The translations under genes and the position numbers were made by a program. DNA of 64,000 nt from Beroe forskalii (lineage: Eukaryota > Ctenophora > Nuda > Beroida > Beroidae), in NCBI GenBank assembly GCA_011033025.1, contig WFMF01000489.1, forward strand, positions 61,486-125,485. The letters are read 5' to 3'. Below, one piece after another: positions 1 through 64,000 of the stretch (the first letter of the stretch is position 1; each line of letters opens with the position of its first letter). The notes beneath the pieces were generated by a model, which was not told where the DNA came from, made no database searches, and saw nothing but the letters and a program-made list of their open reading frames with translations.

Positions 1-577
<577 letters not shown>

Positions 578-578
<1 letters not shown>

Positions 579-620
579 TTGGTCGATGTGTGTCACGTGA
601 CAGTGTAGGCGTGTGATTGG
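578..620 (+). promoter_or_regulatory. CCAAT / E-box / CCAAT module (copy 1)
   Basis: ATTGG at 578-582, CACGTG at 594-599 (11 bp later), ATTGG at 616-620 (16 bp later). It has the same order as modules elsewhere in the window, but the second gap is shorter than the usual 18-19 bp. It starts on the last base of the Smad stop codon. Candidate sites for NF-Y and a CACGTG-binding bHLH factor of the USF or TFE type, by motif only. Confidence 0.45.
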
Positions 621-943
621 CTAATGACTGTTCCAGTCCAGCGGGTGGCGTGTTATTGGCTAATACGCGCGTCAGTCCAACCCTTCATTGGCTAATATGC
701 TCACCAATTCCGCGTCCGATTTACTAACGTTTCATTGGCTAATAGACATGTCAACCTAACGTCTGATTGGCTAATAAACATGTCAGCCTAACGTCTGATT
801 GGCTAATAAACATGTCAGCCTAACGTCGGATTGGCTAATGAACATGTCAGCCTAACGTCTGATTGGCTAATGAACATGTCAGCCTAACGTCTGATTGGCT
901 AATAAACACGTCACGTGACGCACCATTTCCAGTGTCTCATTGG
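578..943 (+). repeat. CCAAT-box tandem array, about 32-bp unit
   Basis: ATTGGCTAAT (inverted CCAAT box, the NF-Y core) recurs about nine times. From about 732 onward the unit is a regular 32 bp (ATTGGCTAATAAACATGTC plus a GCCTAACGTCT tail) with only a few substitutions. Upstream units are more diverged and irregular in length. The array is bracketed by two CCAAT / CACGTG / CCAAT arrangements (578-620 and 894-943). It lies in the apparent 3' UTR or 3' flank of the Smad gene. NF-Y binding is inferred from the motif only. Confidence 0.85.
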
Positions 944-1447
944 ATGGCGAGTTGTTGCGTCACGCCACGAGATCGTGAAGATTGGAATCTATCTGGTATC
1001 ATCAACTGACTCTCTTAACCGCTGTATCACTCTCTACTGCCTGAATTACTGGCGCCTGACGTATGTAGAAACGTTATCAGTGAACTTGCATACTTACAGA
1101 ATTGTCGGGTCTAGAGAGAGAGAATTCCTTGATAAATCTGTGATGTTTCGTTTATTACGTGTTTATAGATACATGCTTCCTCCGATAGAACTGCATTCTT
1201 TTATCACACATCTTAAAACTTATCATTTGATGTTTACATTAATCATAACTCATAAACATATAACTCTTGATTTGATCGTCTCATGCACATCAATTTCACC
1301 CAGTAAGAAAGCTGAAAGGATTATTTTGCTGCACGCAAACGAAAAGGTGGTTCTTTTTTCACGTAGTCAACTCCACTGGGGGGCAATTCTTGGCCGATTT
1401 ACAAACCCCTTCCCAGCCCCAACCCCCTCTGTAGTTGACTTTGATAC

Positions 1448-1453
1448 AATAAA
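1448..1453 (+). terminator. Candidate poly(A) signal of the Smad gene
   Basis: AATAAA on the + strand about 870 bases after the Smad stop codon. It is the first canonical hexamer I see downstream, so the CCAAT array may be transcribed as 3' UTR. There is no transcript evidence. Confidence 0.4.
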
Positions 1454-2212
1454 ATGTAGCGCAATCACTTGAAACCTCCTCCATCCCTTCAATAGATACG
1501 TAATATATGTGAACCATTGTACCAATTCATTCTAATAATTAGTAAAGTTGTAACCCATCATCATCACGACACTTTCACCTACAATTACCTTCGTGACCTA
1601 GTTAATTGTCTGGCTACCACTAGTTTAAGTTCTTTTAAAGCAATATATTATGATATATAAGCGCAATCATCAGTTTATTTTAATTAGATCTCTTACGTAG
1701 CTCGTGAAGTGTAAATATTACACGTGTATTTTGTTTGATGTAACGCGCTGTGCACGGATAAAGGTGATGCCTTGAAACGAGGCGACCTTTTAATTGCGCG
1801 GCATGATAACGCCACGTAATTTATTGTGCAGATCGCTCGATTAAATATTGGTTGATAAAGACGCGCAAATTGATGTACTGTCGATAGAATTTCTAGTAAA
1901 TTTACGCGTTGATCTTCGATATTTTCTGATTTATGATTATTTCTATGTTTCCTATATTTCCCCTTATATCTCCTTTATCTTGATATAGTTATTCCCCTCT
2001 GCTATATCACCTTCCTTTCATAGTAAGTTCAACATCAACATACTCTCTCACTTCCTAGGCTAGATGGCTTTTCCTATCATGCTATAAAAGACTTTCCTTG
2101 GGTACCCTACTAGCACGCTTCCCTGATATTCTCTTTCACAGTATGCGTCTTTTTTAAGCCGTTCGTTAATGGAGCGATCTGCACACGTTTATGCGTTACA
2201 ACAGACCGGATG
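1454..2212. other. Intergenic, nothing recognised
   Basis: AT-rich DNA between the Smad 3' end and the transposon at 2221. I see no gene, RNA or clear repeat in it. Confidence 0.5.
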
Positions 2213-2220
2213 TTTGTCCG

Positions 2221-3328
2221 CCCATATCCAAAAAATGAAAAATTTCCTCCGAACCAGAAATTTTGACTCATTTCGCTGCCTACTCGCTTCACTCACAAAA
2301 ATTTTGCTTGTTTTGCTGTCTACTCACTTCGCTTTTGAAATTGACTCCATTTTGACAGCAAAGCAAACGTGCCTCAAAATTGGCCCCTTGAATGATTACT
2401 ATTAAGCAAAAGCAATTATTTTGATAAACTTGCAAAATCACGAACCGTCAGTCAATTGCATGTAGACTTTTTGATTTCGAATCCCTACTGACACTGTCCT
2501 TCGACGCAGGCGAAATTTTCGAAAGTTTCACATGTCTGAAACTCACAGTGTGTCTTGGGCCAATTTATTAACATAAATTGATCATAACAGCCCGCCGCAG
2601 GCGAAAATTTGGAACGTTTTTTGCCTCTGAGACTGTCTAGGATCAATTCAGCAACATAATTTGATCACAACAGAGCGCCGCAGGCGAAAATTTGGGACCT
2701 GTTTTACCTAAGAAACTGTCTAGGATCAATCCAGCAACATAATTTGATCATAACAGCCCGCCGCAGGCGAAAATTTTTAAGTTTTATTGAATATGAATTT
2801 GGTAACTGTGATATTAGTTATGATTGGATTACAAGTATAATATCCGGCTGCATGCAAAACTTTTGAAAGACTTACATCTGAAACTGTTTCTGAAACTATT
2901 TCTGACAAATTAAGTGACATCACAACAGCCTTTCGAAGGCAAAAATTTTCAAGGTTTTTCGCATCTGAATCAATTCAATTTGTTCTTCCTGAGAAGGTGC
3001 TCACATGGAGGGATGATGCCTCTGAAAATGACGATTCAGATTGTGTGCATGCAGGCTGGTTTTTTGCACATTCTACATTGAATATCTTTCTGAGACAGTT
3101 TATACATCCTAATTCTTGTCACTGTAAGTTAGTACTTAGTACAGGAATGATTTTAAATGTCATTTATTAAATTTATCCGAATGCAATTCGGGTAAAAAAC
3201 AGTATAGAAAATTACATTTTCTGTACTAGCTTTCCACCGAGAATTTCCTCCGTTTTCCCCAAAAATTTCCTCCGCCTCAAAATTTCCTCCGAACCAGGTT
3301 TGCTGGTTCGCGGCTTTTTGGATATGGG
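2221..3328. mobile_element. Non-autonomous DNA transposon, 8-bp TSD (hAT-like size)
   Basis: The element begins CCCATATCCAAAAA and ends with the exact inverse (TTTTTGGATATGGG). It is flanked on both sides by TTTGTCCG (2213-2220 and 3329-3336), an 8-bp target-site duplication. There is no transposase ORF. Direct repeats of AATTTCCTCCGAACC lie just inside both ends, and the middle is a tandem array. An 8-bp duplication fits hAT (also P-like) elements, but the CCCATATCC terminus is not the common CAGGG-type hAT end, so the superfamily is inferred. Confidence 0.75.
2505..2945. repeat. Diverged tandem repeat, about 85-bp unit
   Basis: CGCCGCAGGCGAAAATTT-like blocks recur near 2508, 2588, 2675, 2758 and 2925. 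They are separated by related sequence containing CTGTCTAGGATCAATTCAGC and AACATAATTTGATCATAACA. There are about four to five copies with visible divergence. The array forms the interior of the 2221-3328 transposon. Confidence 0.7.
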
Positions 3329-3715
3329 TTTGTCCGTGCGCGGTCGAAACACCGTAGTATGACTGCTGTACGTCTGTAGGTGGGGTATTAGCTTTCCCAT
3401 GTTATGTGTATTATGTGCACATGGATCGATCGATAAAAACGTTTAAAAAGATCTGTACTTTCGACAGGAATTCTATGAAAAGTAAATTGCGCGCACTGTA
3501 AAATGTGCGTCTTTATTAGTCCCCTCATCGATCGATGCAGGTGCAAACATAAGGCTTACCTATAGATCACTCGGACCAATCAGCGCGCGAGATGGCTGTA
3601 AACTCGCTTTCTGATTGGTCAGTCATGTCGACACGATTCCAGGATGCCAACAAACACTTTGGGTTAGCTAATGCACCGCCAATAATACCTAGCAGGAATG
3701 TTTGTAGTTACGGAG

Positions 3716-3839
3716 ACAGTTCGAACTGCAGTGTGCGCGTCTTTTGTGTGCGCGGCGTAAGTTTGCGCAGTGACAGATAAGTAAGCCGCGCAAACTTACG
3801 ACGCACACAGAAAAGACGCGCAAACTGCAGTTCGAACTG
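3716..3839. repeat. Long imperfect palindrome (hairpin-type MITE candidate)
   Basis: Both arms start with the self-complementary CAGTTCGAACTGCAG and continue through GCGCGTCTTTTGTGTG and GCGTAAGTTTGCGC, meeting at a spacer of about 15 bp near 3770-3786. Stem length is about 50 bp with a few mismatches. No target-site duplication was obvious. It could be a small fold-back transposon. Two CCAAT boxes lie 100-150 bp upstream (3574 and 3610 region). Confidence 0.65.
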
Positions 3840-5373
3840 CCACTGTTATTGAGTTGAATATGGTCTAGTAGGAATTTAGAAATTTAGAATTAAAGTCATG
3901 ATAATATGATATCTGTTATAAATAAGAAATGTAAAAAGTTTGCATGAAAACATTTGAGATAGGAATGAATCACTTTCAATTAAATGGGCGACTATATTTG
4001 TAAGAAAAACTCTCAAAAATTTCAAGCAGCGATTTATATGCTTATGATACTTATATAAAGGTACAATTTAGTTGATGAAAATGTAAAAGAATTTAAATAT
4101 ACAATACAGCTTGAGTACAATCGTGGTTAAACGAATCCTCGCAGAATCATAATAGAATAAATTAAGGAGAAATGGATTGAATTAAGTACAAGACTGATAA
4201 CTTACAATTTGAATTATGTTATTGCGAACAAGATTATATATGATATAATATTAATCTTTTCAATACATGTCACCGCTTATTTTAGAATTTTAGAAGTATA
4301 AATCGATCAAGTTTCATTGATAATGTTTAATTGCTAAAGAATGTATATCTTTCTGTTGAGAAGAGTTTAAATATGAACACCGTACTCACTTTTTTGAATA
4401 TTTTTAATTTTTCTTATGGAATATATCTATGTATATTTTAACTATGATAATATTATGTAATATACACATTATGATAAATCTCAGGACAATTTATTTTTGG
4501 ATTGCAGTAGATCGATGTAGCAGTAGTAGCTGCCATTTCACAAGACGTGTTTGGTAATGATGGCGGTGTATGAAGAAGCCGTTTGGCATCTAAAATTTAT
4601 GGTCGTAACATTAGTTATGGTCGGAACATTAGTTTACCCATAGTGCATTAAAGTTGGACCTATCAGCGCACAGGGTTCTTATAATACTGCACGCTTATTG
4701 GTCGAGCTTAGAAGTGCTGTGGGTAAATCAATGTGCCACCGCCTACAGACCTTCGACCACCTAATGCGACCTGCATTAGACTGTCGTTAAATCTGCGTTA
4801 TTACTCCACCACCATGCTTAAGTGGGAAATTTGGACTTTGTCCGTTTAACGTAATCAATGGATCATTTGAAAAGCGTAAAATGACACCACTCCCAAAAAT
4901 ACGTGTTCTCCATGCACTGCCTGTACATCACCGAGCACAATTTATTTTCGAGAATATGATATTATTAAGATGCCTTTGATTTTTAACAAAAATAATAATA
5001 AAGATATATAATGTGTGTCAATATATGGCGTGATACATTAGTACCATATTACATGTGATGAAGCAGTTTATTAAGTATTTTGTGAACTGTTTGAGTATAT
5101 ATATTTTTCTCCAAATTTACGTATATAAACATGATACTGGTAGTTTCATTGTTTTAACTTTCTAATTATTTAGTAATCGTTTTTTATAGAATATTCCAAC
5201 CGGCCCAACAGCTAAATTTTAATCATATAGGTAAATTTCATAAGATCTTGAATTAACCTCATCTTTGAATATACTGAAACTTCAATCAGAATTTTAGAAT
5301 TTCCTCCCGCCCCATCCATACATATCAACAGATTTCACCATAACCTTCCCTCTCGTTTCGAATAGCTAGCACC
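3840..5373. other. Intergenic, upstream of TRIP4
   Basis: AT-rich with no gene recognised. The TRIP4 promoter presumably lies in the last few hundred bases, but I see no strong TATA or other decisive core element. Confidence 0.5.
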
Positions 5374-6930
5374 ATGAAAGAAGTTGACATCCAATGGTGC
5401 ACCACCCAACTCCAGAGCCTGACTCTCCAAGATGACATCAGCTCCGATCTGGCCATCCTCCTGGGTGGCATGAGCGATCGGAACGAAATCACGGACTTCC
5501 TCGAGGATTTACTGGGTCCGGAGAAAGTTCGGAACTCCCGTACCCAAACCTTTATCACGAGTTGTTTGGAGCGTTTCGGAGCACGTGACGACGAGGTGGC
5601 GTACCGGAAGGAGAAGATAGAGGAGAAGGCGCCGGAGAAGAAACAGGGGAAACAACAGAAAAACAAGAGCGCGTTTAAAGACATCCTGTGCAACGAGAAT
5701 CCCGGCCAGGTTCCTATCAAGAAGAAAAGTCCTAAGAAGACGCAGTACATTAAGATAGTTTCTGACAACGCGTTGACGAGCGTGCTCCTCCCTGGCCGGA
5801 ATATCTGCCACTGTCTCGCACAACGTCATGGGTTGATCAACAACTGTCTGGCATGCGGTAGGATTGTTTGCGAGCAGGAGGGGGAGGGTCCCTGCATGTT
5901 TTGTGGTAGTCTGGTTGCCACCCCCGGTAACTCCCAGAAAATAGCATCGCAGAGCAAGAAAGGCCGGGAATTGGAGTACAGGTTGCTGAACAACAAACCC
6001 CGGAATTTCACGCCCCTGGCGCACTTCGATATCCCGGACCAAGTTAACATTCAGAACGAGGCATTTAACCAGGCCGTGCTGCACAAGCAGAGGTTGCTGG
6101 AATACGACAGGACAAACATCCACAGGTCCAAAGTGCTGGATGACGAGAGCGACTACTTTCAGAACACCCGGTGGCTGAGTAAAGAGGAGAAGGAAGTCGT
6201 TCACAAGAAGGCGGACGAACGGTCGGAGGCCATGCATAAATCGAGGCTGAAAACGAAGTTAACTCTTGATTTCGCAGGTCGGAAGATAATTGACGATGAT
6301 TCCAATAATTGTCATTCGGAAATGGGTGTTATTTACGATGATGCGGCAAAGCAAGAGGAGGAGGCAAACCAACTGCGCAATAATTTTGAACCAACATTCA
6401 TTGACCACGTAAAAGGTTATGTGGAACCCAACCAGTACATCCAGACCCCCAAATCAGAGTTGAATTCCAAGAAATCAGCCATCAGAAACCAAGACAAGGA
6501 TTTCAAGTTGTTACGTGACGAAGGCATGTGTCTGACCATGCACCAGCCTTGGGCCAGTCTTCTGGTGTCCGGCATCAAGAAGCTCGAAGGTAGGAGTTGG
6601 TATTCTGGTCACCGAGGCAAGCTCTGGATCCATGCTGCCGCAAAACAGTCGAGCACGGCAGAAATCAGTGCTATTGAGGAGAACTATCGGGAGATAAGAG
6701 GGAACGACGTGGAATTCCCTGAGTACTATCCTAGTAGTGCTATCATCGGGTGCGTATTTGTGGAGGACGTACTGCCGTTCTTTGAAAATGATGAGGAGAA
6801 CGGATCCGAATATCTGTTTGTATGCAAGGATGCAAGAACTTTGCCTGTCCCGATCAAGGCAAAGGGACAGCATAAAATTTGGAAATTGGATAAGAATACC
6901 CATGCTACTGTTTTAGATCAGATAGGTTAG
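5374..6930 (+). CDS. TRIP4: TRIP4 / ASC-1 transcription coactivator, single exon
   Basis: The protein is 518 aa and colinear with human TRIP4 (581 aa), the scaffold subunit of the ASC-1 complex. That complex (TRIP4, ASCC1-3) acts in nuclear-receptor coactivation and in resolving collided ribosomes and alkylation damage. Domains: an N-terminal helical region (1-65, including IQWCTTQLQSL); a lysine/glutamate-rich linker; a C2HC5 zinc finger at about 145-178 (ICHCLAQ, NNCLACGRIVCEQEG, GPCMFCGSL); a conserved middle block (LLEYDRTNIHRSKVLDDESD and LDFAGRKI); and a C-terminal ASCH domain at about 384-505 (MCLTMHQPWASLLVSGIKK, LEGRSWYSGHRGKLWI, GQHKIWKLD). The start is ACCATGA and matches the family N-terminus. 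There are no introns across the whole gene, unlike the multi-exon vertebrate gene, and it is GC-richer than its surroundings. It could be a fixed retrocopy or a case of intron loss. Function is inferred from homology. Confidence 0.95.
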   Translation: MKEVDIQWCTTQLQSLTLQDDISSDLAILLGGMSDRNEITDFLEDLLGPEKVRNSRTQTFITSCLERFGARDDEVAYRKEKIEEKAPEKKQGKQQKNKSAFKDILCNENPGQVPIKKKSPKKTQYIKIVSDNALTSVLLPGRNICHCLAQRHGLINNCLACGRIVCEQEGEGPCMFCGSLVATPGNSQKIASQSKKGRELEYRLLNNKPRNFTPLAHFDIPDQVNIQNEAFNQAVLHKQRLLEYDRTNIHRSKVLDDESDYFQNTRWLSKEEKEVVHKKADERSEAMHKSRLKTKLTLDFAGRKIIDDDSNNCHSEMGVIYDDAAKQEEEANQLRNNFEPTFIDHVKGYVEPNQYIQTPKSELNSKKSAIRNQDKDFKLLRDEGMCLTMHQPWASLLVSGIKKLEGRSWYSGHRGKLWIHAAAKQSSTAEISAIEENYREIRGNDVEFPEYYPSSAIIGCVFVEDVLPFFENDEENGSEYLFVCKDARTLPVPIKAKGQHKIWKLDKNTHATVLDQIG

Positions 6931-7128
6931 ATCCCCTACTTTTAAACTTTTCGCGAACGCCGAACGACCGTTTGTAGTACAAAATTTGTAGTTGCCCATG
7001 CGGTGTTAGCGCGCGCACCTGCGCGCGTAGCAGCAAAACGTCAGACCTGAAGCATAAAAAACTGGGCAATTTGTTCGCCTTCGTGCTGCCCAATTTAGAG
7101 AACCGTGGAAAACATCAAATGATGCCAA
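6931..7128 (+). other. TRIP4 3' flank
   Basis: A GC-richer stretch with CG-rich dyads (GCGCGCGCACCTGCGCGCG near 7010). I found no canonical AATAAA between the TRIP4 stop and the transposon that begins at about 7137, so the transcript may use a variant signal or end inside the element. Confidence 0.4.
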
Positions 7129-7136
7129 CAATCTTA

Positions 7137-7647
7137 TACTGGAGTAGCAGGGTGTAGTTGAGTGTGCACTTTGTTGGCCACAAAGTTTCTCGGTTCAGGG
7201 TCGTTTATTATGTTATTCTGCACCAGAATCACCTAGGTACGCAATTTGTATCGCTACTATGGACCCTGTGGGGCCATTTTTGTAATGCCCCTCAGGCGCG
7301 TATGGTGAAAATTCATATCTCTGTCCAGGAAGGTCGTAGAGACTTCGTTTTTAGCTCAAACGAATCGCAATGACCATGTTTTTATGCAATTTTCATCGCG
7401 AATATGCTTTAAAATGCTCAGGAAAAAAGTTATGGACCAAAAACTGGTTTTTAGTGTATCGCTTGCAAATTACACATGTTGATTCCATATCTCGGTCCAG
7501 GAATGTCGTAGAGACTTCGTTTTGAGCTCCAACAAATCGCAATGACTATGTTTTTATACAATTTTCAATGTAAATATGCCTTAAAGTGCTCAGAAAAATA
7601 TCTATGGGCCAAAAATTGGTTTTTCAGTGTAGCGCAAGCCATATATA
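7137..7647 (+). repeat. Left TIR of the 3.8-kb element
   Basis: Inverse of 10466-10966. It contains two internal, roughly 190-bp related segments, each with a TCCAGGAAGGTCGTAGAGAC / TCCAGGAATGTCGTAGAGAC phrase. The TIR itself therefore has an internal direct duplication. Confidence 0.8.
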
Positions 7648-8270
7648 ATGCTGCGTATGAATGGGGATTTTGCATCTCAGTTCAGGAAAAACCTCCAGAC
7701 ACAATCTTAACCTTAACACAAGGTTGTTTAATGTTGATAAAGCAAAATTTTAAGCCAGATTCACTCAGGTACTGCAGAACGCAATTTCATTGTTGTTAAG
7801 ATCCCTGTTTATCTATTTTGCCCTATGTTGTTTACTGCCCAGTGAAAATTTGCATCTTGGTCCAAGACAATCATAGAAAAGTAGAAACTCGGTCTTTAGC
7901 TTGAAAAACTGACATGGCAATGCTATTTATCTTCAATTTGTTAGCATAAGTAAGTATGTTATGCATAAAAGGACCCAGGGAAAAGTTATTCATATTAGTA
8001 AAAGTACTCATATTTTGAACCGGAATCACCTAGGTAGTTAGGTAAACCCTGCACTGTGTCCTTTTTTCTTAATTTCCCTTTGGCATTTCTTAAGAGCTTA
8101 AGTATTACAGGAATAAATGAAATTCATATCTTGGACCAGAAAGATCCGAGGTAATACAGAAATAAACAATTATGTGATCTACCAAGCAAGAAACTTCCTA
8201 AGGCCTCATAGCTAGGATCACCTAAATATACAGGGTGGATCATGAATCGCCGACCCCCCACCATCATTTC

Positions 8271-8373
8271 TTTTCTGGTCAAGATAGAGACTCCCCCTTT
8301 TCACTCACATTGAGTCGGAAACTGTCCATAGTTGCTGTGTATGAAAGGGGAAGTCTCTATCTTGACCAGAAAA
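8271..8373. repeat. Hairpin (about 28-bp stem)
   Basis: TTTCTGGTCAAGATAGAGAC and the following C/T run pair with GTCTCTATCTTGACCAGAAA at 8352-8371, across a loop of about 40 bp. It lies inside the 7137-10966 element and may be a separate mini-element. Confidence 0.65.
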
Positions 8374-9439
8374 AAATCCTGTACATCCATTGTATGTCAT
8401 CCTGCAGCTTCTTGAAGTCCGTCCCGTGAAAGTTTCTTCTTACTCAGAATATTCATGAATTTCAACATGCTAGGTTTAACTTTCGAGAACTAGCAATCAA
8501 TTGTAGCAAGAAGATCCTAGAACGAAATTCCTTGCTAGGATCCGCAAGCTAGTCTTCCTGCTTGTTCTAGGAATTTAGGCAATTCACAATCCGAATCAGC
8601 TAGGTAAACCCTGTGGGCCTCTTTTCTGATTTAAATCTTAATTATAATTTCGTAAGAGCACGTGAATTATGTTTGTGCTTCCGCACCGAATTAAATTTGA
8701 GCTTGCCAAGGAATTATCAAGAGAAACGAAGGCTAAGCTGGGCTAAGTCGTGCCGTTGCTATGGATACAGATATTCTGCACGTGCAGATTATGATCAGTT
8801 CTATATCTTGGACCTGATACGTTGTTGGCTGCTGCGTTGTAGTGTTTTAAAGAACGACGAGTTTACTGTTTTTCATTTGAAATTCAAGATCTGAAGATAG
8901 AGCACGGGTATGGCTGGCATCGTGGAGGTTATTTCCGACAGCATCTCTTCTTAAATCTGTGGCAGACGTCGGACGATTTAAATTTATGCTGAGTTGATGG
9001 TTACGAAAAAATGTGAATTTAGAGCAATTTAAGATTCAACAGAAGCAAAATCAAATTGAATCTAATTTGGGCATAGCACATTGCGATTTTGGAAGACAGC
9101 TCTTGACGTAAATCAATGCTTTAATTCAACGGTCAGTTTGAATACGATACTCGGTTTTAATTTTAAGATCATACATTTATACAATAGCAAGTTATAATAA
9201 TCAAAACTTGCCCGGTCCAGCATTACTAAAAGTAACCAAAGAATAATGGCAAATTTGCTCCTTTATAAACTTTTTGAGAGCTTATCATTTGGTCCTGTAT
9301 TATCTAGCAGGCCCAACGGGCTTTTCTAGTATATTTATAAAGTGCTAATTGCCCTTTGACATGAGTGCAAACTATAGATTCATACTCTCATATAAGTGAA
9401 ACTTTATACCTTGGACCAGGAAGATCAAGGTAATAAAAA

Positions 9440-9905
9440 GACTCGGCTCCTATGCCAAGCAAGGAACATCCTACTCCTAGTTCTAGATTTTTGTACTGTA
9501 GCTAGGATCTCTAAGCTAGTGTTTTTTTCTCGTTAGTTCTTCATTCAAAGTATCTCCTGCTCTCCTATAATATCATGGATCCTTTAGCAAGTTCCTCTTT
9601 CCCATGAATTTCAACTTGCTAGGTTAAACTTTCAGGAAGAACTAGCACAAATGAGCAAGCTAGTATCTTAGTATAGAGGGAACTTCTTTGCTAGGATTTC
9701 CTAGCTAGTATGTTCAAGCTGATTCTTCTGGTTTTTTCTAGCATTAAATTGAAATTTAAAGACAATATGAGCAAGGAGAAACTTGCTAGGGGATCCATGA
9801 TCTAGGGACTTAGGGTAGCAGGAGGAAATTTACGAGAAACACTAGCCAGGATATCCTAGCATGGATATCCTAGCTGGGATGTCCTAGCTTGAAAGTTCCT
9901 GGCTT
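9440..9905. repeat. CTAG-rich degenerate repeats
   Basis: Words such as GCTAGGATTTCCTAGCTAG, CCTAGCATGGATATCCTAGC and GCTAGTTCTAGG recur at irregular spacing. It is local low-complexity structure within the 7137-10966 element, with no clear fixed unit length. Confidence 0.5.
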
Positions 9906-10465
9906 GGTACATGAGCCGAATGTTCACTACCTTGGATCTTCTTGGAGTTGTTCGAAGATATGGATTTTGACTTATATGAGAGTATTCAGAATATTTTATA
10001 GTTTGCTAACAGATTGAATATTCATTCACTATTTGAGCTAAAAACCGTGTGTCTATAATCTCCTTGGACCAACATGCAAATTTTCCCAATTCAGTATAGC
10101 AACCATCAACATTAGCATGTATCTTTAATAAAGCAAATGAATCAATGAAAAAATAAATCAAGTTTTTATCCCATTTTACTATCTAGGTAAGTAATGTTTA
10201 CATCCAATTGACAATATACATAATGTATTCATGTCTGTAACAGGATATTGCAAGTGAAGAAGTTTTCATGTATGTTTTCAGAGGAGATATTTCACAATAA
10301 ATTGCATACAGTACAGTACCTGAGTAAATCTGATTAAGAATTTGGTCTTGTGAACAACCCTGTGTCGAGGTAAAATTGGTGTCAGAACTTGGATTGTCCT
10401 GAACTGTCCACAGAGATGCAAAATTGAGAATTTCCATACATACTTACAAATGCTCAGGTATTTTA

Positions 10466-10966
10466 TATGGCTTGTGCTACACTGAAAAACCAATTTTTGG
10501 CCCATAGATATTTTTCTGAGCACTTTAAGGCATATTTACATTGAAAATTGTATAAAAACATAGTCATTGCGATCGGTTTGAGCTCAAAACGAAGTCTCTA
10601 CGACATTCCTGGACCGAGATATGGAATCAACATGTGTAATTTGCTAGCGATACACTAAAAAACCAGTTTTTGGTCCATATCTTTTTTTCTGAGCATTTTA
10701 AAGCATATTCGCGATGAAAATTGCATAAAAACATGGTCATTGCGATTCGTTTGAGCTAAAAACGAAGTCTCTACGACCTTCCTGGACAGAGATATGAATT
10801 TTCACCATACGCGCCTGAGGGGCATTACAAAAATATTTGGGGTCCATAGTAGCGATACAAATTGCGTACCTAGGTGATTCTGGTGCAGAATAACATAATA
10901 AACGACCCTGAACCGAGAAACTTTGTGGCCAACGAAGTGCACACTCAACTACACCCTGCTACTCCA
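10466..10966 (-). repeat. Right TIR of the 3.8-kb element
   Basis: Inverse of 7137-7647, ending CTACACCCTGCTACTCCA followed by the candidate target duplication ATCTTA at 10967-10972. Confidence 0.8.
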
Positions 10967-11230
10967 ATCTTAGCCCTGACAATAATTGAAGAGTTACCAT
11001 GCATTCCGAATGACTTAGAAAAATGAGAATTAAAATTCGTTATGTTAAAATATTAAATTCTGGTTAGCCATTGACAATTTACATTGATAAAATTAACACT
11101 TAATGCCACAGCACATTGCAAGAGTAGCAAGTAATTCGAATCATTTTGTACAGGCAATATAATATCAAAGCATCCTATTAAATTTCTTGAAAATATTTCT
11201 GAAAATTAATAGTTCTACACGACGCGATTT

Positions 11231-12331
11231 TTATCCAGAACAAATGTAAGAAACTCGGTATAGCTTCCTATTTGTCCCATATCGGATCCTAGGGCTCAGA
11301 ACAAAGCTATCGAACGAGTCACGGCCATATTGTATTCTCGAACCCGTAGTCTGATCGTTACTAAAACTTCCATCGCCGGGAGTGACACGTTTGACTGGAA
11401 TCATTGATTTTCCGATGAGCTCTCGCTCTGGCGATCTGAGCACAACGCCATGACGAATAAGGGAATCACAATATCTGTACCGATCAGTGAACTTCGGCGT
11501 ATAGGTCATGTTGGCCGGACTTGGTCCATCCAAGGATTTGCCTGGTTCACTTGTCGGGGAATCTCGAAGATATTCCGGGGTTGAAGGACTTCGTTTCCTG
11601 ATCATCCGTGGTTTAATATCCGGGAGTTCGCTATGGGAGTAGCTGAATTTGAAATTCGAATCCTGAGTAGAATATGTGAAGTTTAGGTTTGTTCGACAAT
11701 CAGAAATAAATTCATTGCTGTGGATTATTCTTTTCTTTCTCCTTCGCAGAGCTAAGAAAACTGGTATCCTGCTTTTTCTCATGAATGATGTCCGTGTTTT
11801 TATCGGCACCGGTGTGGAATAATTCGTATAATGACCTGTTACACTTGATTCAAGTTCTAACTCTTGTCCCATGTCGACATTAAACGACTTGTCATCAACG
11901 GATGGAGTCGCGACTGTCCTTTGCTCCACGAATGCTGACACTTCCGAGTTGTCATCATGATAAGAGTCTACTCCGGACTGTTCATATTTCCCGGGCAACT
12001 CCATGAGCTGACCAGCCACCTCCTCACCCCAGCTCTGACTTGCTCCACACTGACACTTACACACACATCCAGGAACAAACGTTCGTTCAGTCTCGCAGCC
12101 GACGTCTTTCATCACCTTGATCTCCAGTCTGAACTTCTTCAGAACTCTGCTGTAGTTGGACATGCAGATCAGGAATATGAGACCCAGTGCGAGTAGGTCT
12201 GCTAGGTCTCGCAAGCTGAGTTGGAAGTTCGGTGGTGGTTGATCACTGCTATGAGCCGTTGAGTGGTGAATTATTTCGGAGACATTGTCTCCCGTTGTGC
12301 AGTTAGGTCGGATAAGGTGGGACACATTCAT
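11231..12331 (-). CDS. Unrecognised single-pass membrane protein, 366 aa
   Basis: An uninterrupted ORF with its own ATG and a TAA stop; I do not recognise the family. Visible features: an N-terminal segment with three N-glycosylation sequons (NVS at 2, NCT at 10, NVS at 16) and no cleavable signal peptide; a hydrophobic helix at about 46-63 (LADLLALGLIFLICMS) suggesting a type III membrane protein; basic residues after it (KKFRLEIKV), consistent with a cytoplasmic C-terminus; a cysteine cluster VPGCVCKCQCG near 90-100; then a long polar tail with basic runs (RRRKKR) and many Ser/Thr-Pro sites. Base composition is richer than the flanks, supporting real coding. It is tail to tail with TRIP4 across the transposon at 7137-10966. 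No introns are seen. It could also be the main exon of a longer gene. Confidence 0.6.
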   Translation of the reverse strand: MNVSHLIRPNCTTGDNVSEIIHHSTAHSSDQPPPNFQLSLRDLADLLALGLIFLICMSNYSRVLKKFRLEIKVMKDVGCETERTFVPGCVCKCQCGASQSWGEEVAGQLMELPGKYEQSGVDSYHDDNSEVSAFVEQRTVATPSVDDKSFNVDMGQELELESSVTGHYTNYSTPVPIKTRTSFMRKSRIPVFLALRRRKKRIIHSNEFISDCRTNLNFTYSTQDSNFKFSYSHSELPDIKPRMIRKRSPSTPEYLRDSPTSEPGKSLDGPSPANMTYTPKFTDRYRYCDSLIRHGVVLRSPERELIGKSMIPVKRVTPGDGSFSNDQTTGSRIQYGRDSFDSFVLSPRIRYGTNRKLYRVSYICSG

Positions 12332-13452
12332 CTTGCGGTGGCCAGATCTGGGTCAATGGAATATAAGAAACTTTTTACGATAACAGTCAATTAAGTAATT
12401 AAATAAATGCGTATTTGCATTTAAATTTCGGAAGAAATTTGATGGAAACGGAAAAACTCACAGACACGCCCTTACACCCCACACGATTACAAATACAAAG
12501 TTCAATGATTTCATTAGAAGTGAAAACAAAACAAAGTTAACCCAAGGTATGCCCAATTAGTCGTCGCCGCTTTTTCATGCTGAAAAATTCCGGGAGGTCT
12601 CACCGTGATAAATGTTTATCATCGCCTTTGAAATTCAACAATCTAACCACAGAAAGTAACGAATCCTTTATATTGTTGAATTTGAAATTTATGTAGAATC
12701 AAACGTATCGAAAGAGGAACTGAAAATTAAATAATTATTTTGCGGTGTGCAAAATGCACATACAGTTTTATGCCAGATGAATTTTCCACAATTTAAATGA
12801 TAATTATGTAACAGGTGGATTGGATATTTGGAGTGGATGCGGCTGTTTCAAATTATAGACAAAAACTAAACATTTGGGAAGAAATAATTACGATTTAACA
12901 AATTTAGTAATTTAATACTAATACTAGTGTTATTAGTATTAAAGTATTCAAACGGGAAAACGTATCCGGTGCAAATAAGTTGAAATCTGATAAAAATAGA
13001 AAATTCTGTCCAAATTGCAAAATATTACTATATCCGTGGCGATAAATTCCGATATCCGGTAAGCTAGAAAAGTAACAATTTGTTTATCGATAAAATAATA
13101 AAAATAAGCAGTCAACTTCAAGTGTAACTTGTGTAAGTCATATTAGCTTATAAGCAATAATTATTGGAGTCCAAAATCTTTTACTTTGGTCATGGTGTGT
13201 CGGCAAGTTTATTAAAATAAAATGAATGTAGAATGTAGAAAATAGGAAAATATAGCAGACTGCAGCCTGTATGAGCTTTGTATTACAGTTAACCGGAGCT
13301 ACAGGAATTTTCTTTATTCCCAGAGTTACATAATATGCGGTGTATTAGTTAATTATTTGAATTAACACCTAGAACTTAATTTGACCTCAATTAAAAGTAA
13401 GTTAAGGTTGCTCTACATGTTTATTAACTTTAACCTGAAAGTAAATGCCCGT

Positions 13453-13477
13453 ATAAACTCAACGTAGTTGAGTTTAT
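13453..13477. repeat. Perfect 11-bp-stem hairpin
   Basis: ATAAACTCAAC, a GTA loop, then GTTGAGTTTAT. A short run of T follows within 10 bases. It looks like a small fold-back sequence; no function is suggested by context. Confidence 0.5.
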
Positions 13478-14127
13478 GTTATTTTTGCTTTTTTGCCAGG
13501 AAAAGCCCTACAAATATTAAGGCGCCTATAAAATTTTTGTAGGGGTGTGCCTGAAATAGAGTAGAAATTAAACTTAAAAGGTAGTCAAAATTATGTCATC
13601 AAAAACAATTCGTCTTGAAGATGAAAATTTCCTGAAATATGAAAATTTCCAGGCAATAGGAATTTCCAAAAACTTGAAATTTAAATCTAATTTCAACAAC
13701 AAGTTATGATTATGAAATCGCGTTTTCGTTCAATGGAACAAAAAAATCCCATTGATCTCCTATACCCTCCCGTATAACATAAGCCACGGACAGTTATACT
13801 CGTATACCTTTATAGTGAATCATTCATCAAAATCGTCAGTATAACACCATTTCTCACTTGGTATATATATTTATTAAAATATATGTTCGGCTTAAATGGG
13901 ATAATCGACACGATCGCTCTCAGCTATCCTTCTCACATACAATATATGCAGCTTTTAGTCTGCTCTTAGAGCCTAAGTCCCGTGTCCACACACGGTACCA
14001 TGACTACGAAATGATCATGCGGGTCATATTTGATTAAAATCCTGGCTTGAACGTGCAATTAATTTGAAAATTATGGAACAGTTTAACTTTAAATTGACGT
14101 ATACAGTGGAGGTGTTATAGTCCAGAG

Positions 14128-14365
14128 GAAGAATTTAGAGTTCTCAGTGTGATTTAGAGTCTTCTTGATGAATGGTAGAATTTAGAGGTGACATGAAATT
14201 TAGAGTCTACATAGTTGAATTAAGAGTTAAGAAAGTGGAAATTTGACTTCACAAAGTGGAATTTAGAGTTCACAGTGGGGAATCTAGAGTTCTCTTGGAA
14301 GAATTTAGAGTTCTCAAAGCAGAATTTAGAGGTTACCTGATGGCTGATGGAATTAAGGGTTCACA
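14128..14365. repeat. Degenerate tandem repeat of GAATTTAGAGTTCTCA
   Basis: About nine to ten copies of a loosely 22-27-bp unit built on AATTTAGAG, followed by TTCTCA or a variant. The copies differ in length and sequence, indicating an old minisatellite. No ORF or motif of interest. Confidence 0.7.
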
Positions 14366-14643
14366 ACTGCAAAGTGAAATTGTGGACAATATTAATGATA
14401 ATTATTTGTAATAAGAAGTTTGTAAACTAACAAAATCCACTTTGGCCTGTCAATCTGGAAGTAATGAAGTCAGACACATGTTAAGTGACATCTTCATGCA
14501 GTATATGGGTCCCAAAATGTCGAAAAAGCCGGTTTAATAAAATCAAAACCACATAACGTTTACATCGGCACACACTGAGTGAGCGTGTGTTACCGTGCAC
14601 CACCGCTATTATGAATGCTCTGGTGAAACGCAGACTCTGCGAG

Positions 14644-14686
14644 TGACGTCATTATCATGTGTTATAATAGAGCGCTGATGACGTCA
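14644..14686 (+). repeat. Dispersed CRE-ended unit, most symmetric copy
   Basis: The unit starts TGACGTCATTATCATG and ends GCTGATGACGTCA, with CRE palindromes TGACGTCA at 14644-14651 and 14679-14686. It is an imperfect inverted repeat of 43 bp. More than 20 copies occur between 14.6 and 44.7 kb in both orientations. Forward copies start at 16193, 19444, 19973, 24656, 32125, 32935 and 36258. Reverse copies lie at 21508, 24882, 27018, 29158, 30073, 30544, 36078, 37435, 37645, 39724 and 44687. Weaker copies lie near 39119, 41225, 42661 and 43429. A conserved tail (GCCTAATTTTCC-like) extends some copies to about 80 bp. TGATAATGACGTCA overlaps a GATA core and a CREB/ATF site. Confidence 0.7.
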
Positions 14687-17600
14687 AAGGAGCTATTTTT
14701 AGAGGAAAACCACCACTATAATAATGGGGGCAATGCAGGTGTCATTACTTATACTGTAAGTGGGTATATATAAGCATTTAAGAGGTCATTTTCTACCCCT
14801 CCCTATAAATATAACACATTAATAAAAATAAGTCTCAAAGGAAATTGGTATACTGGGTTTATATAATGCTCGAGGATGTGTGGTTGAATATTCGCATGAA
14901 GAATCTGTAAAATATGCACGAGAACTATACGCATACATTTCTAGTAATATTGAATTTAATATTACTACTATCGGTGAAGTTAAACTTTAATAATATGAAA
15001 TCATATTCTTACTGAGGATTCTTGTGAAAATAGGTGTGCAATAATTTGCATTTGTTGTACTATTGCACTCGGGCTACTCACATGGGCTATAATAGTCAGT
15101 AGGCTTGGAGCATGAAAAAATTGTCAAGTGCATATTGACTGACGGTTATACTAATAGATTACCGTATCGCAAGCGGCTTCTTCTAGATTCCAATAATTTG
15201 GTATTGTTGCACTCGGCAGCTCCTCGTGCGACAGTTGAAATTAATGCACTCGGCTACTCCTCACCGTGCTTTTAGAGTTATATTATCTGGTGACAGATCA
15301 ACAGATCAGACAGAAAAGAACAAATATCTCAATAAATTAGAAAAAAGCCTCATGTTGTTTGTGATACTGATAGGTTGTTTGGTGTGGTAGTTATTGACCC
15401 AAAAGTACTCCTGAACTAAAACTGCGGCACACTGCAAGACCACATTTGCCTGTGTACACTCAGTTTTATAAGCATTGTGATGATAGTGCATTAGTAGGAC
15501 CAATGTCGTCGTTAAGGTCATCATTGTGTTCAAATAACGTATAAAGGATTGGTTATAGTATAACTTATACTTAGCCACATGAATGTTAACTACAAACAAG
15601 TGACCCGGGCATCAGTACAGAAATATGTTATGGAGCACACTGGGTACCGGTAATATTTAGGTGACTCTCATCGTTTGCGAAGTTGTGGTACTGGAGACTT
15701 ACTCATAAATCTAGAAGAACTACAAGACTAGAAGACTCTGATTTTCTGAGAGTCCGGCCCTGCGAGATGAGAAATTCCCTGAGCACATTGTGTCATTAAC
15801 CATAGTATAATATCAGCATGTACAAAAGCTTGCACTTAGATGCGAAAAAGTAAGGATCACTGGCAAGGAAATGCAACGTATACTAGGTATTTTGTATTTG
15901 GGTGCTTTAAGTGACTCGTAATGGTTTTGTCCAATAAAATTAAAACGCGTGAACCCCCTGAAAGAATGGACAATATTTAATATTTATGCACATTGCACTA
16001 AGCATTTGACATTTGGCCGCCAAATAAAACCCACAAGAATGAAGAAATGACGACGGGCATGAAAATGTGCTCTCACTTTTCACATAATAGTATAGCTACA
16101 CGCATTATTCCACGCACCTGTCGCTTTTCATATATAACGACACCACATTCTATATACGAGGCAATATAAATAGTTGGTGGTCATGGTTCGGATGACGTCA
16201 TTATCATACTCGTAGCTTATCATACTCTTTGCGTATTCGGGAAATAATGACAGCGCCAGCCGCCTATTCTTGTTCGCGGGATATTTTACGAGAGAGTGCA
16301 CACCTTGACCTATAGATGATAGAGCATGAAAAATAAAATATTAAAATATTACTCCGACGGCCGTGAGAGGAAATTAGCATTCTCGTTTTAACATTACGGC
16401 AGGGGATTATTAGATACTGCAGTATTTTGTAAATTCCACAAAAAGGGAAGTCTTGGAATGTTGACGGATAAATATTGAATTTGACGTTGAACGTTAGCTG
16501 GAAATCTTAGTTATGGTAATGGTATTGTCAGTTACCAATGAATGAATTTTAAATGAATTTTCATGTGATGATTTAAACTTTAAACTTCAATGCAATCAAA
16601 CAACTTGTATTTTATTTGGAATTGGAAGTATGTATCAAATATACAAAACATCAATGTATTGATGAATATTTGGGTATGCAACAAGCTTCTTCGAGGGCCT
16701 TGAAAACATAGCAGCCATAAAAAGGGAGTGTTCACATGCATAATTTTGAATAAAAGTGAGTAATTAAGTTGTCTGAGATGTCTAAATTTATGAATGTTTT
16801 GTAGAAGTTTTATAGAAATAGCGAAATTAACTCTCTTGTGACCATTCCCTTGATAAAAAGCTCAGTAACATGTCAATCATTTTAAAACGCAATTCTCACA
16901 TTCAAATTAACAAGGCATAGTTCAGGTTCATAATAGATTGTTAACCTTCAGGTGTCACCACATCAAGAAACGAACATCATTCTGAAATTTTTAAGGTGCG
17001 GTCCGTTTTTCCCGGCCTGCATAGGGATATACGTGTTTAGCAAGGTCCGAGTTTGTATACAGATGTAAACATGCTGAATCAATATCACATACGTTCCTAG
17101 TGCAAAAAAACGCGTGGGTGGAAATGGATATTTCGTGTCCCCCTTCTCATTGTATTTGTGGTGACACTTGAGTTTAAAAATTACGTACTGAAGTATATTG
17201 TCACGAACTCAATTAATTCAAGTATAACACTCATCAAGATAAGAACAGAATATCAATTTAAAAAGCATTCCCTTCATTACATTGATGTGTCATCAAGTTC
17301 AATGTAAGTATATAATCGATAATTGAGCTATCGAATGGAATTTCAGAATGGATAGATTATGAAAATCCTCATCAGAGCCAAATAGATAATGCAATCAATA
17401 GGGATAATCTTAACACTATGGCTCTATGATGATAACCCTATCAGAGTTGTGAATTCACACTCGTTCGATTAAAAAAGTTGAGTACAGTAGTTTTTGAATT
17501 GCTTTGCATCAACCTCCATTAATAAACAGCAATCTTCGATGAACTATATTGTATCAACAATATTAAGGTCGCGAATTAAAAACATTCCATAACACTCAAG

Positions 17601-18159
17601 CATTAATAAATTAGCACAGTCATATCGGGACTATTGCTACGACATTGTTAAAACATTCTTAAGAAAAGCTTTAAAACTCCCCAAATAAAAGAAAGCAAAG
17701 ATTTTCCAAACAATATGCAATCAATAAAACAAATCCGTTCTTTACAACGTCTTTAATAAAACCCATTGAATGTGGAATGATGGTTGAGGACCGATGGCCT
17801 GATGGCCACCAAAATCAGAAAAAAGTCTAGTAAATAGCTTTGCACTCTTTAATTTCATTCCAAGTGCAATGTGCATGATAATGCAGAATGACAGATATTT
17901 TCTAACCTCAAATCTAGCTGTACCATTTAGTTATCTAACGCGATTGTTGAACAAAACATATTTCAAGCCCTCTGATTATTATTTCAACCAGTCTTAACTT
18001 GTTAACAATGATTTGGCCATCACATTCTACTTACCAATTACCATATCCGATGTCCAATTCACTTAGCTACGAGCTATGAACTAATATGAAGTCAGCTTTT
18101 GCTCTTTTTGCAAAATACCGGGTCACTTATTTCTTCTGTCGTTGCTTCGTTTCGATGAA

Positions 18160-18355
18160 TCACTTGGATTTGGGCTGGCTGTTTGCCATTTCAAGGAGAG
18201 CCCAAACACCTTCCGCCGATTTCTTGTCGATGATGATGCTTCGTTTCATGGTCAGTGGTCGCTTAGAAGCGGGTTTTCGCATGTTCTCCATCGAGGCAAC
18301 TTGTTCAGGACTTGATTCACTGAAAAAAGAGTTATGTTCAAGAGACTTGGCCACT
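18160..18355 (-). CDS. FoxN2/3: FoxN2/3 exon 6 (C-terminus)
   Basis: The exon encodes the last 65 codons, starting [18 protein letters not shown] and ending [13 protein letters not shown], then TGA. The acceptor GAAGTTAG supplies the base that completes an Arg codon split with exon 5. It is a polar, lysine- and serine-rich tail with a helix-like [15 protein letters not shown] segment. An in-frame Met makes an isolated 64-aa ORF here, but phase shows it is a terminal exon rather than a separate gene. Confidence 0.85.
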
Positions 18356-21300
18356 CTAACTTCAATTATATTATCGCAAGCGCTAGACCATTCTATGTCA
18401 AGACGAGATAAAATTTACTCGAGAATCGAAAGTTCTAGAGTCCACCTAAGTTCATCGCGACCTCCCCGAAGCTTTCCCGCGAAAACATCGGTCATTGCCC
18501 TAAGATCGAAAAGGTTGCCCGTAGCTACCAGGCTACTTATTGTAAAACGCGCGCAATTGTCGTAGTGGGCAATGCACCCAGCGCGCTTTCCACTACCAAA
18601 TAACCAAAAAACTAGCAATAGGGCGCCGCGCGATCTTCTATTCAAGCATTTATGAGATCAAGTAGGGAATGACTTTCGAGCAATGACCTAACGTTTAAAT
18701 TGGGAATGAATACAGCACACGCCTCGTTTTAAATTAGATAAAGTCATGCGTGATGAAATGATTCAAATTAAATGGTATCAGATGAGCCAGTTGTAGCGAA
18801 CATATGTTTAAAATCAATGGGCTGAAAAAATTCTGCCAAGAGGGCTAAAATAAGTCGATGAAATTTACTAACTGTTTTAAGATTGGCAAAAATAAAGAAA
18901 GAAATATACCTTGTTGAAGGCGACGAATTACTTGGAGTCTCTTGTGTAGCGGCCCCGTTTCCAACTGAAATAATCGAAATTATAAGTTCAGTGATAAGTT
19001 TCCCACAAAAACTCTCAAACTTTAATCAGAAATCTCTTGTATTATTATCTGTTTAATGCAAGTATGAACTTGATACTTTTTATCTCTCATACGACTCTTA
19101 CGAATCATCAGATCACTAATAAAGCTACCATCATACATTGGTACACACAATCTGCTTATCTGCATATACAACTCTTATCACACATCCACTTTACCTTATT
19201 ATCAGTTAAGTTAAACACTGTTATCAGTATTATCAGACGTTACCACTAGTCACTACACACACTATCCCCAGTACAGAGAATACTGATACTCTGTTATCAG
19301 CCATGGACATTGGACATAGTATATATTGCATAATGAAAGTCTTTTTGATTCACTGATGTAAACTGCAGATATTCGAATTGAACACTCTTTCTAGCAATTG
19401 ATTTGGATAATCTGATAATAAGGTATGATTAATGGGTTGGGAATGACGTCATTATCATGAACTATAATGATGAATTGATTAGTTCAGACCCCTCATTTTG
19501 CTCTTTATAGCTTTATGTACAGCACGGTATGGAGGACAAAGGTACACATGTACATAGCTCAAGTACACCTACATCACAATTAGTAGATGATTTCGCTAAG
19601 GCATAATCAACGAATCATACAGATTTTGTCATCATGCCATCTTTAAAATCCTTTCGTAAAATGAATTGTAAATCCTTTCGTAAAAGCAATAAATTCGGCA
19701 AATAAAGGGCTGTTATAATTTCATCTTCCACAACCCAAAACATACGAATATCTCGAAAGCATCATCATGATTCATGAATGCTGATAATTAGCTAATTAGC
19801 TAACTGATCGTACCTTCACCCGCCTATATTTACACGCTTTCAGTGCTGAGTCTTGACACAATAGACATGAAGAAGCCATGGTGCCACTATAGACCCCAGT
19901 AGGGGCGGTGTGGTGCCCTCGAGGGCCCACAAATTAGCATATGATTTATGGTTGCATAACAGGCGCTGTGAATGACGTCATCATCATGGTTTAGACTGGC
20001 GCGTTATTGAAGTGTAGTTCTTTAAATCTTGATGTATCTATGGTAGCCAGCCTCCCAAACATATATACTTTTACTAGAGGGCAATAGTAGCCATGGAAAC
20101 GGCGGTAAAACTCATGCAATTATATATACTGGTTGTAGTACGTTGTAGAATGAGCTGAGGGTCGATATAAAACACCATTATAAGCCCTGATAATGAGTTC
20201 AGTCCCTGTCGTCTGTTACTGGTGAGCGAGGGAGTATTATATTAGGAGATGTCGAGGATGTTTTATATATATATGAGTGTTTTATTATATATCAGGACTT
20301 GGAAATGTGAAGCTAATTATATGTTGGAGGGGCACATTGTGAAACATTCACGATATTGCTTACCCCAAAAAGACAGAAAAAAGGACCGTTTTAGTTACTT
20401 CATGTCTTATGATATTGAAGAATGCAACAGTTAGGTGGGATGGGCGACAAATCGAACTTATGATCTTACGGTGTATTAGATCATGATAGCTTGAATCTTA
20501 ATCGATACCAGTTTATTCGACAGATATAAAAATTATTTTCATCAGGCTTATTTTCAAAATTCAATCATGACTCAAATGCTGCGGGTAAATAATGTCCGCG
20601 TTACTAAGACGATTCCTACGGTGTTCTCCCAAGATACGACAAAACCTCAATACACTCATACACACGCAGACTTGGCAGTGTTTATGCCATATAAGGCTCG
20701 CAGTGTTATATTAGAAGGGTTATAAATGCACAAAATCCTGGGTTTTGATTGCAGTGGGACTGAAAGTTCGGTGTGACCCACGGCGGAAGTGACACCGCGC
20801 GAAACCGCCTGGACTCCGCGCAGAGTCAACTCCGTCTGTGCCCCACCGAAAATTAATTTGAGTTAAGACAGATTTAAAAGCATATAATATAAAAGGTAAA
20901 ACTAACAGCAGTTTTATGTTCTGTACTGGTCATTCCAAGCGTAGTAAGAAGAACACACTCACCCATCCTTGAAGGACCAGGTTGTCGTGCTGAGCAAGGA
21001 ACGCCTGAGCCGTGGGAGGGCGCTGCACGGCTCATCAAACACAGAGCTGCTGCCGCCTTTTCTTCGTCTGAAACAAAGTAGTGATGAGAAATAACTAAGT
21101 TATTATTTTGATAGTATACAATTATTACAAGAATGAGGTCAAAGACATTGTTATAGACAAACGACCAACTTGAAGTTGAATGGGATGGTTGCATATTTTA
21201 CTGATTTAGCGATCATATTCAATAGGAAACATAAGTTTAGTCTAGATATAGGTACTGGAAAACACGCATGACTAAAATAAATTGACGAAATCATCTATGA

Positions 21301-24300
21301 TTCTCGTTTAGGTGTTTCCTTTTATCGCCTGGCCACTTTTACCCTTTCTTCAAGTCCTCAAAATCGAGTCCCATTACAAATTGGTAATAATGAGAGAGAG
21401 TTTTCGATCCATTATAAGTTGGCAGTGAAAGAGACTTCCTCTTTTTAGGTTGTGTACGATGAACAGCATGTTCATCATGATTACTTTCTCACTCTAAACT
21501 ATGATAATGACGTCACTCTTAACGTCTATTATCCGAGCTCTGATCATAATATCGAGAGTCATCTTGCAAATTTGAACTCCGTATATGTAATGTGCGATAT
21601 ATATAATTATAACAAACATTTTGATCGCCAATATTATAGTAAACCTTCCTCGAGTTCACATATAATTTATCTGCAATTATAATCCAATTAACAGCATTGT
21701 CTGATGTGTCATCACCGAATGGAGGGCTCTGATTGGCCGGGTTCGGGTCACGTGAGGCGTGAAGTTAATGTGATTGGTCGGATGGGTAGTGTGTTAATGC
21801 TGCGCGGACTGTGCTCGTAGGAGTTGTTTAGTGCAATTCTGGGTTTACTATACACTAATACAATGTACATAGATATACACTATACATTGATATACAATGT
21901 ACATAGATATACAGTATACACTATACATTACTATACAATTTTGAACATAAACGATTATTAGAATTTTACATATCAATCATGAAAACAAAGCTGAATTTGA
22001 GTTCGAACCCAGAATGCATCATGAAAATGCTGCGTTATTATGAAAGTCTCGAATCTCAGACTTTCCCAGACTATCGAATCAGAACTTCAGCAATTTCCCT
22101 TTCTTGGTATAAACATTTTACGCCCTTTCACGGAGAGAGACTTGATAATCAGCGAAGCTTTTATTTCGTTTTAAAGAAATTTCATAGAAAGCTGATCACT
22201 GATCAGCTAACTTACAATGAAATTCCTGTAGGTGATCAGAACGATCATGTCTACCCGTGGAAATGGTTTTTACTTATGTTAACATCTGGTCAGTGGTTTT
22301 CCCTTTCAGGACACCCAAGTAATTATACAATAAACATGCAAACATCATGTTATTTACTTGCATATATTCACTTGAAGTAGGTAAAGGCGTGGTTCAATTT
22401 GTCGGTCGTTGAACACATTAAAATAAAGTATATATGGTTTCAGGCACATCATTGACTCATTCAGAGATTTAATGTTTCACAATTTCAGAAAAACCTTAAT
22501 TCGAAATGAAGGTAACTTTGAGACTGCCACACAGGCATAAAACACAGAGACACGCCAACTAAAGACAGACAGGAAGACAACAAACAGTCAGGTAGATAGA
22601 CAGGTAGACATCAGACAGACATTCAGACAGACAGGCAGACAAAACTCACCAGATTTCTTAGAGGTGGAGGGAGTGGCAGGGGAAGAGGGAGGGGTGTGGA
22701 ACAGAGGTATGAAACAGACAGACAGACAGACAGACAATAGACAGACAGACAGACATACAGATAGGTAGACAAAACTCACCAGATTTCTTGGAGGTGGAGG
22801 GAGTGGCAGGGGAAGAGGGCGGGGTGTGGAACAGACAGACAAGTAGACAGGTAGACAACAGACAGCCAAAACTCACCAGATTTCTTGGAGGTGGAGGGAG
22901 TGGCAGGGGAAGAGGGAGGGGTGTGGAACAGAGGGGGACTGGTGGGAGGAGTGATGTTTTCTGAACCTGAAATGTGAACGTGTTATTTATGCTAGAGTTT
23001 TTAAGTGAATATTCTAGGTTTTCAATAACTGAGTAATCTAGGGTTTTGTGTTACTAATTGACCAATTATCAGCTCCATAATTTTTTGAACTTAGTCATTT
23101 TTTGAATCAAAACAAGCATCTATCTCATAGAAATTTTCTGTCTGATTTGCAGTTTTCAAAAACATAAGTTAGGATAAATTAGATTAAAATTTCTCAGGCC
23201 AATAACAATTACCGTATTAACTTTGACGAAAGTCAACGGCCGCTGGTATCAAATGAAGCATCTGGAGTATCCGTTATCGGTTGAATATTGAAAATTAGAA
23301 AGTGTAATGGCTCTAAAACTTAGAACCAAGTTCATAGAATTTAAATCTTGGTTAATTTGATATCATAGAAATTTGAACCAAACATTTGGATCGAATTCCG
23401 GCTCAATTCCCTCCAACTATGTAAAAACAAGTTAAAAGAAGTACATGATTTCGTTGGCTACAAATCCTCCCTGAATTGCAACACCTCATGTCACAGCAGT
23501 GAGTGCTTATTGGTGGTACTAGGTGCACCAGAACACCTGAACCAGCACCAGAACTCTCCTATCACCAGTACCCAAACTCAATTTCATAGTGGCAGCTAAT
23601 GCGGTGCATGCCACTCGGTTTATATTATATCATGGCCTTTGTTTGTATGTTATGTGCTATATGGGAGGTTCTTAAAATATGTAAAATGGTGAGCTGGCCT
23701 TCCTTTATATAATGTATTTTGCGAGGTCCACAGTAAAAACCCTCCTAGTTTTGCCAGTTTTTTTCTAACACAGTGTCACTCGTCGGCTGCCTGTTACCAT
23801 GGCGATACAGATATTGAATTGCAGATTATTAGACTTTTTAATAATAAATATACACCTTATATGTATGGGGGACGTGTAACCATTTGCAATGACAGTTCTA
23901 AATGAAGTTTTTTCGAATGTTACATTAACGAATTGATTAGTTCGTTAATGCAGTATTGTTTTCAATGAAATCTTAAGTCATTACTGAGAAGGGGCATAAG
24001 ATTCGTTATTAAAGGTGACAGACCATAGACTTGAGCTTCTTAGCACCAACGATTGGGTTTGTAGAACGTTAGAAGCAGAAATCTGAAAACGAATGGATTC
24101 CAATATCAATGGATTGCAAAAAGTGCGAATTGAAATTTAGGTTTAAACCCACCTAAGCTGACGTTGACATTCCCCAGTTTCTTGAAAGCTTGGAGGAGTT
24201 CCGGACGAAGCTCAGGGTCAATCATCCACCAGCTTCCTTTACCGCATTCCTGAAATTATATCAGAGGTGTTTGATTGATTGGGGGACGGACATTACATTT

Positions 24301-27300
24301 CACGACATTTTATCTCACGATATTTCATCTCACGGCACTTAATCTCGTACAGGAAGATGAAGTGTCCTGAGATGAAGTTTCGTACTACCGATTTATTATT
24401 ATTTCATATTATAAACAGACATCTCTGCAGTCAATAACACGACTTGACAAAACATGAACGTTACATGACAACCTTGTAAGTGAAACATTTTAGTGTGAAA
24501 TTGTGAAATCAAACTTTGAAGAAATTGTCCTTATACTCCCATTATGAGGCATTTCATATTATCACATACCAAATATTACTAATTATCCGAAACATAATAA
24601 AACTGTGAAGCTCCTCTCAAAACTTTATGCCCTAACGACTAAAAGGCGGATAAGATGACGTCATCATAATAACTCAAAGTGGCGAGTTGATGACGTTGAA
24701 CTGCCTAATGTTTTCCTAGCGAGGGTTGGAAAACCGTTCTAGCAGAATGATCAGCACAGAGACCCAATAATTTCACGGCATATGAGTTCTACAGTCGTAA
24801 CCGTGGCAACATGTATATTATTTGGCAGAGTGTTTACTCCATACTCTGCCCACAACAACTCACCATACTAAACCATGATAATGACGTCACTCTCGACCAG
24901 CATAGCATGGTCAGGTGCAGTGTAAATACTTCATTAAATCCAGATTCTGTGGTGGATTATCGTGAAGTGCTTTATGGAATAGGTGATAATAAATTTATAT
25001 CATTTTATTTTGTAGGATGGATTATCGGAAGTAATATACTTAATGTGTTATGATTAATTTCATTTTTGTAGGAATTGAATCTGGTACTTCATGCAGAGTA
25101 GAATGGTAGCTGGTGCAACAATTCACGAGTTGGTATCAACATTATTTCGCATTTTTCTTACGCGACATGAGTTTGAAGCTAAATAGTCGACCATATTATC
25201 AAAGAGCTTTCATAAGTGTCACTTCAGACTTATGACTGAGCGAGTTATGGGATATATTCCACATGAAATAGGCTAATACAAATAATATCCTCGAAATAAG
25301 GTTTCACAATGATCTGTGAAATATGCCAACAGTCATATATATATCCAATCACCGGTAGAGCTCTTGGTAAGAGCAATAAACATTGAAGAGTCAAAATTAC
25401 TAAAATTGTTGATTTTCTGTGATAAGATGCGTTATTTCACGTAAATTAACCACTTAACAGAAATTTGGAGCAAATATTTGGCTCATTCACACAGAATCAC
25501 GACCAAAGTTAAGACCAAAACCAGACTCCAATCGCAGTTGATACAAGACCTCGTTAAGTATTTAAAGAGCACGTTGCCAAGGATCTTGTCCTGATAACAC
25601 ATACTTTAATAATTCTTTGCTTGCTTCTTTCATGATATATTTATCTGATTTGGAGCCAATGGGCATCAAAAACATTTAGGTTTTAAAAACATTATTAATT
25701 ATTATCGAGACAATTATATGACCCTTCGAGTATTTTCTGAGCACCCAAATGGAGGGTTTCTCGAACATAACACATAATATAACGGTACCTACTGCTGTTG
25801 CCATAGATACTATCAATACATGCATTAGGAACCTAGAAGGTCAGTCCATCTTAGAGTTTAGTCCTTAGAATCACATGATAAAGGGTGAAAATGGAGTAAC
25901 AGACCTAATGTGTTATTAACACTAATTTACAAATTGATAAGAAGAGGCAATGTTCCTTGTGATGTCTTCTTCTTTTACGAAGTGTTCCAAGAGCAATGGG
26001 ATGATTAATGAGTATTGTTATTGATGAAACCGTTAATGTCCATCCTGATTGTCATGAGATTTTAATAGATTTTAATAAGTTAAAGAGGGCAGTCTGGCCT
26101 TCATTAGTTCAGATTCAAGTTCATTATCAAGAGTCTTGTTCATCTTAGAGTTCATAGAACGATTGAGGATTCAGGAGTTAGCAGCGATTTGTTCCTGTGC
26201 AAAAATTCGACCCCAGTATTATAGCTGCTGAAATGCCAACGCATTTGACGCCAAAATATCATCTACAAACCAAGGAAACACCTGCCCCGGTGGTTTAGCG
26301 ATCCAATTGATAATTTTAACCTTAACTCAGATTTAATTAAAGCCACGATCAGGTCTATTTTTAGACCGATCTGCACCTCTTTAACCGTTTAAGATTGTGC
26401 GGTGGAAAAATTCCTAGTCGGAAGTGTTAAAATGACACGAAATCCTTACTAACTTGGACGATTAAATCTTATCTTAAACGGAAGAATTTTAATTGGAATC
26501 GGATTTTATAAGTTGATAGCGAGTGAGGAACCCGAATTCCGTACAGTACACTGTAAGCTGTTCCAGGCTGCTGACCAATTGATGATCATGGCGTTGAAAA
26601 GCCCAGGACTCACCAAAAAATCAACTTTAAGATTGTTCCCCTGACAGAGAATCATACCAGCTGTATTCATGAGAAAATGTTCTAACAACCATCCGGCCTC
26701 CAGTCTCTACATCGTACAACGATTCTCTTACCAAACTTCGTATCTCTACCATCATTCCGACGGGGTCATTATACCGTACAGCTGATCATCTATATTTAAT
26801 CCGAATACTTAAATAGCTGTATTTTCTTCAGAATAATTATACTGTCCAGGATTAGATGTACTTCGTATAATGTAAATGTACCCGACGTATATGAAATGTA
26901 CATCTGCAGACTAGGACGGCATAAAAATTGTTCTATATTTGTTTTATCTTTCTAAATGCTACGCAGCAAAAGTGGGTATTTTCACGGCACCAAGTCGCCA
27001 TGTAAATCCATGATAATGACGTCATAGTGCTATTATTTACGTAAAATTGACTCGTGAACCACCTTCTCCCTAACAATGGACAGTTGTCATGGTAACAAAA
27101 CCCTCTACCCAAACATATATACACATATATTGCTACGCCCCGGCTCGCTTCCTGATTACAATTAATTATGCTGTGAACCAATGGGAGACGAGGATTTAGA
27201 TCACGTGATCAAAGAGAACCAATCAGATGGGCAGGATAATCTGTGGAGACCAATCATGATTAATGATATATATAAACTGGTGTGAACTGTCAATTACAGC

Positions 27301-30300
27301 GTTTGTCAGGGTACGATACAAATTATATATGGGTGAAAATAAAACGCGCGAGATTGTCGTAATTATCATGATTTACAACGGTGAGCTGAAGATGCTAAAG
27401 CACCTCTACTTTATTAACCCAGCCAATATTTTGCCGAGAACTGATGTCATGATGGTAATCATTAGTTGGGAGCTATTTTTAGACAGCACCAAATTTAAAT
27501 CATACTACGGTGCGGGATCTCAAAGGGTCAAAGGAGGGAACTGAAAACTAATGAAATAGTTATTAGTGAACTACCGTAATTCGATTAAGGTTTGACTGTT
27601 CAAGCTCGATAAAAATATAAAAATTTGAATTTTAAAGTCAGAAGTTCTGGAAATTTCTCCGGTAATTCTTATCATATATCTGTGTCAGAGTTTCACGTCA
27701 TTCCCTGATATCACATCGGAATGACGTCTTAACTTTTTTGAAACATGAGATTATACACTCCAATGTATATTGTATATTGTAATCAGACTACAGATGTACT
27801 TCCTGTACACTGTATTATTATACATCTGCTATGCAAAATGTTATAATCAGTTCTGTAACACGTCACCCGCCCAGGAAATATCAGTGGAATTTGTGAATTG
27901 TGCTAGATTCAATAGGAGCTTGAACCAAGCATCTTGCATTCTTGTCCGATGGTAACAATCTTTATGATGTAATGAGGACGCTTTGCCATTGCGGAAATTT
28001 CACAAATTCTCAGAAATGACACGTGTATACAAGCTCGATCGCAGAGTTTAAAATTTCAAGAATTTTATCAAGCACGGTTTGGATGAAACCCAAATCCATG
28101 TATCAACATTTAATGATACGGTGTTTAAAACGTTCTTAAAATTCCAATCATATCACATGAATTTTAATCTATTTCCAGAAACATTTTAACATCTACAATA
28201 TAAGTAAAACATTTCTGCTACGATATTTTAACACACTTTGACTAAAGATCCGCCGGTTAAAACATTTACTGACACATCTGATTCCAGTGGTACACAATTT
28301 CGTACATATTAGAATTTACACACATTTATTGCACAAACAGGGAGGCACATGGAGCTGCTGTGAACTGCTCTTTTTAAAACAGGCTTATAGTATACGTGTT
28401 CTAACGTAAACTGAGAGGGACACAAGTTGCTCCTTCATAAAACATTGGCGTATGTGAATTTGCTCCTTCACAAAACAGTCTATGTGAAGTATGGTCTGAC
28501 AAGAGCAGCCCTTGAATGACATACTTCGAATTATAAGTAACCAGGAGAGCGCGCGAGTATTGATTACCATCGTTTTTGAGACAATTCCACCAATCAGAAC
28601 ACTTGGCGCTCCTATCGCCAACCAATCAGAGCTCACTTTCAGAACCCACGTGACCTGCACATATATAGGGCAATCTAGACGTGAGCATGTCAAAACTGCA
28701 AGCACCAAGGTTGTCATGGAAACCATTTAACTAAACATTTGGAGAGTTTTGGAGTCCACCACTACTGTTTTTATACATGCATGTAGGTAAGTAAACAGAG
28801 TAGATGTTCGTCCCGAAGATAAACAACTATACAAAACTTTTATGTTGAACATTATTCTTGTATTATATACAAAATACACGTATAAATATATACTCAATAT
28901 ATTATTCTCTGTATATATTCAAGTATATAATAAAAATACATAATAAAATAAATAATAATATATGTAAAATGTCTGTGGAAGTTTAATGCAACAAGGCCGA
29001 GTCTGGTCTACCCTCCGTCGTACAATGGTTGCCATGGTAACCGGGCTTGGGTAATGTCAAGTCTTTCGGAGGGAGGAAAATCATGCTGGGATTATGTCGG
29101 AGGAGGGACAAGAAGGCAGACATACGTCATTGATTCTCTATTGTTAGCTATGATAATGACGTCATTCTCAATTATACCATTTATTTGTGAGGGATACGAG
29201 AAGAGTGGTTAGATTTTTAGTATTTTTATGTAAAACGACATCCATGCTATACGGAATAATTTCACAATTAAAGTACGTGGATTTGGACAGTCTTATAGTA
29301 GCCCCAAGAATGGTATTAATATAAATGTCATGTACATGACTCAGAGATCAATTAATCCAATGAATTATTGATTGATTGTATCACAACAATCAGTCAATCA
29401 GTCAATCAATCAATCAATGTGATTGACACATTCTACTTTTACAAGGAACAACCAAAGTTTCACTATTAAAGAAGGAGAAGCTTTGAATTTCCATCTTTTA
29501 ATAATATTCAAACATCCGATCGAATTAGAATACGTATTTTCATATCTAAGCTAATTGTCGCTCATCACGTGAAAACTTTTAAATTCAAATCATTTCTCGT
29601 ATTGCGTGTGACAGTGAAGAATTAATCTCGAAGTGTCACAAGACTTGCACATAATTACTAAAGCAATCATTTCGCAATGATTTTCTTTTCATCAAGATAT
29701 TTAATTCCGAATGAAATTTTAACGTATCGATGATTGATTTTCATACTTTGAGAGAAAATGGAGTAGAATGAGAGAATCTTGTGATTTCTTCATGGAAATT
29801 ATAATGAAATTCTACCAAAACTTTCAGATTTTCTCAACAAATTAAATATCAAATATTACTGAAACTCGTGCCACTGATCCTTACAGCAGATCCTTCGTAT
29901 CATTATGATCATCAAAACCACAAATATCAATTAAAAGACACCTTTTTATACCACCCTTCTTTCCGCACATTACCAGGGTGGTTTGATCAAAGGAGGAAAG
30001 GGTCAAAGAGACCAGAGGCCCACCTACAGTAGAAAAGTGATGTATTCAATTACCAACTTCAAGCTATGATAATGACGTCACTTTAAGTCAAATTCATTTT
30101 CGTAAGGGGTGAAAACAAAGATCTGATCTGTGTTTAATCATGCCGCTCGCTAAAAGGTCCGGCATTTATCATATTTTAATTACCAAAAAAGGGCGAAAAT
30201 ATAGCCTAGAATCCCAAATTTTAGATGAATATCTTTGATCGAAAACTTAATTCTGAACCAAACCCGAGACGTGAGCCCAAATTAAGGCCCTGCCTCCCCT

Positions 30301-33300
30301 TCTATCACGTACACCTGAAGGACCCATGAAGAGTTTACGTCAGGTGGAAATAATTACCGTTATCTCCTCCTCCTCCTCTCACCCCCCTCTCCCCTGGTTA
30401 CCATGGTAACCCTGCACATGGTGATAACACTCACACAGCTTGTTGGGGTGGTATACTGACCCTGTATCTTTATATGCCAGGACACGCCGCGAATAAAAAA
30501 CATGAGTTTTATGCCAGTAATTCACCTTTATAATTCATGATAATGACGTCATTTTGTTCATATATGTGAGTTTTAAAAAGAGATTTATCATGTGAGTATC
30601 TTCGTTGAGAACAACAGGAATATAAGGTTAAGCTACAATTGGCCAGCACATATAGAGCTTCAGATATTTTGGTGGTGTCCGCGCATTTGTATTGTCAAAA
30701 GTGTATTTAAGACAGTTTTAGACCGGACAAAATAATAAAATAATATATACGCAATGAAATAAAGGTGTCTAATTGAATTGAGTCGTTGTCAGGTCAAAAT
30801 TATCATATTGACGTTCGATCTTCAGCAAAAAATGTAATAAATTTGTCTGAAAACTTACTAAATGACATCAGTAATCACTTAATAAAGGCCAAGGATGATG
30901 ATAACATTGATAACAAATTTAGAAGTGCTAAGTTTGTCTGGTTGGTGTCAAACACTTTTACCATGGTTTATAGTACCTTGAAGGACGATTAACAAACAGG
31001 TTATATGTACTCCACCAATACACTTGGATGAGTCTCAGAGATGTGGTTATGGAGTAAAGTCGATTAAAATTATAATTAAAATTATTAGGTTCAAGTGAAT
31101 CATGGCCATAAGCGCACTGAAATAGCCACGGGGCCTTATTATTAATGCAGGAACTCCAACGTTCTGGGATTAATTTACATGGACTGTTTGTTCTTTAAGC
31201 CAACCATGGGGATGAGAGTGGTAGGTTTTGTCTGCTGTCCAATACTCAATGTGATACTGATCACATGAAATAAGCCTCATTTTTCAATGATTTATCCTAA
31301 GCTCCATTCCCCTTCCATTACGGTATTCTTCCCGACAAACCCTCAACAATCAACAATGTCCATTGTTCAGCTACTATGAAAATTTCAAAACTAATTTCAA
31401 AACACCTGAATGCCTAGATCATGGTATTTTCGATGTTAGGACAACCGATGATTTTAGTTTTTTTTAAATTTCAGAATGGACAAAGAATAATATTAACTGA
31501 TTCACTTCACACTTGGTTACTATACTTGGGATTAAACGTCTACAATTGTGGAGGGGTATTTCTGTGAAATAAAACTTACAAAAATGTAATCGAATTACGC
31601 GAAAACATCAATATTCATGTAAATATTATTTAATTCATGTTAAATATCATTTAATAATTAACATGATTTTATTGAACCTTGATGGATTCTTAACCACGGA
31701 CTTTTAAAAGTTAACCACGTACAAAAAAGTGGAAACGTGGCGATTGTTTCATTCCTTAAAGTTAGAGTCTGTCCTTCAATTGTAAGAAAGACTGACTTCA
31801 ATAATTACTGAAGAATTGTGCTGCTACAATGCTTTTCTGTGAGAGGCGTGGCATAATTCTGGCATAAATTTATGCTTCAAATATAAATTTGTAACTACAA
31901 AATTTGTGCGTGGCCTTTCCAAGTGTAAAGATTATAATTGTCCCATACATGAATAGAATTCATTCAGTAGAGACAATGAAGGTTCAGAAAGATGTTTTTT
32001 GTGTAGCTTCGGCTTTCAGCCACCAAAATGTCCATTCATGAATTTACAATAGTCAATAGTCCCTCAAAGATGACAATAATAGCACCCGTGCAATATTTGG
32101 AGCGTTATAAATCAGATGATTTAGTGACGTCATTATCTCAGGTTAAAGTGGTAAGTTGACAACGTTTAATCGCCTTTTATTGTCCAAGGTTTCTCCGTTT
32201 GAGTACGGTCTCTTTATTATTACAAAATATATTCTGGTAAATAACACATATTATTTTTATCATTGACAATATTCCATGGTTACCATGGCAACAAGTCTGA
32301 CAAGCGCTGATTTGGCAATGCCTACACAGGCAATACATATCACGTTTACTTCAGTGCTCAACGCTGATTGGTGGAGGAAAGTCACGTGGCACGCGTTCTG
32401 TGTTTCTATTGGTCGAGGTATCCGAAACTGTTGACATGAGGTACGGAAGTCGCTTTTTATGACAATCGAGGAATGCTTTGTACTTCATATATCTACCTGA
32501 ATTTCATGTAATTTACAACATGAAATTCCGTGTGTATATCACTTCACAAAACAGGATATGATAACTTAATGTTGCCAGGAAACGTGACAGTTCGAAACAC
32601 GTGACACACCACGTGACGAATGTACATTTCCGTGTAAACACGTGTACACTGGTACTGCTAATAAGTGGTATACACGTACTGGTATCTCATTCTGCATTTC
32701 AATATCTCATAAACTTACAGTATACACCTTCCTAACGGCTAACACAGATACACATTGTAAAAAGTACTAAATTCTCAATTTACGACTACTTTTAAACACA
32801 TTTCACAGTCTTCCCTTCCTCTTACACACAGTGTACTATACTCTCAATTACAAAGCTACTCCAATGTATCGCAAGATTTCATCACCTCCGCATGATAATT
32901 TATACTCCAGTTGAACACACTACGCAGGCTGCTGTGACGTCATTATCACACGTTAAAGTGGTGAATTGATGACATTAGAATGCCTACTTTAGTGCGCGGC
33001 GTACGAAAATACACATCACACATACGCGTGTTCGGGGAAGGGGAATTGTGTATCTTGTTGTAGGAATTTCGGATTCTAGGACATTTGTCCGACACGGACA
33101 TTTGTCCGACACCTGAAATTAGCTATTCGGACAAATATCCGTGTCGGACAACTGTCCGAATTTGGACATTTGTCCGAAAGTCAGACACAATTTTATTCCA
33201 AAGTAAAGGGGAACTACTGTGTTTACATTTGATGATTATACGGCAAGGTTCCCCGATTGATGTAGGTACAAAATCATGTGATGCGACCCAAGTCCTAGGA

Positions 33301-36300
33301 CTGACATCAGCCCATCACTGATAGGGTGATGGGACCCGATACTGACGAGATTGGACGAGATGGGATGTTCTCATGTAATGTGATGCGAGACGATGTCGTA
33401 TGCTACGCCATGCAGGGCAATGACACCACTTTAACATCTTAACGAGCACCATGGGAGTATAAAACCCGTCGACTCCGGCCTAAATTATCGTCTTCGTTTG
33501 TTCCAACTACTATCAACATTCAACATGGCAACCAACCTCACCTTCGTTCCCGGAAAGAAGAAAGACACAGAGAACCCTATCCTTGATGGTCACCGATTCG
33601 TCCTGGATAAGAAGAGGAACGACAACTGCTACTGGAAGTGCGCCCTCTTCAGAACTGGTTGCAGAGCCAGGATCACCACGGTGGACAAGCAGCTGACAAC
33701 CCCTGCCCCTGAACACTCCAACCACGATGCCCAAGGAGCCTCCTCCACTGCCTCAGTTCATACATTTCATTATAGCATTCGCAACGAATTTTGTTCTCTG
33801 TTATCAGCACTCGTTATCGCAACTTGCATGTTACACAGCCTTGCTGTGCTGCTGAATTGTACACATCGCAATGTACAATAAAGAATACTCAATGCACTCT
33901 GTACTGGAGATGGAGCGAGATTTAGAGAAATCATTGCAGGAGATCATGAAAGTGAAGCAGTTGGGGGAACTGAGCCAGACAGTTTTGAAACAGGCAAACA
34001 AAGACACGGTTATTAAGCTTGTTAATGTCCTCACAAGTTCATTGAAACGTAGTGGTGAGCTGCTACGTGCTGCTGGGGCTGATATTGACCAATTACAGGC
34101 AGATCAGATAAAGCTTCAGAAAGATTTGCTGGCAGAAAAAGAGGAGAGTGTGCAGAGCAAAGACAAAGAGCTGAAGGAGATGAAGAAGACCGTGACCAAA
34201 GAAATGAAGAGCTGGGCCGACGTCGTCAGCAAGAACGCAGAAATCACTCCCAGCGTGATAAAGGAAGCGGTGAAGTCTGCTGTTGAAGAGGACAGAGGAG
34301 AGGAGGACAGGTCTCACAACGTCATGGTGTACGGGTTGGAGGAAAAAGATCGCGGGAACGAGCAAAATCTGCAGCTTCGTACTTTGTTAAAGGAGCTGGA
34401 TTCTTGCATTGACTTGGATAAAGTCACGTATGCAAGGATTGGAGCGGTGAAGGAGGGCAGCGTGAGACCCGTCCGGGTAACGTTTGAGAAGAAGGACTTT
34501 GTACCTTGGGTTCTTTCACGAAGCCGGGTACTCAAGGACAGTGATCAATTCCCCTCTGTGTTTCTGGGACCTGACCGCAGTGTGGAGGAGCGACAAGCTC
34601 ACAGGAAACTGGTGGAGGAGATGAAGAAGAAACGTCTGGAGATCCCTGATAGGGTATTCTTCATCAGACAGGGTTCTGTCTGTTCAAAACCACGACATAC
34701 AGACGATCAGGACTGATGCGTTACAGGCGTGCTTGGTTTAATCTTTGTTTTTTTGGTGTGGCGTTGTAACTTTGATTAAGTTTTGAGCAAGTCTTTTGCT
34801 ATTTGCTATTTATGGATACACGTGCAGATAGCCGCATTTTGGAAAAGACGCAACTTTTGTCTTAATGTGCTTGCATACAGGAATTAACTTTTTCTCGCGG
34901 CATAATTTGACAATGAGGAGATTTTGATTGTTATTTGACTCTGTATATGTTCATTACCTTCCGCCCATAAAAGAGGCAAACCCCCACGGGGGTTTTTCAA
35001 TCAATCAATCATACATCCGGAAGCAGGAGCTGAAGAAGAAAGCTGTGGAGACGGACCTACCCACCAAACGCCTAGCTGCTGAAGCTTCTGCCGACGCTTC
35101 CTTGTGTCTTCTTCCACGCTCCTCCAACATCGCGGAAGGCTGGCATCACGGCTTCCACTCCATGCTGTCATGCTCCAACCCCACTCTCTGGAAGTTCCTG
35201 GACGCCCTGAAAGCAGAGCAGGCACTAACAGACCACAAGCTCACCAGGAGACAGCTGCGTCAACCACCAGAACCCAGAGCCGCCAAGTGGGTCAGATACG
35301 ATCAGAGGCTGCAGAAGGTCGTTGAGGACTATGATTCTTACACTGATGTTTTGGAAGCAGTTGGTAGCATGACTATGTTGAAGTAATTTGATTATATTTT
35401 GAGTGCTAATAATACTATACATTATCTTTGTGTGAAACATGCTGATTATACAGTACTTTATTCTATAAACATTGATTACCTCATTAACTCTGTGTCTTAT
35501 TCGGACAAATGTCCGTGTCGGAAAAGTGAAAGGCTCCTCTCAATCACTTACCAATAAGTTTGAAGAAATTGTTGTGGGATTTTCGGACAAATGTCCGTGT
35601 CGGACAAATGTCCGCAAAATTTCGTACTGGGTTTCGGACAACTGTCCGTGTCGGACAAATGTCCGTGTCGGACAAATGTCCGACTACCGGAATTTCGGAC
35701 ATAAATTTGAAGGTTTACGCCATAAAACACACATCTCAGACGCCACACTGACTTTTAACATAGAGGCATAGGCGGAATCGAGAATTCGAGATTTATCAAA
35801 CTGGAAAATTTTCTAAAACTCACAACGTTTCCATAATTGAAAGAAACGTTCTTTTTCGGATCATTTCTGCAACACAACAACCCAACCGGGTCTCACAGAA
35901 TGTCACGAACCACTTTCAGGTCAAATCTATCGGAATCCTGTGTTACACAGCCCAATTTTCACATTGCCACTCTTTCAACGGACACCAGCTCAGTGTACGT
36001 ACTGATATGATCATACGACACGTGCCAGAAATAAAGGCGGTATTACGTCATCAAGTTGTAACTTTTAACTATGATAATGACGTCAGATCGAGCCCCTGAT
36101 TATAGTAATCACGCGTAATCAGGCTGATTACTTGTGCCTTAATATGATCGATCTCGTGCTCAAATACATATCGTTAGAAGTTAGGGTGAAGTAAGTGTGA
36201 AAAGATAATCAGGAACTGCGAGCTGGGTGTGGAGAAGTGAGAATAGGTGGTTGTGAGTGACGTCATTATCATGGTTTAAAATGCTGAGTTAGTGACATAG

Positions 36301-39300
36301 AGTAGAATATGTCCCATGAGCGAGTTACAGTGTTATCAGGATCCATGAACTTGGTGTGAAGAAGTAATGTGATTTTAATGAAGCAGCGGGTTTCACACGA
36401 CATGTCACATTCGTAATGAATTGGTTGTTTGAACCCAGGGTGCTGGGTGGGGGAGGAATTTGGTGGATTAGAGGGGGAAATATGCGGAAATTTGTGTCGC
36501 AGTATGATTTGTGGGCTTCTAAATCAGAAAACCAATTTTTGTCATTGTTTCTGCCCTAAAGTCAATTAATTCCTGTAAATAATCTAGATATGATTCAATC
36601 AGATATTCTAAAGTCTACATGACCTGGAATTTACGAATCGTATGAACCAAATGAAGGGTATTCCAGACAAAACTTATTCATTTCATCCATCTATCGGCCC
36701 TAGAGGGGCTGAAGAAGCCCTATTGAAATAAATGAGAATTCTGTCACTCGGATTTTCATAGTGATGTATCTATCATGACAAAGAGTGGTGTATGAGTGAC
36801 GAAATAGTTCCTACTTTGCGATTCAGATATTCACCGGGAGTCAGTTATTTCAAAACAATCTTCCCATCGGACGACCAGTATACTCAATATATCAAAACAG
36901 GCTCTGTGCCCTCGACGGTGATTGGCTGATACCCACCACGTGATACAGGCGCGTGATTTGATTGGTTGTCACTCCGCCAGGGTGTTTTTGCGGACATATG
37001 CTTACGATTAATCACTACTGTGCCCGATATATAACATGGCCTGGGAGCATATGTTGCTAATATTCACGTGATTGATATCCGAATATTGGTAACGGATCAT
37101 ATTGTAGCTTACCCGAAATCGGGCTATGAACGTACTGAAATTAATGTCACATTTAATGAATTAGAGCGTTAGGGTATTCAGTGTTTCAGGCAATTTCATA
37201 CATATAAAAACGATTTTCCTCTAAATTTAGCATTTTTCCAGATAAAAATCCACCGTTTATTCCACTGATCTCCTTGCTATTTCCAATTAAAAATGGCATA
37301 AAATGTTTCCGTTAGCGTTTGGGGCATGAGGATTTTTGGGACATTTCAGTTTAGTACCACCAAAGATCACCATGACATCCTCACACACCAAGACACTGCC
37401 TACGTCACTACTTCACCATTCTAAACCATGATAATGACATCACTTTTCAGCTGAGTATTTTCCATTCGCGCCCTGAATAACACACATAACATATTCGCAG
37501 CGTATCTAATTACGGAGCTCCTAGCACGTAACTATGGCAACGGCTTATCTGTTTCTTCAAAAACACACTCATGACTTTGGGAGCTGTGAGCGGACAAAAA
37601 TAGACCCTTTTCAGGGATCATTTGTACAAGTTAAATCATGATAATGACGTCTTTCTAACGTTCTATACTCTTGTGAAGGACACTTTATAAAGAGCTCAAC
37701 GAATCAGGATTATAAGTATTATCATATATATTATACTGCATTTAAAACAAAAAACACCTTTATATATTTACACAATTATGAATTATCGTTGACGGCAAAG
37801 TGACTGCGTTTATTTATGGAAATTTAGGTTTTTATATTTGATGAAAAATACCTTATGATAGGAAAAATCGGTGCTGAGATGTAAAAAAGGGTGGGATCAC
37901 CAAACAACGATCAAGTTTTAAAACCTCATGTGTCAAAAACGCCACAAAAAGTGAAATCCCAACCCCAGAATCGTCAGAATATAGTGAAATCCACGAAAAT
38001 TGAGACTTCAGAAAGTTTGATTGTCTGCTTGCTAACTGTCTGTAATTACAATCTATATCGCGCGCATACTACTACGCCTGTATCATCTAAGATTGTCTGT
38101 ATCATACGTGTGCATGCAGGCTTTTGTGGGCGATTGTTTATTATTATCATTGTTATTGTTTGCAGATTTACATTAGCGAGCAATCAATTTCACTGCCATA
38201 TTATGCACAGCATCATTTGATAAAAGCATATTATATGATACTGAAAAGAAGTATATAAATGATAAAAGCTTTTTGTGTCATTTGATTTCAAATTTGATTT
38301 TTGATTTTGAGTTAGAACCTTAGACCTTGAATTGGGTTCACTCATTCAATCAGTGCTGCAAAATATTTTTTACATAATTTCTAGAAATGTGCTCAGAATA
38401 GTAATTTGTATTGCAACGATCTGTCGATCTGCCATTGAAATGATCACTTCCCAAAATGCAGCGTCTTATCTCAAGAAAAAAGTCGATATTCCAAGAAACT
38501 GCAATAATCATCGCTGTTTTGAGATAAAAAGCTTGTCATTGATATAACGTGTGAGAAGGTGTATGTCGAATGTTGTACGGGGGATGGTAAAAGTGGGGAA
38601 AAAGTTTTGCAAAGAAGTAAAAACCTTTGAACTTGCACTGTATATAGGTCATGCGTTTATTGGATGTTCGCTTTTTTGTGAATTTACAGCCCAAATTTGG
38701 GCGTTCTTTTTGCTGAAAACTTACAAATTCAGTATTCATGCGTTTTTGTAAATGTGTAGTGTGTACCGAGGTGTCTTAGCTCCTAAGTGTTCGTGTATTG
38801 CGGTGACGCGGTACTCACTCACACTTTTTCATGAGGTGGGAACTAACACTAAGTTACACACATTTTGTACAACATTGAGTGTACATACAAGACAGGCTCC
38901 CTTGAAACACATTTAAACCATGTTTCAATGAATTTTTGCCCTATTCCATTGAAATAACGATGTAAGATGAATTTAAACTTGACTTTTCAATCTATACTCT
39001 AAAGTCTCCACTCAACGATCATTCACCATTTTAGCTGAAAGAAAAGTTGCCCTGATCAGTGATCAACGATTAAATCAGGTTACATCTATTGCATTACTGC
39101 TAAGAGTTTGAAATTGAGGTCATTATCATGATTTAAAATGACGAATTGATGACGTATACATACACTTAGAGAATGTGCCTTGAAAATTACACCATCAGAT
39201 GTACACAGAATTACTCTCCCCCTCCTCCTCCTCCTCCTCCTCCTCCTCTTGTGCACCTCTAACAAATCCACACACGCAATCCTCCACACACAAAAGTACT

Positions 39301-42300
39301 AATTTCACACATTGAACAATGAGCAGGATGATGGAGCCAGCATCACGATGTGGTGCATTAACCAATCAGAGAGATGGATTAGGGTCACGTGATAATCATC
39401 AACCAATCAGGGACAAGCATTGTTATGACCATCTGCAGGACAATGGGTATCGAAATCAACACTATTATACCCTCGTGCGTACAGCCACACCGTTTCCACG
39501 GACCAATCAGGGGCCAGGATTTACAGCACGTGACGGTTATTAACCAATGAGGGGACGAGGTGAGATGGTGAACAGCGGGACAAAGACAGAGAACACATTG
39601 CCTTGGGTATACTAGGGCTTACAGTGCACCTTGCACACTGGTGTACAGCTAGTGGATTGTTAGAAGTTGCGAACACAAACAGACGGCAAAACGTCATCAA
39701 TTCCCCATTCTAAACCCTGATAATGACGTCATTATCAACCTCTTATTACTCACCCACCACATGATAATTACTCTTGTGTCATTGTACTAAGCGGTGTGGA
39801 TCTGAGGGAAATGACTATAATTTTGAAAGTGAGAGACCGATTACCATCGGATGATAATAAGGGGCATTATATGAGACACTTTCCCTCAATCTGTGGTACC
39901 AAACTATCACGTTGAAAAGATTAGCATCTGGTGGGATTATGATGCACCTTCCATATTTCACCAAACCAACGATCAAGATATTTCTTTTCTGGACATAATT
40001 CATGATAATAGGGCATGATAGGAGGTTTTTTGGGTCAAATATGTGTGTTTTGACTCTCTTGAAAATTTAGGAGAGTTAAAAACAACCCCAATACGTCATA
40101 AGGAAAGTTTAACACTATCAATAACAATAGCTTATTCTAAAATATGAAATACAGTGACGTAATACTCATTCGATGATCACATGTAACCAGTTGTAATCCA
40201 TGATGAAATGCAATGATATGGGTGGTTTTCATATTTGTAAATATATGTGCGATCACTGGCAATATGTTAAGGAGTGGTTCAATTATATTAGGTAACATTA
40301 AAACGTTACCATGGTAATTGGTACGTTATTTAAACAAGTGATCATAACGTCATGTCATTCTCATTACATTCTGACGACAGAACAGCATTTTAAACAAATC
40401 CGGAGGTCCCATTCTGACAGCAGAGAGTGATACCATTATCGCGGTTTTAAATAACAGTGGGTTTTAATCATCTTAAAAATGATAGTTCCAATCTGCTAAA
40501 AGGTGGAGCCGCAATAGCTCTTATAAAATATTCTAAATTAAATGTCCCATAGCATCATTATTTTAGTTATGAGGGCAAAAACTGTGGTGAAATCCATGAC
40601 GTTAGGCATGAGAAACTTTGTTAGGTGAAACATTTTAAAAGTTTGCAGTTACCAGGGGACCATTTTCTTACAATTTTAAAGTTTTTTTGTGGAGAAAAGT
40701 GGACTTTGACATATGCTATTGAATATGCAAATGAGTTTAAGGAACATTATGCATGTTAATTGCTATCCAACGTTAGTTTAGAAAATATTAACTTTGCCCG
40801 TGAAAGTGTTCCAGAAAACTCCTGTGTTTGAATAATGATGCAAACTCTAACTCAATCTCTCTCTCTCTCTCTCTCTCTTAAAGTTAAGTTTTAATCAAAC
40901 ACGTAGCTTTTGTCTTCATTTCCATTCATTCATAGAAAATTAATCTCCATAGCCTAACAAGACAATACTATTAACACTAGCACACACTGACACACTAGCC
41001 CAGAAAACACCAACTTCCCAACACTTCCCAATGTAATATTTAACTCAATAATAACCTCCAATTATTTATTAACAATAAGACAGTCAAATTGTCACGTTGC
41101 TTTAAATTCATCACAAAGACCTGTTCCGTACATATTAATCTAGTGAGATATCCATTGTAGTGTGTATAATAACACAGTCAATATATAACAGGGGTTGCGC
41201 TGAACGATCGGTAGAAGGTTGTTATGTCATAATCATGTTTCAGAATGGTAAATTGTTGACTTAAATCTTTTGATTGATGAGACACATGTATAGTAGTTTC
41301 ACAGGATGGAAGGAGTCGGTTGGTCGGTGTTAATAATCTCTATTGACACAGACCCAATTGGTATATAAGAATTACGATTGGAACACTCCTAGCTGCAGAG
41401 GTATAATGCCTCCTCAGGAGATAACAAATGAATGTACCTTGCCGGTGTCTACTGGGTAGCAGGGAATGGTGCCAGGAATTAATTGGGGCTATTCCCACAA
41501 TGCAGTGTCTGTGAGTAGAGGTGTAGAGGGATCATTAATAGACAATGGGTACCAACTACCAAGCTACCAAGCAATATACAAAGTATGTCAAGATGGATAT
41601 ATGCCAAGCAGTGTCAATGTCAAGGTCAAGGTCGGGGAATGATGAAGGGTAGATATTATCGTCAGAATTCATCATTCTGAGCCGTGAAAATGACGAAACT
41701 TTCGGCAGTCTGTTATTCGTACATTCTTCTAAAAGTGGGGCAATTTAAAAGTGAATTAAGCTTTTTATTCTGATGACCGAATAATTATATAGTTGCCATG
41801 ACAAACTACTGAGAAACTCTGGTTCAGTGCCTTTGGACCGTGGTATATAATTTGATTGAAATGACCCCAGTATAACACACATCATAATATTGTCTACTGA
41901 CGTCAAATTTACACATAATGAGTCTGATAGTATACCCGTGCAACTACCATTGACTTGCGTCTTTAATTCTGAATTAAGTTTCGCTTATCTTATTGGTACA
42001 GCTACCAAATTATAGAAGTCTAACTTAATATCTTAACAATCCTCCCCCTTCAATCTGAACAGTATCTGATGTAAAACAGTATCTGATGGAAAATGGAACA
42101 CATTCAAATAATGAATCAGATGGAACTTCAACTTCCCTCAGAAATCCAGACAAATAAATATTTGATCCTAGGTAAAATCCTGTCTCAGCATCACTTCCCA
42201 ACCTAGAACTTTGATTTTCTCGAAAAGAATATTTAGGTGCTGTAAACGGAATTCCCGAAGGCGTAAAGTGGCTGGATAAATTCGGCTGACAGTGGCTAGT

Positions 42301-45300
42301 CTTATAATTATAATTATTGGGTATATTATGGGGAAATTCCTACAAATATAATAGCCAAGTAAACATTCAGTGACGGGCCTTTATTAACACTAAACTTGCT
42401 GTTGTCATGGTAACCAGGATACATATAATAAAATCAATATATTCTCTACTACGATAAGATCAAGATAATTTGACCAATCACAGCCGGTTATTTGGGTCAC
42501 GTGAATCGAACCGCCACTCATAATTCAAGCAGTCATTTGTCAAGTCTTAAGTTGGAGCGGCAATAATGTGTAGGAGAGTCGAGTGCTTTCAAAATAGGCA
42601 TAATAAAAGGGCTGGTACTCTCTGTGAAATAGCCCGCGCCCGAAAAGCAGATGCTCAAAGTGACGTAATGGTCAGGGTTTAGAGTAGTGAATTGATTACG
42701 TGTGCCCGCCTAATTTCCAAGGGCCACACATAGTTTTACATCCATAGCTTGAGTCTAGTTCCATCAAAAGAGGAGAAATTAAATCCCGGAATTTGTAAGG
42801 AATTTACAGACAAATTTACATTCTGGAATGGGGATCTGAACTCGGGAAGCAAGTCGAGTATTTTGCGCCATGTAAATTCTATTTTAATTTTCATCTGCTC
42901 CACCAAGACGAATGAAATGCGGTAAACTTTGCCGACGACGCCCGATATCTCGACAAATTTACAAAATTCATTACAATTAAAGTCACAAGTTTTTATGGTA
43001 ATTTCAGGGTGCGTGGGAGTTCATGTATGCTGGAGATAACACAAAGACAGTGAAAACATCTCTCCAATTTCCGACTGTAAAATCAGTTGCAGATCTTGGA
43101 AAAAGGCCGCTCTGGGTGATCAATCCATCATGTTGATAAAAGATGATTGCGTCGCATTCATCGTGAAATTTTGCTACGGACATCTTATTTAAAATATATC
43201 TGAAGATTGGTTTTTGGGAATTGCTCGGAACGGAAGAAACAATTCATTTAACTAGATTAAAATTAACCTTCCACGGAGGGTTACGAGTTGATTGACGATT
43301 GTAAATTTTAGTATTTCTTCTTGGTAACTGGTGCCTCCAATTGAATTTCATCGTTAAATTCAAGTCATTTCCATTGACATTAGGTTGTTGAGATGACGAA
43401 GTTTTCATTGTTTAAAAAGCCACAATAATGACGCCAGACAACGTATTTTTGAGGCTGAATTGTAAATCCTCATTGACAAGAGCAAATGAATTGCAGAACC
43501 ATTATGCCGTTAAAACAAATGAATTGATGGTAATTTGTAAACGGCATGTTTTAATGTGAGGTGTGAGTTATTTGTTGGGTTAATTCAGTCTAGAAGAGGG
43601 CGGATTGGAATTAAACATATATTTAATCGGGGAAAAGAGACACGATTTAATAAAACTTCAGGATTTCTAAGGAATATTTTCCATCGTAAACTGTCGGTGT
43701 TTCCAATGATTGGTGTTGCCATAGCAACGGATATTTACCAGGTACTGTGTTTTATACTGTGTTATAAGTCCACGTGGAGTTTAATTCATGGTAAACGTGT
43801 ACGTGACAAGGACGCTTAGCTCAGACAAGCCGGCTGTTACAAAATAACACGATCTTCCTTACAGATTTGTGCTGATAACGGCTGAGCAGCGGGACACTGG
43901 TTGATTCAAGGGAGTTTCGCTTCACCTCAAAGACTGAGTATACTTTGCACATAAATTAAACTAGGCTTTAACGCATTTTCAAAATTATTTGGTAATACGA
44001 TGCTTAGTCTCTGTAGCTCATCTTAAACTATCTTTGACTTGCTCGTTATAACGAAGAGGAAGATTATTCTAGGCACCAGGTTTGTGAGTTTAAAGACCTT
44101 ATAACCATATTAATGGCGGCATTGGGGTAATCAAAATTAACCCTTTTACCTACCCTAGATCCGTAATCATCTCGCTTCTCATCAGAAGAATTTTTCTCAA
44201 CGAAAAAACGCTTTTTCTGCAGTTTTTTGTGCACATAAAATGTCCAACTTATATCCTTCCAAGTCGAAGAAAAATGTTTCACATAATTGAAAAGTGAAAG
44301 GGTGTATAATAATTATCACAATACTTGACACACACTTTATGTAGCCTTTATATCTGAATTCAGTACGTCTATAACCCACATAATACGGATAAGTATATAG
44401 TAATGTATTGTAATGTGCACATCAGCTGAATTTACTGGGTTTATAATGCATGCATCATATAATCATACAAAATATATATTACCAGTTTCCATGGCAACCA
44501 CAGGAGAAATCAGCAGACCTCCTTCTCCTCCGTTTTTATGCCCATCATTTTGCGTTATAATTGCTTTCACAATAAGTCAGTTTAACTGGGAATACGGAAG
44601 GGAAGTCACGTTTAGTAGAAAGATACACCAGTACATGGAGAATAGCAGGTTTAACGTCGCCAACGCACTATTATAAGGCATGATAATGACATCATGGCAG
44701 GATGCCAGTGGGATAGTTTTAAGGGGTCCGTCTAGAAAAAAGCTGTGGAGTTAGTGAAGTCTGGATATATGTGAACAGTGAATTTGTAACTTTTAAATGA
44801 TTGAGGAGTGAAGACAAACGTGTAGTAGACACAATTACATGTGGCCGGTTTATCATTTATACCAAGTTTTGGGATGTCCGACTATGCGAAGGAATGAAGT
44901 TGAAAATGCTGAAACTTTAACAAACCAACATAATATCCATTCCTTGCAACAAAGAATGTTGCTTAGCTTTCCAAATGGATGACCGCACTGTTCACCACTA
45001 GCTTCTATTCGAACCCCATTATTTCAATGAACAGTAGTTTCGCTTCATATGTACACCATCATTACAATTTCTTTCAGACACAACAGCACCTTGATAATAT
45101 AACCACAAAATGGTCACATGACCTTCTGTCTCTGGTCACATGACTATGTGACTCTGGTCACATGACCATCTGACTCTCTGACTCTGGTCACATGACAGTG
45201 CTGTTAATTTGCCATAGCCGGGAGCAAACACACTCAGCCTACCATTAGACCCTATATGGACACTTGTAGTAGTTGCAATCCCAAATGAAATGCAAGCAGG

Positions 45301-47292
45301 TACGAAGGTTAAAGATCTAGTCTGTGAGCCATTATCTAGAGAGCAGGATGGGAAGGATGAAAATTGAAAAAGTGTTAAAAATGAAGAATCTGCCTTAAAG
45401 TGCGTCTTGAATCTTCACTGAGCAAATTAAAATAGTTGATGAAGGTAATAACTTCAGGTACCTAATCCTAATTTCACAAGATTTTGCCATGGGCTGTAAT
45501 TGCAAAAAACATTCTTCCAGGATGATTGGTGCCTAGGGATTTTGGGAGCTAAACCAGTTTGAGTGTTTGACCAGAATGATACTGACCAATCGGTAGTCGC
45601 CATCATTCTATTTCCCGGAAGTTATTTATCCGATCCCTTCAGAACATTTTGTATACTAGTCAGAAGTCATGTATAAACAATCAGATACATGACCCGAAAC
45701 ACTAGATGGGATCACAGTCCATTATCATAGCATTGTGTAACGTGTATTTGACGGCTTTCAAGCAAATACACGCCATTAACCTGGTGTAAAGTATCCTTTA
45801 ATTTGATTTACCCGCTCCTCAGATTAGATGAGCTGATCACGTGATATCGTAACTGCCTTCTGATTGGACAATGGGAGCTAGACCGAGACCGCATTGGTCG
45901 GGGAGGGAGTTTTGTATGTCAGATTCTTATGTAAACAATGTTGGCGAGTGTACAACATAATATAATTATATGTATATTACCGAGAGTCAAGTTTGGTGTC
46001 TAAAATATTTCTGAAATAATATAACAGACATGATTCATATTCATCTTGCATACATAATATGAATATTTTGCTGTCTGTTTTAACTTTTAACTCCAATATG
46101 AATGACTGAATGATGAGATCAATTAACTTTTATTACAGCCATTATCAAAGGAATGTGGCAGGTAAATGAAGTGATATCTTGCGCAGCTAAAGTGGATATT
46201 TTTAGCGCTTATCATTGCAGGGTAAGATGAAATTATGATTTTCCATGAGCATGCATTTATAGCAAAATTTTTGCCAAATTTATCTGTTTCCCGTCTGACA
46301 AGAGAAAACTGACTTATTATTTGTGAATAATTGTTATTGTGACCTGATAATGACTCACATGAACTTACAGATGATTTCACACGGATGACTATGATGATGA
46401 CAGGCATACTTTTAACATTGCATACGAAAAACATAACAAAAACACGGACATTGGCCAAAAGCCAGTAATTAGTCTAGAAACATGATATAGTGAGAAGTTT
46501 GTAGAAATCAAAACCTGGTAAGATAAGGAGCAACTACTGTAAACATGACAAACTGACAAAACTCACCAATCGTCGATCTTTGCTGATCTTCTTGAAGCAT
46601 CTGTTCATAGAGAGGTTCTGTCGCACCGTGTTCTTCCAGCGCCTATCACACAACTGATAATACGGATACCGACCCAAAATCCAATCATAAATGTCCTTAA
46701 CTGTAACCTTCTTAGCAGGGGAATCCTCAATTGCCATGAAAATAAGAGTAGCGAAAGAGTAGGGTGGTTTGCTGAACTTCGTTCTCAGAGTTTTCTTGTG
46801 CGGCTGACATTTGTTCGTTAGTTTGTACGGGTGGCTTCTGAGCGGTGCATTTCTTTGGGGAGGTGCAGGGGATCCAGGCTCTTGTTTGATAAATCGTCCG
46901 TGTATCTTAACAGCCCGGATTTTCTTGGTTGGAATGAGATTTCTGACTTCATCAAACCGAGGTTTGAGTTTGAAGCTGCTGGTCATGGAAGAGAACCTGG
47001 CGTTGCTGGCTGCAGCTCGGGAGTTCATCCGGGGCGGTGGCGGAGGTTTGGAGACGACAGGTCGACCACACACATTGTGCAGCAGGTTAGGAGACACTAG
47101 CCAGCTTAGAGGCTGCAGATCATCGTCAGTCTTCGAAAGGAGGCTGAGTGGTTTGTTCGGGGGGTGGGGGACGGGGGCAGGTTTGCTGGGGCGTTTACTG
47201 GGCGAATACAGGGCACCGGGAAAACTTCGTGATAAATCTGCACCAAGAAGTTTGTTGGGCAAATCACTCTTCTTGATTGTCATATCATCCAT
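18160..47292 (-). CDS. FoxN2/3: FoxN2/3-like forkhead transcription factor, six exons
   Basis: On the - strand the coding exons are 47292-46567, 24249-24153, 22966-22877, 21067-20963, 18964-18910 and 18355-18160. Together they give 1269 bases (422 aa), and every GT/AG junction keeps phase. The N-terminal [16 protein letters not shown] matches the conserved motif ahead of the FoxN2/3 forkhead domain. The forkhead (from residue 175, [20 protein letters not shown]) is split by intron 1 and resumes with [20 protein letters not shown], like the GKGSLWCIDPEYRQNL block of vertebrate FOXN2/3. A Ser/Pro-rich segment and [12 protein letters not shown] follow. FoxN2/3 proteins are nuclear, largely repressive regulators. 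Oddities: the usual recognition-helix His is Gln (VRQNLS), and intron 1 is 22.3 kb. Paralogue identity is inferred. Confidence 0.9.
18910..18964 (-). CDS. FoxN2/3: FoxN2/3 exon 5
   Basis: A 55-base exon, TTATTTCAG acceptor and GTATAT donor, encoding [17 protein letters not shown]. It is too short for ORF finding and was recovered from splice-site phase with exons 4 and 6. It is low-complexity Ser/Thr/Asn linker sequence. Confidence 0.8.
18965..20962. other. FoxN2/3 intron 4
   Basis: No exon is seen. It contains dispersed CRE-unit copies at 19444 and 19973 (both forward) and an X-box-like CCATGGAAAC near 20090. It also has a near-perfect GC-rich dyad around 20790-20830 (CACCGCGCGAAACCGCC / GGACTCCGCGCAGAGTCAAC), which is not otherwise explained. 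Confidence 0.5.
20963..21067 (-). CDS. FoxN2/3: FoxN2/3 exon 4
   Basis: A 105-base exon with a TGTTTCAG acceptor and GTGAGT donor. It encodes [17 protein letters not shown] and [10 protein letters not shown]. The acidic-alanine helix [12 protein letters not shown] joins in frame with KKS from exon 3. This is the most conserved-looking part of the C-terminal half. Confidence 0.85.
21732..21777 (+). promoter_or_regulatory. CCAAT / E-box / CCAAT module (copy 3)
   Basis: ATTGG at 21732-21736, CACGTG at 21749-21754 (12 bp later), ATTGG at 21773-21777 (18 bp later). It lies in FoxN2/3 intron 3, about 220 bp from a dispersed CRE unit at 21508. Confidence 0.45.
21840..21945. repeat. TATACA-type short tandem repeat
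   Basis: ACAATGTACATAGATATACA occurs twice with about 40-bp spacing, flanked by further ACTATACATT phrases. It is a local AT-rich minisatellite within FoxN2/3 intron 3. Confidence 0.6.
22560..22935. repeat. Exon-derived triplication in a CAGA microsatellite
   Basis: The 3' 55 bases of FoxN2/3 exon 3 plus its GTGAGT donor occur three times: the genuine exon end (22871-22932) and two near-identical 62-bp copies (22774-22835 and 22644-22705). All are separated by (CAGA)n microsatellite DNA. The copies differ from the exon by one or two bases. Each carries an intact splice donor, so intron 3 starts with two decoy donors 97 and 227 bases downstream. Both distances would shift the frame if used. 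Confidence 0.85.
22877..22966 (-). CDS. FoxN2/3: FoxN2/3 exon 3
   Basis: A 90-base exon, ATTTCAG acceptor and GTGAGT donor. It encodes [19 protein letters not shown] and [10 protein letters not shown], a Ser/Thr-Pro-rich region like that after the forkhead in FoxN2/3 proteins. Its 3' half has been duplicated into the intron (see the 22560-22935 entry). Confidence 0.9.
24153..24249 (-). CDS. FoxN2/3: FoxN2/3 exon 2 (forkhead C-terminal part)
   Basis: A 97-base exon, TTTCAG acceptor and GTGGGT donor. It encodes [20 protein letters not shown] and [11 protein letters not shown], the wing-2 side of the forkhead domain. It joins exon 1 in phase 0 after DRRL. The intron is inside the DNA-binding domain. 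Confidence 0.92.
24656..24889. mobile_element. Short element ended by inverted CRE units (MITE candidate)
   Basis: 234 bp between a forward unit (TGACGTCATCATAATAAC) and a reverse unit (AACCATGATAATGACGTCA). The inverted similarity extends some 45 bp inward (CGAGTTGATGACGT against CACAACAACTCACC). It contains an X-box-like CGTAACCGTGGCAAC at about 24795. It is the smallest facing pair in the window and the best candidate for a complete terminal-inverted-repeat mini-element. I found no target-site duplication. Confidence 0.5.
27018..27223 (-). promoter_or_regulatory. CRE + X-box + CCAAT / E-box / CCAAT cluster (copy 4)
   Basis: In order: TGATAATGACGTCA ending at 27025; GTTGTCATGGTAAC at 27083-27096 (X-box-like); CCAAT at 27178-27182; CACGTG at 27202-27207 (19 bp later); CCAAT at 27219-27223 (11 bp later). 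A third CCAAT lies near 27250. The right arm keeps the same CCAAT module at 58158-58203. The sites match NF-Y, RFX, CREB/ATF and USF/TFE consensus words; binding is not shown. Confidence 0.5.
28590..28723 (-). promoter_or_regulatory. CCAAT / E-box plus X-box-like cluster
   Basis: CCAAT at 28590-28594 and 28622-28626, CACGTG at 28647-28652 (20 bp after the second CCAAT), and an X-box-like GTTGTCATGGAAAC at 28710-28723. The second flanking CCAAT expected 11 bp after CACGTG is absent. Confidence 0.4.
29385..29420. repeat. (TCAA)n microsatellite
   Basis: CAATCAGTCAATCAGTCAATCAATCAATCAAT. A shorter version lies at the matching place in the right arm near 55990. Confidence 0.8.
32125..32412 (+). 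promoter_or_regulatory. CRE + X-box + CCAAT / E-box / CCAAT cluster (copy 5)
   Basis: TGACGTCATTATC at 32125; GTTACCATGGCAAC at 32279-32292 (full X-box palindrome); ATTGG at 32367-32371; CACGTG at 32383-32388 (11 bp); ATTGG at 32408-32412 (19 bp). The right-arm copy near 52995-53050 keeps the same 19/11 spacing. Further CACGTG sites follow at about 32600-32650. Confidence 0.5.
33525..33766 (+). pseudogene. MULE transposase N-terminal remnant (FLYWCH zinc finger)
   Basis: Starts [18 protein letters not shown]. The FLYWCH pattern is clear: [18 protein letters not shown], then CRARITT, then EHSNHD. FLYWCH fingers are a common DNA-binding module of animal MULE transposases. The ORF is interrupted by the inserted LINE-like segment at TCATACAT (about 33758), after which the transposase sequence resumes in a different frame at about 35008. 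Confidence 0.8.
33768..35007 (+). mobile_element. LINE-derived insert carrying only ORF1
   Basis: The segment lies between two TCATACAT words and ends with a strong hairpin (AACCCCCACGGGGGTTTTT) followed by (TCAA)n. A 3' hairpin plus simple repeat is typical of non-LTR retrotransposons of the CR1/L2 group. It encodes one ORF1-like protein but no endonuclease or reverse transcriptase. It is a non-autonomous copy, either deleted or HAL1-like (ORF1 only), sitting within the MULE. Confidence 0.65.
33871..34716 (+). CDS. LINE ORF1-like RNA-binding protein, 281 aa
   Basis: Coiled-coil N-terminal half ([20 protein letters not shown], then a long Lys/Glu heptad region). After that come the [10 protein letters not shown] motif and an RRM-like domain ([53 protein letters not shown]). 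This layout is that of L1-type ORF1 proteins, which trimerise through the coiled coil and bind element RNA. It is an open frame of full length for the family. No ORF2 follows. The most likely status is a mobile-element protein, not a host gene. Confidence 0.75.
   Translation: MYNKEYSMHSVLEMERDLEKSLQEIMKVKQLGELSQTVLKQANKDTVIKLVNVLTSSLKRSGELLRAAGADIDQLQADQIKLQKDLLAEKEESVQSKDKELKEMKKTVTKEMKSWADVVSKNAEITPSVIKEAVKSAVEEDRGEEDRSHNVMVYGLEEKDRGNEQNLQLRTLLKELDSCIDLDKVTYARIGAVKEGSVRPVRVTFEKKDFVPWVLSRSRVLKDSDQFPSVFLGPDRSVEERQAHRKLVEEMKKKRLEIPDRVFFIRQGSVCSKPRHTDDQD
35008..35386 (+). pseudogene. MULE transposase C-terminal remnant
   Basis: [20 protein letters not shown] continues the linker that follows the FLYWCH finger. 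The sequence then jumps straight to [36 protein letters not shown] and [19 protein letters not shown], the conserved tail of FLYWCH/MULE transposases. About 350-400 residues holding the DDE catalytic core are missing between these parts. Confidence 0.8.
36258..37442. mobile_element. Element ended by inverted CRE units, cut by the duplication breakpoint
   Basis: Left end GTGACGTCATTATCATGG with TTTAAAATGCTGAG; right end TTCACCATTCTAAACCATG then ATAATGACATCA. The ends are inverted with respect to each other over about 45 bp. It contains the CCAAT/E-box/CCAAT module at 36921-36965. The inner breakpoint of the large inverted repeat (37046) falls inside it, so the right arm keeps only one end (near 51775). 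Confidence 0.45.
36921..36965 (+). promoter_or_regulatory. CCAAT / E-box / CCAAT module (copy 6)
   Basis: ATTGG at 36921-36925, CACGTG at 36937-36942 (11 bp), ATTGG at 36961-36965 (18 bp). In the right-arm copy (about 51063-51108) both CCAAT boxes survive, but CACGTG has changed to CATGTT-type sequence. Confidence 0.5.
39219..39249. repeat. (CCT)n microsatellite
   Basis: About ten CCT/CTC triplets in a row. Confidence 0.9.
39362..39407 (-). promoter_or_regulatory. CCAAT / E-box / CCAAT module (copy 7)
   Basis: CCAAT at 39362-39366, CACGTG at 39386-39391 (19 bp), CCAAT at 39403-39407 (11 bp). It has exactly the spacing of copies 4, 5 and 8, with unrelated bases between the boxes. Confidence 0.55.
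39503..39548 (-). promoter_or_regulatory. CCAAT / E-box / CCAAT module (copy 8)
   Basis: CCAAT at 39503-39507, CACGTG at 39527-39532 (19 bp), CCAAT at 39544-39548 (11 bp). It lies 141 bp from copy 7, in the same orientation. Confidence 0.55.
40855..40879. repeat. (CT)n microsatellite
   Basis: About twelve CT dinucleotides in FoxN2/3 intron 1. Confidence 0.9.
42401..42503 (-). promoter_or_regulatory. X-box plus CCAAT / E-box (half module, copy 9)
   Basis: X-box-like GTTGTCATGGTAAC at 42401-42414, CCAAT at 42474-42478, CACGTG at 42498-42503 (19 bp). The second CCAAT, expected 11 bp further on, is absent. A CRE-unit copy (TGACGTAATGG) follows at 42661. Confidence 0.45.
45110..45200. repeat. 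Tandem GTCACATGAC E-box repeat
   Basis: GGTCACATGAC occurs four times within about 90 bases, joined by CTCTG/TGACT-rich linkers, with roughly 24-bp steps. GTCACATGAC is the palindromic M-box/CLEAR-type E-box recognised by MITF/TFE family factors. The run lies 1.4-2.2 kb 3' of FoxN2/3 exon 1, inside intron 1. Confidence 0.65.
45838..45895 (+). promoter_or_regulatory. E-box / CCAAT half module (copy 12)
   Basis: CACGTG at 45838-45843 (within TGATCACGTGATA), ATTGG at 45863-45867 exactly 19 bp later, and a further ATTGG near 45891. The position where the 11-bp-spaced CCAAT should be reads GATTA. Confidence 0.4.
46567..47292 (-). CDS. FoxN2/3: FoxN2/3 exon 1 (N-terminus and most of the forkhead)
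   Basis: 726 bases, 242 codons, from ATG at 47292 ([20 protein letters not shown]) to a GTGAGT donor after DRRL. A Pro-rich stretch ([11 protein letters not shown]) and a SUMO-like site (FIKQEPGS) precede the forkhead. Helix 3 reads [17 protein letters not shown]. An in-frame TTG at 47295 precedes the ATG but is not a likely start. The 5' UTR and promoter must lie in the interval shared with VPS13B. Confidence 0.93.
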
Positions 47293-48804
47293 CAACTCAG
47301 AAAATAATCGAGACTTAAGTAAATTAATAGTTCGAGATTTACATACGTAGTAAATAATCAGAAAATTAAAAAGATATCATGGAATTAAATACTATATAGG
47401 AGCCATCATGCTGAGTGACCTCTCGATGATAAAATCAATAATCATAAAACTATAATCATGTCAAACAGAAGATGATAGGTGCAAAGACCTTATGATGATC
47501 TTAAGCAACAAAATTGAATAACCAGCAGTAGTAATAATTAATGTACTAACTAATAACATAGAATTGCGACGTATTGCCGGGGAGATGAACAACATTCTTA
47601 CGCAAAAATGTAAATGCCAAAGATCATCAATACAGTCGCTCAACTACAGACTCCATTATCCAACGCGAATTTCAAGATCTGAGTACCTTACGAAAGCTGG
47701 TAATGCGCGGCGTAGGCGTATAATATAGGAGAACGACACACTTGGTGCACGCGCGTCAAAATATCGTTAGAATCTTTTTGAAAAATTAGCTATGAAACAT
47801 GAAAATAATTTAATTTCAAAGAATATAATTCAAATCACGTGAATTTTCCCAAATAAAACCTGGATTTATTTTATTATTTGTTGTAAGATGTATGACCCGC
47901 TGACGCTAGCCGCGAAGCGGCTGGCGTCAGCTCGATCGCAATGAGAATCAGCGCCGCGCGCGCGGCGCTGATTCTCGAGAGGGTCTGTCAACGTCAGACA
48001 ATTTCATTATTTGGATTTGTTTTGTTTGATGGAATCCAAACACAGTGCGCGCTGCTCAACTTCTAAATTGTACATATTCAATCTGGGTTTGTGAATTGAT
48101 AAACACACTTTGTATTTACTATTTACTACATAACCACAAAACAGAAAATTAGATCGATCCTTGCTTTGCAATAAAGTTCAAAATGCTCCATGGCTATAAA
48201 AGCATAGGATTCTAATTTTAAAATTTCGCCTCAACGAATTATTATGGTCATGGTGGCTGGTGTGGCATGGCATGCACCACCAATGCAAATTTAAGTTTGC
48301 ATGACCATTCACGTACACTGGATTTGCAATTGCTTATTTTAAACATTAAATCGTGTTCACACTATGATATTATTATATAATTAAATATTGCAATGCAATT
48401 TTATCAAAGTCAGGTGTCATACAAAGAAATCGAAATGCTATGCAAGCAATCGAAATTTTGTGTTTCAAAGTAGTTTGAATTTTGTGATTCAACTCAGCTA
48501 TCAATTTCTATGTATGTATCTTTTATTTGTTTAAAACTCCAATGAAGATAGTGGAATGTTTTCCTATGCCTTTGTTATACTTGCTGATTTTGTTTATGTG
48601 ATTGATCATTCCATTGAAACAAATATTCTCAAATATGAAATGAAACCTTCCTACTTTACACACTATTCAACTGCTAGTTCAAGAACTCCACAAATTGAGA
48701 GACAATATTGTTAAATCATATTAAAACATGTAGTGCAGTAAAGGTAACATATAACATATGAATTTATTAATGTTACAATTGGATATTGTTAGGTGTGATG
48801 AGCC
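47293..48804. promoter_or_regulatory. Divergent intergenic interval between FoxN2/3 and VPS13B
   Basis: 1.5 kb separate the two start codons, and the genes are transcribed away from each other. A shared or back-to-back promoter is therefore likely. I see no clear TATA box. The only striking structure is the pair of GC-rich palindromes at 47900-47976. The remainder is AT-rich. Confidence 0.55.
47893..47999. repeat. GC-rich double palindrome (cruciform-prone)
   Basis: Two adjacent dyads: CTGACGCTAGCCGC, a GAA loop, then GCGGCTGGCGTCAG (47900-47930); and a perfect 34-bp palindrome at 47943-47976 whose left half is GAGAATCAGCGCCGCGC. Outer words GACCCGCTGACG and CGTCAGAC / GAGGGTCTGTC also mirror each other, giving a nested palindrome of about 107 bp. 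It stands out in AT-rich DNA. It may be a mini-element or a structured promoter feature. Confidence 0.75.
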
Positions 48805-50797
48805 ATGTTGGAAAAATACATCACACCATTGTTGATGTCCTATGTCGACAAATATATCAAAGTGAGTATCCTGTACCCTTGCAGGTTGATTCTGAATTAT
48901 TTAGACATCCTTCCTCTTCTTTTTTTGACAACCTTTTCTCTATTCATAACATAAATACAAATAATTTAATTGATAAATACAAAAACTAAATATAAGCCCA
49001 TGCCCCATTAGTGTCTTTTCAGTCATCTGTTTTATACATTGTTGTGAGAGGAGCTTTCAGTTGATAAATATTTCAGAACTTGTCACCAAATGATTTGGGA
49101 GTGTCGTTATGGGGTGGTGATGTCCTTCTCAAAAATCTAGAGCTCAAACTTGATGTTTTAGAACAGGTTATTAACTTGAAATAGGTTTTTTTGCAATGTA
49201 TTTTTCAATTTGCAAATACTCAACCATAAACTCAATCCTGTAGCATCTTATTCTTCCTGTCACTCATTGGGGAAGTAAGATCAACAGTTATTTCCATTAT
49301 TTTATTATTTCCATATTGTCAGATCATCCTTTCAACAATGATTCATTTCAGGAATTTCTTTTCCCAGTTCGGTTTTTGAGTGGAAGGATACATGAGCTGA
49401 AAATTCACATACCTTGGACAAGTCTTGGCTCAGATTCTGTTGTGATAACTTTGAATACATTAGAATGCTCCTTAACATACAAGCAAAATGAAGAGAAGAA
49501 AAGAAGTGAGTTTGAGATGATACAACTTAAACTTGTTTCCTTGTGTTTAAATGTTTAGAAAAAGTAGTTAACTAATTACAATACCTATTTATGTTTTGGT
49601 GAACACATAATTTTAGGTTAACAAATTATGTATGATTCATACTTGAATACACCTTCATAGATAAAACTCTAGATTAGTTTAGCAAGATAAGAAAAATTGT
49701 TTCACACTCAGGTACCCATGAAGAAGATGACAAGAATCAGACAGTGGGATCTCAGAAAACAGTGGTCAGCAGTCAGTTGCTCCAAGCTATGTTCAGCTGC
49801 TTACTCAGAGGATACTGAACAATGTTGAGATTCATGTGAACAATCTCATCTTCAAGTACATTGAGGATGATATAGTACTCTCAGTAAATATCAAATCTGC
49901 ATGTGAGTCTTTTTAAAGTGGCATTTGCCTATTGTAAATTGTGTTTTCGGATGGCAGTTGTTTGAGGACCACCTCAATTGATACAGTAAAGTAATTTCAG
50001 TGCCTTCATTAAACATTTATGTACTCACCGAACTAAGAGTTCAAGCAGTATCTAGTAGGTTACATTCTCCAGGCATGTACACTGTTAATTCTGGTTGGGA
50101 ACAAGAGTTCTCTGATGTGGCATCACCAGAATTCACATTGAGACGTGTAGTTGAACTTGTGGACCTAACAATCTGCCTTGATCATAGTGGAGCTTCAGGT
50201 AGATTTACTAATGTACTTTATCCAATGAAATAGGGGTTGATACCTAGCCGAAATTCTAGGAGTTAATTTGCAGTATGCTAGAAACATCATTTTTCTTTTC
50301 ACTGTTAGATTGGGTTACTAAATTCATTTGTTACATATTTATTGAATATGTTACACAATTTAATTAATTTTGCTTCAACTTCCCAGGAAGAGTTGAAGTC
50401 TATGAAGAACCTGTTATCTATCGAGCTCATATAACCTGCAGGACTCTCTTTACATTCCCTAACTCCTACACCTTCTCTCCATCTGCAATATTTGTACATG
50501 TGCTCTGCGATGATATCTCTCTAAATATCTCAGATAAACAGGTTAGGAATTCCTGGAATATAGCCATAAATTTCAAATGCTTGCAAGAAATGTTAGATGT
50601 TAATAATATAAGAAACCCAAACTTTCGTTCAGCCACGCAAATTCAAGTCCTACACTAAGGTCTAACACACTGTCTGTTTCAGTTCCCTGCAATGATAATC
50701 CTCCTCCGACGACTCATGTACCTTACAACGTCTTCCGACACCACAAAACAAGTGGTTCAGTCCTCCTTACCTCCTGTCATATCACCTGATGAGGAAG
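48805..50797 (+). CDS. VPS13B: VPS13B N-terminal exons 1-7 (chorein domain)
   Basis: Exons 48805-48861, 49077-49166, 49352-49505, 49741-49902, 50073-50198, 50387-50541 and 50683-50797 join in phase through GT/AG sites and give the first 286 residues. They start MLEKYITPLLMSYVDKYIK, then LSPNDLGVSLWGGDVLLKNL, FLSGRIHELKIHIPWTSLGS, LNNVEIHVNNLIFKYIEDD and ICLDHSGASG. All align in order with human VPS13B (COH1), a roughly 4000-residue bridge-like lipid transfer protein linked to Golgi and endosome function. This portion is the chorein entry of the lipid groove. Introns are short (130-240 bp) until exon 7, after which no further exon is seen in 13.2 kb; that span is the right arm of the inverted repeat. 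The 49741 acceptor was chosen to avoid an in-frame stop. Confidence 0.93.
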
Positions 50798-52369
50798 GTA
50801 GGGAACTGCCTTGGAAATATAATTGACAATTGGCTGTTTTTGGTCGGAAGCTTTGATTTAGCATTGCTTATCATCTTCAACTGCTGATGGTACAGGAAAT
50901 TGGGACCTGAGTCATGAAATTGGCACGTGAAATTGAATCGTTCAATTAGAATGTGAGCTGTGAAATTATTTGCGTTTCTTGTCCCAGGCCATGCTATATA
51001 TCGGGCACAGTAGTGATTAATCGTAAGCATATGTCCGCAAAAACACCCTGGCGGAGTGACAACCAATCAAATCACACGCCTGAATAACATGGTAGGTATC
51101 AGCCAATCACCAGCAAGGGCACAGAGCCTGTTTTGATATATTGAGTATACTGGTTGTCCGATGGGAAGATTGTTTTGAAATAACTAACTCTCGGGGAATA
51201 TCTGAATCGCAAAGTAGGAACTATTTCGTCACGCATGCACCACTCTTTGTCATGATGAAGACATCACTATGAAAAGCCGAGGGTCATACTTTTCATTTAT
51301 TTGAATAGGGCTTCTTCAGCCCCTCTAGGGCCGATAGATGGATGAAATGAATAACTTTTGTCTGAAGTACCATTCATTTGGTTCATACGACTTGTAAATT
51401 CCAGGTTATGTAGACTTTAGAATATCTGATTGAATCATATCTAGATTATTTACAGGAATTAATTGACTTGAGGGCAGAGACAATGACAAAAATTGGTTTT
51501 CTGATTTAGAAGCCCACAATTCATTCTGCGACACAAATTTTCGCATATTTCCACCTCTAATCCACCAAATTCCTCCCTAACCCAGCACCCTGGGTTCAAA
51601 CAACCAATTCATTACGAATGTGACATGTCGTGTGAAACTCGCTGCTTCATTAAAATCACATTACTCCTTCACACCAAGTTCATGGATCCTGATAACATTG
51701 TAACTCGCTCGTGGGAAATATATCGCACTTGACATCATCAACTCACCATTTAAAACCATGATAATGACGTCACTCTCAACCACCTATTCTCACTTCTCCA
51801 CACCCAGCTCGCAGTTCCTGATTACCTTTTCACACTTACTTCACCCTAACTTCTAACGATATGTATTGGAGCACGAGATCGATCATATGAAGGCACAAGT
51901 AATCAGCCTGATTACTCGTGATTACTTTAATCAGGGGCTCCAAGTGATGTCATTATCATAGTTAAATGTTACAACTTGATGACACGTGTCATTTCTGGCA
52001 CGTGTCGTATGATCATATCAGTATGTAGACTGAGCTGGTGTCCGGTCAAAGAGTGGCAATGTGAAAATTGGGCTGTGTAACACCGGATTCCGATAGATTT
52101 GACCTGAAAGTGGTTCGTGACATTCTGTGAGACCCGGTTGGGTTGTTGTGTTGCAGAAATGATCCGAAAAAAGAACGTTTCTTTCAATTATTGAAACGTT
52201 GTGAGTTTCAGAAAATTTTCAAGTTTGATAAAACTCGAATTCTCGATTCCGTCTGTGCCTTTAAGCCAAAAATTCAGATTGGCGCCTTTGATGCGTTTTA
52301 TGGCGTAAAACTTCAAATTTATGTCCGAAATTCCTACAACAAGATACACAATTCCCCTTCCCCGTACAC

Positions 52370-52392
52370 GCGTATGTGTGTGTGTGTGTGTG
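52370..52392. repeat. (GT)n microsatellite
   Basis: About nine GT units. The matching position in the left arm (about 33020) is not a GT run, so this is an arm-specific expansion. Confidence 0.8.
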
Positions 52393-55300
52393 CACGCCGC
52401 GCACTAAAGTAGACACTCTAATGTCAACAATCCACCACTCTAACGTGTGATAATGACGTCACAGCAGCCAGCGTAGTGTGTTCAACTGGAGTATAAATTA
52501 TCATGCGGAGGTGATGAAATCTTGCGATACATTCGAGTAGCTTTGTAATTGAGAATATAGTACAATGTGTGTGTAGGAAGGGAAGACTGTAAAATGTGTG
52601 CAAAAGTAGTCGTAAAGTGAGAATTTAGTACTTTTTACAATGTGTATCTGTGTTGCTGTGTACACTGTAAGTTTATAAAATGTGGCATGAGATACCAGTT
52701 TTTACTGTATACCAGTATACTTGTTTATACCAGTAAGTGTATACCAGTACGTGTATACCAGTGTATATTTATTTACACGGAAATTTACATTTGTCACGTG
52801 ATGTGTCACGTGTTTCTAACTGTCACGTTTCCTGGCAACGTTTTAGTTATCATCTCCTGTTTTGTGAAGTGATATACACACGGAATTTCATGTTGTAAAT
52901 TACATGAAATTCAGGTTGATATATGAAGTACAAAGCATTCCTCGATTGTCATAAAAAGCGACTTCCGTACCTCATGTCAACAGTTTCGGATACCTCGACC
53001 AATAGAAACACAGAACGCGTGCCACGTGACTTACCTCCACCAATCAGCATTGAGCACTGAAGTAAACGTGATATATTGCCTGTGTAGGCATTGCCAAATC
53101 AGCGCTTGTCAGACTTGTTGCCATGGTTACCATGGAATATTGTCAATGATGATAAAAATAATATGTGTTATTTAATATTTACCAGTATATATTTTGTAAT
53201 AATAAAGCAACTGTACTCAAACAACGGAGAAACCTTGCTCAATAATAGGCGATTAAACGTTGTCAACTTACCACTTTGACCTCAGATAATGACGTCACTA
53301 AAACAACTGATTCATAGCGCTCCAAATATTGCACGGGTGTCATTATTGTCATCTTTGAGGGACTATTGACTATTGTAAATTCATGAATGGACATTTTGGT
53401 GGCTGAAAGCCGAAGCTACACAAAAACATCTTTCTGAACCTTCATTGTCTCTACTGAATGAATTCTATTCATGAATGGGACAATTATAATCTTTACACTT
53501 GGAAAGGACTTGCACAAATTTTGTAGTTACAAATTTATATTTGAAGCATAATTTTATGCCAGAATTATGCCATGGCTCTCACAGAAAAGCATTGTAGCAG
53601 CACAATTCTTCAGTAATTATTGAAGTCAGTCTTTCTAACAATTGGAGGACAGACTCTAACTTTTAGGAATGAAACAATCACCACGTTTCCATTTTTTGTA
53701 CGTGGTTAACTTTAAAAGTCCGTGGTTAAGAATCCATCAAGGTTCAATAAAATCATGTTAATTATTAAATGATATTTAACATGAATTAAATAATATTTAC
53801 ATGAATATTGATGTTTTTGCCTAATTCGATTACATTTTTGTAAGTTTTATTTCACAGAAATACCCCTCCACAATTGTAGACGTTTAATCCCTGGCATAGT
53901 TACCAAGTGAATCAGTTATTATTATTATTTGTCACTTCTGAAATAAAATAAAACTAAAATCATCAGCTGTTGTCCTTAAATATAAAATATAGGCATTCAC
54001 GTTTTTTGAAATTAGTTTTGAAATTTTCATAGTAGCTGAACAATGGACATTGTCGATTGTTGAGGGTTTGTCGGGAAGAATACCGTAATGGAAGGGGTAT
54101 GGAGCTTAGGAGAAATCGCTGAAAAATGAAGATTATTTCATGTGATCAGTATCACATTGAATATTCGACAGCAGACAAAAACTGCCACTTTCATCCCTGG
54201 TTTGTTCAAAGAACTCCATCAAACAGTCCATGTAAATTAATCCCAGAACGTTGGAGTTCCTGCATTAATAATAAGGCCCCGTGGCTATCTCTGTGCGCTT
54301 ATGACCATGATTCACTTGAACCTAATAATTTTAATTATAATCTTAATCGACTTTACTCCATAACCACATCTCTGAGACTCATCCAAGTGTATTGCTGGAG
54401 TACATATAACCTGTTTGTTAATCGTCCTTCAAGGTACTATAAACCATGGTAAAAGTGTTTGACACCAAGCTGACAAACTTAGCACTTCTAAATTTGTTAT
54501 CAATTTCATCATCATCCTAGGCCTTTATTAAGTGATTACTGATGTCATTTAGTAAGTTTTCAGACAAAATTATTACATTTTTAGCTGAAGATCGAACCCT
54601 CAATACGATAATTTTGACCTGGCAACGACTCAATTCAATTAGACACCTTTATTTCATTACGTATATATTATTTTATTATTTTGTTCGGTCTAAAACTGTC
54701 TAAAATACACTTTTGACAATACAAATGCCGTCCGACACCACCAAAATATCTGAAGCTCTAGACGTGCTGGCGAATTGTAGCTCAACCTTATATTCCTGTT
54801 GTTCTCAAGATACTCACATGATAAATCTCGTTTTAAAACTCACATATATATAAACAAAATGACGTCATTATTATGAATTATAAAGGTGAATTACAGGCAT
54901 AAAAACTCATGTTTTCCATTGGCGGCGTGTCCTGGCATATAAAGATACAGGGTCAGTATACCACCCCAACAAGCTGTGTGAGTGTTATCACCATGTGCAG
55001 GGTTACCATGGTAACCAGGGGAGAGGAGGAGGAGGAGGAGGAGATAACGGTAATTATTTCCACCTGACGTAAACTCTTCATGGGTCCTTAAGATGTACGT
55101 GATAGAAGGGGAGGCAGGGCCTTAATTTGGGGTCACGTCTCGGGTTTGGGAAACTACGTTTTCGATCAGAAATATTCAACTAAAATTTGGGATTCTAGGC
55201 TATATTTTCGCCCTTTTTTGGTTATTACAATATGATAAATGCCGGACCTTTTAGCGAGCGGCATGATTAAACATGTAGATCAGATCTTTGTTTTCACCCC

Positions 55301-58157
55301 TCACCAAAATGAATTTGACTTAAAGTGACGTCATTATCATAGCTAAAAGTTGGTAATTGAATACATCAATTTTCTACTGTAGGTGCGCCTTTGGTCTCTT
55401 TGACCCTTTCCTCCTTTGATCAAACCACCCTGGTAATGTACAGACAGAAGGTATAAAAAGGTGTCTTTTAATTGATATCCGTGGTTTTGATAATAATGAT
55501 ACGAAGGATCTGCTGTAAGGATCTGTGGCACGAGTTTCAGGAATATTTGATATTTAATTTGATGAGAAAATCTGTAAGTTTCAGGTTCTAAGTGGTAGAA
55601 TTTCATTGTAATTTCCATGAATAAATCAAAAAATTCTCTCATTCTAGTTTCTACTCCATTTTCGCTCAAAGTTTGAAAATCAAGCATCGATACGTTAAAA
55701 TTTCACTCGAAATTAAATATCTTGATGAAAAGAAAATCATTACGGAATGATTGCTTTAGTAATTATCTGCGAGTCTTGTGACACTTCACTTTTCACTGTC
55801 ACACACAATACGAGAAATGATTTGAATTTAAAAGTTTTCACGTGATGAGCGAGAATTAGCTTAGATATGAAAATACCTTTTCTCATTTGATTGGATGTTT
55901 TCGAATATTATTAAAGGATGGAAATTTAGGGCTTCTCCTTCTTAAAAGTGAAAAAAACTGTGGCCTTTCCTTGGAAAAGTAGAATATATCAATCACATTT
56001 ATTGATTGATTGATTGTTGTTATACTATCAATCAATAATTCATTAAATTGATTGACCTCTGAGTCATGTACATGACATTTATATTTCTACCATTCTTGGG
56101 GCTACTATAAGACTGTCCAAATCCACGTACTTTAATAGTGAAATTATTCCGTAAGGTATGATTGTCGTTTTACATATAAACCCTAAAAATCTAACCACTC
56201 GTCTCGTATCCCTCACAAATAAAGGATATAATTGACAGTGACGTCATCATCATAGCTTAAAATAGAGAATCAATGACGTATGTCTGCTTTCTTGTCCCTC
56301 CTCCGACATAATCCCAGCATGATTTTCCTCTCTCCGAAAGACTTGACATTATCTGAGCCCGGTTACCATGACAACCATTGTACGACGGAGGGTAGACCAG
56401 ACTCGGCCTTGTTGCATTAAACTTCCACAGACATATTACATGTATTATTATGATATACTTGAATATACATAGAATAATATATTGAGTTTATATTAATTAT
56501 ACGTTTATTTTGTATATAATACAAGAATAATGAACATGAAAGTTTTGTATAGTTGTTTATCTTCGGGACGAACATCTACTCTGTTTACTTACCTACATGC
56601 ATGTATAAAAACAGTAGAATGTTTGGTGGACTCCAAAACTCTCCAAATGTTTAGTTAAATGGTTTCCATGACAACCTTGGTGCTTGCAGTTTTGACATGC
56701 TCACGTCTAGATTGCCCTATATGTGCAGGTCACGTGGGTCTGAAAGTGAGCTCTGATTGGTTGACGATAGGAGCGCCAAGTGTTCTGATTGGTGGAATTG
56801 TCTCAAAAACGATGGTAATCAATACTCGCGCGCTCTCCTGGTTACTTATAATTCGAAGTATGTCATTCCAGGGCTGCTCTTGTCAGACCATACTTCACAT
56901 GGACTGTTTTATGAAGGAGCAAATTCACATACGCCAATGTTTTATGAAGGAGCAACTTGTGTCCCTCTCAGTTCACATTAGAACACACACTGTAAGCCTG
57001 TTTTAAAAAGGAGCAATTCACAGCAGCTCCATGTGTTTCCCTGTTTGTGCAATAAATGTGTGTAAACTCTAATGTGTACGAAATTGTGTAACCTTGGAAT
57101 CAGATGTGTCAGTAAATGTTTCAACCGGCGGATCTTTAGTCAAAGTGAGTTGAAATATCGTAGCAGAAATGTTTTACTAATATTATAGATGTTAAAATGT
57201 TTCTGGAAATAGATTAAAATTCATTTGATATGATTGGAATTTTAAGAACGTTTTAAACACCGTATCATTAAATGTTGATACATGAATTTGGGTTTCATCC
57301 AAACCGAGCTTGATAAAATACTTTAAATTTTAAACTTTGCGATCGAGCTTGTATACACGTGTCATTTCTGAGAATTTGTCAAAATTTCCGCAATTGGAAA
57401 GCGTCCTCATTACATCATAGAGATTGTTACCCTCGGACAAGAAGAATGCAAGATGCTTGGTTCACGCTCTCATTGAATCTAGCACAAATTCCACTTATTT
57501 CCTGGGCGGGTGACGTGTGACAGAAGCACTGATTATAACATGTTGCATGGCAGATGTAGTATAGTGTACAGGAAATACATCTGTAGTCTGATTACAATGT
57601 ACAATGTACATTGGAGTGTATAATCTCATGTTTCAAAAAGTTAGGACGTCACTCCGATATGATATCAAGGGATGACGTGAAACTCTGACACTGATATATG
57701 ATAAGAATTACCGGAGAAATTTCCAGAACTTCTGACTTTGAAATTCAAACTTTTATATTTTTATCGAGATTGAACAGTCAAACCTTAATCGAATTACGGT
57801 AGTTCACTAATAACTATTTCATTAGTTTTCAGTTCCTCTATAATCCCTCCTTTGACCCTTTGAGATCCGGCACCGTGCTATGATTTAAATTTGGTGCTGT
57901 CTTAAAATAGCACCCTACTAATGATTACCATCATTACATCAGTTCTCGGCAAAATATTGGCTGAGTTAATAAAGTAGAGGTGCTTTAGCATCTTCAGTTC
58001 ACCCTTGTAAATCATGATAATTATGACAATCTCGTGTGTTTTATTTTCACCCATATATAATTTGTATCGTACCTGACAAACGCTGTAATTGACAGTTCAC
58101 ACCAGTTTATATATTCATTAATCATGATTGGTCTCCACAGATTATCCTGGCCATCTG

Positions 58158-58203
58158 ATTGGTCCTCCTCGGTCACGTGATGTAAATCCTCGTCTCCCAT
58201 TGG
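58158..58203 (+). promoter_or_regulatory. CCAAT / E-box / CCAAT module, right-arm copy of copy 4
   Basis: ATTGG at 58158-58162, CACGTG at 58174-58179 (11 bp), ATTGG at 58199-58203 (19 bp). All three boxes and both gaps are retained between the arms, while bases in the gaps have changed (for example TCCTCCTCGGT here against TTCTCTTTGAT in the partner). Confidence 0.55.
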
Positions 58204-60298
58204 TTCACAGCATAATTAATTGTAATCAGGAAGCGAGCCGGGGCGTAGCAATATATGTGTATATATGTTTGGGTAGAGGGTTTTGTTACCATGACAACTG
58301 TCCATTGTTAGGGAGAAGGTGGTTCACCAGTCAAATTTACGTAAATAATAGCAATATGACGTCATTATCATGGATTTATATGGCGACTTGGTGCCGTGGA
58401 TATACCTACTTTTGCTGCGTAGCATTTAGAAAGATAAAACAAATATAGAACAATTTTTATGCCGTCCTAGTCTGCAGATGTATATTTCATGTACGTCGGG
58501 TACATTTACATTATACGAAGTACATCTAATCCTGGAGAGTATAATTATTCTGAAGAAAATACAGCTATTTAAGTATTCGGATTAAATATAGATGATCAGC
58601 TGTACGGTATAATGACCCCGTCGGAATGATGGTAGAGATACGAAGTTTGATATGAGAATCGTTGTACGATATAGAGACTGGATGCCGGATGGTCTTTAGA
58701 ACATTTTCTCAAGAATGCAGCTCTTATGATTCTCTGTCCGGGGAACAATATAAAATTAAAGTTGATTTTTTGGTAAGTTATGAGTTTTTAAACGCTATGA
58801 TCATCAATTGGTCAGCAGCCGGAACAGCTTTCAGTCTACTGTACGGAATTCGGGTTCCTCACTCGCTATCAACTCATAAAATCCGATTCCAATTAAAATT
58901 CTTCCGTTTAAGATAAGATTTAATCGTCTGAGTTAGTAAAGATTTCGTGTCATTTTAACACTTCCGACTAGGAATTTTTCCACCGCACAATCTTAAGCGG
59001 TTAAAGAGGTGCAGATCGGTCTAAAAATAGACCTTCTGATCGTGGCTTTAATTAAATCTGAGTTAAGGTTAAAATTATCAATTGGATCGCTAAACCACCG
59101 GGGCAGGTGTTTCCTTGGTTTGTAGATGATATTTTGGCGTCAAATGCGTTGGCATTTCAGCAGCTATAATACTGGGGTCGAATTTTTGCACAGGAATAAA
59201 TCGCTGCTAACTCCTGAATCCTCAATCGTTCTATGAACTCTAAGATGAACAAGACTCTTGATAATGAACTTGAATCTGAACTAATGAAGGCCAGACTGCC
59301 CTCTTTAACTTATTAAAATCTATTAAAATCTCATGACAATCAGGATGGACATTAACGGTTTCATCAATAACAATACTCATTACTCATCCCATTGCTCTTG
59401 GAACACTTCGTAAAAGAAGAAGACATCACAAGGAACATTGCCTCTTCTTATCAATTTGTAAATTAGTGTTAATAACACATTAGGTCTGTTACTCCATTTT
59501 CACCCTGTATCATGTAATTCTAAGGACTAAACTCTGAGATGGACTGAGCTTCTAGGTTCCTAATGCATGTATTGATAGTATCTATGGCAACAACAGTAGG
59601 TACCGTTATATTATGTGTTATGTTCTTTATGGGACCCATTTATCTAGAAAGCCCTCGTTTGGGTGCTCAGAAAATTACTCGAAGGGTCATATAATTGTCT
59701 CGATAATAATTAATAATGTTTTTAAAGGGGTAGTATACTCCAGGAAAGGTGCCTTTTCTTATTGTCCAATTTACTTACTAATACTCTGATGATAACTTGT
59801 GTGAAATCCCTATGTTTCTATGTGCCTCCAATCGCGAGATATCGCACCTTTATGTTATGGCGCGATGACGTCACTCTCGCATCAGGCCACAAACTTGCGC
59901 TATGAACGCTATGTTAATGTAAAGTACTGCATATTCCACAATACCTTCACCACTATTAGTTAAGCACATTGCATTTTTCTGTTCCATTTTTTGTGCATGA
60001 GATTAGAATTATGAATTATCATTGTACCACTTCATTGATGCTATTGATTGCCCATTAATTGGACAATTACTTTGTTATAAGGTGTAATTTGAATAAGTCC
60101 TTGGTTTATGATTGATGCCATTCGAATATTCCAATGTTGTAGCGTAATATTTGTTGCTGGACAGTGGGTCTAGTCATATTTCACAGCACAGATGTACTCC
60201 GAACATTTTTTAATGAAAATGAATAATTATGTATGTTTCCTCATGTTGATCATATTAGATATGTAGATAAAAATACACAGATGATCAGTATTTATTAA

Positions 60299-62243
60299 AG
60301 GTGCATGACGCGATAATCATGAAAAATTAACATATACATTTTATTGGCTTAATGTGATCCTTATAGTATAACAAAAACTTGTGGCAAGTATGGGCGTGTA
60401 AATTTCATGTATTACCGGTCTAATTGGATAAACTAATTTGTGCCGGATTCAGCAATACAGCACCCTCGCTTCTGATCATGTATTGTTTACATTGCGTTCC
60501 ATGTTTCTGTTCGTGTTTAGAGTCATGTTGTAAAATCCATGTTTCTCGTTTTAGTTTTAGACACCTCGGCTAATTATGTACTCATGTTAACACACTGTAA
60601 TAAGGTTTTTTCGAACTTTTTAATTACCGTAATAATAGCTTAACAGTTATAACTATGCATTTCAAGTTTCAACAATAACGAATCTTCAGGGTTCTGACCA
60701 GTACACTCAGACACCAGCGCACTCTTAAACCAGTGCACTCTGAAACCAGTGCACTCTGATCTGAAACCAGTACACTCTGAAACCAGTACACTCTGACACC
60801 AATCCACTCTGACACCAGTGCACTCTTAGACCAGCGCACTCTGAAACCAGTGCACTCTGATCTGAAACCAGTACACTCTGACACCAATCCACTCTGACAC
60901 CAGTGCACTCTTAGACCAGCGCACTCTGATCTGAAACCAGTGCACTCTGATCTGACACCAGTCCACTCTGACACCAATCCACTCTGACACCAGTACACTC
61001 TTAGACCAGTGCACTCTGATCTGAAACCAGTGCACTCTGATCTGACACCAGTCCACTCTGACACCAATCCACTCTGACACCAGCGCACTCTCAGACCAGC
61101 GCACTCTTAGACCAGCGCACTCTGATCTGAAACCAGTGCACTCTGATCTGACACCAATCCACTTTGACACCAGTCCACTCTGACACCAATCCACTCAGAC
61201 ACCAGCGCACTCTTAAACAGTTAAACCAGCGCACTCTTAGACCAGTGCACTCTGATCTGAAACCAGTGCACTCTGATCTGACACCAGTCCACGCTGACAC
61301 CAATCCAATCTGACACCAGCGCACTCTTAGACCAGCGCACTCTTAGACCAGCGCACTCTTAGACCAGTGCACTCTGAAACCAGTGCACTCTGAAACCAGT
61401 GCACTCTGACTCCAGTACACTGCTAATCCAGCGCACTCTAATACAAGCACACCCGGATTCTGACAATCTGACACCACATTGAAACTCTAATTAAGTAATT
61501 AGTACACTATAGCAACAGTAAACTCTGACTCTTTGACACTGGAGTGCACTCTGACACCAGCGCTTTCTGCAGACACCACATCACTGGGACACCAGCGCAT
61601 TTGACAGCAGTACACTTGGACACGAGGTTACTCTAACACCATTACACTATGTCTTACACCATTGCATTCTGACACCAGTCAACTCTTATTACAGTGACAC
61701 CATTAATTGCACTCTTGACACCATTCACTCCGACACTAGTGCCTTCTGTCAGCAGTGGCACCATCCAACTGTGACACCAGTTCACTTTCACACCAATGTC
61801 CAATGCACTCCGAGAGCAGTGCACTCTGACACCAGTGCATTGAGCATCTCCACACTCCAACACCAGTTCACTCTGGACCCAGTCAAAACAGATTGAATTT
61901 ACTGTTGAAGCTGTTCATTTTGTCACATTAAGCATCTGTTTTTTTAAATTTTTCAGCTTGGTGAATCAAATGATATTAATCAATGTCATAATTATGCGGG
62001 TGAAAAGTGGGATGTAGCACCAAGACTGTAATTATAATACAATTAGCCTCGCTGTATCGCTAGCGTACTGTTGTTGATATTGATATGCAGCGCAGGGTGC
62101 TGTATTGCTGCAGAAAGCGGAATCTTTGGGGGCTCTAATTAGGGTGATCTAATTAGGAACATGCCGCAAGATATACATAGGCGTGATCCACTAGTGATCT
62201 GCTACTATTTTAAGCAAAGTTGTTTTTTTCGTGTCATGCACCT
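60299..62243. mobile_element. Nested TTAA element carrying a minisatellite
   Basis: Ends AGGTGCATGACGCGA and TCGTGTCATGCACCT, flanked by TTAA (60295-60298 and 62244-62247). It sits inside the 59726-63578 element, so it is younger. It has no transposase ORF. Its middle is the GTGCACTCTGA minisatellite. Confidence 0.75.
60690..61445. repeat. Minisatellite, CCAGTGCACTCTGA family
   Basis: Some 40 or more copies of a 14-bp unit (ACCAGTGCACTCTG and variants ending AC, TT or AA) with 21-bp forms containing an added ATCTGAA. Higher-order blocks of about 150 bp are repeated. Diverged copies continue to about 61880. The long ORFs read through it on the - strand are artefacts of the unit lengths being multiples of 7 in runs that avoid stops. 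Confidence 0.9.
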
Positions 62244-64000
62244 TTAAGAATGAAATTGATAGCGTGACCACCAATGTGTCACAACAACATCCAATCTAAA
62301 TAGCTTTAGTACAGATCAAACTGTTTTCTGAAGAAATAACCTTGAATATTCAGAATATCCAACAATGACCTAATCAATATAACGTTGGTACTTGGTGTAC
62401 TGCAGAATGAAGCCTGATATTCACATTGGAAATTCCTCGACATGATATTTCAATATGCTACATCTGAGATGATGCTACTCAGTACTCACTCTCACTATAC
62501 TGGTCCCTATCACATACGATAATGGATATTTAACAAGGAGCAAGGACCAATTTCTATGTTACATTCGACCTGAAGCTTTGAGTTTCACTCTCGTTGCTTC
62601 ATTACAATTTACATCGCTCCATCTGCAATCACCCATCTACCCATAACAAGTCATATCTTTCCCATCACCACACCATTTTTGATTTTCCCACTCTTCATGC
62701 CCTACTCTATTGGTATGCTTTGCCTACTAGTAGTACAAGTGCTCAGGAAATTTCACCTCTGGAAATTTCACATCACGTCACTTCACTTCGTAATATTTCA
62801 CTTTCAGGCAAACACTAGCGTCTGGGTTTTTAGGGTGAGGGTTAGAATTAAGGCGTTCTTGATTCCATGCAGACTTGGTGATCAGGAGTAATAATCATGT
62901 CACACAAGAATAGAAATATGTATCATATATCACTCCTCTTGCCACAAAGAATAAAAACTATGCTCATGCTACACTCAATCAATACCGACCAATCAACTGA
63001 ATGGTACAAGTGCACCATTGTCCAGTCAATATACTGAATACTCCCACAGTCGGAAGAAAGTCCCATTCTTCTCAGTCTATGCCATTAAGTCTGTAACACA
63101 TCCACTCTAGATTTGACTTATCCTCAGGAGGAAAGAAGGTGTCCCATCTCCATATACTGACAATACTGTTATAGTGAGAGCAACTCAATGTAACAGGATT
63201 ATCTTATAATTAATCACGATTCACGATATTATTATCACGTTAATGAGGATTCAAAGCTAAGATGTCACCATGAAATTTATTACAAATTTTACGGATAAGC
63301 ATTTTTCGATCAAAATGATAAAAATTCAACAATTTCACCTGAAATAACACCTATTACACACGACAATACCATTGCTCACGTATTGTAACACGGCGCAGCA
63401 ACACGTTGATGCGAGAGTGACGTCATTAGTACTAAAATCTTTAAACCGCAATAACTCTCATGATCTAATTAAGATAGAGGCATGGGATTTCACTGTTGTA
63501 CAACATGCAGGGTGAGAAGTGATAAAATCATAATTATTTGAATGTTATGGGAAGTCGATTCTATAGTATACTACCCCTTTAATATAAATGTTTTTGATGC
63601 CCCTTGGCTCCAAAATCTGATAAATATATCATAAAAGAAGCAAACAAAGAGGTATTGAAGTATGTGTTATCAGGACGAGATCCTTGGCAACGCGCTCTTT
63701 AAATACTTAACGAAGTCGTGTATCAACTGCGATTGGAGTCTGCTTTTGGTCTTAACTTTGGTCGTGATTCTGTGAATGTTAAATATTTGCTCAACATTCT
63801 ATTAAGTGGTTAATTTACGTGAAATAACGCATCTTATCACAGAAAATCAACAATTTTAGTAATTTTTGACTCTGCAATGTTTATTGCTCTAACCAAGACT
63901 CTACCGATTAGATATATATGACTCTTGGCATATTTCACAGATCATTGTGAAACCATATTTCGAGGATATTATTTGTATTAACCTATTTCATGTGGAATAT

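Follow-up and report, generated by a model that had tools for sequence, protein, structure and literature searches.

The window analysed here, a 64-kb stretch of DNA, carries the C-terminal coding end of an R-SMAD (480-578) and, on the minus strand, a forkhead exon (46537-47376) whose forkhead domain was confirmed by Pfam. Neither structured RNA nor tRNA was detected in the window, using Rfam at the gathering threshold and ARAGORN, respectively. Surrounding the forkhead exon is a series of sites in which one CACGTG is placed between two ATTGG boxes, hereafter called modules and denoted by the number of bases in the first and second gap. As listed in Table 1, these are accompanied by half modules and by a tandem array that also carries ATTGG. 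Except for the one at 578, none of the modules adjoins a Pfam-recognised coding exon among the 107 of 141 open reading frames of at least 67 aa that were scanned.

Table 1. Modules, half modules and the ATTGG tandem array in the window (11/19 and similar: bases in gap 1/gap 2)
Feature	Positions	Strand	Remarks
Exact 11/19 module	27178..27223	-	inverted-duplication partner of 58158
Exact 11/19 module	58158..58203	+	partner of 27178; boxes all intact; gap 1 holds 4 of the 5 differences
Exact 11/19 module	32367..32412	+	inverted-duplication partner of 52999
Exact 11/19 module	52999..53044	-	partner of 32367; absent from the first-pass annotation
Exact 11/19 module	39362..39407	-	outside the aligned duplicated arms
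Exact 11/19 module	39503..39548	-	not within the aligned duplicated arms; 39362 module lies 141 bp away
11/18 module	36921..36965	+	right-arm copy at 51063-51107
12/18 module	21732..21777	+	
11/16 module	578..620	+	its first A doubles as the final base of the R-SMAD stop codon (576-578)
13/21 module	894..943	+	at the end of the 32-bp ATTGG tandem array
Tandem array, period 32, ATTGG once per unit	724..913	+	period equals the bare NF-Y pair spacing
Half module CACGTG-N19-ATTGG	42474..42503	-	
Half module CACGTG-N19-ATTGG	45838..45867	+	
Half module CACGTG-N19-ATTGG	56731..56760	+	right-arm partner of 28622
Half module CACGTG-N20-ATTGG	28622..28652	-	left-arm partner of 56731

All nine triple sites reported in a first-pass annotation of this DNA were recovered at their positions and with their gaps, and the exact module at 52999 was added as a tenth. 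The two one-sided 19-bp forms that it had named, at 42474 and 45838, are likewise present and are joined by another at 56731 and a 20-bp form at 28622. The exact 11/19 arrangement occurs six times in the window and in none of 100 dinucleotide shuffles. With gaps loosened to 8-22/10-28, there are ten matches, against a shuffle mean of 0.02 and a largest value of 1 in the same number of shuffles.

These sites are not all independent. The window contains an inverted duplication in which 25254-37046 corresponds to 50982-64000, with 5.3% mismatch across 9030 aligned bases and unmatched stretches at 33073-35689 in the left arm and 59726-63585 in the right arm. Two pairs of exact modules, 27178/58158 and 32367/52999, are copies made by this duplication, so that the six exact sites represent at most four independent places (the two pairs, 39362 and 39503). 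Full independence of 27178, 39362 and 39503 cannot be taken as given either, since the latter two are close neighbors and the spacers of the three agree at 15-16 of 30 bases, compared with a mean of 10.9 among nonredundant sites of the genome. For the duplicated pairs, the earlier description of the gap bases as unrelated between copies therefore does not hold. In the right-arm copy of the 36921 module, both ATTGG boxes are retained and CACGTG is lost, which indicates that selection on individual sites is not strict. Given that the window copies are partly duplicated or similar, the main argument for fixed spacing comes from genome-wide counts.

The genome search covered an assembly of 216 Mb in 1134 contigs, with reversed patterns and a CAGCTG middle box as controls; the sites listed for closer analysis are the first in contig order rather than a random sample. 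Genome-wide, the pattern ATTGG-N8..22-CACGTG-N10..28-ATTGG has 705 matches, compared with 48 for the reversed pattern. The exact 11/19 form accounts for 167 of these (1 when reversed), while a flat spread of the 705 matches over the 285 gap combinations would place about 2.5 in each. Examination of gap lengths, as the first-pass annotation had proposed, reveals a peak at 10-13/18-20 among the listed matches. Among the first 100 listed loose matches, 94 of them unique, gap 1 measures 10-13 in 73 and gap 2 measures 18-20 in 76. The 12 combinations of 10-13/18-20 hold 64 of the 94 sites and the 255 off-peak combinations hold 21, an enrichment of approximately 65-fold per combination. With CAGCTG as the middle box, 64 matches were found genome-wide; after removal of copies and near-copies, 3 of the 48 that were kept fall within 10-13/18-20, where about 2 would be expected if the distribution were flat. 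Chance or composition as the source of the module is ruled out by the window shuffles, the reversed patterns and the CAGCTG control. The ATTGG-CACGTG-ATTGG module is a real, genome-wide composite element, and its middle position favours CACGTG over one other E-box, CAGCTG.

The two halves of the module are also enriched by themselves. ATTGG-N1..31-CACGTG was found 4986 times (2349 reversed), and 42 of the first 100 listed have a gap of 10-13; CACGTG-N1..31-ATTGG was found 5148 times (1915 reversed), and 32 of the first 100 listed have a gap of 18-20. In 73 sites, the lengths of gap 1 and gap 2 are uncorrelated (r=-0.05, p=0.68) and gap 2 is the tighter of the two (variance 0.53 compared with 1.40). 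As the gaps vary independently and differ in tightness, the 41-bp period between the CCAAT boxes looks like the outcome of two rules, each centred on the E-box.

A separate count considered direct NF-Y-type pairs, of which there are 2382 genome-wide compared with 1113 for the reversed pattern. In the first 100 listed, with arrays collapsed, 33 of the 59 pairs lacking an E-box are spaced at 30-32 bp; all eight pairs containing CACGTG are spaced at 39-51 bp, seven of them at 39-46 bp. Tandem neighbors were collapsed regardless of contig in this set, which introduces a small error. These figures bear on whether the helical phase of two NF-Y sites 41 bp apart is all that matters, the E-box being incidental. 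A spacing of 41 bp is known for NF-Y pairs in human (PMC4982600), and some pairs lacking an exact CACGTG are indeed spaced at 40-43 bp (5 of the 59 listed; another count gives five at 41 bp in module loci). Such a reading is nonetheless highly improbable: the pattern with CAGCTG instead of CACGTG shows no such peak, the listed pairs without an E-box lie mostly at 30-32 bp, the two gaps do not offset each other and the N19 half is enriched without its partner.

Modules are sometimes chained. Of 55 modules, 9 have another CACGTG one period upstream (bin -25..-21) and 4 have one a period downstream (+55..+59), where chained modules enter the count both as module and as neighbor.

The module consensus starts with CTCTSATTGGYYGR, continues over five unconstrained positions to RTCACGTGAY and, after four more such positions, ends in AT.C.G..YTCTSATTGGYYG; in the 52 nonredundant exact sites the 3' part is spelled AT.C.G..YTCTSATTGG. 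It was drawn from two sets, these 52 sites (58 before collapsing, window included) and the 81 nonredundant sites among 100 listed, with the outer ends taken from the 52-site set only. The sequence TCACGTGA is present in 47 of the 81 sites. Strong conservation extends from about -5 to +49 in the 52-site set, in which the flanks beyond the module share no common sequence apart from a faint echo of the spacer letters out to about -19. Because conservation stops at these limits, the sites are not copies of one element. Some of them are related: the collapse of 100 listed exact sites to 81 means that about a fifth are near-copies, dispersed and nearly identical, and certain pairs match over short stretches of flank outside the module. 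The first-pass annotation had considered the conserved promoter core of a very old repeat family as a possible origin. A single ancient repeat family whose promoter core has decayed into the module is very unlikely, since near-copies are a minority, no flank consensus accompanies the boxes, gap 1 ranges from 10 to 13 while the boxes all remain intact, half sites are enriched independently and spacer identity averages only 10.9 of 30.

At 33 other module loci, 125 of the 257 open reading frames of at least 66 aa were scanned and a Pfam match was obtained for 3, one of which is an ML domain. An alternative proposal, that the sites form a regulatory array over a putative FoxN2/3 locus, finds no support in their distribution: the 705 loose matches show that modules are not specific to the forkhead locus, though they are concentrated there, with 10 in 64 kb (8 with duplicated copies merged) compared with approximately 0.2 from the genome mean.

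A second and commoner element, the CRE sequence ATGATAATGACGTCA, has 4260 exact copies in the genome. Its loci resemble those of the module in their content of open reading frames, with frames of at least 120 aa in 9 of 26 CRE loci and 17 of 33 module loci; GC is elevated chiefly over the central 150 bp. Five of nine module places on two contigs lie within 10 kb of CRE elements (p=0.05), and the approximately 134 kb around modules contain five copies of the CRE 15-mer where about 2.6 are expected. The triple module was not found in 30 CRE loci, and the link between the two elements is weak. The CRE element was also considered as a general hairpin and rejected as such. Long matched arms were detected by score in 3 of 60 sites, a fourth looking alike, and the remaining sites score near the cross-site mean (own 6.2, cross-site 5.5).

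Candidate proteins for both boxes are encoded in the genome. NF-YA matches occur at two places, and the 24 HLH matches include a MITF/TFE-type bHLH (best PDB match MITF, 93 bits) and a USF-type bHLH (best PDB match USF2, 64 bits); MAX-like and ARNT/CLOCK-like bHLH exons were also seen by eye. USF and MITF/TFE prefer the flanking letters seen in RTCACGTGAY. Human USF1/2 and MITF are positioned 10-12 bp 5' of CCAAT, while MYC keeps no fixed distance to it (PMC7793273). The earlier proposal of NF-Y with USF/TFE-type bHLH partners is supported by the presence of the genes, by a gap 1 of the same length as the USF/MITF-CCAAT distance in human and by the fit of the letters flanking the box.

The middle factor may nonetheless vary. 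TGACGTCA was found in the E-box slot, at gaps equivalent to 11-13/19, in 6 of 27 kept matches (39 in all), and one of these six also contains an overlapping CACGTG. As TGACGTCA is able to fill the slot, the middle factor need not always be a bHLH protein, and a bZIP dimer may be accommodated there as well. Together with the MAX-like and ARNT/CLOCK-like exons, these few cases lend some weight to the same architecture being built around another CACGTG binder (MAX, the ARNT/CLOCK class or an unknown one) or a bZIP factor in place of MITF/TFE or USF. We regard this as unlikely, though it deserves consideration, as the letters around the E-box are those that USF and MITF/TFE prefer, and a distance of 10-12 bp is published for USF1/2 and MITF while MYC keeps no fixed distance (PMC7793273).

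Read on the CCAAT strand, CCAAT-N19-CACGTG-N11-CCAAT would constitute a composite transcription-factor element, with NF-Y predicted to bind each CCAAT and a bHLH-zipper dimer of the MITF/TFE or USF type the E-box between them. The contacts of NF-Y with DNA run from -7 to +17 relative to the first C of CCAAT (PMC4982600). Between two NF-Y trimers 41 bp apart, some 16 bp (positions 18 to 33) would stay uncontacted, and the E-box would occupy positions 24 to 29. NF-Y would bend the DNA and open chromatin, and the bHLH-zipper dimer would dock edge to edge, contacting the NF-Y trimers on both sides. Such a unit would act cooperatively as an enhancer or promoter and could be lengthened into an array in which NF-Y sites and E-boxes alternate, repeating every 41 bp or so. 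We place the probability at roughly 75% that the module holds a bHLH-zipper dimer between two NF-Y trimers and is sometimes extended as a 41-bp array, its occupancy, cooperativity, regulatory activity and target genes being inferred.

The regulatory DNA of animals is generally regarded as seldom having a fixed syntax of several factors. The module provides one composite site with measurable gap tolerances and hundreds of occurrences, mostly in unrelated flanks, that follows spacing rules as in human cells. The host is probably a ctenophore, and unlikely to be Mnemiopsis leidyi itself: a ligand-binding piece of a glutamate receptor has as its best PDB matches ML032222a (115 bits) and 4zdm (84 bits), both ctenophore proteins, ahead of a Drosophila-type chain (66 bits), and its identity to ML032222a does not exceed 48%. 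With the entire protein, however, full-length vertebrate kainate receptors reach higher total scores, and receptors of this kind are present in other phyla. Should the host be a ctenophore, the spacing rules may be as old as the root of animals. In addition, the sites offer a ready genome-wide test of whether contact between neighboring factors sets enhancer grammar.

Several known regulatory systems resemble the module in part. The ER stress element, CCAAT-N9-CCACG, also has CCAAT at a set distance 5' of a CACG half site, but the spacing here is 19 rather than 9: among the first 100 listed half sites with full CACGTG, gaps of 9 and 10 occur 2 and 4 times, compared with 11, 15 and 6 times for gaps of 18 to 20. 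In the S-X-Y module of MHC class II genes, a palindromic factor site is followed by ATTGG at about 18-19 bp. This spacing is similar, while the middle site here is CACGTG; RFX-like sites were seen by eye near a few window modules at no established fixed distance, and TGACGTCA occupies the slot in a few cases. The element of the CLEAR network, the lysosomal network of TFEB/MITF, has the core GTCACGTGAC, and the commonest letters of the module spell this same sequence.

A close likeness is with the stereo-positioned NF-Y/USF and NF-Y/MITF pairs of human (PMC7793273 and PMC7046753). Boxes, orientation and the 10-12 bp distance between E-box and CCAAT are alike, the E-box being in fixed orientation at that distance, and both factors are encoded. 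The module differs in having a second CCAAT on the other side, at 19 bp and with less variable spacing, and in its triple and chained forms. Human direct pairs of CCAAT have maxima at 31, 41, 52 and 63 bp (PMC4982600); the classes near 31 bp (30-32 here) and near 41 bp recur in this genome, within the covered range of up to 51 bp. According to the same paper, the human distal peaks at 24 and 41 bp come from LTR12 repeats, whereas here all eight listed pairs that contain CACGTG are spaced at 39-51 bp. At the TXNIP promoter, which combines a tandem ChoRE with two CCAAT boxes, NF-Y occupancy is a prerequisite for recruitment of Mondo/MLX (PMC2791861). This is a precedent for NF-Y preparing a site, as a bHLH-zipper pair needs it for recruitment to the E-box, although the CCAAT boxes of that single gene lie between two ChoREs, one of which is inverted. 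The loop-anchor motif bound by CTEP1/2 is likewise an abundant regulatory motif in a ctenophore genome; compared by description only (PMC12221973), it is GC-rich with two CpG.

No description of a CCAAT-CACGTG-CCAAT triple was found in the portion of the literature searched, which does not imply its absence from print. The view that the arrangement had not been described holds, within that literature, for the alternating array and for the 19-bp side with its tight spacing, and does not hold for the 10-12 bp pair and the 31- and 41-bp CCAAT pairs, which are known in human. We suggest only tentatively that an alternating edge-to-edge NF-Y/bHLH-zipper array with a 41-bp repeat is built from half rules (11 bp; NF-Y pairs near 31 and 41 bp) common to human and this early-branching animal, with a tight 19-bp side unrecognised in other animals. 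While the tight side, the sandwich and the 41-bp chain represent a variant for which the literature searched yielded no description, the parts of the module follow spacing rules known in human.

In addition to the ATTGG-N11-CACGTG-N19-ATTGG module, the window carries a second, commoner composite element, hereafter the CRE element. The word ATGATAATGACGTCA has 4260 exact copies in the whole genome vs 1 for the reversed word; within the window it occurs 14 times and TGATAATGACGTCA 18 times. The core of the element (approximately TCATCAATTCACCATTTTAANCCATGATAATGACGTCA) is a CRE with an adjoining GATA-like box. Copies occur in clusters, and their neighbouring sequence is mostly unrelated from one to another. 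As a word, TGATAATGACGTCA had no match in the literature searched. One subfamily, seen around position 1500 at three loci elsewhere in the assembly (L047, L054, L056), has long matching inverted arms, GAGAAATAGGCGG...CCGCCTATTTCTC, and is perhaps a palindromic repeat.

Features of the window, with their positions
Feature	Position	Remarks
CRE element copies	14651-58368 (e.g. 21508, 27017, 29157, 39724, 51765)	also genome-wide
Inverted duplication, left arm	25254-37046	
Inverted duplication, right arm	50982-64000	
Insert, ~2.6 kb	33073-35689	left arm only
Unpartnered stretch	59726-63585	right arm; no counterpart in left arm
Minisatellite	60697-61439	inside unpartnered stretch
TRIP4	5344-6930	one single open frame
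Tandem repeats, inverted pair	7276-7649 and 10460-10834	period 172-173
Tandem repeat	724-913	period 32

The forkhead exon is flanked by a large inverted duplication. Its arms share ~92% identity when gaps are counted, with a mismatch of 5.3% across 9030 aligned bases. Close to its ends the left-arm insert has 17-bp repeats (GGACATTTGTCCGACAC / TCGGACAAATGTCCGTG), and it contains an ORF with a FLYWCH zinc finger; it is probably a transposon that arrived later than the duplication. In the minisatellite of the right arm, 16-bp units (ACCAGTGCACTCTGAC) are grouped into higher-order arrays, each ~90 bp long.

Two glutamate-receptor genes at other loci of the assembly (L087, L089), whose products are 971 and 979 aa long, likewise each occupy one single open frame. 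Together with TRIP4, these are intron-poor genes in an animal genome.

Tandem repeats are also found outside the duplication. The inverted pair is complementary up to 99%, with ~3 kb between its members. In the period-32 repeat, each unit holds one ATTGG, and this period matches the spacing of bare NF-Y pairs, which is mostly 30-32 bp among the genome matches listed.
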